From NCBI GenBank assembly GCA_016490735.1, contig JAEMWC010000611.1, positions 251,001-315,000 of the forward strand: 64,000 bases of DNA, read 5' to 3'. The notes under the pieces were generated by a model. That model did not search any database. It was given only the letters and a program-made list of their open reading frames with translations, and was not told the DNA's origin. The translations under genes and the position numbers were made by a program. Every line of letters begins with the position of its first letter. Position 1 is the first letter of the stretch. Source of the DNA: Pachyseris speciosa. Its lineage: Eukaryota; Cnidaria; Anthozoa; Scleractinia; Pachyseridae. Below, one piece after another: positions 1 through 64,000 of this stretch.

Positions 1-1455
1 GGGAGTCATGTTTGGCCTGTCTATTTTATTCACCATCAAAGTGGTAAAAAAATAGCTGTTTCGGTGTTTGAGAAAAAAAGTAGGAAAAAATAGCTGTTTC
101 GGTGTTTCGTTTCGCTGTTTCGTGGTTTAGTAATGCCCGGTAAATACGGTATTTACGATCAGATACCGGATATGTTAAAATTAACATGTCAAAACAAACC
201 ATCATTTGAGCCACTGAAACTAAGAAACAAACGTGTTTCAAAAAAGAGTACAACATCAAAGCCTTCTAAATCTAGACATTTACGTGCATTGAAATTAACT
301 AAACCCAGAGCAAAGAATACAGCATCAGAACCAAGTCAATCTCTAACGAAACCTCCACAGGAGCCGACTACAGGATGTGACAGGATCGTCACAAAGCACT
401 CAAACTAAAGCTGAAAAACGGGATACTTTTGTTTCTGATTTGTGCTATTCTTTGAACGAACCTTTGAGGAAGGAAGGTACATCACCTTGTAAAAAAGCGT
501 ATTCTGTTGTATCAGAATCTGTTTCTCTCAAAACTTGCAGGTCACAATTTGACAAGTTTATTTACTACGAAAACACGAGTAAGTCCTGTATCTCGAGGAC
601 GAGCGCGTCGCTTGAACCCAGTAGGATTTGTGTCAAAGAGGTGGGCAATTTTGTGAACAAACCAAGAAAACTAAGGCGAAAAATACGTCAGTAAAAATGT
701 TCCAAGATTTTCTAGAAATCATTTGTATGTTAAAGGTGCCTTTGCTTGCCATAGTTTTATCGATGGGAATAACAGAACGCGTATGATAGGGCGCTTGTTG
801 TCAAAACATGAACTGAGGCTAACGAAGGAGAAATTGAAGTGGAAATTGAAAGAGGGACAATATCCCAAAATGGAACCGTACTTTAATATCGGTGTTTACA
901 AGACTAAAAAACACAGGATAAATCATTGCCGGTTTATCCTTCGGCCATAAATCAGTTTTGAAATCTCATATTTGCGTTCACGACCCTTTGATCTTGGTTC
1001 TTACGTCGAACGACAAGTGGCAATGACAACATTGCACGTCCTCTCCAAGCCACATCCTCCAATCACTTTCTCCGAGCTAAAAGCCATTATGGCTCTTGTT
1101 GGATTGTAAAAGAAATAGCCGCGTGTTCTGAAATCTAGTCGCCAAAACACCGATCTTGTTTAGAAAGTCTCTTTTGGCTTGAATAAACGATCAGTATAAA
1201 AATTCAAAAGTAACATTGTGGCAAAAAACAGTTACAATACCGTGACTTTCATGGTGTCACACAACGCTCACTTTGATGGGAGGTTGCGTGCGGGCGAGAA
1301 AACATCACAACCAGTCTAGTTTGAATAATAAGTCGGATAGACTCTGAAAAAGAGGTTGCATTACTAGTTAAGTGTAAATCACATTTAGTGTAGCAAGATG
1401 GTTCCATGAGCTGGCTCAGAGGAGCCTTTGATTTATAGCCTCAATTTTCTTGATT
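1..1455. other. Stretch without a recognisable gene
   Basis: Short open stretches occur on the plus strand (133-408, 377-694, 723-950), but they overlap in different frames and match no family I recognise. A 39-bp direct duplication containing atagctgtttcggtgttt occupies about 51-108. The stretch near 1020-1110 reads open and faintly recalls the piggyBac transposase region before its catalytic core, but no catalytic residues can be seen. I searched the minus strand for a further exon of the GTPase fragment at 1576-2622 and did not find one. Most likely this is decayed repeat or intronic sequence. Confidence 0.4.
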
Positions 1456-1575
1456 TCACGAAGGGTGGTCAAAACTCCCACTTCCCCCACCCCACCCCAC
1501 CAGGTTTAGGAAAGGGAAAATCTGGCTGGGATGGTAGTCACAGAAACTGAACCGTTTAATTTGAAACATTCTTAC

Positions 1576-1733
1576 GGATATTTTGTGGGGTAAAATCCAG
1601 ATCCAGATTCCCATTGTCTTGGCATCCATCTTAAAGCCCACAGGAAAAACGTCTGGCTGGGAAAAAACTTCGCTTAAAATGAAAGACTTTCCATCCCTAC
1701 TTGGCCCAGCTATTGCAACAACGCACACAGGGT
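1576..1733 (-). CDS. GBP/atlastin-like GTPase, P-loop exon (partial gene)
   Basis: This is an internal exon of a guanylate-binding-protein-family large GTPase. These dynamin-like GTPases act in membrane remodelling and, in many animals, in cell-autonomous immunity. The translated exon contains a hydrophobic strand VCVVAIAG, then a P-loop read as GPSRDGKS (family consensus GxxRxGKS), then a segment ending in TMGIWIW, which matches the family's switch-I T(K)GIW(M/L)W motif. The exon is flanked by a polypyrimidine tract and AG acceptor on its right (upstream) side and a GTAAGA donor on its left side. It is 158 bp, enters in phase 1 and leaves in phase 0. The upstream exon at 2466-2622 ends in the matching phase. 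The P-loop Arg-Asp-Gly-Lys-Ser differs from the usual Arg-Thr-Gly-Lys-Ser. The exon carrying the RD guanine-specificity motif was not found further left, so the gene either continues outside the window or is broken. Confidence 0.7.
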
Positions 1734-2465
1734 CTAATAAAAGAAAATAGCAAAGATTAGTCATGCACACTTTAGACTCAATGTAACGTCCTTATTTCCG
1801 GGTTATTGTTATAATTTCTTTCATAAGTTCGTAAACGGTTTTGTTTTGTTTTGCATTGCTTCGTTTTACAGAGAAGCTACAACATTGGTCATTTGAGTTT
1901 GAAAATTTTTCTCCCTACCCCCATTCAAAATTGTCCTAGAAGGTTTAGTCCCATAGTTTTCCAACACTGAGCGGGGGCGCGGGGGAATTTTGCAACACAA
2001 TAAGTCCAAGGTTGTAGTTACATAATATGATAAAAAGTAGACATTACGACATATGTTTTCATGCTCTGCAGCAAGTCAGTCAACTTCTACTGGGGAATTC
2101 AACATAGCCAGGCATAAGAACCGTACTTTGTCTCATCGGTATTGCCTTTTTTGTGCCAAGAGAACATGAGGGTTTGAGGGCTTTGAATCCCTGATTTAAT
2201 GATACAAAAAATGTAATTAAAAAGCTAAACACCCGGTACAAGGGACAGTTTTCAACACCCTCCCCTCACCCTAGCACACCAACTTCCTTCTAAGACTGTT
2301 CATCCTTTCCCCCTTAACACAAAATTGGTTTCAAGATCTGAACATTGTATAAATAAACCTTACAAAACAAGATTTGATTTGATAAGAAATTCCGAAGGTC
2401 TAGCTAAGGCAGTTATTTTTGATTTAGACAAATTCTCTGCAAAACCTATGTTAAACGTAACATAC

Positions 2466-2622
2466 CCTTAATTCTTCTCAGTTCAGCTACCGCAGCATCA
2501 ACAATATATAAATAGCGACGCTCTTCTCTTGTGTCTTGTGTTTCGCTCGTTTCTGGATTCCACCTTAAATTGTTTGGGAGGCAAAGGGGAATTGCCTTCT
2601 TTCCAGCTTGTGCCGCATTGTT
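2466..2622 (-). CDS. GBP/atlastin-like GTPase, exon upstream of the P-loop exon
   Basis: This exon has an AG acceptor (aacag) immediately right of 2622 and a GTATGT donor immediately left of 2466. It is 157 bp and leaves in phase 1, which joins in frame to the exon at 1576-1733. The translation contains AIPLCLPNN, then YLYIVDAAVAELRRIK, and leads directly into the D-P-V-C-V-V-A-I-A-G strand of the next exon. This matches the usual start of GBP G domains (a proline-rich PLCL segment, an acidic stretch, an amphipathic helix, then beta-1 and the P-loop). No start codon exon can be identified to the right. The intron between the two exons is about 730 bp and contains no recognised repeat. The assignment comes from motif recognition. 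No search was possible. Confidence 0.6.
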
Positions 2623-2797
2623 CTGTTAATCAAACATAAGACTGAGAATGAGAGACAGATCGAATACAAGACAGGCAAACTAAAAGTAGGAACAAAGTAG
2701 ACGAAAATCAAAGTATTTGGTGGACTCCATCTAACTTTTTTTTCTAGCCATTTTTTTCAGTTACGATACCCTACCACACCCACAGTGGAATCGCACA

Positions 2798-3038
2798 ATA
2801 GCCCATTTTAAAGTTGTGTGTTCAGTGACCTGGCCTTTGAGTGGAAGCGAGGCTAGATGTGACCTTGTTTTGACACAAACCTCTCTGCCTTTCTCATGCA
2901 AATGTAGACTATTTAGCATAAGAAAAACATGATTTACATGAGAAAAGCAGTGGGGTCTGTATCAAAACAAGGTCACCGCCAGCCTCGTTTCCATTCATAG
3001 GCTAGGTTACTAAGCATGCAACCGTAAAATGGGCTATT
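2798..3038. mobile_element. Foldback/MITE, family M1 copy 1
   Basis: A 241-bp element with long terminal inverted repeats. Both ends read AATAGCCCATTTTA inwards, and the inverted similarity continues for about 90 bp on each side, including the shared inner block aaggtcac / gtgaccttgttttga. No coding capacity. A second, more eroded copy of the same family lies at 3851-4087, which supports a dispersed family over chance symmetry. I could not fix a target-site duplication, so the superfamily is open. Confidence 0.7.
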
Positions 3039-3310
3039 AGACGCTCTGCTCATGCACTTGATTTCTAGAATGAGAGGACGTAGCCCCAGGTACGTGGTAT
3101 AGCTGCTTTCAAACACCTCAACAATAGAACAACGACCAACTTAATAAACAGTTACCTCAAGTGGACCCGACAAATAGAGCCTTTCCATCCTTTCCTAACT
3201 TCAGCTAAGATCCTATAGCTAGACGATCTGGGAAATACTTGTGGCTTGAAAACGAAGACAAATCGTTTGTTCTTAAAGGAGAGCGACAGTCACTGAACAA
3301 CTAATGACGG

Positions 3311-3620
3311 GAGCCCATCACTAGGAGCGTACAACCGCGCTATATTCCTGTCGCGGCGTTTTTCACAGAGCAGTTTATTTTTAGATTCAATTTCTCACGA
3401 ATATCAGAATCCTGCGGAGCCCCGATGACACCAGTATCTGCACGTGCAAAGCCTTGTTTGTTCAGTCGCTTATTAAACCTATTGTTTTCTAGCACTTTCG
3501 TTGCCTTTTCCGTCCCCGTTGTCTTCTTTCGAGGGAAAAGATAGTTAAAAAATGGTCTGTAAAAATCCAATGACATGGGCTTAGTATGGGAGCTGTACAC
3601 TCCTAGTGATGGGCAATGAG
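3311..3620. repeat. Short inverted repeat pair enclosing an open stretch
   Basis: The segment at 3311-3333 (cccatcactaggagcgtaca) is repeated in inverse orientation at about 3594-3614 with one mismatch. The interior is open on the minus strand (3340-3672, 110 codons) but shows no recognisable domain and a composition typical of non-coding DNA here. It could be a small non-autonomous TIR element. No target duplication was found. Confidence 0.35.
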
Positions 3621-3850
3621 CCCGTAATGTTGTTGACCACGTGGGTTTTCCCTTTTTGCTCGTTACAGTCACTGTGCCTTGTGTCTAGGCCAGCTTCAAC
3701 ACACTGTTTAAAAACCAACACAACTTTCGCCCTTATACTTACTTAATTTCGCGAATAATTGGAAGGCGTATGACGTGAGTATTTAATTTAGTGAATTTGG
3801 AATAGACCATGTTACATACTCTTTGTCTTTGGCCATCGTAGCTTAACAAG

Positions 3851-4087
3851 AAATAACACACCCATGTTACAGTTGTTGGTGAAAGCGAGGCTGGGGGTGA
3901 CCTTGCTTTGATACAAACCTACCTACTTTTCTTATGTAAATCATGTTTTTCTTATGCTAGCTAGTGTTTAATCAGCATAATTTCCATAAGAAAAGCAATT
4001 AGGTTTGTATCAAAACAAGGTCACCCCTAGCCTCGCATTCAATCAAAGGCCAGGTTACTGAGCAAAGAACTGTAAAATGGTCTATTT
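3851..4087. mobile_element. Foldback/MITE, family M1 copy 2
   Basis: This copy shares the inner inverted block (gcgaggctgggggtgacc on the left, aaggtcacccctagcctcgc on the right) and the right terminus aaaatggtctatt with the element at 2798-3038. The left end is eroded: only fragments of the AATAGxCCATTTTACAGTT terminus remain near 3851-3875. Non-coding. Confidence 0.6.
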
Positions 4088-4620
4088 TAGTAGCGAATTT
4101 AGGAGAAATGAAGACTCGAGGCGCATTAAATTTCGCGATTTTGTCAATTCTTTCATATTGCAAAGACTCGTAAGGACCGGTTAGTTTACAAGACACCGTC
4201 TTTATTTACTACTCTAGCGGTCTAGTCTGGCAACAAAAATAAAACATACCACTTTCAACTTAAAATGGGATGAATGTAAACCCTACGCAAAAGCTTACCA
4301 CAGCAAAAGCATGACTCTCTTATGAGCAACTGGTATATAGCATGTGACTTGCCGAATACAGCAGCTGCAAATTTTATATTGTTCAGTGTATCTTAATATT
4401 AAATCAGTTTTGCGAGGTTTTGAAATCGCGAAAATGGAAAAACTATTTTAAAGGACAAGGTATTTCAAACAAAGAATCAAAGTGGCTATGAGCCACTGAA
4501 CTCGAAAAATGAGTTATAAACCACACACGGATATATGGTTTTGATACCTTGTTAGAAAAACGTCACTGAAAGCTCCAAAAGAGAAGCGTGACACTTGCGT
4601 CACATTTTACGCGTGATTAC

Positions 4621-5433
4621 CGTATTTCCTCGAACAAGCGCCCGGGCGCCTATTTTAAATTTCGGCTAAAAAGGAGGGCGCTTCATCGAGGGTGGTGCTT
4701 ATAGTATAGAATAGTAACTTTATTTTGGACCATGCACATAAAAGAACTTTACAAGCACATTGACATAGAAATAGCTTACAGTGACTGAACGGAGCATAAA
4801 CTGTTCTCCTACATGTACTGATGGCAGTGTAATTGAAGTTTAAAAGATTACAAATAAAGGGACAATAGAAACAGGTTCTCCTTGTATCTCTACTATTAAA
4901 GAAAGTGAGGGGGAGGGGAAGGGGGGCGCTTATTCGGGAAGGGAGCTTATTTGGCATTTTGGCCGGAGGAAGGGGAAGGGGGGGGGGAGGGGTGAGTGCT
5001 TATTCAGGGAAGGGCGTTTATTAGAGCACAGGCAGCACAAGCGTACTATGTGTGGAATCGGGGTTCGAAGGTCATTGGTAAAAATTTCTAATAGCTACGC
5101 GTATTTCGAAGAAATAAAAGCAAATCGTCTTCGATATTAATCGTTTCGTTTGTCTAGCTGTAATAAATATCTTTTTAGTAAGCTAAAGGTGATATTATTT
5201 GCTTAATTACGCGCAATTTGGACATTTGTGACTAGAATATAAGGATTCGTGTGCGCCATATGTTACATCGACGCGAGCATCGAGAAAATAATCATGATCA
5301 CTCAAAATAAAACCTGTAGAGCCTGTAAAAGCTCATAACGAACCCTCACCTCGCGAAGGCATTAAATTCCAAACAAATCAGTACGCTTGGTCTGCCTGTG
5401 ATTAGAGCGTGGGCGCTTATTCGAGGACATACG
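4621..5433. mobile_element. Non-autonomous TIR element with CGTATTTCCTCGAA termini
   Basis: The left end reads cgtatttcctcgaacaag (from 4621) and the right end, on the opposite strand, reads cgtatgtcctcgaataagc. That makes a 23-bp imperfect inverted repeat enclosing about 813 bp. The motif gcgcttattcgagga recurs in the interior (about 4925-4940 and 4995-5010) as subterminal repeats. Purine-rich tracts lie at 4905-4995. I see no credible protein. The motif family is one I recall as common in anthozoan DNA, but that is memory only. Confidence 0.55.
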
Positions 5434-6167
5434 TTCAGTGATTTAAGTCTTGGTACGGTCAAATTTAAGTGCAACAGCCCTCTTCTCTTCTATTCAGTTT
5501 ATCCCAGACAAAATCATCAAAAGTAAGGGGAGTTCCTCCTCTTCTCTATATCTTTTGTTAGTCTTGTGGTATGTTGATATAATTTGCTTTTTCATTTGGC
5601 CGTTTCCATGATCGTAATTTGGGTTTTACAGTTTCACGATTAGAACCTTTAGTTTATTACCAGTATGCGTAACATATGACAAGCGTTATGCATAGGTCAG
5701 CTGATGTACAAAACATTTAACAGGAATCGAAAGAAAGAAGGAACGAAATGAGCCTCACACCTGGCATAGCCATTGTCCGAGTTTGCACACTAATACAGCA
5801 CAAAAAGATCAAATCTATACCTTTTTGTCATATCTTTGGCATTCTTCTAAAGGAGATGATTTAATTAAAGGGAAGGAATCACGGTGTCGCGCATGTGCAC
5901 GCCATGATGAATGTCAATTCAAGTCCATTGTTTATAAGCCAATCGGAAGCGACGTTGTAACTCCCATGAGAAATTTACCCGTTAAATTTTATCAGTGCGA
6001 ATGAAATATTATCAGTGCTCGCTGAAATTTATAACTTCACAAGCAAACAAAATAAGATATAATAGCGCATATCAGCTGCTGGAATCGACCGTTTCTCCTC
6101 GCTCATTAGCGAGTATTTTATCAACGATTTCTTAGAAATATCATCGACCCGCATTGACTCATCGCAC
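5434..6167. other. Intergenic stretch, nothing recognised
   Basis: AT-rich sequence. A 73-codon open stretch on the plus strand (5783-6004) contains a cysteine-rich CRACARHDEC segment, but it has no recognisable fold, no splice context and no neighbour to support it. I see no repeat or RNA gene here. Confidence 0.4.
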
Positions 6168-6176
6168 CGTCTGCGT

Positions 6177-6519
6177 TAGCCTCCTTCGCAGACGTCTTTG
6201 GGCTCGTCACGCGTTCCTTGCCCACCAACGTCTGCTGAACTAAACTACCACTTCCGTTCGCGGCGGTTAGCCAATCATAGTTCGTTTTCCAATTTATGGA
6301 AAGTAGGACTTCGACCCCTGGATTATTTTCACAGACGATGCACGTTAATCGGGTGTCGATTTTCATTCTTACGCAGCTCGTTATTGGTTTCTTCAAAACA
6401 AAGGCTAACCGCCGACGAACGGAAGTGGCAGTTCAGTTCAGCAGACGTTCGCCGAACGTCTGCTGAACTGAACTGCCAGGAACGCGTGACAGGCCCAAAG
6501 ACGTCTGCGAAGGAGGCTA
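6177..6519. mobile_element. Mutator-like MITE with 9-bp target duplication
   Basis: A 343-bp foldback whose ends both read TAGCCTCCTTCGCAGACGT inwards. The inverted similarity extends over roughly 110 bp per arm, leaving a short unique centre (about 6290-6400). It is flanked by direct repeats cgtctgcgt at 6168-6176 and 6520-6528. A 9-bp target duplication with long TIRs is the hallmark of Mutator-like elements. One caution: cgcagacg also occurs inside the TIR, so the flanking repeat could in part reflect element sequence. The open frames here (6121-6396, 6198-6614, 6329-6646) are shadows of the inverted repeat. Confidence 0.65.
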
Positions 6520-6528
6520 CGTCTGCGT

Positions 6529-7145
6529 TCCATTCTTGTTCAAAGAAACAATTTATGCAAATAATATTTTTCAGACGAAATGAAATCGGCAATTTCCATT
6601 CATGTTTGCAATGAATGTAGCCGCAAAAGCAGAGACGAAAACACATCTAACTTCTCCCGGGATTCTGCTACGTTGAAATCTCATGCGAAAGCAGTTTCCG
6701 AGAGCCACACACGACTTTTAGATCCACACTAGACTGATCTGCTGAGTTTCTCTACCTCAAGCGTCTCTAGAGAACGCCCAGTCGCCGGTCTTCCACGACG
6801 TCGCTTTCCAGGTTCAATTTATCAAATGAGTTTTTCGTCATTTACCCCCTTTTCTCGATACACTAAAACATCACCATATACTGTAGTGGCCATAGGTCAC
6901 AATTAGCGCGACCAGAACGACGGATGGCCAAATACAATGGAAAAACTCAAAAGATTGATGCCGATTATGGCCAAGCGAGTAAAGGATTTATTCAAAATGC
7001 AGTCGCGGCGCACATGAGCAGGAGCGCGATACCCTCTCTTTAAGATTCTTTAAAGTAATAACAAAAACAGTGACAACGAGAAACCAATGAACATGAGCAT
7101 AAATTTTCGTGATATAACGGTATCATTTTATGCAATAACTAGCTA
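6529..7145. other. Intergenic stretch, nothing recognised
   Basis: No repeat, RNA gene or coding signal could be identified. Base composition is similar to the rest of the left flank. Confidence 0.4.
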
Positions 7146-7574
7146 GTAGTATACTAAAGATGTTTTACTCCATTTCTTTGCGGTGGAATCTCATTGATTT
7201 GCGGTGGAATGTATTAACGTCGATGACATCATAGGGTATCATCTTGATCTCATGAATAAAATGAGCAGGAATCTCATTAACGCGAGGAGGAATACATTAA
7301 CGACATCTCAGGAAGAGTCACGAACAATATAACCTAAATGTGGGACCTCAGGCCTCACACGTGTACGGTCACGATACTAGTGCACAGACACAAAGAGGGT
7401 CAGATGATAATCCACGCGTTTACCATCACCTTAACCCCACGCGTGTACCGTCATTCAATGGATACAATAGGCTTGCCCAAACGTGCCCACTTTTACTTAA
7501 CAAGGATTGGCTTATTGAAAACTATATTATGCTTTCAAAATAATAATAATAATAACAACAACAACAACAACAAC

Positions 7575-7610
<36 letters not shown>

Positions 7611-7767
7611 CCCCCAGTTGGCTATTTACAGGGATGGCCGAGGAGTTGAACCAGGGACTTCCCAGATCAAGATGATACCCTATGATGTCATCGACGTTAA
7701 TATGTTCCATCGCAAATTAATGATATTCCACCGCAAAAAACGGAGTAAAACATCCCTACAATACTAC
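7146..7767. mobile_element. Non-autonomous TIR element carrying an AAT/AAC microsatellite
   Basis: The left arm (7146-7240) includes gatgttttactcc, gcggtggaat and gacatcatagggtatcat. These recur in inverse orientation in the right arm (about 7670-7767), giving arms of about 90-95 bp. The centre holds a trinucleotide tract (AAT with an AAC block) at about 7540-7610. Long poly-Asn or poly-Tyr ORFs across it are translations of the microsatellite. No target duplication could be fixed because the edges at 7137-7152 and 7761-7776 are imperfect. Confidence 0.55.
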
Positions 7768-8018
7768 CCAAGCTAATTAGGGCATTTCTCTTTGTAGAAA
7801 TGGTACTATAGTTGATTGCATAGCGATGTGGTGAATCCCCTAATGACGGCATTGGAACCGAGCAAAAGCGAAAGTCATCATGAACGTGGAAAACGTTTCT
7901 TCTTTTTGCAAAGACTGCAGCAGCACAGCAATATTTTTTCGAGGGTTGCTTATAGTGTTACATGCTTCGTAACATCCTATGTGGTCCTACCTAGAATGAA
8001 ACCATTAAACACTTACAA

Positions 8019-8998
8019 TATTTAAAAAATTGGAGGCCAGTTTCCTTACTCAGTAATGACTTGAAATACAAACGCCATTGCACTCAGAATGGAGAAAGTT
8101 CTCCCTGAAATTATTAATGAAAGCCAGCAGACTGGTTATGTCAAAGGTAGGTACAAAGGAGAAAGTATTTGAACGATTTTCTTGTTTTTCTTGATTTTGA
8201 AAAAGCATTCGACTCTATTGAATGGAATTATCTCCAAAAGTGCCTGGAAGGTTTCAACTTTGGCCCACAGTTAAGGGAATGGATTAGGGTAATTCACAGC
8301 AATATTTGTAGTTGCCTTTTTGAAGAACGAACACGCCACTAGGCACTTCAATTTGAGTAGAGGAGTCAGGCAACGTTGTCCTCTGTCAGGCATTTTGTTT
8401 GTCATTCGGATAGAAATTCTGGGTAATGCCATAAAAAGCTCAAGAGAAATAAAAGGTGTTAAAATTGATGAAAGAAATACGTTGAAGCTCTCTCAAAACG
8501 CAGATGACACCACAACCTCTCTTGAAGATATGGAATCTCTAAACAAACTTTTCAGTTTGCTTTCCCAGTTCGAAAGTTGTTCTGGATTAAAAATAAGCCA
8601 GTCGAAATCAGAATTGCTGTGGTTAGGATCTCTACGCCATCGGAAGGACACTTTTCAAAGCTTAAGAATGAGTGAAGAACCAATCTATGCGCTAGGGGTC
8701 TAATTCTCCTATGACGAAAAACTCGCAGCCAAAAAGATTGTTTTGGATCGACTAAATTTTTAAAGAAAACTCTTGAATATTTGGTCAACAAGAGACATGT
8801 CAGTACGCGGCCGAATTCACATAGTGAAATCTATGGCAATTTCGAAGCTAAGTTTTGTCTGTAGTGTGTTGAGCACACCAACCTCTTTCGTAGCTGAAGT
8901 CTAATAAACTAGTCTTTGATTTTATATGGAATAAAAATCCCGGCCGAAGGTTATAAAATCCACCTTGATAAAAGACAAGAAAAACGGAGGCCTAAATA
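8019..8998 (+). pseudogene. LINE reverse transcriptase, decayed (5' part)
   Basis: Remnant of a non-LTR retrotransposon ORF2. Its reverse transcriptase copies element RNA at a nicked chromosomal target. Visible in order across shifting frames: an NWRPVSLLS block at about 8030, a QQTGYVKGR block near 8125, FLDFEKAFDSIEWNYLQK (motif A, catalytic Asp) near 8195, then SRGVRQRCPLS (motif B) at 8354, and a motif C that reads NADDTT in place of the canonical YADDTT near 8500. Then ALGV and a thumb/C-terminal block with RIHIVKSMAISKLSF and FIWN near 8810-8940. Several frameshifts and stops, for example around 8170, 8320 and 8701, make it non-functional. The motif set resembles the L1/Tx1-like clade. 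The same reading resumes at 9446 after an inserted element. Confidence 0.75.
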
Positions 8999-9445
8999 CA
9001 GGGGCACCCAACGAGCAAAATCAACCAAAAGCTATAGAAAGGCATTTTTGGGTGCCTTATGGTGTTTGAAGACTGTTTAAAGTGATGTTTTCATAAGCTA
9101 GAAGAAATTCATCTGTTCGGATTCCCTAGCTGAAATTTTAATTGCCCGAAAATTTTAGGGAACGAAATCTTCCTTTGAGAAAATGCAAGCTGAAATGAAC
9201 TTTCCACGAACTTTCTAGAGAACTATTTTCTTTCCGAAAATGCTAGCTGACCTTTTTGACTCTCAAAAACAGCAATTACAACCTTTTCGAAAACTTCAGG
9301 GACTATGATTTCCCAATTTCGAATCTTTTAGGCCACGTTTTAGTAACGAAAATCCGAGTGCACTCTTTAATCGACGCCGAAAGTGCAAGGCGAATTACCA
9401 TCCACCGAACAGATATCTACCGAAACTTATCGTTGGGTGTCCCTG
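8999..9445. mobile_element. 447-bp TIR element inserted into the LINE
   Basis: The element begins CAGGGGCACCCAACGA at 8999 and ends, on the opposite strand, CAGGGACACCCAACGA at 9445. It is flanked by a 6-bp direct repeat taaata (8993-8998 and 9446-9451). Removing the element and one repeat copy restores a continuous LINE reading (...GGLN-MIDFTLFDKAF...), so both boundaries are exact. CAGGG-type ends recall hAT or P elements, but those usually make 8-bp duplications, so the superfamily is left open. The related left terminus cccacccaacgagc occurs again at 61374. Confidence 0.8.
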
Positions 9446-9714
9446 TAAATATGATAGACTTTACTTTGTTTGATAAAGCATTCAAAATATGTTGGGTACG
9501 ACGTTTCTGCTCAGAAGGTAATCAACCGTGGAAGATCATTCCTTCACGTCCGCTCTCTAATGTTGGTGAAACTTTTCTGTTTTATTGTAATTATCACGCT
9601 GAATATTTGACCCTAAAAGCAAAAATTCCATCTTTTCATAGAGAATTAAGAATTGGCCAAATTCTTAAATTAACACCTGATTACAATGTTATTGTTTGTA
9701 CAGCTGTTTTGTAG
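9446..9714 (+). pseudogene. LINE ORF2 C-terminal segment, continuation after insertion
   Basis: This frame reads MIDFTLFDKAFKICWVRRFC, then PWKIIPSRPLSNVGETFLFYCNY, which is the conserved post-thumb region of the same LINE ORF2 seen at 8019-8998. It ends at a TAG (9712-9714). The open reading frame that appears to begin at 9256 is chimeric: its first 63 codons lie in the inserted TIR element. Everything downstream to 9939 is unassigned. Confidence 0.7.
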
Positions 9715-9939
9715 TTGTAGTCCGGTGAGGGTAAAAGACGGAATGAGTTTGCGGAATGGCATGTGGCATGACTTGCGGAATCGCATAATTATGCGGAATG
9801 TAATGTCTGCAAAACGGTGCGAAAAAATTAATTCAACTGAAGGAGTTAATTATTCAACAGCCAAACGAAAGCTATGTAGCTGCCGATCTCGGTCACAACT
9901 ACTCTCAGTACTCTCCACCGGGATTGCTTTCGTATAAAC

Positions 9940-10383
9940 ATGAACTCTTGAGGTGATTAAATTTGCCTTGAGTTTTGCTTTCATAGGATTAGCCTGTTCG
10001 CGAATGATATTTGCAGCATGTTTGGGAAGCTATGCACGAAAGAATCGTTCGGCTGCGAGACAATCGAGCTTTTGCCATCTTGTCAATTTCACAGTGTAGG
10101 TCAAACTCTTTTGACAGTTTTGAAATGGATTTAATAAACAAAATTTTATTTTTCCGAGGTCGATTGGAAGAGATTTAGGAACGGAGCCTCGTAGAGGCTT
10201 ATTCAAGTTGTGGTTTTCAGAGTTTTACAAGAGTCTCAAATCGGTCGAGCTGCTTTTGTTGTTATGATACGAATAACTGAACTCTCGAAGACCGAGCGAC
10301 AAACGAGGAAAATATTATAATCAGTTCGAACTGACTAATCCTATAAACGCAAACTCAAGACAAATCACTTCAAGCGGGTTCAT
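9940..10383. mobile_element. Foldback element with about 55-bp terminal inverted repeats
   Basis: The left end has atgaactcttgaggtgat, then gccttgagttttgctttcat and aggattagcctgttcg. The right end on the opposite strand has atgaacccgcttgaagtgat, gtcttgagtttgcgtttata and aggattagtcagttcg. The 444-bp element is non-coding. No target duplication was identified. Confidence 0.55.
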
Positions 10384-10586
10384 TTGCAAACTGATATACT
10401 TATGTGTTTGCATGGTTCCATGCATAAGTATATTGTTCTACGGCTTTCACGGCTTCGAAGGTGTTAACATATATTTCTAATTCCCGTCCAGGGAATTTAG
10501 AAGCCAGGAAACACACTAAAGTCTCGAGGAATGGCCGACGTACGATACTACTCACTTTCTAAAGTGGCCACGATACCAGCGTGGTT

Positions 10587-10662
10587 GCTCCGGTAGTGTA
10601 GTGGTTATCACGCCCGACTGGTAATTGGGGAATTAAAGTCGGTTCGATTCCGACTCGGGGCA
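10587..10662 (+). tRNA. tRNA-like gene with GGT at the anticodon position
   Basis: The sequence folds into a near-canonical cloverleaf. The acceptor is gctccgg/tcggggc with discriminator A (seven pairs including three wobbles). The A-box region is tagtgtagtggttatcac as in eukaryotic Val/Glu tRNAs. The anticodon stem cccga/ttggg has loop ctggtaa (U33 present, anticodon GGT, formally Thr), and the T arm is gtcgg-ttcgatt-ccgac. A TTTTT stretch, a typical Pol III terminator, starts six bases past the end. The variable loop of eight bases is long for a class I tRNA, and eukaryotes normally decode ACN with an AGT-derived tRNA and not GGT, so this may be a tRNA-derived SINE head or a pseudogene. Confidence 0.5.
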
Positions 10663-10989
10663 AAAAGTTTTTCTTTCAATAAAGATGTGTGTCGAAAGCT
10701 GAGTGGCAAACTGTATTTGCACGGTTCCATAAGTATATAATCCGTAATTCAAATATATGATTTTTATATATTCATTCTTACATATTCATCACTGATAAAG
10801 ATCGATTTAGAAAAACATTTCAAAAGGAAAATTAACGATAAAAACGTTACATGACGTTTCGAAGACCTCATGTCATCATTGTCGAATGTGGATAAATTAA
10901 CTCAATTGACACTACATATATACAGAAATAGGTGTGTATGTGAATGATAAGAATGTAAATAATGAAATAATATCGCGAGAGTCTAGTGT

Positions 10990-11232
10990 TCACACAAAGA
11001 GTTTCGCGCGAATAGAGTCACTTTGGGTGTTTAGCTTCGGTCTTTTCTTCTTAATCAAGAGCATTTCAAAAATTAAACACTCTAGTTTGCTCCGGCATTT
11101 CTTAAGAATTTTAAAATTCTCACGCAGGTTCGACGGCCTTAAATTATGCTCGTCCTCGAAGTGTTTCCCGATTACAGAATGTTTATGTTCCTCAACACGC
11201 TGATGGAGGTGGCGGCACGTATAACCGATATA
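10990..11232 (-). pseudogene. Penelope-like element GIY-YIG endonuclease, C-terminal fragment
   Basis: The minus-strand reading begins YIGYTCRHLHQRVEEHKHS and ends in LLIKKKRPKLNTQSDSIRAKLFV before a TGA at 10990-10992. The YIG, the Arg/Glu-containing helix, the HF.DEHNL segment and the terminal 'KL..Q.DSIRAKLF' block fit the GIY-YIG endonuclease module at the end of Penelope-like retroelement proteins. The reverse transcriptase part is missing (5' truncation near 11240). The adjacent 10840-10989 would be the 3' untranslated part. Confidence 0.65.
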
Positions 11233-11381
11233 ATTAAGCGGCCGTCGCTTAGCGACGAGCCGCTTCTTGCATTACCCTTTTTTTTTTCTCGTCGTTTCGT
11301 CCGTCACTTGCCTCTCTCGGCCAGAGGAAGAAACAATGACTAGTAAATAAATAAACTGTTTATTTTCCGGTGACAGTACTT

Positions 11382-11443
11382 GGAACGCGCGACCCTCAGA
11401 TCTCATAGTCTGCACCTTATCCGATTGCGCCACTTGCTCATCA
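11382..11443 (-). repeat. tRNA-Arg-like fragment, probable SINE head
   Basis: On the minus strand the segment has an A-box-like gtggcgcaatcggataagg, a plausible anticodon stem cagac/tctg, and a weaker B-box (gcgcgttcc). The acceptor does not close. It is best read as a tRNA-derived repeat remnant, not a working tRNA. Confidence 0.35.
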
Positions 11444-11449
11444 CTTACC

Positions 11450-13110
11450 ATCACTAGAGAATTTTGTAATAATTAACGTGAGTGGTCACCAAAGTCACGA
11501 ATCGTTACAGCCTTTGCAAAAGAAATGTTTAGCCGGAATTGAATTACTTCAATATACATTTCATAGCAAAGGAATTTAATTGAAAGCGTTTCTTTTGATC
11601 GGTTTTCAGCAACATATTGAAAAGATTTAACTGAATCGCAAGAAAAGTTAAGTTATAGCTTGATAAACCAAACCGCACAAAACACGCAAAGAATATTAAA
11701 GATCTTCAAAGATAATTTTGTTTAACGCCGAATACACGTTAGACAGATACATAACATTTTTTTACCTGTTATATTCTTCAGGTGTAACAATTCGTTACGA
11801 ATTAGCTAACTTTTATACTTTCATGCGTAGCTAAACCGCAAACAGCTTATTAAATATTCAAAACGAGTTATTTTTGGACGTGTTAAAATTAGCGTAATCT
11901 CCAACATCTCATTAAATTTTTCAGTGAAAATTTGTTGGGTGCATAAAAATTTGTATCTCGCTTTATACTTATCGCTTTACAATAATTTTTATATCTTTGT
12001 GCTATTCGAATTCCGAAACCATTTTTGCGTTGACCGTAAAATAAAACTGCCATTTCTCTACGAGTGAGTAGCAATTTTAGCATACGACCACGGCCTTAAA
12101 TACGTTTCCGGTATACAGGTTGGTATACAACTTTACCCGAACTTGAAGTAAAGTATCGTACTCACGTTGTATTTTCTTGTTAGGGATTAACATTTACACC
12201 ACAAGAGAGAGCAAACTATTGTGAATTTCAAGATTGAACTGTTCGCTATTGTTAAGAAAAAGAAGGGGCCATAGAATACGAAGCGATGTTTCGTGTTAGT
12301 TCACGGTCGACTAATTCACGCAAATTGAAAGGCTCTTGAACAAAAATATTTATTTAGGGGTCAGAGTAAGAAATCGCGAAAGCCTTTGACTAAATGGCAC
12401 CAAGAGTAGCATTACGCTTGCTTTCCCGATATTGCGTGTAAGTTATGTTTCTTGTCTGTTTCACTCGTGGGAACGGGCACTTCTGATTGGACAGATATTA
12501 TAGTTTTGAAACTGTGCCCTGTTTATGGTTATTTTCGTTTCACAATGCATTTGTTTTAAACAAAATCTTTGGGCATTTGTGTTTCTTTTCCGGAATGATA
12601 AATTGTAACAACGTTTAAAATAATTTATAAGCCCTATGAAATCTTAAATAAAGTCCATAACTTTGACTGAATTTACTTTACATGTAACGAGATTGTTCGT
12701 GACCCAGTTTTGAAGATAAACAAATATTGACCGAGTTAGTGATGGTGCAATACCGGAAGTACTAGTGATGGTGTAATACGGGAAGTGAAATACAGCTCTT
12801 TTGCGTGGCGTTGTTTGAACATACCTTGGTAGTATTGAGATATCGGTTATCGTCGAGAAACTGGTCAACGGATCGAAGACTCAGATTTATACCAAATTGT
12901 TCGCTTTCTTTGAAATTGTCAAACAAATCGAAGTGCCAGTGTTTTGTCAAGCTTCAGCTGGCCTTGGTTTCTCGCGTAGTGAATATCCAGAGAATCGGTT
13001 GAGTACTTTTCCGTGTTAAATTGCAAAATAGGTTTACAGTTTAAGCGTTGACAAAAGAAAAAAGAAAAACAAGTGAAAAGGAATAGAAAAAAAAAAGAGA
13101 TCAAAGAAAA
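11450..13110. other. AT-rich stretch without recognised genes
   Basis: Several short ORFs exist (for example 11889-12083 minus, 12805-13002 plus), none with a recognisable domain or splice context. A small direct duplication, tagtgatggtg followed by aata(c)cggaagt, occurs at about 12737-12790. Otherwise nothing is seen. Confidence 0.4.
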
Positions 13111-13116
13111 AAAAAC

Positions 13117-13197
13117 TTCACTCTGTTGAGGCTTGAACCACCGACCCTAACCTGTCATTATAGTACGAAAAGAGCGCACTGACCCACTAGGCCACCA
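13117..13197 (-). repeat. tRNA-like sequence, possible SINE head
   Basis: On the minus strand it reads ggtggcctagtgggtcagtg (A-box-like) and, 40 bases on, ggtggttcaagcctcaac (B-box-like). An A-rich run lies on the plus-strand left side at 13060-13115. Stems are incomplete. Low-confidence remnant of a tRNA-derived element. Confidence 0.3.
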
Positions 13198-13443
13198 AAA
13201 ACTTCCTTACACGCGCAATCGAATTTTAAATTCTTAATCATTCGGAGTGAGGAATTGACTGTCCTGCCAACTGAAAGGTGACAAAAATTGAATTACGATC
13301 AACTTGAACTTATCCTGTGCATTAATCCGGATCGGATGGTCAAAAAGGCCGCTTCTAATTCTCGCAGAATTTCTTGTTTTCCTTTTGAAATATTCATCAC
13401 TCACAAGAATTTTGCGAACTAACAAAATGACCAGCTCCCAGTT

Positions 13444-13640
13444 GGCTTGTTAGCTCAGTTGGTACAACACTGCATCGGTATCGCGGAGGTCTTCAGTTCT
13501 AGTCCCGTACAAGCCTGAATTTTTCAGGCTCTATTTTCACTACTGCTTAAGTAGTGTTCTTATAACTGCGATGATCATTCATTATTTATACTATAATCAG
13601 CAGTTCAAATATATGACTTTGATATATTCATTCTCACATA
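13444..13640 (+). mobile_element. tRNA-derived SINE (family S1), degenerate copy
   Basis: The head at 13444-13516 closes an acceptor stem ggcttgt/acaagcc and has tagctcagttggta (A-box) and an anticodon-loop-like tcggtat, but the D and T stems are damaged. The tail contains the motif tgaatttttcagg and atttttcactactgcttaagtag. The same family supplies the tRNA-like segment of every unit of the tandem array (for example 22403-22476), and an internally deleted copy starts at 13641. Mobilised in trans by LINE machinery by family analogy. Confidence 0.6.
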
Positions 13641-13763
13641 TTTATCACTCGCAAAGAACCAACAAAATGTTAGCTTAGTTGGTGGAGCACCCCACCGGTA
13701 TCGATTCCCGTACAAAGCTGAATATTTTTCAGGCTTTCTTTTCACTGCTGCTTAAGTAGTGTT

Positions 13764-13841
13764 CATAACTGCGATGACCATTTACATATTCATTATTCTT
13801 TACTTGTGTTTTTGCTTGGCAATTCTGCTAAGCAATAATGA

Positions 13842-13874
<33 letters not shown>

Positions 13875-13893
13875 AACTAATAATAATAATAAC

Positions 13894-13934
<41 letters not shown>

Positions 13935-14135
13935 AATACATTTAAATAGCGTCTTTTCCCTATGGTCCAAAAACGCTTTACAGGTGACAAATTAAATTTA
14001 TCATATACAATATAATCGTTAAAAAAACATTAAATTCCCATCATTCATAACTGCGATGACCATTTACATATTCATTATTCTTTACTTGTGTTTTTGCTTG
14101 GCAATTCTGCTAAGCAATAATGATACTACTACTAT

Positions 14136-14183
<48 letters not shown>

Positions 14184-14331
14184 AACAACAACTAATAATA
14201 ATAATAATAATAATAATAATACAATACATTTATATAGCGTCTTTTCCCTATGGTCCAAAAACGCTTTACAGGTGACAAATTAAATTTATCATATACAATA
14301 TAATCGTTAAAAAACATTAAATTCCCATCAT
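13764..14331. repeat. 282-bp tandem duplication containing trinucleotide microsatellites
   Basis: cataactgcgatgaccat begins at 13764 and again at 14046. Each copy holds an ACT tract running into an AAT tract (13839-13933 and 14123-14222) followed by the same 100-bp tail (acagg, tgacaaattaaatttatc). The tract lengths differ between copies. Poly-Thr/Asn ORFs across these tracts are artefacts. The later array units lack the microsatellite entirely. Confidence 0.8.
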
Positions 14332-14752
14332 TATTACTGTTACCTACTAGTACTACTCGATAAAAATCATTGTCCGCCATAAGCCTTTAAAAAAATGGCG
14401 CCTGACAAATCTATCCGGCTTTGATATCAATGATAAATAGCCTTACAAGCCTCGTTAGCATGTGCAACATGCAATAGAAGTTTTGCGTAAAAGTGTAGTG
14501 AGTAAGGCTAATTAACGTACGTACAAAAGAATAATCAAAATCATCCGCCCTTAAGAAAGAGGTCTATAGTTGGCAATTTATTATTACATGTTCAGTTCAG
14601 TTGCTTTCTTATGCTTTAAGGCCTTTAGCACTAGTCAGTGTCAGTTACTTGATAAACATATTCAGCAGCATTATTGTCTGAAGCTAGGGACTTGGCTAAT
14701 GCTCCCGCTTTCTATTTTGTACTTCCCCGTTTCCCCAGTCATAATGTGTCAT

Positions 14753-14909
14753 AATAGGCTAGTTTCGAATTGTGGTGGAACAAAAGAGCAGAGTCGAGGT
14801 TCAGGAGAATAATTTGCATTTTCTTTTGTCAAACACAAAGGAAAATGCAAATTATTCCTGAACCTCGACTTGGTTCTCTTGTTCTCCCACAATTCGAAAC
14901 TAGCCTATT
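14753..14909. repeat. Foldback hairpin (family H), founder copy
   Basis: A 157-bp palindrome-like element with two arms of about 68 bp (aataggctagtttcgaattg... and its inverse ...aattcgaaactagcctatt) around a loop of about 17 bases (ttttgtcaaacacaaag). This copy has the best-paired arms in the window. In the array units the arms carry about ten mismatches. A transcript of either strand would form a long hairpin. It is copied, with the sub-repeat, 18 times between 26109 and 55510 and once at about 23219. Confidence 0.8.
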
Positions 14910-15061
14910 ATTTTTCTATTTTAAGATAAGTAAGTATTAATTAAAATTTAAGTCGTCTTGTTTCATTATTTCAGGACTCTTCTAATTGGGAAAGAAAACT
15001 AACCAGGCAGTTTGATGACATGGGAGAGAGAAAAAAGGACTTAAACTTTGGTTTGGGGTCA

Positions 15062-15066
15062 AACCT
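15062..15066. other. Target-site duplication of the BEL element (left)
   Basis: aacct, matching the copy at 21873-21877. The empty site tcaaacctctttcatc is present in every array unit, for example at 26418. Confidence 0.9.
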
Positions 15067-15211
15067 TGGATAGCCCAAATAAACTTTAGCTTAAACACAA
15101 CAGCCATGTTCATTTTTGTTCGACCTCGTGCTACTAAAAACACGCGCGCGCTCATGGGAAACCTAACCCAGAAAACCTGGAGCGAGGCTGTTACAGGAAG
15201 TGACCGCTCCA
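15067..15211 (-). repeat. BEL 3' LTR
   Basis: 145 bp. Compared with the 5' LTR at 21746-21872 it is identical except for one substitution and an 18-bp extra segment near 15177-15194. Begins tggatagccc and ends gaccgctcca on the plus strand. Confidence 0.9.
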
Positions 15212-15222
15212 TCCTCCCCCCC
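15212..15222 (-). promoter_or_regulatory. Polypurine tract of the BEL element
   Basis: On the element strand GGGGGGGAGGA lies directly against the 3' LTR. This is the usual position of the plus-strand primer for reverse transcription. Confidence 0.75.
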
Positions 15223-15353
15223 AGGGAGTTTACGGAGAACAAGCCCCTCTAAGAACAGTTCCTAGGTTCAACATAACAACAACAATATGCAGTTTCTAAG
15301 CAAAAATGTCTTAAGTGTTTGGAGTCCTCATAAGAGCTCTACTGTTCATTCTA

Positions 15354-18300
15354 TTAAGCAGACGCTTCCAACAAGCACAACTTAGCAGCTGGGCGCATCA
15401 AGATTCCATTTGGAGTCTTCACCTCCGCCATACGCACTCTGTCATCACTCTCTGAGAAAGTCTTGACAATCCGTCCCAGAGGCCAATGCGAGCGAGGAGC
15501 ATCATCATTCTTCAGAATGATCAGATCCCCTACTTGTAAATTCCTCTGTTCTTTATTCCACTTAGAACGGGTAGTTAGGCTAGGTAAATACTCCTTCCGC
15601 CATCGACGCCACAGCATATCAGCCAGCGCTTGCGCCATTCTCCACCGCTTACGGCTGTTAACTTCTCGCTCCTCAAATTGACCTGGAGGGTTGTTAGGAG
15701 ATGCTCTTCCAATCAGAAAGTGATTTGGTGTTAATGCTTCATAGTCGTTCAAGTCATCACTGACTGAAGTTAGCGGGCGACTATTTAGTACAGCCTCGGT
15801 CTCAACAAGAACCGTATGGAGTGTCTCCTCTGGCATAACCCGGTCATTAATGACAGTCTTCATGGCTCTCTTAACTTGCTTCACCAGTGACTCAAAGATT
15901 CCTCCCATATGAGGGGACGATGGTGGGTTAAAGAACCATGTGACCCCTTGCTGGGCTAGCTCACTTGCGATGCTTTCTTGATTTAATGACTTCAGTGCCT
16001 CCTCTAGTTCTCTCTTGGCTCCAACAAAATTGGTTCCATTGTCGGAACGCATTGTCCTGGGATTGCCTCTACGGCTTCGAAATCTCCTCAAGGCCATGAT
16101 AAACGAATCAGTACTTAAGTCTCCTGCTAGCTCTAAATGGACCGCGCGGGTGGTTAGGCAAGTAAAGATGCATCCCCATCTTTTCTCAGTGCTTCTTCCC
16201 TTCTTAACATTCGTAGGACCAAAATAGTCCACTCCAGTGTTTGTAAACGGAGGCTCAAAACATGCAAGTCGCTCTCTAGGCAAGTCCGCCATGACAGGCA
16301 CTTTAGGCTCGGTTCTCCTCTTCCTACAGTACAGGCAACCATTAACGATCTTCCTAGCAAGTGATTTTCCTTGGGGAATCCAGAACTGCTGACGCACAAG
16401 GGCTAGGGTATGTTCTCTCCCAACATGTAGATGCTTCTCATGAATGTCTCGTACCACGAGTTTTGAAATTGGATGTGATGGGAGGAGAATCACTTGGTGC
16501 TTTGCCTCAAATGGTATGGGAGCTTTGTTGAGACGGCCTCCGACTCTGATAACTCCACCTAGGAAAACAGGCTGCAGTGGGAGTAGTGAGCTGTTGTGGA
16601 GTAGTGCTCTGTTGGCTTGGAGATCTTCATAGTCTTCTTTGTACGACTCAATCTGTGCTAACTGGCATAAGGCTAGAGAGGCATCTTTAAGATCATCAGC
16701 ACACAGAATTTTCCCTTGTCGCTCTGAGGGAGGACATTGCTTCTTCGCTTTACACTTTAACTTGAACTTGTACCTCATCCACCAAGCATACACGCGCACC
16801 AGCTTCCTCCAAGAAGAGTACCTCTCCCATGCGACCATACTCGCACTGGGTGTAGCGGACGTTGCCAGGACTGAAGCCTTCACTTCCAGCTCACCGTCGT
16901 CAAATTCTACTACCTTTCCGTTCCTTGGCCATTGGTCTTCAGAAAGCATGAGGAAGGCGGGACCACTGATCCACCGATACGCAGGAGTCAACTCACACAT
17001 TTCGATCCCTCTTGTGCAGTCATCGGCCACATTTATTGAGCCTGGCACATGGTGCCACTCCTTAACGTCAGAGGTAGAGGCAATTTCAGCAACTCTGTGT
17101 GACACATAAACGCTGAATCTTCTGTGAGTGTTCCTAATGTAATGGAGCACAATCTCTGAGTCACTCCAGAGGTACGCATCATCAACTTCGAAGTCGATTT
17201 CTGCCAATATCTTCAACTTCAGCCTGACTGCTATCACTGCAGCTTGCAGTTCAAGGCGTGGTATTGTCAAGGTCTTGATCGGGGCTAGTCTTGTCTTACT
17301 CATGATGAAACTCACATTCACACGTCCATGACTAACCGTTCGGAAATAGGCTACGGCTCCATAAACCATCTCTGAGGCGTCACAAAACACATGCAGCTGC
17401 ACATCTTCGCATTCGTCACGGTGGAATCCATACCACCTGGGTACCGCAATAATCTGAGATGACTTCAAACCATCTTTCCAGTTTTGCCAGCTCTGAAGAA
17501 TTTCATCAGGCAGCTCTTCATCCCAATCAATTTTACGCCTCCACAGCTCCTGTACGATCAGCTTTGCCTTAATGACATATGGCGCAGCAAACCCAAGGGG
17601 ATCAAACACACTACTTGTGGCACTCAATATTCCCCTCTTAGTGTCGGGGAAGCCACTCTTCACTGGCTGCAGACATAGGAAATCATGTTCCGTGTACCAC
17701 TTGACACCAAGAGCTCTTTCTTGTGGCAACTCATTACAATCAAGATCAACAGTGTTACATGCGACTTCTGAGGAGGGGATCGCAGCCAGGACCTTTCGGC
17801 TGTTTGACATCCACTTTGTAAGTCTGAAGCCTCCTGTTGCTAGGAGGTCAATTAGCTGCTTGGCTAAGTTGGCAGCTCCACTGGAATTTGGTTTTGAGGA
17901 TAAAAGATCGTCCATGTAAAAGTTGCGCAGAACGGCGCGAACTGCTTCCTCACTGAAGTTCTCTGACTGATCAAGGGCAGTTCTTTGTAATGCATAGTTG
18001 GCACAACAGGGTGAGTCAACCGCGCCAAAAGCATGCACTGTCATTTGGTACTCATCTGGTGGTCTAGTTTCATCTAAATCTCTCCACAGAAAACGCAACG
18101 CGTCCCTGTCTTCTTCACAAACTCCGACCTGATGGAACATCTGCTCCACATCCGCCATGATACCAATCTTTCCACCTCTAAATCGCAATAGGATTCCTAT
18201 CAAATTATTTAGCAAGTCAGGACCAGTGAGCAGGTTGTCATTCAGGGAAACCTTGTCATACTTTGACGCCGCATCAAAAACCACACGGACCTTCCCTGGT

Positions 18301-18770
18301 TTGTTGGCGTTTAGTACCGCATGGTGTGGGAGGTACCATGTCTTTGAAGTCGTTTTCTTTGACTCTTCAGGCGTCAATTTCTTAGCATGCCCTTCACTGA
18401 TATAACTGTTAATCACGTCCCGGTACTTCCTTGCCAGGTCTGGATTCTTCTTAAGTTTCCTTTCAGTAGAATGGAGACGCGAAACAGCCATAGCACGATT
18501 GTTGGGTAAACTTGGCTCCTCTTTCCACAACAATGCTGTTTTGTAGTGGCCTTCCTCCTTCACTGTGCTACTTTCTAATATCGACAGCGCTCTTCTGTCT
18601 TCAGCTGACATGCCAGAGTCAGAGGGGGCTTGCTTGGTAGCATAGGAGTCTATCTCCCAAAACCACTCAATTTGGTTCTGCAGTTGAGTTTCTTGATCAG
18701 TTACACGGAAATTGGCATTGATTGTGTCACAGCATTTACTGTCCACATTTCCAAACAGGGTCCATCCCAA
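15354..18770 (-). CDS. pol: BEL/Pao pol: reverse transcriptase, RNase H, integrase
   Basis: A 1138-codon open frame; the listed start is a TTG and the true polyprotein would begin further upstream. Reverse transcriptase: catalytic Asp in ADVEQMFHQV (about residue 207) and the YMDD box at 285-288. RNase H: Asp in FCDAS (464), Glu in RLELQ (507), Asp in WSDSE (537), Asp pair in VADDCTRG. Integrase: His residues in HEKHLHVGREH (777-787) with CLYC (812-815) as a zinc site, then the D,D,E core in TGVDYF (848), RSDNGTNF (910) and GGIFESLVKQ (960). The C-terminus carries the BEL-typical tail with WPLGRI. All key residues are present, so this portion looks intact even though the upstream parts are broken. 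Length and order fit Pao-family pol. Confidence 0.93.
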   Translation of the reverse strand: MGWTLFGNVDSKCCDTINANFRVTDQETQLQNQIEWFWEIDSYATKQAPSDSGMSAEDRRALSILESSTVKEEGHYKTALLWKEEPSLPNNRAMAVSRLHSTERKLKKNPDLARKYRDVINSYISEGHAKKLTPEESKKTTSKTWYLPHHAVLNANKPGKVRVVFDAASKYDKVSLNDNLLTGPDLLNNLIGILLRFRGGKIGIMADVEQMFHQVGVCEEDRDALRFLWRDLDETRPPDEYQMTVHAFGAVDSPCCANYALQRTALDQSENFSEEAVRAVLRNFYMDDLLSSKPNSSGAANLAKQLIDLLATGGFRLTKWMSNSRKVLAAIPSSEVACNTVDLDCNELPQERALGVKWYTEHDFLCLQPVKSGFPDTKRGILSATSSVFDPLGFAAPYVIKAKLIVQELWRRKIDWDEELPDEILQSWQNWKDGLKSSQIIAVPRWYGFHRDECEDVQLHVFCDASEMVYGAVAYFRTVSHGRVNVSFIMSKTRLAPIKTLTIPRLELQAAVIAVRLKLKILAEIDFEVDDAYLWSDSEIVLHYIRNTHRRFSVYVSHRVAEIASTSDVKEWHHVPGSINVADDCTRGIEMCELTPAYRWISGPAFLMLSEDQWPRNGKVVEFDDGELEVKASVLATSATPSASMVAWERYSSWRKLVRVYAWWMRYKFKLKCKAKKQCPPSERQGKILCADDLKDASLALCQLAQIESYKEDYEDLQANRALLHNSSLLPLQPVFLGGVIRVGGRLNKAPIPFEAKHQVILLPSHPISKLVVRDIHEKHLHVGREHTLALVRQQFWIPQGKSLARKIVNGCLYCRKRRTEPKVPVMADLPRERLACFEPPFTNTGVDYFGPTNVKKGRSTEKRWGCIFTCLTTRAVHLELAGDLSTDSFIMALRRFRSRRGNPRTMRSDNGTNFVGAKRELEEALKSLNQESIASELAQQGVTWFFNPPSSPHMGGIFESLVKQVKRAMKTVINDRVMPEETLHTVLVETEAVLNSRPLTSVSDDLNDYEALTPNHFLIGRASPNNPPGQFEEREVNSRKRWRMAQALADMLWRRWRKEYLPSLTTRSKWNKEQRNLQVGDLIILKNDDAPRSHWPLGRIVKTFSESDDRVRMAEVKTPNGILMRPAAKLCLLEASA

Positions 18771-18792
18771 AGGGGGTTTTTACGGGAATGGG

Positions 18793-19218
18793 CTAATCCC
18801 ATCGTCCTTGGCGAACGTCCAGGTGAATCAGTAAGTGAGCCATGTCCGATCCAACGAGAACTTTCACATCGCTACCATCGAGTTTAGGAAGGTCAATGTT
18901 CAACAAATGGTTCCATTGTTCAGTCACTCTTTCCTTCGACATCTTGACGGATGGGACATTGAGTCTGTCAATCACCCATGCTCCCTGTACAGAAATCGGT
19001 TGCGGATGGACTTTAGATGACAAGGAGAAACTCACTCGGCTTACATTCTGGATCTTGACATCAGAGCCAACTGTGTTTAGACTAATCTGGTGGGTCTCAC
19101 CATCAAGTCGCAGGTGGTCTGCTAAGTCCTTTCTGATTAAGGTCGAGTCGCTCCCGGCGTCAAGGGCAGCATATGTGTTGACTACACCACGAGGACCATG
19201 GATTTGAACCGGCAGGAC
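18793..19218 (-). pseudogene. BEL/Pao aspartic protease region
   Basis: It continues the gag frame after a TAA at 19219-19221 and ends at a TAG at 18793-18795. It contains the retropepsin-like active-site motif LDAGSDS near 19150-19170 and a downstream hydrophobic segment ending VLVGSDMAHLLIHLDVR, typical of the BEL peptidase domain. A further frame change in a C/T run (about 18770-18778) separates it from pol. The stop may be a disabling mutation or a read-through site. With several other breaks present, a disabled copy is more likely. Confidence 0.75.
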
Positions 19219-20304
19219 TTACAGGAGGACCTTTCTCCTAGGCTGAACACTCACTTGATTGATGCTTCTCGGGACATCAGATGGAACCGCCAGAGGAGAA
19301 CTTGTAGTGGGTACCTGAGGCTGAGAATTCTCTTTTCGGAAGATTGGTGACTGAATGTTAGTGCTTTCGCTGTGAGCTAAACTATGACTATGTGAGTCGC
19401 TTTGACGATCTTCATGCAGGAGCGTGTGATGAGGTCGGTTGCAATTCTCTCTGAGACAACGGTTGGTACTTGGGCATTCTTTCGATTGATGGTTTGCTTT
19501 AAGGCAATTAAAGCAAAGTCTATGCTCCCATACATGTTTCCTATCCTTCAAGGCTTTGGACTTGAAAACAGGACAAAGGGCAACACGGTGTCTGTCTGAA
19601 CAAACAACACACTTCTGTTCACTAGGATGGGCTGATTTCCCACCCTCCTTGTTGTAGGGCTGGATTTGAACGGCTTTAGGAGGCTTGGTAGTCGTAGCGA
19701 GAGAATGTAGCTTCAGATTTGACTTTGGTCTTGTACATGACTGCTTCTTGTACAACTCTTCACATATGAAATCTTCAAGTGGGTTGAATAGAGTGTCAAC
19801 TCTTTTACAAAGCCACCGTTCAAATACTATCAAGGTAGCTCTCTCAGTATGACCATCAATATGTTCGTACCATCTCACTCTAAGGTTAATGGGTAACCGC
19901 ATAGTGGCCCTGCTTAGATACTCTGGTGTTAAAAGTATAGCGGACTGACCCATCTTGACGCACCAGGTGGTACAAGCTTTCACTTGATAACAATAGTCAC
20001 GCAATGCCTGTCTATCATGCGAAGTCACAACAGAGTTATCAAGCATGTTCTTTAAGTAGGCTGATGCCACACTGCTGGGGTTCCCAAACTGTCGTTTTAG
20101 TGTTTTAAGAGCTGTTGGATAACTATGGCCAGTCACACCCAGACTTTCCACTGCTTTCTTTGCTTCGCCGCTGAGATTTTGAAAGAGATAGGACATTCGA
20201 TCCGAGTCAATCAGTGTCGTCTTATTTTTTATGGATCTGGTCACGAAATCGCTCAATAAACTTAGGACACTCAATCGGCTTGCCTGTAAACTTGAAAAGC
20301 TCAA
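19219..20304 (-). pseudogene. gag: BEL/Pao gag, C-terminal part with zinc knuckle
   Basis: Holds the second half of the BEL gag-like domain and a nucleic-acid-binding region: CVVC at residues 232-235, then CFNC-x4-H-x4-C (264-277), then a Cys/His-rich CLRENCNRPHHTLLH. The first 25 or so residues of the open frame overlap the end of the preceding frame and are out of phase with it. The real gag reading enters this frame at about 20230, where a run of six A (on the minus strand) separates the two frames. Ends at TAA 19219-19221. Confidence 0.8.
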
Positions 20305-21562
20305 AGGGTGGCAAGCACTGCTGCTCCTGTGCTCGAAGCAGAGCTATACCAGAGTCTGTCAGTGAGCCATTGAGATTTGCCGTAAAGACCGTCTCCTGAC
20401 CATCTACCAGCTTGTCAATGAATGCATCTACAGGTTCTCCCACAGGGTCTACTTGAGCTGGTCGATGCAGAGGGTTTGACCTAACTTGACTTGAGTGGGA
20501 AGTTGAGCTACTTCTAAGGTTTGGGCCCCACAACGGTGTACTACTTGAGTAAGGATGGTTCAATGGACTTTCAAACTTTGGATCATCAGGGGAACAAGCT
20601 TGGAAACTATTACTAACAGCAGATGATGCACTAACACAAGTAGGTCTCAACAATGAAGGGATGGCTTGAGGAGTTTGGCTCATTTTTTCTGAACGCTCAA
20701 TTGCAGGTTTTGTTGACCAAGAAACTGATGTGATAGGACTTGTGTATCCACTACTGTATCCAATCAATGGTTGGGGCGAGTGCACGTCATGACATGATGA
20801 TGCTGTATTTCTTTGAGGATCTGAAACTAGCCCAACAGGGGTGATTATAGGCTGAGATACATATTCACTTCCTTGGCTGAACGGGTATGACTGAGTTGGC
20901 TTTAGGGTAGAACTGTAGGTAAGCATATTGGATTCACTGTCTTTCATAAGGGGTATCTGAACTGCAGATGAGGTGCACCCACCACTGGTAGGTGCATAAA
21001 ACTCTAAGACCTTTGGCGGTAAACACTTGGCCGTTGTATTTACTGGGGTATCTGCATACGAGACGAGAACTTGTTTGTCATGTTGCAGAGATGTATGACC
21101 TGACGTTTTGTGTTCTTGGGAAACATATCCCGCAGTCATTCCAGGGTTCAACTCAGTACGTGGGTTTGAAATATTATCCATACTTTCAGCATCAGTATTC
21201 ACATTAGGACTTGGAACTAAACAATGTTTCAGAGATGTTACTGTTTCACTGACCTTGTTGTCTTGATTCTTTTCGACGTTTCTTTCGGTAACTTCTTGCC
21301 CTATTATTTCGTGTTCGAGTTGGGCTAATTCGGCTTCGTTCCGGGCTGAAATGACTGCCTTTTCGCTCTCTCTTTTCTTTCGAAGCAGCTCAAGCTCCCG
21401 TTTCCGATATTCAAGTTTTAACTCCAACTCGCGTTGAGCCATTTCTTCGCGGAATTCCTCCTCACGAACTTCATTTTCTCGCTTCACTTGTTCGGCTAAC
21501 TGTTTTGCCTGTAGGTTTGCGACGGCAGCTTTTATTCTAGCTTCTCGCTTTCGCTTAGACAA
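20222..21562 (-). pseudogene. gag: BEL/Pao gag, N-terminal part with coiled coil
   Basis: 446 codons. Residues 1-105 form a charged coiled coil rich in Lys, Glu and Arg (KRKREARIKAAVANLQAKQL is the start). Residues 130-400 are a Ser/Thr/Pro-rich linker, and the last 40 residues (LPPFELFKFTGKPIECPKF) begin the BEL gag-like domain (the block that normally reads 'LP.F..F.G.P..WP.F'). The frame ends at TAA 20222-20224, just after the A run where it is broken. The ATG at 21562 is the first good start, and no in-frame upstream ATG was seen. Confidence 0.8.
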
Positions 21563-21723
21563 GGACGAGGACTTTGACCTTACGGAATCATTCTGACTTG
21601 AAACTTGACTTATCGAGTCTTCAGGACTTACTTCGGGACTGTTTCAAAGCGGGGATATCACACATTCATCTACCAAGTTCCACTTACTTTTAAGGCTCAT
21701 CCTCAGGCGGCTGTTTCCTTAAA

Positions 21724-21741
21724 TCCGGCTCGAAAGGACCA
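21724..21741 (-). promoter_or_regulatory. BEL primer-binding site, tRNA-Tyr-like
   Basis: On the plus strand tccggctcgaaaggacca, complementary to the site, resembles the 3' end of eukaryotic tRNA-Tyr (tccggctcgaaggacca) with one extra A. It lies four bases inside the 5' LTR. Confidence 0.65.
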
Positions 21742-21745
21742 ATTT

Positions 21746-21872
21746 TGGATAGCCCAAATAAACTTTAGCTTAAACACAACAGCCATGTTCATTTTTGTTC
21801 GACCTCGTGCTACTAAAAACACGCGCGCGCTCATGGGAAACCTAACCCAGAAAACCGAAAGTGACCGCTCCA
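21746..21872 (-). repeat. BEL 5' LTR
   Basis: 127 bp, ending at the right target-site duplication aacct (21873-21877). See the 3' LTR for the comparison. Confidence 0.9.
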
Positions 21873-22402
21873 AACCTCTTTCATCTTTGTTCCGTATTAT
21901 TTAACTGGGCCGCCGGATTAAACAAAAATATTTACAAGTATAAATTCTACTCGGAAGAGAACAGCTACGACCACTTACAACGTTGTTATACAACCGTGCA
22001 TAACTGCTGCCTGTTTGCCCCAGATAGAGTGGCATTTGAGACTTTAAGGAAGAATCGGGTTTAGCACAATCTCCTGCTGTTTCAGACTAGAAAATAAAAC
22101 GACGTGGATATGGTCTGTTGTTCCCCAACTTTGGGAAGTTGCATAAGATGTGAAGCGTATGCATACAGTTGAAGGGAAATTATTTTGGCTATGAACTAAT
22201 GATATGAAAGTCAAATATTTGAACAGGGAATTCAAGAATGAAGACGTGAGTGATCGTTGCAGTTATGAACGCTACTTAAGCAGTGGCGGAAACATCTTCC
22301 TTCTTTTATCTGCAGTTCAAATATATGATTTAAATACGTTCATAGTCACTTATTCATCACTCGCGGGCTTATTACGGACCAACAAAATGACCAGCTCCCA
22401 GT

Positions 22403-22476
22403 TTTCTTGTTGGCTTAGTTGGTAGAGCACTGCACCGGTATCGCAGAGGCCATGGGTTCGACTCCCGTAGAAGCCT
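22403..22476 (+). repeat. tRNA-like SINE head (S1), array copy
   Basis: Contains ggcttagttggtagagc (A box), ctgca-ccggtat-cgcag (anticodon arm, GGT at the anticodon position) and gggttcgactccc (B box), but the acceptor (ttcttgt against agaagcc) does not pair fully. The tail runs ttttctttttcagccctttttatt. The same segment is repeated at 23786-23859 and once in each of units 1-8, from which a truncated relative (gatt tcccgt fusion) marks each unit start. Confidence 0.6.
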
Positions 22477-23182
22477 GATTTTCTTTTTCAGCCCTTTTTA
22501 TTACATAATGCTAAAGCAGTGTTCATAACTGCCGAAATTATTTTGCTTGCTATCTCTTAAGACATCAGCATATACGACAGCACTGCACGGGGATAGCACG
22601 ATTTTTGCATGCTCAGATTGTTTTAGCTCAATGACTGAACTTGAATAAGAACTGCATGAACAAAACTTTAACTGTTCAGATCCGCTCTCATGAGTCTGAA
22701 ATCGACAAAGGAAACACTGATTAACAACGTTCATTGCCGTGTTCTTTTTTTAGTGTTTCTGTTTCTTTCCTCTTAAGGAGACTAATTATATAATGGTCTC
22801 AGCCATGCCTGGTTCATCTGTACCTATTCCCTAATAACCCAAAATCCACTAATACTTTCCTATTGCGTAATAAGCCCTTGGACGCATATTTGGCATGCTT
22901 TCAACTAGTTTTCCTCGTTTTAGGTAAGATACAAGAATTGTTCTATACACACCTTGCCTTCCTTTGGGCGAGGCTGTCGACGTCTTTTTAAGTGTGGCAA
23001 TGGGTTCTTGAAAACAAGTTAAAAGAATAAGAAAACGAACAACTGAGTGCTTCAACCTGATTTGCCAGTGATGAAATATGGACTTGGACGTTTTTAACAC
23101 TATTTTCCTGGGCTTTTGTAACGTTGTTTTCTCTTTCCTTAGCCTGCGGGCGAGCTGTCTTAAGAAATTTACGTCACTCGCA

Positions 23183-24260
23183 GCCGTACTTCCCCGTTTC
23201 CCCAGTCATAATGTCTCATAATAGGCTAGTTTCGAATTGTGGTGGAACAAAAGAGCAGAGTCGAGGTTCAAGGGAATAATTTGCATTTTCTTTTGTCAAA
23301 CACAAAGGAAAATGCAAATTATTCCCCTGAAACTCGACTTGGTTCTCTTGTTCTCCCACAATTCGTTGTTTGACAACCGTGCATAACTGCTGCCTGTTTG
23401 TCCCAGAGAGGGTGGCATTTGAGGCTGTAAGGAAGAATCGGGTTTAGCACAATCTCCTGCTGTTTCAGACTAGAAAACAAAACGACGTGCATATGGTCTG
23501 TTGTTCCCCAACTTTGGGAAGTTGCATAAGATGTGAAGCGTATGCATACAGTTGAAGGGAAATTATTTTGGCTATGAACTAATGATATGAAAGTCAAATA
23601 TTTGAACAGGGAATTCAAGAATGAAGACGTGAGTGATCGTTGCAGTTATGAACGCTACTTAAGCAGTGGCGGAAACATCTTCCTTCTTTTATCTGCAGTT
23701 CAAATATATGATTTAAATACGTTCATAGTCACTTATTCATCACTCGCGGGCTTATTACGGACCAACAAAATGACCAGCTCCCAGTTTTCTTGTTGGCTTA
23801 GTTGGTAGAGCACTGCACCGGTATCGCAGAGGCCATGGGTTCGACTCCCGTAGAAGCCTGATTTTCTTTTTCAGCCCTTTTTATTACATAATGCTAAAGC
23901 AGTGTTCATAACTGCCGAAATTATTTTGCTTGCTATCTCTTAAGACATCAGCATATACGACAGCACTGCACGGGGATAGCACGATTTTTGCATGCTCAGA
24001 TTGTTTTAGCTCAATGACTGAACTTGAATAAGAACTGCATGAACAAAACTTTAACTGTTCAGATCCGCTCTCATGAGTCTGAAATCGACAAAGGAAACAC
24101 TGATTAACAACGTTCATTGCCGTGTTCTTTTTTTAGTGTTTCTGTTTCTTTCCTCTTAAGGAGACTAATTATATAATGGTCTCAGCCATGCCTGGTTCAT
24201 CTGTACCTATTCCCTAATCACCCAAAATCCACTAATACTTTCCTATTGCGTAATAAGCCC
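23183..24260. repeat. Partial duplicate of the founder middle segment
   Basis: Begins with gtacttccccgtttcccc, which also occurs at 14718, fused to the end of the previous block with a 2-bp overlap (gt). It contains a hairpin copy from about 23219, then a deletion (cacaattcg fused to ttgtttgacaaccgtg at about 23365), then the same sequence as 22000-23180 at high identity. Shows that unequal exchange began inside the founder. Confidence 0.7.
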
Positions 24261-24638
24261 TTGGAAGCGTATTTGGCATGCTTTCAACTAGTTTTCCTCG
24301 TTTTAGGTAAGATACAAGAATTGTTCTATACACACCTTGCCTTCCTTTGGGCGAGGCTGTCGACGTCTCTTAAAGTCTGACATTGGGGTCTTGAAGACAA
24401 TTTAAATGAATAAGAAAACGAACAAATGAGTGCTTCAACCTTATTTGCCAGTGATGGAATCTGGACTTGGACGTTTTTAACGCTATATTCCTGGGCTTTT
24501 GTAACGTTGTTTTCTCTTTCCTTAGCCTGCGGGCGAGCTTTCTTAAGAGATTTACGTCACTCGCGCCCGTCTTAAATCATGGGTGATAATCCAACTTAAA
24601 GCTTGCTCAAAGGCAACTCTTTCCTGAGCCAATCGAGC

Positions 24639-24682
24639 GGGAAGGGGAAGGGAGAAGTGAGGGAGGGAAAGGAGGGTTGGGG
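24639..24682 (+). repeat. G-rich quadruplex-capable tract, recurring per unit
   Basis: Runs gggaaggggaagggagaagtg followed by gggagggaaaggagggttgggg. The second half contains four G-runs of at least three with loops of 1, 6 and 2, the classical quadruplex pattern. It recurs in every unit, for example 28526-28569. A separate poly-G run of 11-18 bases follows about 900 bp later in each unit (for example 25630-25646). Confidence 0.6.
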
Positions 24683-25698
24683 CTTGACTTCTCTTAACGT
24701 GTTTGCAATTTAAGAGGCCTTTCAGTGTTAACAACAATAACAATGAATATGTGAATGATCATAGCAGTTCAAATATACGATTATCATATATTCATTCTCA
24801 CAACAATAACAATGACAATTCTTGGTTTTCAGTTGCGCTGGTAAAAAAATAAAGTCATTAACCATTGAATAGATAAAGTCAAGAAATTGAGATATTGTTG
24901 AAGATTCATAAATAAATAAATAAATAAATAAATAAATAGATAAATAAAACACAAAAGTCTCAGGGCTGTGTGATATCCCGTACTCGACTTATTTGGTAAA
25001 AAGTACCACTCAAAATTATAGAGTTTAGCATGGGCACGCCATCTTGTTGTCCCTCTGAGGGACACCAAGATCGCGGCCGGAAACGAGTGAAAGCAAATGT
25101 TTTTTTTTTTAATGACTTAAGCTATTTCAGAGGCTTTCTTCTCTCTGTTGAGCTTTCAAACATACACATGGACGCTTTTCTTGCCATGTTGGCTTTTCCA
25201 ACCTCACAAACACAAGGTGAATCAATGTTTTCATGTATGTTGCATGCTTGTGAGCAGAGATCTTTACGTCACGCACTGTGAAAAAGTCTAAAATTCAAAC
25301 TGCTCTCTTTTCAAAACAAAGCAACCTACCGAGCTGAGAACATGGAAGCAGATACATTTCTAAAATTCTTTTACGTGATCAAGATAAAAATACAAATGTC
25401 TTTTTACTTTTGAATGATAGGTGTTTTTTATGACGTAACGTGGAAACCAAGAGAAAAAAAGGTCTGAAAAAAACAATAAAACAAAGCAAAAACTGGGCAA
25501 GGTGGCTAGACTACAAAATTTCAAAGAACTGTTAGTCATTTTAAGAAATACCGTAAAAGCTCTATTTTTGGCTTAGTTAATTTTAGGCCTCATTAACGGG
25601 GAGCTTATTAGAGAGAGAGAAAGAGAGGTGGGGGGGGGGGGGGGGTGGTGGGATCTTTCAAATCTTAAACACGCCTTTAAAATAGCTTTTGTACAAAA

Positions 25699-28600
25699 TT
25701 TATCATCTCGCAAAGAACCAACAAAATGTTAGCTTAGTTGGTCGAGTACTGCACCGGTATCGATTCCCGTACAAAGCTGAATATTTTTCAGGCTTTCTTT
25801 TCACTGCAGCTTAAGTAGTGTTCATAACTGCAATGACCATTTACATATTCATTATTCTTTACTGGTCTTTTGGCTTGGCAATTCTGTTAAGCAATAGTCC
25901 CTTTTCATAATAGCGCTTGACAGATCTATCCGGCTTTGATATCAATGATAAATAGCCTTATAAGCCTCGTTAGCATGTGCAACATGTAATAGAAGTTTTG
26001 CGTAAAAGTGTGGTGAGTAAGGCTAATTAACGTACGTACAAAAGAATAATCAAAATCATCCGCCCTTAAGAAAAAGGTCTAAAGTTGGCAATTTATTATT
26101 ACATGTTCAGGCTAGTTTCGAATTGTGGTGGAACAAAAGAGCAGAGTCGACGTTCAGGAGAATAATTTGCATTTTCTTTTGTCAAACACAAAGGAAAATG
26201 CAAATTATTCCCCTGAAACTCGACTTGGTTCTCTTGTTCTCCCACAATTTGAAACTAGCCTATTATTGTTCTATTTCAATATAAGTAAGTATTAATTAAA
26301 ATTTAAGTTGTCTTGTTTCATTATTTCAGGACTCTCCTAATTGGGTAAGAAGACTAAGTAAACCAGGCAGTTTGATGACATGGGAGAGAGAAAAAAGGAC
26401 TGAAACTTTGGTTTGGGGTCAAACCTCTTTCATCTTTGTTCCGCATTATTTAACTGGGCCGCCGGATTAAACAAAAATAGTTACAAGTATAAATTCTACT
26501 CGGAAGAGAACGGCTACATGTTCGATTCTTCTATTTTATTATTAATTACGATACGACCACTTACAACGTTGTTAGACAACCGTGCATAACCGCTGCCTGT
26601 TTGTCCCAGAGAGTATGGCATTTGAGGCTTTAAGGAAGAATCTGGTTTAGCACAATCTCCTGCTGTTTCAGACTAGAGAAAGAAACGACATGGATATGGT
26701 CTGTTGTTCCCCAACTTTGGGAAGTTGCATAAGATGCATAAGTTGCATAAGAAGAAAAAGGTCTACAGTTGGCAATTTATTATTACATGTTCAGGCTAGT
26801 TTCGAATTGTGGTGGAACAAAAGAGCAGAGTCGACGTTCAGGAGAATAATTTGCATTTTCTTTTGTCAAACACAAAGGAAAATGCAAATTATTCCCCTGA
26901 AACTCGACTTGGTTCTCTTGTTCTCCCACAATTTGAAACTAGCCTATTATTGTTCTATTTCAATATAAGTAAGTATTAATTAAAATTTAAGTTGTCTTGT
27001 TTCATTATTTCAGGACTCTCCTAATTGGGTAAGAAGACTAAGTAAACCAGGCAGTTTGATGACATGGGAGAGAGAAAAAAGGACTGAAACTTTGGTTTGG
27101 GGTCAAACCTCTTTCATCTTTGTTCCGCATTATTTAACTGGGCCGCCGGATTAAACAAAAATAGTTACAAGTATAAATTCTACTCGGAAGAGAACGGCTA
27201 CATGTTCGATTCTTCTATTTTATTATTAATTACGATACGACCACTTACAACGTTGTTAGACAACCGTGCATAACCGCTGCCTGTTTGTCCCAGAGAGTAT
27301 GGCATTTGAGGCTTTAAGGAAGAATCTGGTTTAGCACAATCTCCTGCTGTTTCAGACTAGAGAAAGAAACGACATGGATATGGTCTGTTGTTCCCCAACT
27401 TTGGGAAGTTGCATAAGATGTGAAGCGTATGCATACAGTTGAAGGGAAATTATTTTGGCTATGAACTAATGATATGAAAGTCAAATATTTGAACAGGGAA
27501 TTCAAGAATGAAGACGTGAGTGATCGTCGCCGTTATGAACGCTACTTAAGCAGTGGCGGAAACATCTTCCTTCTTTTATCTGCAGTTCAAATATATGATT
27601 CTCATATGTTCATAGTCACTTATTCATCACTCGCGGGCTTATTACGGACCAACAAAATGACCAGCTCCCAGTTTTCTTGTTGGCTTAGTTGGTAGAGCAC
27701 TGCACCGGTATCGCAGAGGCCATGGGTTCGACTCCCATAGAAGCCTGATTTTCTTTTTCAGCCCTTTTTATTACATACTGCTAAAGCAGTGTTCATAACT
27801 GCCGAAATTATTTTGCTTGCTATCTCTTAGGACATCAGCATATACAATAGCACTACACGGGGATAGCACGATTTTTGCATGCTCAGATTGTTTTAGCTCA
27901 ATGATTGAACTTGAATAAGAACTGCATGAACAAAACTTTAACTGTTCAGAGCCGCTCTCATGAGTCTTGGATCGACAAAGGAAACACTGATTAACAACGT
28001 TCATTGCCTTGTGCTTTTTTGGTGTTTCTGTTTCTTTCCTTTTAAGGAGACTAATTATATAATGGTCTCAGCCATGCCTGGTTCATCTGTACCTATTCCT
28101 AATCACCCAAAATCCACTAATACTTTCCTATTGCGTAATAAGCCCTTGGAAGCGTATTTGGCATGCTTTCAACTAGTTTTCCTCGTTTTAGGTAAGATAC
28201 AAGAATTGTTCTATACACACCTTGCCTTCCTTTGGGCGAGGCTGTCGACGTCTCTTAAAGTCTGACATTGGGGTCTTGAAGACAATTTAAATGAATAAGA
28301 AAACGAACAAATGAGTGCTTCAACCTTATTTGCCAGTGATGGAATCTGGACTTGGACGTTTTTAACGCTATATTCCTGGGCTTTTGTAACGTTGTTTTCT
28401 CTTTCCTTAGCCTGCGGGCGAGCTTTCTTAAGAGATTTACGTCACTCGCGCCCGTCTTAAATCATGGGTGATAATCCAACTTAAAGCTTGCTCAAAGGCA
28501 ACTCTTTCCTGAGCCAATCGAGCGGGAAGGGGAAGGGAGAAGTGAGGGAGGGAAAGGAGGGTTGGGGCTTGACTTCTCTTAACGTGTTTGCAATTTAAGA

Positions 28601-29578
28601 GGCCTTTCAGTGTTAACAACAATAACAATGAATATGTGAATGATCATAGCAGTTCAAATATACGATTATCATATATTCATTCTCACAACAATAACAATGA
28701 CAATTCTTGGTTTTCAGTTGCGCTGGTAAAAAAATAAAGTCATTAACCATTGAATAGATAAAGTCAAGAAATTGAGATATTGTTGAAGATTCATAAATAA
28801 ATAAATAAATAAATAAATAAATAGATAAATAAAACACAAAAGTCTCAGGGCTGTGTGATATCCCGTACTCGACTTATTTGGTAAAAAGTACCACTCAAAA
28901 TTATAGAGTTTAGCATGGGCACGCCATCTTGTTGTCCCTCTGAGGGACACCAAGATCGCGGCCGGAAACGAGTGAAAGCAAATGTTTTTTTTTTTTAATG
29001 ACTTAAGCTATTTCAGAGGCTTTCTTCTCTCTGTTGAGCTTTCAAACATACACATGGACGCTTTTCTTGCCATGTTGGCTTTTCCAACCTCACAAACACA
29101 AGGTGAATCAATGTTTTCATGTATGTTGCATGCTTGTGAGCAGAGATCTTTACGTCACGCACTGTGAAAAAGTCTAAAATTCAAACTGCTCTCTTTTCAA
29201 AACAAAGCAACCTACCGAGCTGAGAACATGGAAGCAGATACATTTCTAAAATTCTTTTACGTGATCAAGATAAAAATACAAATGTCTTTTTACTTTTGAA
29301 TGATAGGTGTTTTTTATGACGTAACGTGGAAACCAAGAGAAAAAAAGGTCTGAAAAAAAACAATAAAACAAAGCAAAAACTGGGCAAGGTGGCTAGACTA
29401 CAAAATTTCAAAGAACTGTTAGTCATTTTAAGAAATACCGTAAAAGCTCTATTTTTGGCTTAGTTAATTTTAGGCCTCATTAACGGGGAGCTTATTAGAG
29501 AGAGAGAAAGAGAGGTGGGGGGGGGGGGTGGGTTCTTTCAAATCTTAAACACGCCTTTAAAATAGCTTTTGTACAAAA
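25699..29578. repeat. Array unit 1 (3880 bp, two sub-repeats)
   Basis: Bounded by the seam gtacaaaa/tttatcatctcgc. Blocks in order: truncated SINE, 684-bp sub-repeats starting at 26076 and 26760, common region with the tRNA-like segment at 27673-27746, G-rich tract (about 28526), (ATAA)n at about 28795-28832, and a poly-G run at 29517. Hairpins start at 26109 and 26793. The cgtcgccg and actcccatagaag variants distinguish it and all later units from the founder. Confidence 0.85.
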
Positions 29579-32500
29579 TTTATCATCTCGCAAAGAACCA
29601 ACAAAATGTTAGCTTAGTTGGTCGAGTACTGCACCGGTATCGATTCCCGTACAAAGCTGAATATTTTTCAGGCTTTCTTTTCACTGCAGCTTAAGTAGTG
29701 TTCATAACTGCAATGACCATTTACATATTCATTATTCTTTACTGGTCTTTTGGCTTGGCAATTCTGTTAAGCAATAGTCCCTTTTCATAATAGCGCCTGA
29801 CAGATCTATCCGGCTTTGATATCAATGATAAATAGCCTTACAAGCCTCGTTAGCATGTGCAACATGTAATAGAAGTTTTGCGTAAAAGTGTGGTGAGTAA
29901 GGCTAATTAACGTACGTACAAAAGAATAATCAAAATCATCCGCCCTTAAGAAAAAGGTCTAAGTTGGCAATTTATTATTACATGTTCAGGCTAGTTTCGA
30001 ATTGTGGTGGAACAAAAGAGCTGAGTCGACGTTCAGGAGAATAATTTGCATTTTCTTTTGTCAAACACAAAGGAAAATGCAAATTATTCCCCTGAAACTC
30101 GACTTGGTTCTCTTGTTCTCCCACAATTTGAAACTAGCCTATTATTGTTCTATTTCAATATAAGTAAGTATTAATTAAAATTTAAGTTGTCTTGTTTCAT
30201 TATTTCAGGACTCTCCTAATTGGGTAAGAAGACTAAGTAAACCAGGCAGTTTGATGACATGGGAGAGAGAAAAAAGGACTGAAACTTTGGTTTGGGGTCA
30301 AACCTCTTTCATCTTTGTTCCGCATTATTTAACTGGGCCGCCGGATTAAACAAAAATAGTTACAAGTATAAATTCTACTCGGAAGAGAACGGCTACATGT
30401 TCGATTCTTCTATTTTATTATTAATTACGATACGACCACTTACAACGTTGTTAGACAACCGTGCATAACCGCTGCCTGTTTGTCCCAGAGAGTATGGCAT
30501 TTGAGGCTTTAAGGAAGAATCTGGTTTAGCACAATCTCCTGCTGTTTCAGACTAGAGAAAGAAACGACATGGATATGGTCTGTTGTTCCCCAACTTTGGG
30601 AAGTTGCATAAGATGCATAAGTTGCATAAGAAGAAAAAGGTCTACAGTTGGCAATTTATTATTACATGTTCAGGCTAGTTTCGAATTGTGGTGGAACAAA
30701 AGAGCAGAGTCGACGTTCAGGAGAATAATTTGCATTTTCTTTTGTCAAACACAAAGGAAAATGCAAATTATTCCCCTGAAACTCGACTTGGTTCTCTTGT
30801 TCTCCCACAATTTGAAACTAGCCTATTATTGTTCTATTTCAATATAAGTAAGTATTAATTAAAATTTAAGTTGTCTTGTTTCATTATTTCAGGACTCTCC
30901 TAATTGGGTAAGAAGACTAAGTAAACCAGGCAGTTTGATGACATGGGAGAGAGAAAAAAGGACTGAAACTTTGGTTTGGGGTCAAACCTCTTTCATCTTT
31001 GTTCCGCATTATTTAACTGGGCCGCCGGATTAAACAAAAATAGTTACAAGTATAAATTCTACTCGGAAGAGAACGGCTACATGTTCGATTCTTCTATTTT
31101 ATTATTAATTACGATACGACCACTTACAACGTTGTTAGACAACCGTGCATAACCGCTGCCTGTTTGTCCCAGAGAGTATGGCATTTGAGGCTTTAAGGAA
31201 GAATCTGGTTTAGCACAATCTCCTGCTGTTTCAGACTAGAGAAAGAAACGACATGGATATGGTCTGTTGTTCCCCAACTTTGGGAAGTTGCATAAGATGT
31301 GAAGCGTATGCATACAGTTGAAGGGAAATTATTTTGGCTATGAACTAATGATATGAAAGTCAAATATTTGAACAGGGAATTCAAGAATGAAGACGTGAGT
31401 GATCGTCGCCGTTATGAACGCTACTTAAGCAGTGGCGGAAACATCTTCCTTCTTTTATCTGCAGTTCAAATATATGATTCTCATATGTTCATAGTCACTT
31501 ATTCATCACTCGCGGGCTTATTACGGACCAACAAAATGACCAGCTCCCAGTTTTCTTGTTGGCTTAGTTGGTAGAGCACTGCACCGGTATCGCAGAGGCC
31601 ATGGGTTCGACTCCCATAGAAGCCTGATTTTCTTTTTCAGCCCTTTTTATTACATACTGCTAAAGCAGTGTTCATAACTGCCGAAATTATTTTGCTTGCT
31701 ATCTCTTAGGACATCAGCATATACAATAGCACTACACGGGGATAGCACGATTTTTGCATGCTCAGATTGTTTTAGCTCAATGATTGAACTTGAATAAGAA
31801 CTGCATGAACAAAACTTTAACTGTTCAGAGCCGCTCTCATGAGTCTTGGATCGACAAAGGAAACACTGATTAACAACGTTCATTGCCTTGTGCTTTTTTG
31901 GTGTTTCTGTTTCTTTCCTTTTAAGGAGACTAATTATATAATGGTCTCAGCCATGCCTGGTTCATCTGTACCTATTCCTAATCACCCAAAATCCACTAAT
32001 ACTTTCCTATTGCGTAATAAGCCCTTGGAAGCGTATTTGGCATGCTTTCAACTAGTTTTCCTCGTTTTAGGTAAGATACAAGAATTGTTCTATACACACC
32101 TTGCCTTCCTTTGGGCGAGGCTGTCGACGTCTCTTAAAGTCTGACATTGGGGTCTTGAAGACAATTTAAATGAATAAGAAAACGAACAAATGAGTGCTTC
32201 AACCTTATTTGCCAGTGATGGAATCTGGACTTGGACGTTTTTAACGCTATATTCCTGGGCTTTTGTAACGTTGTTTTCTCTTTCCTTAGCCTGCGGGCGA
32301 GCTTTCTTAAGAGATTTACGTCACTCGCGCCCGTCTTAAATCATGGGTGATAATCCAACTTAAAGCTTGCTCAAAGGCAACTCTTTCCTGAGCCAATCGA
32401 GCGGGAAGGGGAAGGGAGAAGTGAGGGAGGGAAAGGAGGGTTGGGGCTTGACTTCTCTTAACGTGTTTGCAATTTAAGAGGCCTTTCAGTGTTAACAACA

Positions 32501-33460
32501 ATAACAATGAATATGTGAATGATCATAGCAGTTCAAATATACGATTATCATATATTCATTCTCACAACAATAACAATGACAATTCTTGGTTTTCAGTTGC
32601 GCTGGTAAAAAAATAAAGTCATTAACCATTGAATAGATAAAGTCAAGAAATTGAGATATTGTTGAAGATTCATAAATAAATAAATAAATAAATAAATAAA
32701 TAGATAAATAAAACACAAAAGTCTCAGGGCTGTGTGATATCCCGTACTCGACTTATTTGGTAAAAAGTACCACTCAAAATTATAGAGTTTAGCATGGGCA
32801 CGCCATCTTGTTGTCCCTCTGAGGGACACCAAGATCGCGGCCGGAAACGAGTGAAAGCAAATGTTTTTTTTTTTTAATGACTTAAGCTATTTCAGAGGCT
32901 TTCTTCTCTCTGTTGAGCTTTCAAACATACACATGGACGCTTTTCTTGCCATGTTGGCTTTTCCAACCTCACAAACACAAGGTGAATCAATGTTTTCATG
33001 TATGTTGCATGCTTGTGAGCAGAGATCTTTACGTCACGCACTGTGAAAAAGTCTAAAATTCAAACTGCTCTCTTTTCAAAACAAAGCAACCTACCGAGCT
33101 GAGAACATGGAAGCAGATACATTTCTAAAATTCTTTTACGTGATCAAGATAAAAATACAAATGTCTTTTTACTTTTGAATGATAGGTGTTTTTTATGACG
33201 TAACGTGGAAACCAAGAGAAAAAAAGGTCTGAAAAAAAAACAATAAAACAAAGCAAAAACTGGGCAAGGTGGCTAGACTACAAAATTTCAAAGAACTGTT
33301 AGTCATTTTAAGAAATACCGTAAAAGCTCTATTTTTGGCTTAGTTAATTTTAGGCCTCATTAACGGGGAGCTTATTAGAGAGAGAGAAAGAGAGGTGGGG
33401 GGGGGGGTGGTGGGATCTTTCAAATCTTAAACACGCCTTTAAAATAGCTTTTGTACAAAA
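29579..33460. repeat. Array unit 2 (3882 bp, two sub-repeats)
   Basis: Same block order as unit 1 and nearly identical to it. Sub-repeats start near 29955 and 30639, hairpins at 29988 and 30672, tRNA-like segment at 31552-31625. The first hairpin has gagctgag in place of gagcagag. Confidence 0.85.
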
Positions 33461-36400
33461 TTTATCATCTCGCAAAGAACCAACAAAATGTTAGCTTAGT
33501 TGGTCGAGTACTGCACCGGTATCGATTCCCGTACAAAGCTGAATATTTTTCAGGCTTTCTTTTCACTGCAGCTTAAGTAGTGTTCATAACTGCAATGACC
33601 ATTTACATATTCATTATTCTTTACTGGTCTTTTGGCTTGGCAATTCTGTTAAGCAATAGTCCCTTTTCATAATAGCGCCTGACAGATCTATCCGGCTTTG
33701 ATATCAATGATAAATAGCCTTATAAGCCTCGTTAGCATGTGCAACATGTAATAGAAGTTTTGCGTAAAAGTGTGGTGAGTAAGGCTAATTAACGTACGTA
33801 CAAAAGAATAATCAAAATCATCCGCCCTTAAGAAAAAGGTCTACAGTTGGCAATTTATTATTACATGTTCAGGCTAGTTTCGAATTGTGGTGGAACAAAA
33901 GAGCAGAGTCGACGTTCAGGAGAATAATTTGCATTTTCTTTTGTCAAACACAAAGGAAAATGCAAATTATTCCCCTGAAACTCGACTTGGTTCTCTTGTT
34001 CTCCCACAATTTGAAACTAGCCTATTATTGTTCTATTTCAATATAAGTAAGTATTAATTAAAATTTAAGTTGTCTTGTTTCATTATTTCAGGACTCTCCT
34101 AATTGGGTAAGAAGACTAAGTAAACCAGGCAGTTTGATGACATGGGAGAGAGAAAAAAGGACTGAAACTTTGGTTTGGGGTCAAACCTCTTTCATCTTTG
34201 TTCCGCATTATTTAACTGGGCCGCCGGATTAAACAAAAATAGTTACAAGTATAAATTCTACTCGGAAGAGAACGGCTACATGTTCGATTCTTCTATTTTA
34301 TTATTAATTACGATACGACCACTTACAACGTTGTTAGACAACCGTGCATAACCGCTGCCTGTTTGTCCCAGAGAGTATGGCATTTGAGGCTTTAAGGAAG
34401 AATCTGGTTTAGCACAATCTCCTGCTGTTTCAGACTAGAGAAAGAAACGACATGGATATGGTCTGTTGTTCCCCAACTTTGGGAAGTTGCATAAGATGTG
34501 AAGCGTATGCATACAGTTGAAGGGAAATTATTTTGGCTATGAACTAATGATATGAAAGTCAAATATTTGAACAGGGAATTCAAGAATGAAGACGTGAGTG
34601 ATCGTCGCCGTTATGAACGCTACTTAAGCAGTGGCGGAAACATCTTCCTTCTTTTATCTGCAGTTCAAATATATGATTCTCATATGTTCATAGTCACTTA
34701 TTCATCACTCGCGGGCTTATTACGGACCAACAAAATGACCAGCTCCCAGTTTTCTTGTTGGCTTAGTTGGTAGAGCACTGCACCGGTATCGCAGAGGCCA
34801 TGGGTTCGACTCCCATAGAAGCCTGATTTTCTTTTTCAGCCCTTTTTATTACATACTGCTAAAGCAGTGTTCATAACTGCCGAAATTATTTTGCTTGCTA
34901 TCTCTTAGGACATCAGCATATACAATAGCACTACACGGGGATAGCACGATTTTTGCATGCTCAGATTGTTTTAGCTCAATGATTGAACTTGAATAAGAAC
35001 TGCATGAACAAAACTTTAACTGTTCAGAGCCGCTCTCATGAGTCTTGGATCGACAAAGGAAACACTGATTAACAACGTTCATTGCCTTGTGCTTTTTTGG
35101 TGTTTCTGTTTCTTTCCTTTTAAGGAGACTAATTATATAATGGTCTCAGCCATGCCTGGTTCATCTGTACCTATTCCTAATCACCCAAAATCCACTAATA
35201 CTTTCCTATTGCGTAATAAGCCCTTGGAAGCGTATTTGGCATGCTTTCAACTAGTTTTCCTCGTTTTAGGTAAGATACAAGAATTGTTCTATACACACCT
35301 TGCCTTCCTTTGGGCGAGGCTGTCGACGTCTCTTAAAGTCTGACATTGGGGTCTTGAAGACAATTTAAATGAATAAGAAAACGAACAAATGAGTGCTTCA
35401 ACCTTATTTGCCAGTGATGGAATCTGGACTTGGACGTTTTTAACGCTATATTCCTGGGCTTTTGTAACGTTGTTTTCTCTTTCCTTAGCCTGCGGGCGAG
35501 CTTTCTTAAGAGATTTACGTCACTCGCGCCCGTCTTAAATCATGGGTGATAATCCAACTTAAAGCTTGCTCAAAGGCAACTCTTTCCTGAGCCAATCGAG
35601 CGGGAAGGGGAAGGGAGAAGTGAGGGAGGGAAAGGAGGGTTGGGGCTTGACTTCTCTTAACGTGTTTGCAATTTAAGAGGCCTTTCAGTGTTAACAACAA
35701 TAACAATGAATATGTGAATGATCATAGCAGTTCAAATATACGATTATCATATATTCATTCTCACAACAATAACAATGACAATTCTTGGTTTTCAGTTGCG
35801 CTGGTAAAAAAATAAAGTCATTAACCATTGAATAGATAAAGTCAAGAAATTGAGATATTGTTGAAGATTCATAAATAAATAAATAAATAAATAAATAAAT
35901 AGATAAATAAAACACAAAAGTCTCAGGGCTGTGTGATATCCCGTACTCGACTTATTTGGTAAAAAGTACCACTCAAAATTATAGAGTTTAGCATGGGCAC
36001 GCCATCTTGTTGTCCCTCTGAGGGACACCAAGATCGCGGCCGGAAACGAGTGAAAGCAAATGTTTTTTTTTTTAATGACTTAAGCTATTTCAGAGGCTTT
36101 CTTCTCTCTGTTGAGCTTTCAAACATACACATGGACGCTTTTCTTGCCATGTTGGCTTTTCCAACCTCACAAACACAAGGTGAATCAATGTTTTCATGTA
36201 TGTTGCATGCTTGTGAGCAGAGATCTTTACGTCACGCACTGTGAAAAAGTCTAAAATTCAAACTGCTCTCTTTTCAAAACAAAGCAACCTACCGAGCTGA
36301 GAACATGGAAGCAGATACATTTCTAAAATTCTTTTACGTGATCAAGATAAAAATACAAATGTCTTTTTACTTTTGAATGATAGGTGTTTTTTATGACGTA

Positions 36401-36661
36401 ACGTGGAAACCAAGAGAAAAAAAGGTCTGAAAAAAAACAATAAAACAAAGCAAAAACTGGGCAAGGTGGCTAGACTACAAAATTTCAAAGAACTGTTAGT
36501 CATTTTAAGAAATACCGTAAAAGCTCTATTTTTGGCTTAGTTAATTTTAGGCCTCATTAACGGGGAGCTTATTAGAGAGAGAGAAAGAGAGGTGGGGGGG
36601 GGGGGGGGTGGTGGGATCTTTCAAATCTTAAACACGCCTTTAAAATAGCTTTTGTACAAAA
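33461..36661. repeat. Array unit 3 (3201 bp, one sub-repeat)
   Basis: Contains a single sub-repeat (from about 33836, hairpin at 33871), so the unit is about 680 bp shorter than unit 1 with no other large change. tRNA-like segment at 34751-34824. This short form represents the unit without the sub-repeat duplication. Confidence 0.85.
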
Positions 36662-39600
36662 TTTATCATCTCGCAAAGAACCAACAAAATGTTAGCTTAG
36701 TTGGTCGAGTACTGCACCGGTATCGATTCCCGTACAAAGCTGAATATTTTTCAGGCTTTCTTTTCACTGCAGCTTAAGTAGTGTTCATAACTGCAATGAC
36801 CATTTACATATTCATTATTCTTTACTGGTCTTTTGGCTTGGCAATTCTGTTAAGCAATAGTCCCTTTTCATAATAGCGCCTGACAGATCTATCCGGCTTT
36901 GATATCAATGATAAATAGCCTTACAAGCCTCGTTAGCATGTGCAACATGTAATAGAAGTTTTGCGTAAAAGTGTGGTGAGTAAGGCTAATTAACGTACGT
37001 ACAAAAGAATAATCAAAATCATCCGCCCTTAAGAAAAAGGTCTACAGTTGGCAATTTATTATTACATGTTCAGGCTAGTTTCGAATTGTGGTGGAACAAA
37101 AGAGCAGAGTCGACGTTCAGGAGAATAATTTGCATTTTCTTTTGTCAAACACAAAGGAAAATGCAAATTATTCCCCTGAAACTCGACTTGGTTCTCTTGT
37201 TCTCCCACAATTTGAAACTAGCCTATTATTGTTCTATTTCAATATAAGTAAGTATTAATTAAAATTTAAGTTGTCTTGTTTCATTATTTCAGGACTCTCC
37301 TAATTGGGTAAGAAGACTAAGTAAACCAGGCAGTTTGATGACATGGGAGAGAGAAAAAAGGACTGAAACTTTGGTTTGGGGTCAAACCTCTTTCATCTTT
37401 GTTCCGCATTATTTAACTGGGCCGCCGGATTAAACAAAAATAGTTACAAGTATAAATTCTACTCGGAAGAGAACGGCTACATGTTCGATTCTTCTATTTT
37501 ATTATTAATTACGATACGACCACTTACAACGTTGTTAGACAACCGTGCATAACCGCTGCCTGTTTGTCCCAGAGAGTATGGCATTTGAGGCTTTAAGGAA
37601 GAATCTGGTTTAGCACAATCTCCTGCTGTTTCAGACTAGAGAAAGAAACGACATGGATATGGTCTGTTGTTCCCCAACTTTGGGAAGTTGCATAAGATGC
37701 ATAAGTTGCATAAGAAGAAAAAGGTCTACAGTTGGCAATTTATTATTACATGTTCAGGCTAGTTTCGAATTGTGGTGGAACAAAAGAGCAGAGTCGACGT
37801 TCAGGAGAATAATTTGCATTTTCTTTTGTCAAACACAAAGGAAAATGCAAATTATTCCCCTGAAACTCGACTTGGTTCTCTTGTTCTCCCACAATTTGAA
37901 ACTAGCCTATTATTGTTCTATTTCAATATAAGTAAGTATTAATTAAAATTTAAGTTGTCTTGTTTCATTATTTCAGGACTCTCCTAATTGGGTAAGAAGA
38001 CTAAGTAAACCAGGCAGTTTGATGACATGGGAGAGAGAAGAAAGGACTGAAACTTTGGTTTGGGGTCAAACCTCTTTCATCTTTGTTCCGCATTATTTAA
38101 CTGGGCCGCTGGATTAAACAAAAATAGTTACAAGTATAAATTCTACTCGGAAGAGAACGGCTACATGTTCGATTCTTCTATTTTATTATTAATTACGATA
38201 CGACCACTTACAACGTTGTTAGACAACCGTGCATAACCGCTGCCTGTTTGTCCCAGAGAGTATGGCATTTGAGGCTTTAAGGAAGAATCTGGTTTAGCAC
38301 AATCTCCTGCTGTTTCAGACTAGAGAAAGAAACGACATGGATATGGTCTGTTGTTCCCCAACTTTGGGAAGTTGCATAAGATGCATAAGTTGCATAACAA
38401 GAAAAAGGTCTACAGTTGGCAATTTATTATTACATGTTCAGGCTAGTTTCGAATTGTGGTGGAACAAAAGAGCAGAGTCGACGTTCAGGAGAATAATTTG
38501 CATTTTCTTTTGTCAAACACAAAGGAAAATGCAAATTATTCCCCTGAAACTCGACTTGGTTCTCTTGTTCTCCCACAATTTGAAACTAGCCTATTATTGT
38601 TCTATTTCAATATAAGTAAGTATTAATTAAAATTTAAGTTGTCTTGTTTCATTATTTCAGGACTCTCCTAATTGGGTAAGAAGACTAAGTAAACCAGGCA
38701 GTTTGATGACATGGGAGAGAGAAAAAAGGACTGAAACTTTGGTTTGGGGTCAAACCTCTTTCATCTTTGTTCCGCATTATTTAACTGGGCCGCCGGATTA
38801 AACAAAAATAGTTACAAGTATAAATTCTACTCGGAAGAGAACGGCTACATGTTCGATTCTTCTATTTTATTATTAATTACGATACGACCACTTACAACGT
38901 TGTTAGACAACCGTGCATAACCGCTGCCTGTTTGTCCCAGAGAGTATGGCATTTGAGGCTTTAAGGAAGAATCTGGTTTAGCACAATCTCCTGCTGTTTC
39001 AGACTAGAGAAAGAAACGACATGGATATGGTCTGTTGTTCCCCAACTTTGGGAAGTTGCATAAGATGCATAAGTTGCATAAGAAGAAAAAGGTCTACAGT
39101 TGGCAATTTATTATTACATGTTCAGGCTAGTTTCGAATTGTGGTGGAACAAAAGAGCAGAGTCGACGTTCAGGAGAATAATTTGCATTTTCTTTTGTCAA
39201 ACACAAAGGAAAATGCAAATTATTCCCCTGAAACTCGACTTGGTTCTCTTGTTCTCCCACAATTTGAAACTAGCCTATTATTGTTCTATTTCAATATAAG
39301 TAAGTATTAATTAAAATTTAAGTTGTCTTGTTTCATTATTTCAGGACTCTCCTAATTGGGTAAGAAGACTAAGTAAACCAGGCAGTTTGATGACATGGGA
39401 GAGAGAAGAAAGGACTGAAACTTTGGTTTGGGGTCAAACCTCTTTCATCTTTGTTCCGCATTATTTAACTGGGCCGCCGGATTAAACAAAAATAGTTACA
39501 AGTATAAATTCTACTCGGAAGAGAACGGCTACATGTTCGATTCTTCTATTTTATTATTAATTACGATACGACCACTTACAACGTTGTTAGACAACCGTGC

Positions 39601-41124
39601 ATAACCGCTGCCTGTTTGTCCCAGAGAGTATGGCATTTGAGGCTTTAAGGAAGAATCTGGTTTAGCACAATCTCCTGCTGTTTCAGACTAGAGAAAGAAA
39701 CGACATGGATATGGTCTGTTGTTCCCCAACTTTGGGAAGTTGCATAAGATGTGAAGCGTATGCATACAGTTGAAGGGAAATTATTTTGGCTATGAACTAA
39801 TGATATGAAAGTCAAATATTTGAACAGGGAATTCAAGAATGAAGACGTGAGTGATCGTCGCCGTTATGAACGCTACTTAAGCAGTGGCGGAAACATCTTC
39901 CTTCTTTTATCTGCAGTTCAAATATATGATTCTCATATGTTCATAGTCACTTATTCATCACTCGCGGGCTTATTACGGACCAACAAAATGACCAGCTCCC
40001 AGTTTTCTTGTTGGCTTAGTTGGTAGAGCACTGCACCGGTATCGCAGAGGCCATGGGTTCGACTCCCATAGAAGCCTGATTTTCTTTTTCAGCCCTTTTT
40101 ATTACATACTGCTAAAGCAGTGTTCATAACTGCCGAAATTATTTTGCTTGCTATCTCTTAGGACATCAGCATATACAATAGCACTACACGGGGATAGCAC
40201 GATTTTTGCATGCTCAGATTGTTTTAGCTCAATGATTGAACTTGAATAAGAACTGCATGAACAAAACTTTAACTGTTCAGAGCCGCTCTCATGAGTCTTG
40301 GATCGACAAAGGAAACACTGATTAACAACGTTCATTGCCTTGTGCTTTTTTGGTGTTTCTGTTTCTTTCCTTTTAAGGAGACTAATTATATAATGGTCTC
40401 AGCCATGCCTGGTTCATCTGTACCTATTCCTAATCACCCAAAATCCACTAATACTTTCCTATTGCGTAATAAGCCCTTGGAAGCGTATTTGGCATGCTTT
40501 CAACTAGTTTTCCTCGTTTTAGGTAAGATACAAGAATTGTTCTATACACACCTTGCCTTCCTTTGGGCGAGGCTGTCGACGTCTCTTAAAGTCTGACATT
40601 GGGGTCTTGAAGACAATTTAAATGAATAAGAAAACGAACAAATGAGTGCTTCAACCTTATTTGCCAGTGATGGAATCTGGACTTGGACGTTTTTAACGCT
40701 ATATTCCTGGGCTTTTGTAACGTTGTTTTCTCTTTCCTTAGCCTGCGGGCGAGCTTTCTTAAGAGATTTACGTCACTCGCGCCCGTCTTAAATCATGGGT
40801 GATAATCCAACTTAAAGCTTGCTCAAAGGCAACTCTTTCCTGAGCCAATCGAGCGGGAAGGGGAAGGGAGAAGTGAGGGAGGGAAAGGAGGGTTGGGGCT
40901 TGACTTCTCTTAACGTGTTTGCAATTTAAGAGGCCTTTCAGTGTTAACAACAATAACAATGAATATGTGAATGATCATAGCAGTTCAAATATACGATTAT
41001 CATATATTCATTCTCACAACAATAACAATGACAATTCTTGGTTTTCAGTTGCGCTGGTAAAAAAATAAAGTCATTAACCATTGAATAGATAAAGTCAAGA
41101 AATTGAGATATTGTTGAAGATTCA

Positions 41125-41155
<31 letters not shown>

Positions 41156-41922
41156 ATAGATAAATAAAACACAAAAGTCTCAGGGCTGTGTGATATCCCG
41201 TACTCGACTTATTTGGTAAAAAGTACCACTCAAAATTATAGAGTTTAGCATGGGCACGCCATCTTGTTGTCCCTCTGAGGGACACCAAGATCGCGGCCGG
41301 AAACGAGTGAAAGCAAATGTTTTTTTTTTTTTAATGACTTAAGCTATTTCAGAGGCTTTCTTCTCTCTGTTGAGCTTTCAAACATACACATGGACGCTTT
41401 TCTTGCCATGTTGGCTTTTCCAACCTCACAAACACAAGGTGAATCAATGTTTTCATGTATGTTGCATGCTTGTGAGCAGAGATCTTTACGTCACGCACTG
41501 TGAAAAAGTCTAAAATTCAAACTGCTCTCTTTTCAAAACAAAGCAACCTACCGAGCTGAGAACATGGAAGCAGATACATTTCTAAAATTCTTTTACGTGA
41601 TCAAGATAAAAATACAAATGTCTTTTTACTTTTGAATGATAGGTGTTTTTTATGACGTAACGTGGAAACCAAGAGAAAAAAAGGTCTGAAAAAAAACAAT
41701 AAAACAAAGCAAAAACTGGGCAAGGTGGCTAGACTACAAAATTTCAAAGAACTGTTAGTCATTTTAAGAAATACCGTAAAAGCTCTATTTTTGGCTTAGT
41801 TAATTTTAGGCCTCATTAACGGGGAGCTTATTAGAGAGAGAGAAAGAGAGGTGGGGGGGGGGGGGGGGGTGGTGGGATCTTTCAAATCTTAAACACGCCT
41901 TTAAAATAGCTTTTGTACAAAA
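36662..41922. repeat. Array unit 4 (5261 bp, four sub-repeats)
   Basis: Sub-repeats start at about 37038, 37722, 38406 and 39090, hairpins at 37072, 37756, 38440 and 39124, and tRNA-like segment at 40004-40077. Variants gagagaagaaagg (second and fourth) and ttgcataacaag (end of the second) are shared with unit 5, indicating exchange between the two. The only unit with four sub-repeats. Confidence 0.85.
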
Positions 41923-44900
41923 TTTATCATCTCGCAAAGAACCAACAAAATGTTAGCTTAGTTGGTCGAGTACTGCACCGGTATCGATTCCCGTACAAAG
42001 CTGAATATTTTTCAGGCTTTCTTTTCACTGCAGCTTAAGTAGTGTTCATAACTGCAATGACCATTTACATATTCATTATTCTTTACTGGTCTTTTGGCTT
42101 GGCAATTCTGTTAAGCAATAGTCCCTTTTCATAATAGCGCCTGACAGATCTATCCGGCTTTGATATCAATGATAAATAGCCTTACAAGCCTCGTTAGCAT
42201 GTGCAACATGTAATAGAAGTTTTGCGTAAAAGTGTGGTGAGTAAGGCTAATTAACGTACGTACAAAAGAATAATCAAAATCATCCGCCCTTAAGAAAAAG
42301 GTCTACAGTTGGCAATTTATTATTACATGTTCAGGCTAGTTTCGAATTGTGGTGGAACAAAAGAGCTGAGTCGACGTTCAGGAGAATAATTTGCATTTTC
42401 TTTTGTCAAACACAAAGGAAAATGCAAATTATTCCCCTGAAACTCGACTTGGTTCTCTTGTTCTCCCACAATTTGAAACTAGCCTATTATTGTTCTATTT
42501 CAATATAAGTAAGTATTAATTAAAATTTAAGTTGTCTTGTTTCATTATTTCAGGACTCTCCTAATTGGGTAACAAGACTAAGTAAACCAGGCAGTTTGAT
42601 GACATGGGAGAGAGAAAAAAGGACTGAAACTTTGGTTTGGGGTCAAACCTCTTTCATCTTTGTTCCGCATTATTTAACTGGGCCGCCGGATTAAACAAAA
42701 ATAGTTACAAGTATAAATTCTACTCGGAAGAGAATGGCTACATGTTCGATTCTTCTATTTTATTATTAATTACGATACGACCACTTACAACGTTGTTAGA
42801 CAACCGTGCATAACCGCTGCCTGTTTGTCCCAGAGAGTATGGCATTTGAGGCTTTAAGGAAGAATCTGGTTTAGCACAATCTCCTGCTGTTTCAGACTAG
42901 AGAAAGAAACGACATGGATATGGTCTGTTGTTCCCCAACTTTGGGAAGTTGCATAAGATGCATAAGTTGCATAAGAAGAAAAGGTCTACAGTTGGCAATT
43001 TATTATTACATGTTCAGGCTAGTTTCGAATTGTGGTGGAACAAAAGAGCAGAGTCGACGTTCAGGAGAATAATTTGCATTTTCTTTTGTCAAACACAAAG
43101 GAAAATGCAAATTATTCCCCTGAAACTCGACTTGGTTCTCTTGTTCTCCCACAATTTGAAACTAGCCTATTATTGTTCTATTTCAATATAAGTAAGTATT
43201 AATTAAAATTTAAGTTGTCTTGTTTCATTATTTCAGGACTCTCCTAATTGGGTAAGAAGACTAAGTAAACCAGGCAGTTTGATGACATGGGAGAGAGAAG
43301 AAAGGACTGAAACTTTGGTTTGGGGTCAAACCTCTTTCATCTTTGTTCCGCATTATTTAACTGGGCCGCCGGATTAAACAAAAATAGTTACAAGTATAAA
43401 TTCTACTCGGAAGAGAACGGCTACATGTTCGATTCTTCTATTTTATTATTAATTACGATACGACCACTTACAACGTTGTTAGACAACCGTGCATAACCGC
43501 TGCCTGTTTGTCCCAGAGAGTATGGCATTTGAGGCTTTAAGGAAGAATCTGGTTTAGCACAATCTCCTGCTGTTTCAGACTAGAGAAAGAAACGACATGG
43601 ATATGGTCTGTTGTTCCCCAACTTTGGGAAGTTGCATAAGATGCATAAGTTGCATAACAAGAAAAAGGTCTACAGTTGGCAATTTATTATTACATGTTCA
43701 GGCTAGTTTCGAATTGTGGTGGAACAAAAGAGCAGAGTCGACGTTCAGGAGAATAATTTGCATTTTCTTTTGTCAAACACAAAGGAAAATGCAAATTATT
43801 CCCCTGAAACTCGACTTGGTTCTCTTGTTCTCCCACAATTTGAAACTAGCCTATTATTGTTCTATTTCAATATAAGTAAGTATTAATTAAAATTTAAGTT
43901 GTCTTGTTTCATTATTTCAGGACTCTCCTAATTGGGTAAGAAGACTAAGTAAACCAGGCAGTTTGATGACATGGGAGAGAGAAAAAGGACTGAAACTTTG
44001 GTTTGGGGTCAAACCTCTTTCATCTTTGTTCCGCATTATTTAACTGGGCCGCCGGATTAAACAAAAATAGTTACAAGTATAAATTCTACTCGGAAGAGAA
44101 CGGCTACATGTTCGATTCTTCTATTTTATTATTAATTACGATACGACCACTTACAACGTTGTTAGACAACCGTGCATAACCGCTGCCTGTTTGTCCCAGA
44201 GAGTATGGCATTTGAGGCTTTAAGGAAGAATCTGGTTTAGCACAATCTCCTGCTGTTTCAGACTAGAGAAAGAAACGACATGGATATGGTCTGTTGTTCC
44301 CCAACTTTGGGAAGTTGCATAAGATGTGAAGCGTATGCATACAGTTGAAGGGAAATTATTTTGGCTATGAACTAATGATATGAAAGTCAAATATTTGAAC
44401 AGGGAATTCAAGAATGAAGACGTGAGTGATCGTCGCCGTTATGAACGCTACTTAAGCAGTGGCGGAAACATCTTCCTTCTTTTATCTGCAGTTCAAATAT
44501 ATGATTCTCATATGTTCATAGTCACTTATTCATCACTCGCGGGCTTATTACGGACCAACAAAATGACCAGCTCCCAGTTTTCTTGTTGGCTTAGTTGGTA
44601 GAGCACTGCACCGGTATCGCAGAGGCCATGGGTTCGACTCCCATAGAAGCCTGATTTTCTTTTTCAGCCCTTTTTATTACATACTGCTAAAGCAGTGTTC
44701 ATAACTGCCGAAATTATTTTGCTTGCTATCTCTTAGGACATCAGCATATACAATAGCACTACACGGGGATAGCACGATTTTTGCATGCTCAGATTGTTTT
44801 AGCTCAATGATTGAACTTGAATAAGAACTGCATGAACAAAACTTTAACTGTTCAGAGCCGCTCTCATGAGTCTTGGATCGACAAAGGAAACACTGATTAA

Positions 44901-46498
44901 CAACGTTCATTGCCTTGTGCTTTTTTGGTGTTTCTGTTTCTTTCCTTTTAAGGAGACTAATTATATAATGGTCTCAGCCATGCCTGGTTCATCTGTACCT
45001 ATTCCTAATCACCCAAAATCCACTAATACTTTCCTATTGCGTAATAAGCCCTTGGAAGCGTATTTGGCATGCTTTCAACTAGTTTTCCTCGTTTTAGGTA
45101 AGATACAAGAATTGTTCTATACACACCTTGCCTTCCTTTGGGCGAGGCTGTCGACGTCTCTTAAAGTCTGACATTGGGGTCTTGAAGACAATTTAAATGA
45201 ATAAGAAAACGAACAAATGAGTGCTTCAACCTTATTTGCCAGTGATGGAATCTGGACTTGGACGTTTTTAACGCTATATTCCTGGGCTTTTGTAACGTTG
45301 TTTTCTCTTTCCTTAGCCTGCGGGCGAGCTTTCTTAAGAGATTTACGTCACTCGCGCCCGTCTTAAATCATGGGTGATAATCCAACTTAAAGCTTGCTCA
45401 AAGGCAACTCTTTCCTGAGCCAATCGAGCGGGAAGGGGAAGGGAGAAGTGAGGGAGGGAAAGGAGGGTTGGGGCTTGACTTCTCTTAACGTGTTTGCAAT
45501 TTAAGAGGCCTTTCAGTGTTAACAACAATAACAATGAATATGTGAATGATCATAGCAGTTCAAATATACGATTATCATATATTCATTCTCACAACAATAA
45601 CAATGACAATTCTTGGTTTTCAGTTGCGCTGGTAAAAAAATAAAGTCATTAACCATTGAATAGATAAAGTCAAGAAATTGAGATATTGTTGAAGATTCAT
45701 AAATAAATAAATAAATAAATAAATAAATAGATAAATAAAACACAAAAGTCTCAGGGCTGTGTGATATCCCGTACTCGACTTATTTGGTAAAAAGTACCAC
45801 TCAAAATTATAGAGTTTAGCATGGGCACGCCATCTTGTTGTCCCTCTGAGGGACACCAAGATCGCGGCCGGAAACGAGTGAAAGCAAATGTTTTTTTTTT
45901 TTAATGACTTAAGCTATTTCAGAGGCTTTCTTCTCTCTGTTGAGCTTTCAAACATACACATGGACGCTTTTCTTGCCATGTTGGCTTTTCCAACCTCACA
46001 AACACAAGGTGAATCAATGTTTTCATGTATGTTGCATGCTTGTGAGTAGAGATCTTTACGTCACGCACTGTGAAAAAGTCTAAAATTCAAACTGCTCTCT
46101 TTTCAAAACAAAGCAACCTACCGAGCTGAGAACATGGAAGCAGATACATTTCTAAAATTCTTTTACGTGATCAAGATAAAAATACAAATGTCTTTTTACT
46201 TTTGAATGATAGGTTTTTATTATGACGTAACGTGAAAACCAAGAGAAAAAAAGGTCTGAAAAAAAACAATAAAACAAAGCAAAAACTGGGCAAGGTGGCT
46301 AGACTACAAAATTTCAATGAACTGTTAGTCATTTTAAGAAATACCGTAAAAGCTCTATTTTTGGCTTAGTTAATTTTAGCCTCATTAACGGGGAGCTTAT
46401 TAGAGAGAGAGAAAGAGAGGTGGGGGGGGGGGGGGGGGTGGGTTCTTTCAAATCTTAAACACGCCTTTAAAATAGCTTTTGTACAAAATTTATCATCT
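41923..46498. repeat. Array unit 5 (4576 bp, three sub-repeats)
   Basis: Sub-repeats start near 42300, 42982 and 43666, hairpins at 42333, 43016 and 43700, and tRNA-like segment at 44579-44652. The second sub-repeat carries the gagagaagaaagg and ttgcataacaag variants seen in unit 4. Late in the unit a group of private changes appears (for example ggtttttattatgacg near 46213 and gtgagtagag near 46044), shared with units 6 and 7 in part. Confidence 0.85.
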
Positions 46499-49400
46499 CG
46501 CAAAGAACCAACAAAATGTTAGCTTAGTTGGTCGAGTACTGCACCGGTATCGATTCCCGTACAAAGCTGAATATTTTTCAGGCTTTCTTTTCACTGCTGC
46601 TTAAGTAGTGTTCATAACTGCAATGACCATTTACATATTCATTATTCTTTACTGGTGTTTTGGCTTGGCAATTCTATTAAGCAATAGTCCCTTTTCATAA
46701 TAGCACCTGACAGATCTATCCGGCTTTGATATCAATGATAAATAGCCTTACAAGCCTCGTTAGCATGTGCAACATGTAATAGAAGTTTTGCGTAAAAGTG
46801 TGGTGAGTAAGGCTAATTAACGTACGTACAAAAGAATAATCAAAATCATCCGCCCTTAAGAAAAAGGTCTCCAGTTGGCAATTTATTATTACATGTTCAG
46901 GCTAGTTTCGAATTGTGGTGGAAAAAAAGAGCTGAGTCGACGTTCAGGAGAATAATTTGCATTTTCTTTTGTCAAACACAAAGGAAAATGCAAATTATTC
47001 CCCTGAAACTCGACTTGGTTCTCTTGTTCTCCCACAATTTGAAACTAGCCTATTATTGTTCTATTTCAATATAAGTAAGTATTAATTAAAATTTAAGTTG
47101 TCTTGTTTCATTATTTCAGGACTCTCCTAATTGGGTAAGAAGACTAAGTAAACCAGGCAGTTTGATGACATGGGAGAGAGAAAAAAGGACTGAAACTTTG
47201 GTTTGGGGTCAAACCTCTTTTATCTTTGTTCCGCATTATTTAACTGGGCCGCCGGATTAAACAAAAATAGTTACAAGTATAAATTCTACTCGGAAGAGAA
47301 CGGCTACATGTTCGATTCTTCTATTTTATTATTAATTACGATACGACCACTTACAACGTTGTTAGACAACCGTGCATAACCGCTGCCTGTTTGTCCCAGA
47401 GAGTATGGCATTTGAGGCTTTAAGGAAGAATCTGGTTTAGCACAATCTCCTGCTGTTTCAGACTAGAGAAAGAAACGACATGGATATGGTCTGTTGTTCC
47501 CCAACTTTGGGAAGTGTCATAAGATGCATAAGTTGCATAAGAAGAAAAAGGTCTACAGTTGGCAATTTATTATTACATGTTCAGGCTAGTTTCGAATTGT
47601 GGTGGAACAAAAGAGCAGAGTCGACGTTCAGGAGAATAATTTGCATTTTCTTTTGTCAAACACAAAGGAAAATGCAAATTATTCCCCTGAAACTCGACTT
47701 GGTTCTCTTGTTTTCCCACAATTTGAAACTAGCCTATTATTGTTCTATTTCAATATAAGTAAGTATTAATTAAAATTTAAGTTGTCTTGTTTCATTATTT
47801 CAGGACTCTCCTAATTGGGTAAGAAGACTAAGTAAACCAGGCAGTTTGATGACATGGGAGAGAGAAAAAAGGACTGAAACTTTGGTTTGGGGTCAAACCT
47901 CTTTCATCTTTGTTCCGCATTATTTAACTGGGCCGCCGGATTAAACAAAAATAGTTACAAGTATAAATTCTACTCGGAAGAGAACGGCTACATGTTCGAT
48001 TCTTCTATTTTATTATTAATTACGATACGACCACTTACAACGTTGTTAGACAACCGTGCATAACCGCTGCCTGTTTGTCCCAGAGAGTATGGCATTTGAG
48101 GCTTTAAGGAAGAATCTGGTTTAGCACAATCTCCTGCTGTTTCAGACTAGAGAAAGAAACGACATGGATATGGTCTGTTGTTCCCCAACTTTGGGAAGTT
48201 GCATAAGATGTGAAGCGTATGCATACAGTTGAAGGGAAATTATTTTGGCTATGAACTAATGATATGAAAGTCAAATATTTGAACAGGGAATTCAAGAATG
48301 AAGACGTGAGTGATCGTCGCCGTTATGAACGCTACTTAAGCAGTGGCGGAAACATCTTCCTTCTTTTATCTGCAGTTCAAATATATGATTCTCATATGTT
48401 CATAGTCACTTATTCATCACTCGCGGGCTTATTACGGACCAACAAAATGACCAGCTCCCAGTTTTCTTGTTGGCTTAGTTGGTAGAGCACTGCACCGGTA
48501 TCGCAGAGGCCATGGGTTCGACTCCCATAGAAGCCTGATTTTCTTTTTCAGCCCTTTTTATTACATACTGCTAAAGCAGTGTTCATAACTGCCGAAATTA
48601 TTTTGCTTGCTATCTCTTAGGACATCAGCATATACAATAGCACTACACGGGGATAGCACGATTTTTGCATGCTCAGATTGTTTTAGCTCAATGATTGAAC
48701 TTGAATAAGAACTGCATGAACAAAACTTTAACTGTTCAGAGCCGCTCTCATGAGTCTTGGATCGACAAAGGAAACACTGATTAACAACGTTCATTGCCTT
48801 GTGCTTTTTTGGTGTTTCTGTTTCTTTCCTTTTAAGGAGACTAATTATATAATGGTCTCAGCCATGCCTGGTTCATCTGTACCTATTCCTAATCACCCAA
48901 AATCCACTAATACTTTCCTATTGCGTAATAAGCCCTTGGAAGCGTATTTGGCATGCTTTCAACTAGTTTTCCTCGTTTTAGGTAAGATACAAGAATTGTT
49001 CTATACACACCTTGCCTTCCTTTGGGCGAGGCTGTCGACGTCTCTTAAAGTCTGACATTGGGGTCTTGAAGACAATTTAAATGAATAAGAAAACGAACAA
49101 ATGAGTGCTTCAACCTTATTTGCCAGTGATGGAATCTGGACTTGGACGTTTTTAACGCTATATTCCTGGGCTTTTGTAACGTTGTTTTCTCTTTCCTTAG
49201 CCTGCGGGCGAGCTTTCTTAAGAGATTTACGTCACTCGCGCCCGTCTTAAATCATGGGTGATAATCCAACTTAAAGCTTGCTCAAAGGCAACTCTTTCCT
49301 GAGCCAATCGAGCGGGAAGGGGAAGGGAGAAGTGAGGGAGGGAAAGGAGGGTTGGGGCTTGACTTCTCTTAACGTGTTTGCAATTTAAGAGGCCTTTCAG

Positions 49401-50367
49401 TGTTAACAACAATAACAATGAATATGTGAATGATCATAGCAGTTCAAATATACGATTATCATATATTCATTCTCACAACAATAACAATGACAATTCTTGG
49501 TTTTCAGTTGCGCTGGTAAAAAAATAAAGTCATTAACCATTGAATAGATAAAGTCAAGAAATTGAGATATTGTTGAAGATTCATAAATAAATAAATAAAT
49601 AAATAAATAGATAAATAAAACACAAAAGTCTCAGGGCTGTGTGATATCCCGTACTCGACTTATTTGGTAAAAAGTACCACTCAAAATTATAGAGTTTAGC
49701 ATGGGCACGCCATCTTGTTGTCCCTCTGAGGGACACCAAGATCGCGGCCGGAAACGAGTGAAAGCAAATGTTTTTTTTTTTAATGACTTAAGCTATTTCA
49801 GAGGCTTTCTTCTCTCTGTTGAGCTTTCAAACATACACATGGACGCTTTTCTTGCCATGTTGGCTTTTCCAACCTCACAAACACAAGGTGAATCAATGTT
49901 TTCATGTATGTTGCATGCTTGTGAGCAGAGATCTTTACGTCACGCACTGTGAAAAAGTCTAAAATTCAAACTGCTCTCTTTTCAAAACAAAGCAACCTAC
50001 CGAGCTGAGAACATGGAAGCAGATAAATTTCTAAAATTCTTTTACCTGATCAAGATAAAAATACAAATGTCTTTTTACTTTTGAATGATAGGTTTTTATT
50101 ATGACGTAACGTGGAAACCAAGAGAAAAAAAGGTAAAAAAAAAAACAATAAAACAAAGCAAAAACTGGGCAAGGTGGCTAGACTACAAAATTTCAAAGAA
50201 CTGTTAGTCATTTTAAGAAATACCGTAAAAGCTCTATTTTTGGCTTAGTTAATTTTAGGCCTCATTAACGGGGAGCTTATTAGAGAGAGAGAAAGAGAGG
50301 TGGGGGGGGGGGGGGGGTGGGATCTTTCAAATCTTAAACACGCCTTTAAAAAAGCTTTTGTACAAAA
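46499..50367. repeat. Array unit 6 (3869 bp, two sub-repeats)
   Basis: Sub-repeats start near 46866 and 47549, hairpins at 46899 and 47583, tRNA-like segment at 48463-48536. The (ATAA)n tract is two repeats shorter than in neighbouring units. Confidence 0.85.
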
Positions 50368-53300
50368 TTTATCATCTCGCAAAGAACCAACAAAATGTTA
50401 GCTTAGTTGGTCGAGTACTGCACCGGTATCGATTCCCGTACAAAGCTGAATATTTTTCAGGCTTTCTTTTCACTGCAGCTTAAGTAGTGTTCATAACTGC
50501 AATGACCATTTACATATTCATTATTCTTTACTGGTCTTTTGGCTTGGCAATTCTGTTAAGCAATAGTCCCTTTTCATAATAGCGCCTGACAGATCTATCC
50601 GGCTTTGATATCAATGATAAATAGCCTTACAAGCCTCGTTAGCATGTGCAACATGTAATAGAAGTTTTGCGTAAAAGTGTGGTGAGTAAGGCTAATTAAC
50701 GTACGTACAAAAGAATAATCAAAATCATCCGCCCTTAAGAAAAAGGTCTACAGTTGGCAATTTATTATTACATGTTCAGGCTAGTTTCGAATTGTGGTGG
50801 AACAAAAGAGCTGAGTCGACGTTCAGGAGAATAATTTGCATTTTCTTTTGTCAAACACAAAGGAAAATGCAAATTATTCCCCTGAAACTCGACTTGGTTC
50901 TCTTGTTCTCCCACAATTTGAAACTAGCCTATTATTGTTCTATTTCAATATAAGTAAGTATTAATTAAAATTTAAGTTGTCTTGTTTCATTATTTCAGGA
51001 CTCTCCTAATTGGGTAAGAAGACTAAGTAAACCAGGCAGTTTGATGACATGGGAGAGAGAAAAAAGGACTGAAACTTTGGTTTGGGGTCAAACCTCTTTC
51101 ATCTTTGTTCCGCATTATTTAACTGGGCCGCCGGATTAAACAAAAATAGTTACAAGTATAAATTCTACTCGGAAGAGAACGGCTACATGTTCGATTCTTC
51201 TATTTTATTATTAATTACGATACGACCACTTACCACGTTGTTAGACAACCGTGCATAACCGCTGCCTGTTTGTCCCAGAGAGTATGGCATTTGAGGCTTT
51301 AAGGAAGAATCTGGTTTAGCACAATCTCCTGTTTTTTCAGACTAGAGAAAGAAACGACATGGATATGGTCTGTTGTTCCCCAACTTTGGGAAGTTGCATA
51401 AGATGCATAAGTTGCATAAGAAGAAAAAGGTCTACAGTTGGCAATTTATTATTACATGTTCAGGCTAGTTTCGAATTGTGGTGGAACAAAAGAGCTGAGT
51501 CGACGTTCAGGAGAATAATTTGCATTTTCTTTTGTCAAACACAAAGGAAAATGCAAATTATTCCCCTGAAACTCGACTTGGTTCTCTTGTTCTCCCACAA
51601 TTTGAAACTAGCCTATTATTGTTCTATTTCAATATAAGTAAGTATTAATTAAAATTTAAGTTGTCTTGTTTCATTATTTCAGGACTCTCCTAATTGGGTA
51701 AGAAGACTAAGTAAACCAGGCAGTTTGATGACATGGGAGAGAGAAAAAAGGACTGAAACTTTGGTTTGGGGTCAAACCTCTTTCATCTTTGTTCCGCATT
51801 ATTTAACTGGGCCGCCGGATTAAACAAAAATAGTTACAAGTATAAATTCTACTCGGAAGAGAACGGCTACATGTTCGATTCTTCTATTTTATTATTAATT
51901 ACGATACGACCACTTACAACGTTGTTAGACAACCGTGCATAACCGCTGCCTGTTTGTCCCAGAGAGTATGGCATTTGAGGCTTTAAGGAAGAATCTGGTT
52001 TAGCACAATCTCCTGCTGTTTCAGACTAGAGAAAGAAACGACATGGATATGGTCTGTTGTTCCCCAACTTTGGGAAGTTGCATAAGATGTGAAGCGTATG
52101 CATACAGTTGAAGGGAAATTATTTTGGCTATGAACTAATGATATGAAAGTCAAATATTTGAACAGGGAATTCAAGAATGAAGACGTGAGTGATCGTCGCC
52201 GTTATGAACGCTACTTAAGCAGTGGCGGAAACATCTTCCTTCTTTTATCTGCAGTTCAAATATATGATTCTCATATGTTCATAGTCACTTATTCATCACT
52301 CGCGGGCTTATTACGGACCAACAAAATGACCAGCTCCCAGTTTTCTTGTTGGCTTAGTTGGTAGAGCACTGCACCGGTATCGCAGAGGCCATGGGTTCGA
52401 CTCCCATAGAAGCCTGATTTTCTTTTTCAGCCCTTTTTATTACATACTGCTAAAGCAGTGTTCATAACTGCCGAAATTATTTTGCTTGCTATCTCTTAGG
52501 ACATCAGCATATACAATAGCACTACACGGGGATAGCACGATTTTTGCATGCTCAGATTGTTTTAGCTCAATGATTGAACTTGAATAAGAACTCCATGAAC
52601 AAAACTTTAACTGTTCAGAGCCGCTCTCATGAGTCTTGGATCGACAAAGGAAACACTGATTAACAACGTTCATTGCCTTGTGCTTTTTTGGTGTTTCTGT
52701 TTCTTTCCTTTTAAGGAGACTAATTATATAATGGTCTCAGCCATGCCTGGTTCATCTGTACCTATTCCTAATCACCCAAAATCCACTAATACTTTCCTAT
52801 TGCGTAATAAGCCCTTGGAAGCGTATTTGGCATGCTTTCAACTAGTTTTCCTCGTTTTAGGTAAGATACAAGAATTGTTCTATACACACCTTGCCTTCCT
52901 TTGGGCGAGGCTGTCGACGTCTCTTAAAGTCTGACATTGGGGTCTTGAAGACAATTTAAATGAATAAGAAAACGAACAAATAAGTGCTTCAACCTTATTT
53001 GCCAGTGATGGAATCTGGACTTGGACGTTTTTAACGCTATATTCCTGGGCTTTTGTAACGTTGTTTTCTCTTTCCTTAGCCTGCGGGCGAGCTTTCTTAA
53101 GAGATTTACGTCACTCGCGCCCGTCTTAAATCATGGGTGATAATCCAACTTAAAGCTTGCTCAAAGGCAACTCTTTCCTGAGCCAATCGAGCGGGAAGGG
53201 GAAGGGAGAAGTGAGGGAGGGAAAGGAGGGTTGGGGCTTGACTTCTCTTAACGTGTTTGCAATTTAAGAGGCCTTTCAGTGTTAACAACAATAACAATGA

Positions 53301-53462
53301 ATATGTGAATGATCATAGCAGTTCAAATATACGATTATCATATATTCATTCTCACAACAATAACAATGACAATTCTTGGTTTTCAGTTGCGCTGAAAAAA
53401 AAATAAAGTCATTAACCATTGAATAGATAAAGTCAAGAAATTGAGATATTGTTGAAGATTCA

Positions 53463-53493
<31 letters not shown>

Positions 53494-54261
53494 ATAGATA
53501 AATAAAACACAAAAGTCTTAGGGCTGTGTGATATCCCGTACTCGAGTTATTTGGTAAAAAGTACCACTCAAAATTATAGAGTTTAGCATGGGCACGCCAT
53601 CTTGTTGTCCCTCTGAGGGACACCAAGATCGCGGCCGGAAACGAGTGAAAGCAAATGTTTTTTTTTTTAATGACTTAAGCTATTTCAGAGGCTTTCTTCT
53701 CTCTGTTGAGCTTTCAAACATACACATGGACGCTTTTCTTGCCATGTTGGCTTTTCCAACCTCACAAACACAAGGTGAATCAATGTTTTCATGTATGTTG
53801 CATGCTTGTGAGTAGAGATCTTTACGTCACGCACTGTGAAAAAGTCTAAAATTCAAACTGCTCTCTTTTCAAAACAAAGCAACCTACCGAGCTGAGAACA
53901 TGGAAGCAGATAAATTTCTAAAATTCTTTTACCTGATCAAGATAAAAATACAAATGTCGTTTTACTTTTGAATGATAGGTTTTTATTATGACGTAACGTG
54001 AAAACCAAGAGAAAAAAAGGTCTGAAAAAAAAAACAATAAAACAAAGCAAAAACTGGGCAAGGTGGCTAGACTACAAAATTTCAATGAACTGTTAGTCAT
54101 TTTAAGAAATACCGTAAAAGCTCTATTTTTGGCTTAGTTAATTTTAGGCCTCATTAACAGGGAGCTTATTAGAGAGAGAGAAAGAGAGGTGGGGGGGGGG
54201 GGGGGGGGTGGTGGGTTCTTTCAAATCTTAAACACGCCTTTAAAATAGCTTTTGTACAAAA
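50368..54261. repeat. Array unit 7 (3894 bp, two sub-repeats)
   Basis: Sub-repeats start near 50744 and 51428, hairpins at 50778 and 51462 (both with gagctgag), tRNA-like segment at 52342-52415. Shares the late variants ggtttttattatgacg and gtgagtagag with the end of unit 5. Confidence 0.85.
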
Positions 54262-57200
54262 TTTATCATCTCGCAAAGAACCAACAAAATGTTAGCTTAG
54301 TTGGTCGAGTACTGCACCAGTATCGATTCCCGTACAAAGCTGAATATTTTTCAGGCTTTCTTTTCACTGCTGCTTAAGTAGTGTTCATAACTGCAATGAC
54401 CATTTACATATTCATTATTCTTTACTGGTGTTTTGGCTTGGCAATTCTATTAAGCAATAGTCCCTTTTCATAATAGCGCCTGACAGATCTATCCGGCTTT
54501 GATATCAATGATAAATAGCCTTACAAGCCTCGTTAGCATGTGCAACATGTAATAGAAGTTTTGCGTAAAAGTGTGGTGAGTAAGGCTAATTAACGTACGT
54601 AAAAAAGAATAATCAAAATCATCCGCCCTTAAGAAAAAGGTCTCCAGTTGGCAATTTATTATTACATGTTCAGGCTAGTTTCGAATTGTGGTGGAACAAA
54701 AGAGCTGAGTCGACGTTCAGGAGAATAATTTGCATTTTCTTTTGTCAAACACAAAGGAAAATGCAAATTATTCCCCTGAAACTCGACTTGGTTCTCTTGT
54801 TCTCCCACAATTTGAAACTAGCCTATTATTGTTCTATTTCAATATAAGTAAGTATTAATTAAAATTTAAGTTGTCTTGTTTCATTATTTCAGGACTCTCC
54901 TAATTGGGTAAGAAGACTAAGTAAACCAGGCAGTTTGATGACATGGGAGAGAGAAAAAAGGACTGAAACTTTGGTTTGGGGTCAAACCTCTTTCATCTTT
55001 GTTCCGCATTATTTAACTGGGCCGCCGGATTAAACAAAAATAGTTACAAGTATAAATTCTACTCGGAAGAGAACGGCTACATGTTCGATTCTTCTATTTT
55101 ATTATTAATTACGATACGACCACTTACAACGTTGTTAGACAACCGTGCATAACCGCTTCCTGTTTGTCCCAGAGAGTATGGCATTTGAGGCTTTAAGGAA
55201 GAATCTGGTTTAGCACAATCTCCTGCTGTTTCAGACTAGAGAAAGAAACGACATGGATATGGTCTGTTGTTCCCCAACTTTGGGAAGTTGCATAAGATGC
55301 ATAAGTTGCAAAAGAAGAAAAAGGTCTACAGTTGGCAATTTATTATTACATGTTCAGGCTAGTTTCGAATTGTGGTGGAACAAAAGAGCTGAGTCGACGT
55401 TCAGGAGAATAATTTGCATTTTCTTTTGTCAAACACAAAGGAAAATGCAAATTATTCCCCTGAAACTCGACTTGGTTCTCTTGTTCTCCCACAATTTGAA
55501 ATTAGCCTATTATTGTTCTATTTCAATATAAGTAAGTATTAATTAAAATTTAAGTTGTCTTGTTTCATTATTTCAGGACTCTCCTAATTGGGTAAGAAGA
55601 CTAAGTAAACCAGGCAGTTTGATGACATGGGAGAGAGAAAAAAGGACTGAAACTTTGGTTTGGGGTCAAACCTCTTTCATCTTTGTTCCGCATTATTTAA
55701 CTGGGCCGCCGGATTAAACAAAAATAGTTACAAGTATAAATTCTACTCGGAAGAGAACGGCTACATGTTCGATTCTTCTATTTTATTATTAATTACGATA
55801 CGACCACTTACAACGTTGTTAGACAACCGTGCATAACCGCTGCCTGTTTGTCCCAGAGAGTATGGCATTTGAGGCTTTAAGGAAGAATCTGGTTTAGCAC
55901 AATCTCCTGCTGTTTCAGACTAGAGAAAGAAACGACATGGATATGGTCTGTTGTTCCCCAACTTTGGGAAGTTGCATAAGATGTGAAGCGTATGCATACA
56001 GTTGAAGGGAAATTATTTTGGCTATGAACTAATGATATGAAAGTCAAATATTTGAACAGGGAATTCAAGAATGAAGACGTGAGTGATCGTCGCCGTTATG
56101 AACGCTACTTAAGCAGTGGCGGAAACATCTTCCTTCTTTTATCTGCAGTTCAAATATATGATTCTCATATGTTCATAGTCACTTATTCATCACTCGCGGG
56201 CTTATTACGGACCAACAAAATGACCAGCTCCCAGTTTTCTTGTTGGCTTAGTTGGTAGAGCACTGCACCGGTATCGCAGAGGCCATGGGTCCGACTCCCA
56301 TAGAAGCCTGATTTTCTTTTTCAGCCCTTTTTATTACATACTGCTAAAGCAGTGTTCATAACTGCCGAAATTATTTTGCTTGCTATCTCTTAGGACATCA
56401 GCATATACAATAGCACTACACGGGGATAGCACGATTTTTGCATGCTCAGATTGTTTTAGCTCAATGATTGAACTTGAATAAGAACTGCATGAACAAAACT
56501 TTAACTGTTCAGAGCCGCTCTCATGAGTCTTGGATCGACAAAGGAAACACTGATTAACAACGTTCATTGCCTTGTGCTTTTTTGGTGTTTCTGTTTCTTT
56601 CCTTTTAAGGAGACTAATTATATAATGGTCTCAGCCATGCCTGGTTCATCTGTACCTATTCCTAATCACCCAAAATCCACTAATACTTTCCTATTGCGTA
56701 ATAAGCCCTTGGAAGCGTATTTGGCATGCTTTCAACTAGTTTTCCTCGTTTTAGGTAAGATACAAGAATTGTTCTATACACACCTTGCCTTCCTTTGGGC
56801 GAGGCTGTCGACGTCTCTTAAAGTCTGACATTGGGGTCTTGAAGACAATTTAAATGAATAAGAAAACGAACAAATGAGTGCTTCAACCTGATTTGCCAGT
56901 GATGGAATCTGGACTTGGACGTTTTTAACGCTATATTCCTGGGCTTTTGTAACGTTGTTTTCTCTTTCCTTAGCCTGCGGGCGAGCTTTCTTAAGAGATT
57001 TACGTCACTCGCGCCCGTCTTAAATCATGGGTGATAATCCAACTTAAAGCTTGCTCAAAGGCAACTCTTTCCTGAGCCAATCGAGCGGGAAGGGGAAGGG
57101 AGAAGTGAGGGAGGGAAAGGAGGGTTGGGGCTTGACTTCTCTTAACGTGTTTGCAATTTAAGAGGCCTTTCAGTGTTAACAACAATAACAATGAATATGT

Positions 57201-57772
57201 GAATGATCATAGCAGTTCAAATATACGATTATCATATATTCATTCTCACAACAATAACAATGAGAATCCTTGGTTTTCAGTTGCGCTGGTAAAATAATAA
57301 AATGATTAACCATTGAATAGATAAAGTCAAGAAATTGAGGTATTGTTGAAGAGTAATAAATAAATAAAACACAAAGTCTTAGGGGTGTGCGATATCCCGT
57401 ACTCGAGTTATTTGGTAAAAAGTACCACTCAAAGTTATCGTGTTTAGGATGGGCACGCTATCTCTCGTTGTCCCTCTGAAGGACAACAAGATGGGGGCCG
57501 GAAACGTGTGAAAACATATGTTTTTAACTTAAGCTATTACAAAAGCTTTCTTCTCTCTGTTGAGCTTTCAAACATACACATGGACGCTTTTCTTGCCATT
57601 TTGGCTTTTCAAACCTCAAAGACACACGGTGACCCGATGTTTTCATGTATGTGACATGCTTGTGAGCAGACATCTTTACGTCACGCACTGTGAAAAAATC
57701 TAAAATTCAAACTGCTGTGTTTTCAAAACAAAGCAAGCTACCGAGGTGAGAACATGCAAGCAGACACATTTT

Positions 57773-58198
57773 AACCGCCGACCGGTTAGCTAACCGCCGA
57801 CCTGTTAGCTCACTGGTAGAGCACCGGACTACCGTGCAGGAGGTCGCGGGTTGAAACCCCGGCCGGACCAACACACAGGGTCTTTAAATAATTGAGGAGA
57901 AAGTGCTGCCTTTGTAATGATATCTGCAAATGGTTAGACTTCTAGTCTTCTCGGATAAGGACGATAAACCGTAGGCCCCGTCTCACAACTCTTCATAATT
58001 GATTCTGTGGGACGTTAAAGAACCCACGCACTGTTCGAAAAGAGTAGGGGACGTAGTGCCCGGTGTGGTGGTCTATCTCTACTAGAATGTGGTTACGGGG
58101 GAGGGATTTGTAGTTACGGGCCTACAGTAATTGGCGCACGCTGTTGTAGTGTCTCTGGCGAAGCTAATAAAATAAAATAAAATAAAATAAAATAAAAA
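57773..58198 (+). mobile_element. tRNA-derived SINE inserted in unit 8
   Basis: The head (57800-57880) has gttagctcactggtagagc (A box) and gggttgaaaccccggccgg (B box). The body contains gtgggacgttaaagaacccac, resembling the conserved central domain of the metazoan MetaSINE superfamily as I recall it, and the tail is (ATAAA)n at 58168-58198. The head's first 19 bp (aaccgccgaccggttagct) are tandemly duplicated. Other units provide the empty site (gcagatacatttctaaaattc). A short duplicated attt may be the target duplication. Confidence 0.75.
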
Positions 58199-58317
58199 AA
58201 TTTCTAAAATTCTTTTTCGCGAAGAAGATAAAAATACAAATGTCTTTTTAGTTTTGAATTTTAGTTTTTTTAATGAGGTAACGTGAAAACCAAGAGAAAA
58301 AATGGACTGAAAAGAAA

Positions 58318-58385
58318 AAAACAACAACAACAACAAAAAACAAACAAACAAAAACAACAACAACAACAACAAAAAAAAAACAATA
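58318..58385. repeat. AAC/A-rich microsatellite
   Basis: Poly(AAC) and A runs inside the diverged end of unit 8. Absent from the other units, which have a plain aaaaaacaataaaac here. Confidence 0.8.
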
Positions 58386-58455
58386 AAAGAAAGGTAAAAC
58401 TGGGCAAGTGGCTAGGCTACAAAATTTCCATGAACTGTTAGTCATTTTAAGGAAT

Positions 58456-58853
58456 ACCGTAAAAGTTCTATGTTTAGCTTATTTAAGCTTATTTAGGCCT
58501 TATTAACGGGGAGCTTCTTAGAGAGGGAGGGGGGGGGGTGTTCTTTCAAATCTTAAACACGCCCTTAAAATAGTTTTTGTACAAAACTCAAACAACTGAA
58601 GTGAAACGTTATTATTTAATAAAGTGAAGCAAAGAGTATTATGTGTTTGAGTGTATATTTGTTTAAAAACAAACCAAGTAGTCTGATGGAAATGGATTCC
58701 GTAAGAGGAAATATGAGGGACTAATTACAAAACCTCATGTTCCAAAAGGGGCAGGGGAAGTTATCACAGAGGGAGAAGAGGCCTGTTACAAAACTTGCTC
58801 TCCAAATGGGGGGCTTATTTGAGAGGAGGGGGACTTAATAGAGCTTTTACGAT
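58456..58853. mobile_element. TIR element truncated in the array units
   Basis: Left end taccgtaaaagttctat and right end, on the opposite strand, atcgtaaaagctctatt. The first about 130 bp (to 58586) occur in every array unit, ending at the seam. The full element exists only here. Contains the motif ggagcttatt/gggcttattt internally. Confidence 0.6.
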
Positions 58854-59105
58854 AGGCTGCTCGGTAAGGTGAATAGCTGAAGGTTTATCCTTGCACCTCC
58901 ATATTGTATTAGACGTACTACTTACAAGTCTTCTGTGCATAATGTATTTCTGCCAACTATCTTTGTGAGCTGCTTCAAAAACGCCAACGCTCGCTTCAAG
59001 GCAAAAGTAAAAAACAAAATGTAATTAGCAGTTAAATACTTTGTAAATTTATATCTACTCTTTAACTGATTCTGCCACTGCCCTTTACGTACTATTTCAA
59101 AAACA

Positions 59106-59236
59106 AGTGCGAATGTTTCACCGGGGTTTCAAAACACGAGAAAACTGATGAAAACCCGACAGGCCTTGGGCCAAAGGCTTTCATTGTTTTCGACTGTTTT
59201 TGGAAACCCTGGTGAAACACGAAGCAGGAGGTTTTG
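59106..59236. repeat. Short foldback near 59.2 kb
   Basis: tgtttcaccggggtttcaaaa at 59113 is mirrored by tttggaaaccctggtgaaaca ending near 59219. Non-coding, no target duplication found. Confidence 0.45.
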
Positions 59237-59723
59237 AAATGGATTCTCAACCGGCGCCAAATTACAAAAAAGGATATTATTCATGAAACATTTGATTTTT
59301 GATTTCTTTTGTTTAATGAGCGCATAGTTTGTGATGGTAATGTATCCGTGTTTTTAACAACTTAAGCTTTTATATTTCAAGTAGCCACCTTTTGCATGCA
59401 GTGGCATCCTCAGTACTAGTTTCGAAACCTGGACGGGTTAACTGAGGTCAGCTGAGGAGGATGAATCTTCCCGGTTTTGGCCTCCCAAAAGTGTGCAAGA
59501 AGAGGATTCTTTGCTTATACAGTCCTGCCTAAAAGTACACAGTACAAAGATAAGTGGGCCGTTGAGGTCTTCACAACTTGTTTTTTCTAATAGAAAAGAT
59601 ATTTGTGAATGATATATTAAATGAATCATATATGAACTGCGGAAATGAAATCAAATGAAGAATGATCCTCGCAGTTGTGAACGCAATTTATGCAATTGCG
59701 AAAATAAGCCTGAAAAAAATTCA

Positions 59724-59771
59724 GGACTTCAACGGGGTTCGAACCCGTGACCTCGCGATTACCGGTGCGAT

Positions 59772-59797
<26 letters not shown>
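59724..59797 (-). repeat. tRNA-like head of the minus-strand SINE S2
   Basis: Acceptor ggcttca/tgaagtc, D arm gctc/gagc and T arm acggg/cccgt pair well. The anticodon arm tcgc/gcga closes only four pairs around a ten-base loop containing ggt, so it is not a normal tRNA. Confidence 0.6.
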
Positions 59798-59812
<15 letters not shown>

Positions 59813-59944
59813 AGGTGCAGCTGCGTTCACAACTGCGAGGATCATTCTTCATTTGATTTCATTTCCGCAGTTCATATATGATTCATTTCATATATCATTC
59901 ACACTCATTTCTTTCACGGGAACATATGAACCCACAATTGACCT

Positions 59945-59959
<15 letters not shown>

Positions 59960-59985
<26 letters not shown>

Positions 59986-60033
59986 ATCGCACCGGTAATC
60001 GCGAGGTCACGGGTTCGAACCCCGTTGAAGTCC
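59960..60033 (+). repeat. tRNA-like head of the plus-strand SINE S2
   Basis: Same sequence as the inverted copy at 59724-59797. It is followed by tcctgaatttttttcagg and the tail ttcgcaattgcataaattgc. Confidence 0.6.
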
Positions 60034-60227
60034 TGAATTTTTTTCAGGCTTCTTTTCGCAATTGCATAAATTGCGTTCACAACTGCGAGGATCATTCTTC
60101 ATTTGATGAGAAAAGATATTTGTTAACAAATATTGTTTTTGTTAATAGCTGATTTAATGTATTGTCTCACGATTGAGTCACAAAGATGTGGATCGTGACG
60201 TTTCGACCGCTATACTGCTGGTCTTCA

Positions 60228-60839
60228 TCAGGCGATGGTGTCGACTGGCTGCGTGTGAGTATAAGAAGCACCGTGGCTGCTGGTGATTGGTGCGTTTCGA
60301 TGCTCGCTAAGGCTGTTGTTGATTGGAGGATTTCGATCCTTGTCGTTCAGACTAGAAATTGTTCCCTCAGTGGTCCGCTTTGGTACTGATCGGCTGTTGT
60401 GCAGTTTGATTGTGGGCATCCAAGCTTCAGGAATTTCAATTCCACTGTCCATGTTAATGTTGTTAGGATGAAGTCTTATGTGAATAGCCTCTTTAACCCT
60501 ACAGGTGCACCAATGTGGGTCGCGGTCAATAAATTTAACTTCGTTCTAGAGCGGATAATGTCCAGTCGCGTTGCTATGTTCTGAAACGGCGAAGGATTGG
60601 GTTCGAGCAAGCCGTATGTTTCTATCGTGTTCCTTAATCCGTTCATGCATAGATCTTTCCGTCTCTCCAATATAAACCTTACCACATTCGCAGGGAATCT
60701 TGTAGACTTCTCCGTCTTGTTTTACTGGATCAACAATGTCCTTAGGTCGTACTAGGTGTGATCTAAGAGTTGTGTCAGATCTGAAAACAGTCCCTATGCC
60801 TTGTTGTTGTATATAACAAACATAGTAGACAAGATGCAA
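60228..60839 (-). pseudogene. Penelope-like element GIY-YIG endonuclease, 5'-truncated
   Basis: A single minus-strand frame of about 204 codons broken by one in-frame TAG at 60543-60545. The reading contains VYKIPCECGKVYIGETERSM (the GIY-YIG core with the CxC that precedes it in Penelope-like elements), then a helix with RIKEH, SEH.NATGHYPL, and a C-terminal RV.EAIHIRLHPNNIN.DSGIEIPEAW block. This is the C-terminal endonuclease of Penelope-like retroelements. The reverse transcriptase is missing. The 3' flank at 60130-60227 (cgtgacgtttcgaccgctat, then ctggtcttcatcagg) matches the 3' region typical of these elements. Confidence 0.8.
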
Positions 60840-61373
60840 ATTTATTACAAACTTTCCTTCTGCTTTAAAATAACGTTTGATGACAAAAAATAATTGTAGC
60901 TATTAAAAGGGAACTTTAAACTAAGACTGTTATGTTGTTAGGTTTCATTGTAGTCTAATACTTCTTTCTCTGGCACTCCTCTTCATCTTCACTGTCGTCG
61001 AGCCCTTCTTCGCCACTTGTGCTACTATGGGAGTCACTTCAGTTAAGACATTTTTTCAGTCAGAGTGTACTCTTCAGGGTACACATGATGAAGGGACGGA
61101 ACATCATTTTTCACTGGAGGGGGATGAGAAATATTAAAAAAAATTGTTTGCAGAGAAAACAGATAAGCTATTAAAAAAATATTTAATAGTTCCAAAACTG
61201 AAATAAACTAGTTGTAATTGTAGATCAGGAATGCGTTCGAGTATTCCTTGCTGCGGTAGTCTGGCGTGATATTAATGAAAATAGATTACAGTTTTGTAAT
61301 ATGAAGTGACAGGGTTTTGATCGGTGGTGTGCTTCCTTGTCGGCTGATATTTAGCTCTGATTCGGTAATATTT
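60840..61373. other. AT-rich stretch, nothing recognised
   Basis: No ORF, repeat or RNA gene recognised. A modest CT-rich stretch (60960-61030, tctggcactcctcttcatcttc) is noted. Confidence 0.4.
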
Positions 61374-61800
61374 CAGGCCCACCCAACGAGCTAAATCTAC
61401 CAAAAGCTGTAAAAAGCCATTTTTGTGGCTACTGCATTCTGGGAACGCGTGGCCATTTTGTCATGGCCCTGTAAGTGCGTGCATGCGTTCGTGAGTGCGT
61501 AACACTTGCCTCAAGTTCGTGTCTCTCCCCTTGTTGCGTTCGACGAAGGAGAACGCATACTAATTGTGTCGTTTTTACGAAAATCACTCTTGCGGGTTTT
61601 GTGGACCAGTCCCGTGGGTATCGATTTTGATGCCAGGCGGATTTGAGCGTTTGGGCGCCATTTTGGACTATGTGGCACACATAGCCTCGATCTCATGTGC
61701 TAATGTTTCGAAATCACCGCTCGAGGTGGAAAGATTGCAGCTAGCTATTGCACCATATTTTCGCTTTTCGCAGTTTTCCACAAGGTAAGTGAAGTTTTGT
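61374..61800 (+). other. CpG-rich segment with a TIR-like left end and a good splice donor
   Basis: The left edge caggcccacccaacgagctaa resembles the terminus of the TIR element at 8999. The following 350 bp are richer in CpG than the surroundings. A 75-codon plus-strand open stretch (61564-61788) ends at cacaag/gtaagtg, a near-perfect splice donor. No domain is recognised. This may be a promoter-proximal first exon or a repeat. No matching right TIR was found. Confidence 0.3.
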
Positions 61801-61914
61801 TGATTTACTCGAATTTCCACTAGCAAATGTGGCTAAGGCTACGTTCGAGAATATCAGAAAGCTTTGTAATGGTGTGTTCTCTAGGAAACAGACGCTGCAA
61901 TTCGCCCCGGCTAC

Positions 61915-62915
61915 AGCCCGCCGCACACGTGAGGAAACAGCTCAGGAAATGCCTCGCGAGGCAGTTTGCTCAGCCGTTTCCTTAAGTGTGCGGTGAAATT
62001 TTGGTGAGAAATTCGCCTCGCGAGGCCGTGAGGAAAATATCAAACATGTTTGATATTTTTTGCCTCGCGAGGCAAATTCCTCATCGTTTGCGGCAATTTT
62101 TAGAATCTGGCTGAGCCCGATTAATCGATCATCCAATAAAATTGCATGGCCTACTCACGTGACTTCAGAACTTGGAGTTCAAGATGGCGGCAGAGATGGA
62201 AAAGGTGGCTGTTCTAGTTGTTCTTTTACTTCGACAAATCCGTCGTAAGAGGACAGCTGGCCGCACAAAGACATGGGCGAGAAAATAACAGAACTTTACA
62301 TATGTATTCATTATCTACCTGTAGCGAGGAACCTTAAAGTTTCTTAAAGTTTCTTAAAGTTTCTCGCCCGGGGGGAGACTTCTTCGCATGCAAGTGTCCC
62401 GCTTCGTTATTAAAGGCGCAACCATAGCCAGAACTTTTTCAAAGGATTCTCTATCCAGTCGATGAAATTGACGGAAAGCTTCAGTGTCTTCGACATGCAA
62501 TTCCCGTAGAAAATTAGGGTATGCTCCTTGTTGCTATCCATTTTCTCGCCCATGTCTTTGTGCGGCCAGCTGTCCTCCTACGACGGATTTGTCGAAGTAA
62601 AAGAACAACTAGAACAGCCACCTTTTCCATCTCTGCCGCCATCTTGAACTCCAAGCTCTGAAGTCACGTGAGTAGGCTATGCAATGTTATTGGATGATCG
62701 ATTAATCGGGCTCAGCCAGATTCTCATAATTGCCGCAAACGATCATGAGGAATTTGCCTCGCCTAGCAAAAAATATCAAACATGTTTGATATTTTCCCCA
62801 CGGCCTCCCGAGGCGAATTTCTCACCAAAATTTCGCCGCACACTTGAGGAAACGGCTGAGCAAACTGCCTTGCGAGGCATTTTGCTCAGCTGTTTCCTCA
62901 CGTGTGCGGCGGGCT
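61915..62915. mobile_element. PIF/Harbinger-type foldback with two 5' ends
   Basis: A 1001-bp element flanked by tac on both sides (61912-61914, 62916-62918), a 3-bp target duplication as expected for PIF/Harbinger, although the classical target is TWA. Both ends read agcccgccgcacacgtgagg inwards. The arms of about 370 bp (61915-62284 and 62546-62915) are about 95 percent identical by eye and inverted. Each arm carries the transposase start (aagatggcggcagagatgg) and its first 30 or so codons. Three palindromic 12-mers gcctcgcgaggc and a perfect palindrome aatatcaaacatgtttgatatt-type block sit in each arm. Confidence 0.75.
62354..62642 (-). pseudogene. PIF/Harbinger transposase N-terminal fragment
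   Basis: The reading starts with ATG at 62642 (MAAEMEKVAVLVVLLLRQIR, a hydrophobic then Arg-rich start typical of Harbinger transposases). The frame is interrupted at a TAA (62514-62516), and an adjacent frame continues with NFLRELHVEDTEAFR, HRLDRESFEKVLAMVAPLI and TCMRRSLPPGEKL before TAA at 62354-62356. These blocks match the conserved N-terminal domain ahead of the DDE_Tnp_4 catalytic core. The catalytic D,D,E is missing. The transposase-like start is duplicated on the plus strand in the left arm (about 62183). Non-functional on its own. Confidence 0.7.
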
Positions 62916-63021
62916 TACGACAGCGGCGCGACTCAGTTGTGTCAGTTGCGATATGTCAATTCAGCTGCTTTTCTCAGGAGATTCAACTTCTCTCTGCACT
63001 CATACTTGTGAGACTCGATTG

Positions 63022-63300
63022 CAATTTAGTGAACTCATATCGTTTAAAATTAATTTTTATAAGTGGACCACAAAATACATTGACATGTTGAGCTATGCAA
63101 GTTTCTTTTTTAATTGGAAGTTAGTGAACTCATCTCGTTTAAAAGCATTTTTTTATAGGTGGGCCACAAGATACATTGACATGTTGAGCTATGCAAGTTT
63201 CTTTTTTAGTTGCAACTTAGTGAACTCATCTCGTTTAAAAGTAATTTTTATACGTGGGCCACAAAACACATTGGCATGTTGATTTATGCAAGTTTCTTAA
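63022..63300. repeat. Three tandem 96-bp repeats
   Basis: gtgaactcatctcgtttaaa recurs at 63029, 63124 and 63220, each followed by gtgggccacaa.acattgacatgttgagctatgcaagtttctt. Copies differ by about ten percent. ORFs across them are incidental. Confidence 0.75.
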
Positions 63301-64000
63301 TGAATTCCGTGATTAAGTAAACTTGTTCAATTTTGTCCTAGTATTTGTTTTGAGCACTGCCATTGTATCAAGTACAATACTAAGATGTTGAACTATTAAA
63401 ACTTATTGTTGTGTTCAACTTTGCAACTGGTTTATGACACTGACTGAAAGTAGCCCACAATCCACTTTCCCTGAATATTTCTACGCAGTCAATACAATAA
63501 AAAAAGCTATATTAACTGGAGATCGCACCCACTGGCTTTACCGTATGCAAATGAGGGCATAACATATGACAGCCAGCTGTTCATGAGATCACTACCGGTT
63601 TGCGTCGGATTCTTATGAAACCTCGCACATTTACTAAATGCTGCGTGATAAATTGATCTATGGAGGTTGTTTTCTTGTTTTTGTTTTTGTTTTTTTCAAA
63701 ATATGAAAAATTATTATATTGCGTGACAAAAGTCGGGCTTACTTACTTAGACCATGTAACATAGAGGCTACTGGCTAAAAGCCAGTAACCACAACAACAT
63801 GGTATATCAGCCAGGACATTGTTCCTTTGATACTAAAGAGGGATGTCATGAACTATTAGTTTTTTGGACCACCGTCCTGTGTCTGTGCTGCCAGCTGTTT
63901 CAAAAATAGCCGAGTTATCTTCGATCAACTATACGAATCTCAGTGGGAATTTATCTGGATTCGTGAAAGGACATTCATGTTCAATAGCCCTTCTCAAGAC
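63301..64000. other. AT-rich flank, nothing recognised
   Basis: One short inverted motif (actggctaaaagccagt near 63770) is present. No gene, RNA or mobile element can be supported. Sequence runs out at the window edge. Confidence 0.4.

What the first reader, a model, noticed from the sequence alone, without database searches (positions are those of the whole stretch)
13641..58586. Forty-five-kilobase nested tandem array with a higher-order structure
Eight units follow a founder copy. Their lengths (3880, 3882, 3201, 5261, 4576, 3869, 3894 and about 3.9 kb without the SINE) are explained by one variable: the number of internal 684-bp sub-repeats. Satellite units of nearly 4 kb with a sub-repeat that itself expands and contracts are uncommon, and a founder with intact flanks in the same window makes the history readable. 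The array may be neutral, or an emerging structural or regulatory satellite.
Basis: seen in the sequence. Interest (0 to 1): 0.85.

Follow-up and report, generated by a model that had tools for sequence, protein, structure and literature searches.

The report
Coral macrosatellite array with nested sub-repeats
A stretch of ordinary, transposon-rich, non-coding DNA in what is probably a coral genome has been copied head to tail about nine times, with an inner block that also varies in number; it looks like the product of repeated unequal recombination and shows no sign of a function.

Summary
The array is real in this assembly. Eight units of about 3.9 kb (25698-58585) follow an older, rearranged copy (13640-25697). 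Unit length = 2515 + 684n, with n = 2,2,1,4,3,2,2,2 sub-repeats (residuals -4 to +16 bp).

The founder story needs correcting. Units R1-R7 differ by at most about 0.75%. The left-edge copy differs from them by about 4%, the right end of the last unit by about 10%. The "founder" changes within 64 bp (24155-24219) from left-type to core-type sequence for its last 1.5 kb, so it is a mosaic; the right edge holds a second old segment. Best reading: an old tandem duplication, then recent amplification of an inner hybrid unit by unequal homologous exchange, with sub-repeats expanding and contracting on top.

The unit shows no coding signal and carries pieces of dispersed transposons; two unique parts occur only here (10 of 10 and 21 of 21 genome hits). 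This is a locus-specific macrosatellite, a kind documented in humans; tandem duplication is pervasive in corals. I found no evidence of a structural or regulatory role. True copy number needs long reads.

The parts
13391..13639 (+). left flank: tRNA-derived SINE leading into the array
   Evidence: 78% match to the SINE inside the units over 13391-13569; sequence reads through into the left copy
13640..25697 (+). left edge copy ('founder'): one unit-equivalent with n=1 plus inserts; a mosaic of old (L) and core sequence
13838..14393 (+). microsatellite-rich (TAC)n(TAA)n insert with most of two 288-bp copies, present only in the left copy
14756..14911 (.). palindromic foldback element (MITE) in the left copy
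   Evidence: self-complement 86% over 14751-14911; 97% match to the unit's copy
15067..21872 (-). BEL/Pao LTR retrotransposon inserted only in the left copy; target duplication AACCT; LTRs identical over the 112 bp aligned
   Evidence: Pfam Peptidase_A17, DUF5641, Integrase_H2C2, DUF1759 above cut-off; LTRs, duplication and the empty site in a unit
23187..23363 (.). extra MITE copy at the junction of the 1.38-kb internal duplication
24155..24219 (.). recombination breakpoint: L-type sequence to the left, core-type to the right
   Evidence: shared with the left copy at 21 of 21 informative columns from 1004 to 1668, core-type at 22 of 22 from 1732 to 2079
25698..29577 (+). unit R1, n=2
29578..33459 (+). 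unit R2, n=2
33460..36660 (+). unit R3, n=1
36661..41921 (+). unit R4, n=4
41922..46487 (+). unit R5, n=3
46488..50366 (+). unit R6, n=2
50367..54260 (+). unit R7, n=2
54261..58585 (+). unit R8, n=2, with a SINE insert; its right part is old (R-type)
26068..26751 (+). example of the 684-bp sub-repeat (type A); the junction AAGTTGCATAAGATGCATAAGTTGCATAAG/AAGAAAAAGG has TAAGA microhomology to its other end
26109..26264 (.). 156-bp palindromic MITE inside each sub-repeat; can fold into one long hairpin
   Evidence: fold of the unit R3 copy -55.9 kcal/mol, z -13; dispersed family
27674..27743 (+). tRNA-like head of the SINE carried by each unit (example in R1)
   Evidence: Rfam tRNA at 40 bits here
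28709..29333 (+). approximate place in unit R1 of a ~600-bp high-copy dispersed repeat (R2 positions 3012-3636)
   Evidence: the query 24800-25400 gave 34 of 44 matches on other contigs, the 31 main ones at 79-86%; extent from 11 fetched loci
56890..57264 (.). interval in which R8 changes from core to R-type sequence
57774..58199 (+). 426-bp SINE insert in the last unit
   Evidence: breaks the match of R8 to the other units; tRNA-like head and A-rich tail read from the sequence

Best explanation
A locus-specific, non-coding macrosatellite. An ordinary ~3.2-kb stretch containing SINE, MITE and dispersed-repeat fragments was tandemly duplicated long ago; the breakpoint lies inside a SINE at GTACAAAA/TTTATCA (junctions shown, event inferred). 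The copies diverged (shown: about 4% at the left edge, about 10% at the right edge). Later, unequal homologous exchange between misaligned copies produced and amplified an inner hybrid unit. The central units therefore became nearly identical, while left-type and right-type sequence survives mainly at the two edges (pattern shown, mechanism inferred). A second tandem duplication of 684 bp at a short TAAGA microhomology (junction shown) made sub-repeats whose number changes by the same kind of exchange (inferred). A BEL/Pao element inserted in the left copy and a SINE in the last one. No function is indicated; the array most likely persists neutrally.
For: Units R1-R7 differ pairwise by at most 24/3195, R1-R4 by at most 5/3196. 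The left copy differs from R1-R7 by 84-88 of about 2017 sites. R8 has 10 substitutions up to column 1955, then 83 of 855 sites differ in columns 2250-3249. The left copy's second part is left-type at 21 of 21 informative columns from 1004 to 1668 and core-type at 22 of 22 from 1732. Alleles of the right-edge type occur at 7 places in R5-R7, and R6 and R8 carry left-copy alleles at columns 110 and 169, the mosaic expected from exchange. R4 and R5 share, in their second sub-repeats, a junction change seen in no other sub-repeat, although their numbers are 4 and 3; the 2320 aligned bases before their first sub-repeats show no substitution. So the number probably changed after they separated. Array edges fall at the same unit phase in both flanks. 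Single locus: 10 of 10 and 21 of 21 genome matches on this contig.
Against: The simplest two-copy model predicts equal divergence at the two edges, but they differ (4.2% against 9.7%, Fisher p=4e-8), and CpG decay does not explain it (3.5% against 9.9% at non-CpG sites). So there was conversion on the left, more than two old copies, or a diverged donor. The two switch points are not at the same unit phase (columns 1668-1732 and 1955-2329). The switch in the left copy is clean only from column 1004: between 884 and 1003 its second part is left-type at 6 columns, core-type at 4, private at 3 and all three differ at 2. Not all variants follow the edge pattern: R1 and R2 also carry one right-type state each (columns 3250, 3056), and changes at 2776, 2876, 2902 and 2954 are shared among R5-R7 but not with R8. 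The 1.38-kb duplication on the left is an added event. Reads were not seen, so the number of near-identical inner units is uncertain.
Confidence: 0.78

Rival explanations
1. An array pre-formed on an extrachromosomal circle, or on a diverged haplotype, was integrated by homologous recombination into a single old copy. The left and right edges would then be the two halves of that one copy.
For: The L-type segment ends at about column 2079 and the R-type segment begins between columns 1955 and 2329, so together they make roughly one complete unit. The left border with the core is sharp (64 bp).
Against: Also predicts equal divergence of the two halves (seen 4.2% against 9.7%). R5-R7 and R6/R8 carry edge-type alleles, which needs exchange in place as well. 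No other contig of the assembly holds the two unique parts searched.
Confidence: 0.12
2. Assembly artefact or copy-number error: the array exists, but the number of near-identical inner units, or the sub-repeat counts, are wrong in the assembly.
For: R1-R4 differ by at most 5 of about 3196 sites, and no read data could be seen.
Against: Units carry private substitutions and different sub-repeat counts; both edges join flanking sequence with consistent phase; no N's. A wholly false array is very unlikely.
Confidence: 0.07
3. A functional array: the tRNA-like SINE with Pol III boxes, or the hairpin, makes a boundary or structural element that selection multiplied.
For: B-box-like motifs (consensus recalled) are present in 9 of 10 tRNA-like copies, A-box-like in 10 of 10. 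The hairpin is strong.
Against: The copies are recent, so their conservation says little. Divergence of the left copy is even along the unit (chi-square p=0.12). The MITE is a dispersed family and the tRNA-like part belongs to a SINE with other copies in the window. No match to a recalled CTCF-like consensus (0.84 expected by chance, so weak evidence).
Confidence: 0.03

Closest known systems
[quoted passage not shown] 2008, PMC2588610: abstract and the section on large arrays read)
   Same: Head-to-tail units of several kb, no gene, built from transposon pieces plus other sequence, presumed to have grown by unequal crossing over
   Different: Different organism and sequence; here an inner sub-repeat varies in number between neighbouring units
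Human macrosatellites such as DXZ4, D4Z4 and RS447 (Tremblay et al. 2010, PMC3018141: abstract and background read)
   Same: Units of 3-5 kb specific to one or two places
   Different: Those are known to be polymorphic and some encode proteins or bind CTCF; here neither was shown
Ribosomal DNA spacers with variable sub-repeats (recalled; only search listings seen)
   Same: Tandem unit whose length varies with the number of internal sub-repeats, kept alike by unequal exchange
   Different: No ribosomal RNA gene here
Tandem duplications and NAHR regions in coral genomes (Noel et al. 2023, PMC10236652: abstract and one section; Takeuchi et al. 2025, PMC12314368: abstract and first part of the discussion)
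   Same: Recurrent tandem duplication in corals; the second paper attributes it to non-allelic homologous recombination, with transposons hitchhiking
   Different: Those clusters are genes; this unit is non-coding

Membership tests
Macrosatellite / megasatellite | head-to-tail units of several kb | tested here: met
   8 units of 3.2-5.3 kb plus an older copy
Macrosatellite / megasatellite | specific to one or two chromosomal places | tested here: met
   10 of 10 and 21 of 21 matches on one contig; two stretches of the unit were searched, and the assembly may be incomplete
Macrosatellite / megasatellite | copy number varies between individuals | not testable with these tools
   no reads and no second haplotype at hand
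Transposon-patterned megasatellite (Warburton 2008 class without genes) | unit built from interspersed transposon pieces, no gene | tested here: met
   SINE, MITE and ~600-bp dispersed repeat in the unit; no Pfam match above cut-off in 6 unit frames of 85-107 aa
rDNA with variable spacer | contains rRNA genes | tested here: not met
   Rfam scan of the window at gathering thresholds: 13 matches, each to the tRNA family
Alpha-satellite-type higher-order repeat | unit made throughout of diverged monomers in fixed order | tested here: not met
   only a 684-bp part is repeated, in near-identical copies whose number varies; the other 2.5 kb is single
BEL/Pao retrotransposon (insert at 15067-21872) | Pao-type peptidase, paired LTRs and 5-bp target duplication | tested here: met
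   Peptidase_A17 at 181 bits; LTRs and AACCT duplication
BEL/Pao retrotransposon (insert at 15067-21872) | reverse transcriptase and integrase core domains | tested here: inconclusive
   RVT_1 and rve matched below Pfam's cut-offs; integrase zinc-binding domain above it

The most novel reading that the evidence does not exclude
The hairpin-bearing 684-bp sub-repeat is an active instability element: its 156-bp palindrome stalls replication and drives fast gain and loss of sub-repeats and units, so this locus is a natural hypervariable macrosatellite whose tRNA-like boxes act as a chromatin boundary in the coral.
Probability: 0.04. Interest if true: 0.6.

Novelty: new member of a known kind. Interest (0 to 1): 0.3.

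Why it matters
Both edges, two old copy types, a sharp crossover point and two levels of repeat are legible in a single contig. That makes it a clean worked example of how a macrosatellite can grow from ordinary transposon-rich DNA in an invertebrate. It could serve as a variable marker or a test locus for unequal exchange in corals. It does not reveal a new kind of element.

Tried and rejected
Gene array: rejected, since the longest stop-free frame seen in the two unit stretches listed is 107 aa and none of 6 frames scanned reached a Pfam cut-off. A whole-unit transposon: rejected, since in 11 of 11 fetched off-locus places the main shared stretch was part or all of the ~600-bp repeat; extra pieces were the 156-bp MITE and SINE-like matches of up to 315 bp at 68% in one locus (L017) and pieces of about 35-100 bp in others. 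rRNA or small-RNA array: rejected. CTCF-type boundary: no match to a recalled consensus. CpG decay as the cause of the higher right-edge divergence: rejected. An allelic contig carrying the two unit stretches searched: none found. A right-flank search to look for an allelic site did not complete. The left-flank search hit a young high-copy transposon, so it tells nothing about alleles; a second left-flank search did not complete. I could not sample how common such arrays are in this genome. Host naming: 984 Mb in 2368 contigs matches my memory of the Pachyseris speciosa assembly; the paper looked for was not held and no text I saw gave the number, so it stays recall.
Full report
What is there. 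The window is bases 251001-315000 of contig 611 of a 983,672,442-base, 2368-contig genome. Self-comparison shows a direct tandem array. Unit lengths fit 2515 + 684n with n = 2,2,1,4,3,2,2,2 and residuals of -4 to +16 bp. The array holds no N's. The 10 kb left of the window gave no match to a unit. The fetched stretch to the right begins with about 5 kb of N, so only the remaining 5.4 kb of the window and the second half of that stretch speak for the right side.

Anatomy of a unit. Each unit carries a SINE remnant, then 1-4 sub-repeats of 684 bp, a second SINE with a tRNA-like head (Rfam 36-40 bits), and a ~600-bp dispersed repeat. Each sub-repeat holds a 156-bp palindromic MITE. The copy in unit R3 folds with -55.9 kcal/mol, z about -13. 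The MITE is a dispersed family: the search had 1008 candidates and scored 40, of which 20 places lie on other contigs at 92-95%. The dispersed repeat had 3336 candidates, of which 40 were scored, 31 of them on other contigs. By contrast, unit sequence 27810-28460 gave 10 of 10 matches on this contig and sub-repeat sequence 26270-26760 gave 21 of 21. Six of the unit's longer stop-free frames (85-107 aa) were scanned and none reached a Pfam cut-off; two had weak hits below it.

Sub-repeats. In each unit the copies before the last end in a junction with a TGCATAAG mini-repeat that leads back to the sub-repeat start (10 of 18 copies); the last runs on into unique unit sequence (8 of 18). In 9 of 10 neighbour pairs compared base by base, copies differ at 0-6 of 628 positions before the junction. 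The tenth pair shows 237, which I read as a one-base shift, since the alignment shows no such divergence. The second sub-repeats of R4 (n=4) and R5 (n=3) share a junction change found in no other copy; a further shared change also occurs in R4's fourth copy. The 2320 aligned bases before the first sub-repeats of these two units show no substitution, with an 8-bp length difference. The number has therefore probably changed since they separated.

History. After reducing every unit to one sub-repeat, R1-R7 differ pairwise by at most 24 of 3195 sites. The left copy differs from them by 84-88 of about 2017 sites. Its second part (23364-25697) is left-type at 21 of 21 informative columns between 1004 and 1668, then core-type at 22 of 22 from 1732 to 2079. 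Between columns 884 and 1003 the picture is mixed: 6 left-type, 4 core-type, 3 private, 2 where all three differ. The last unit has ten scattered substitutions up to column 1955, and from column 2329 on is strongly different: 83 of 855 sites in columns 2250-3249. Right-type alleles occur at 7 places in R5, R6 or R7 (two of these also in R1 or R2), and left-type alleles at two columns in R6 and R8; four other columns are shared among R5-R7 but not with R8. Taken together this is what repeated unequal exchange or gene conversion inside an array leaves: homogenised centre, old edges, mosaics mostly near them.

What does not fit neatly. Two old copies of one age should differ from the core equally, but the edges differ by 4.2% and 9.7% (p=4e-8), also away from CpG. 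I read this as conversion on the left or more than two old copies. Insertion of a pre-formed array into one old copy stays open as a rival, because the two old segments add up to about one unit.

Later insertions. A BEL/Pao element (6.8 kb, AACCT target duplication, LTRs identical over 112 aligned bp) sits in the left copy; the unit site looked at is empty, and no unit shows such an insert. Its frames match Pao peptidase, DUF5641, integrase zinc-binding and DUF1759 domains above cut-off, RVT_1 and rve below; one frame of 446 aa matched nothing. A 426-bp SINE sits only in the last unit.

Function. Substitutions between the left copy and the core are even along the unit (chi-square p=0.12), so no constrained island is visible, though power is modest. 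Pol III A-box-like motifs are present in 10 of 10 and B-box-like ones in 9 of 10 tRNA-like copies, but these copies are recent. I found nothing that supports a structural or regulatory role.

Known or new. Human arrays with units above 2 kb, including gene-free ones with repeating transposon patterns, were described in 2008 (PMC2588610; abstract and one section). Macrosatellites of 3-5 kb are introduced in PMC3018141 (abstract and background). Pervasive tandem gene duplication in corals is in PMC10236652 (abstract and one section) and NAHR with hitchhiking transposons in PMC12314368 (abstract and first part of the discussion). Variable sub-repeats inside a tandem unit are familiar from rDNA spacers (recalled; listings only). 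One search for coral together with higher-order satellite terms listed two unrelated papers and none of the other listings showed this array by title; that is a thin search of one open-access library.

Host. The only text seen says that species is one of two with a larger assembly than an 822-Mb coral (PMC11370458, passages). In the search with the retrotransposon protein (7975 candidates scored, 120 hits listed) the named hits include corals (Acropora, Montipora) and anemones but also barnacles, sea urchins and limpets; the 14 closest are unnamed. The species is therefore unproven.

Noticed in passing
12000-13380: Left flank is a young high-copy transposon: 111 match rows from 40 scored of 1959 candidates, six other full-length or nearly full-length copies at 97-99%; in contig 6 three copies lie about 1.5 kb apart, as if it too forms small tandem arrays.
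   Followed up: no
15067-21872: BEL/Pao element with long open frames (1138, 361 and 446 aa) and LTRs identical over 112 aligned bp; one LTR lacks about 20 bp near its end.
   Followed up: partly
59650-60107: Two copies of a tRNA-like SINE in inverted orientation, 99.4% alike over 167 bp, able to form a large hairpin.
   Followed up: no
1459-1791: Reading frame with an N-terminal guanylate-binding-protein domain (Pfam GBP, 3.5e-9), a possible host gene exon near the array.
   Followed up: no
8320-8703 and 10993-11271: Remnants of a reverse transcriptase (RVT_1) and of a GIY-YIG endonuclease.
   Followed up: no
61915-62286 and 62540-62915: Inverted repeat of about 375 bp at 95% identity.
   Followed up: no
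63018-63298: Small tandem array, 96-bp unit, 2.9 copies.
   Followed up: no
L021:1-5006: The stretch just right of the window reads as about 5 kb of N (gap or withheld).
   Followed up: no
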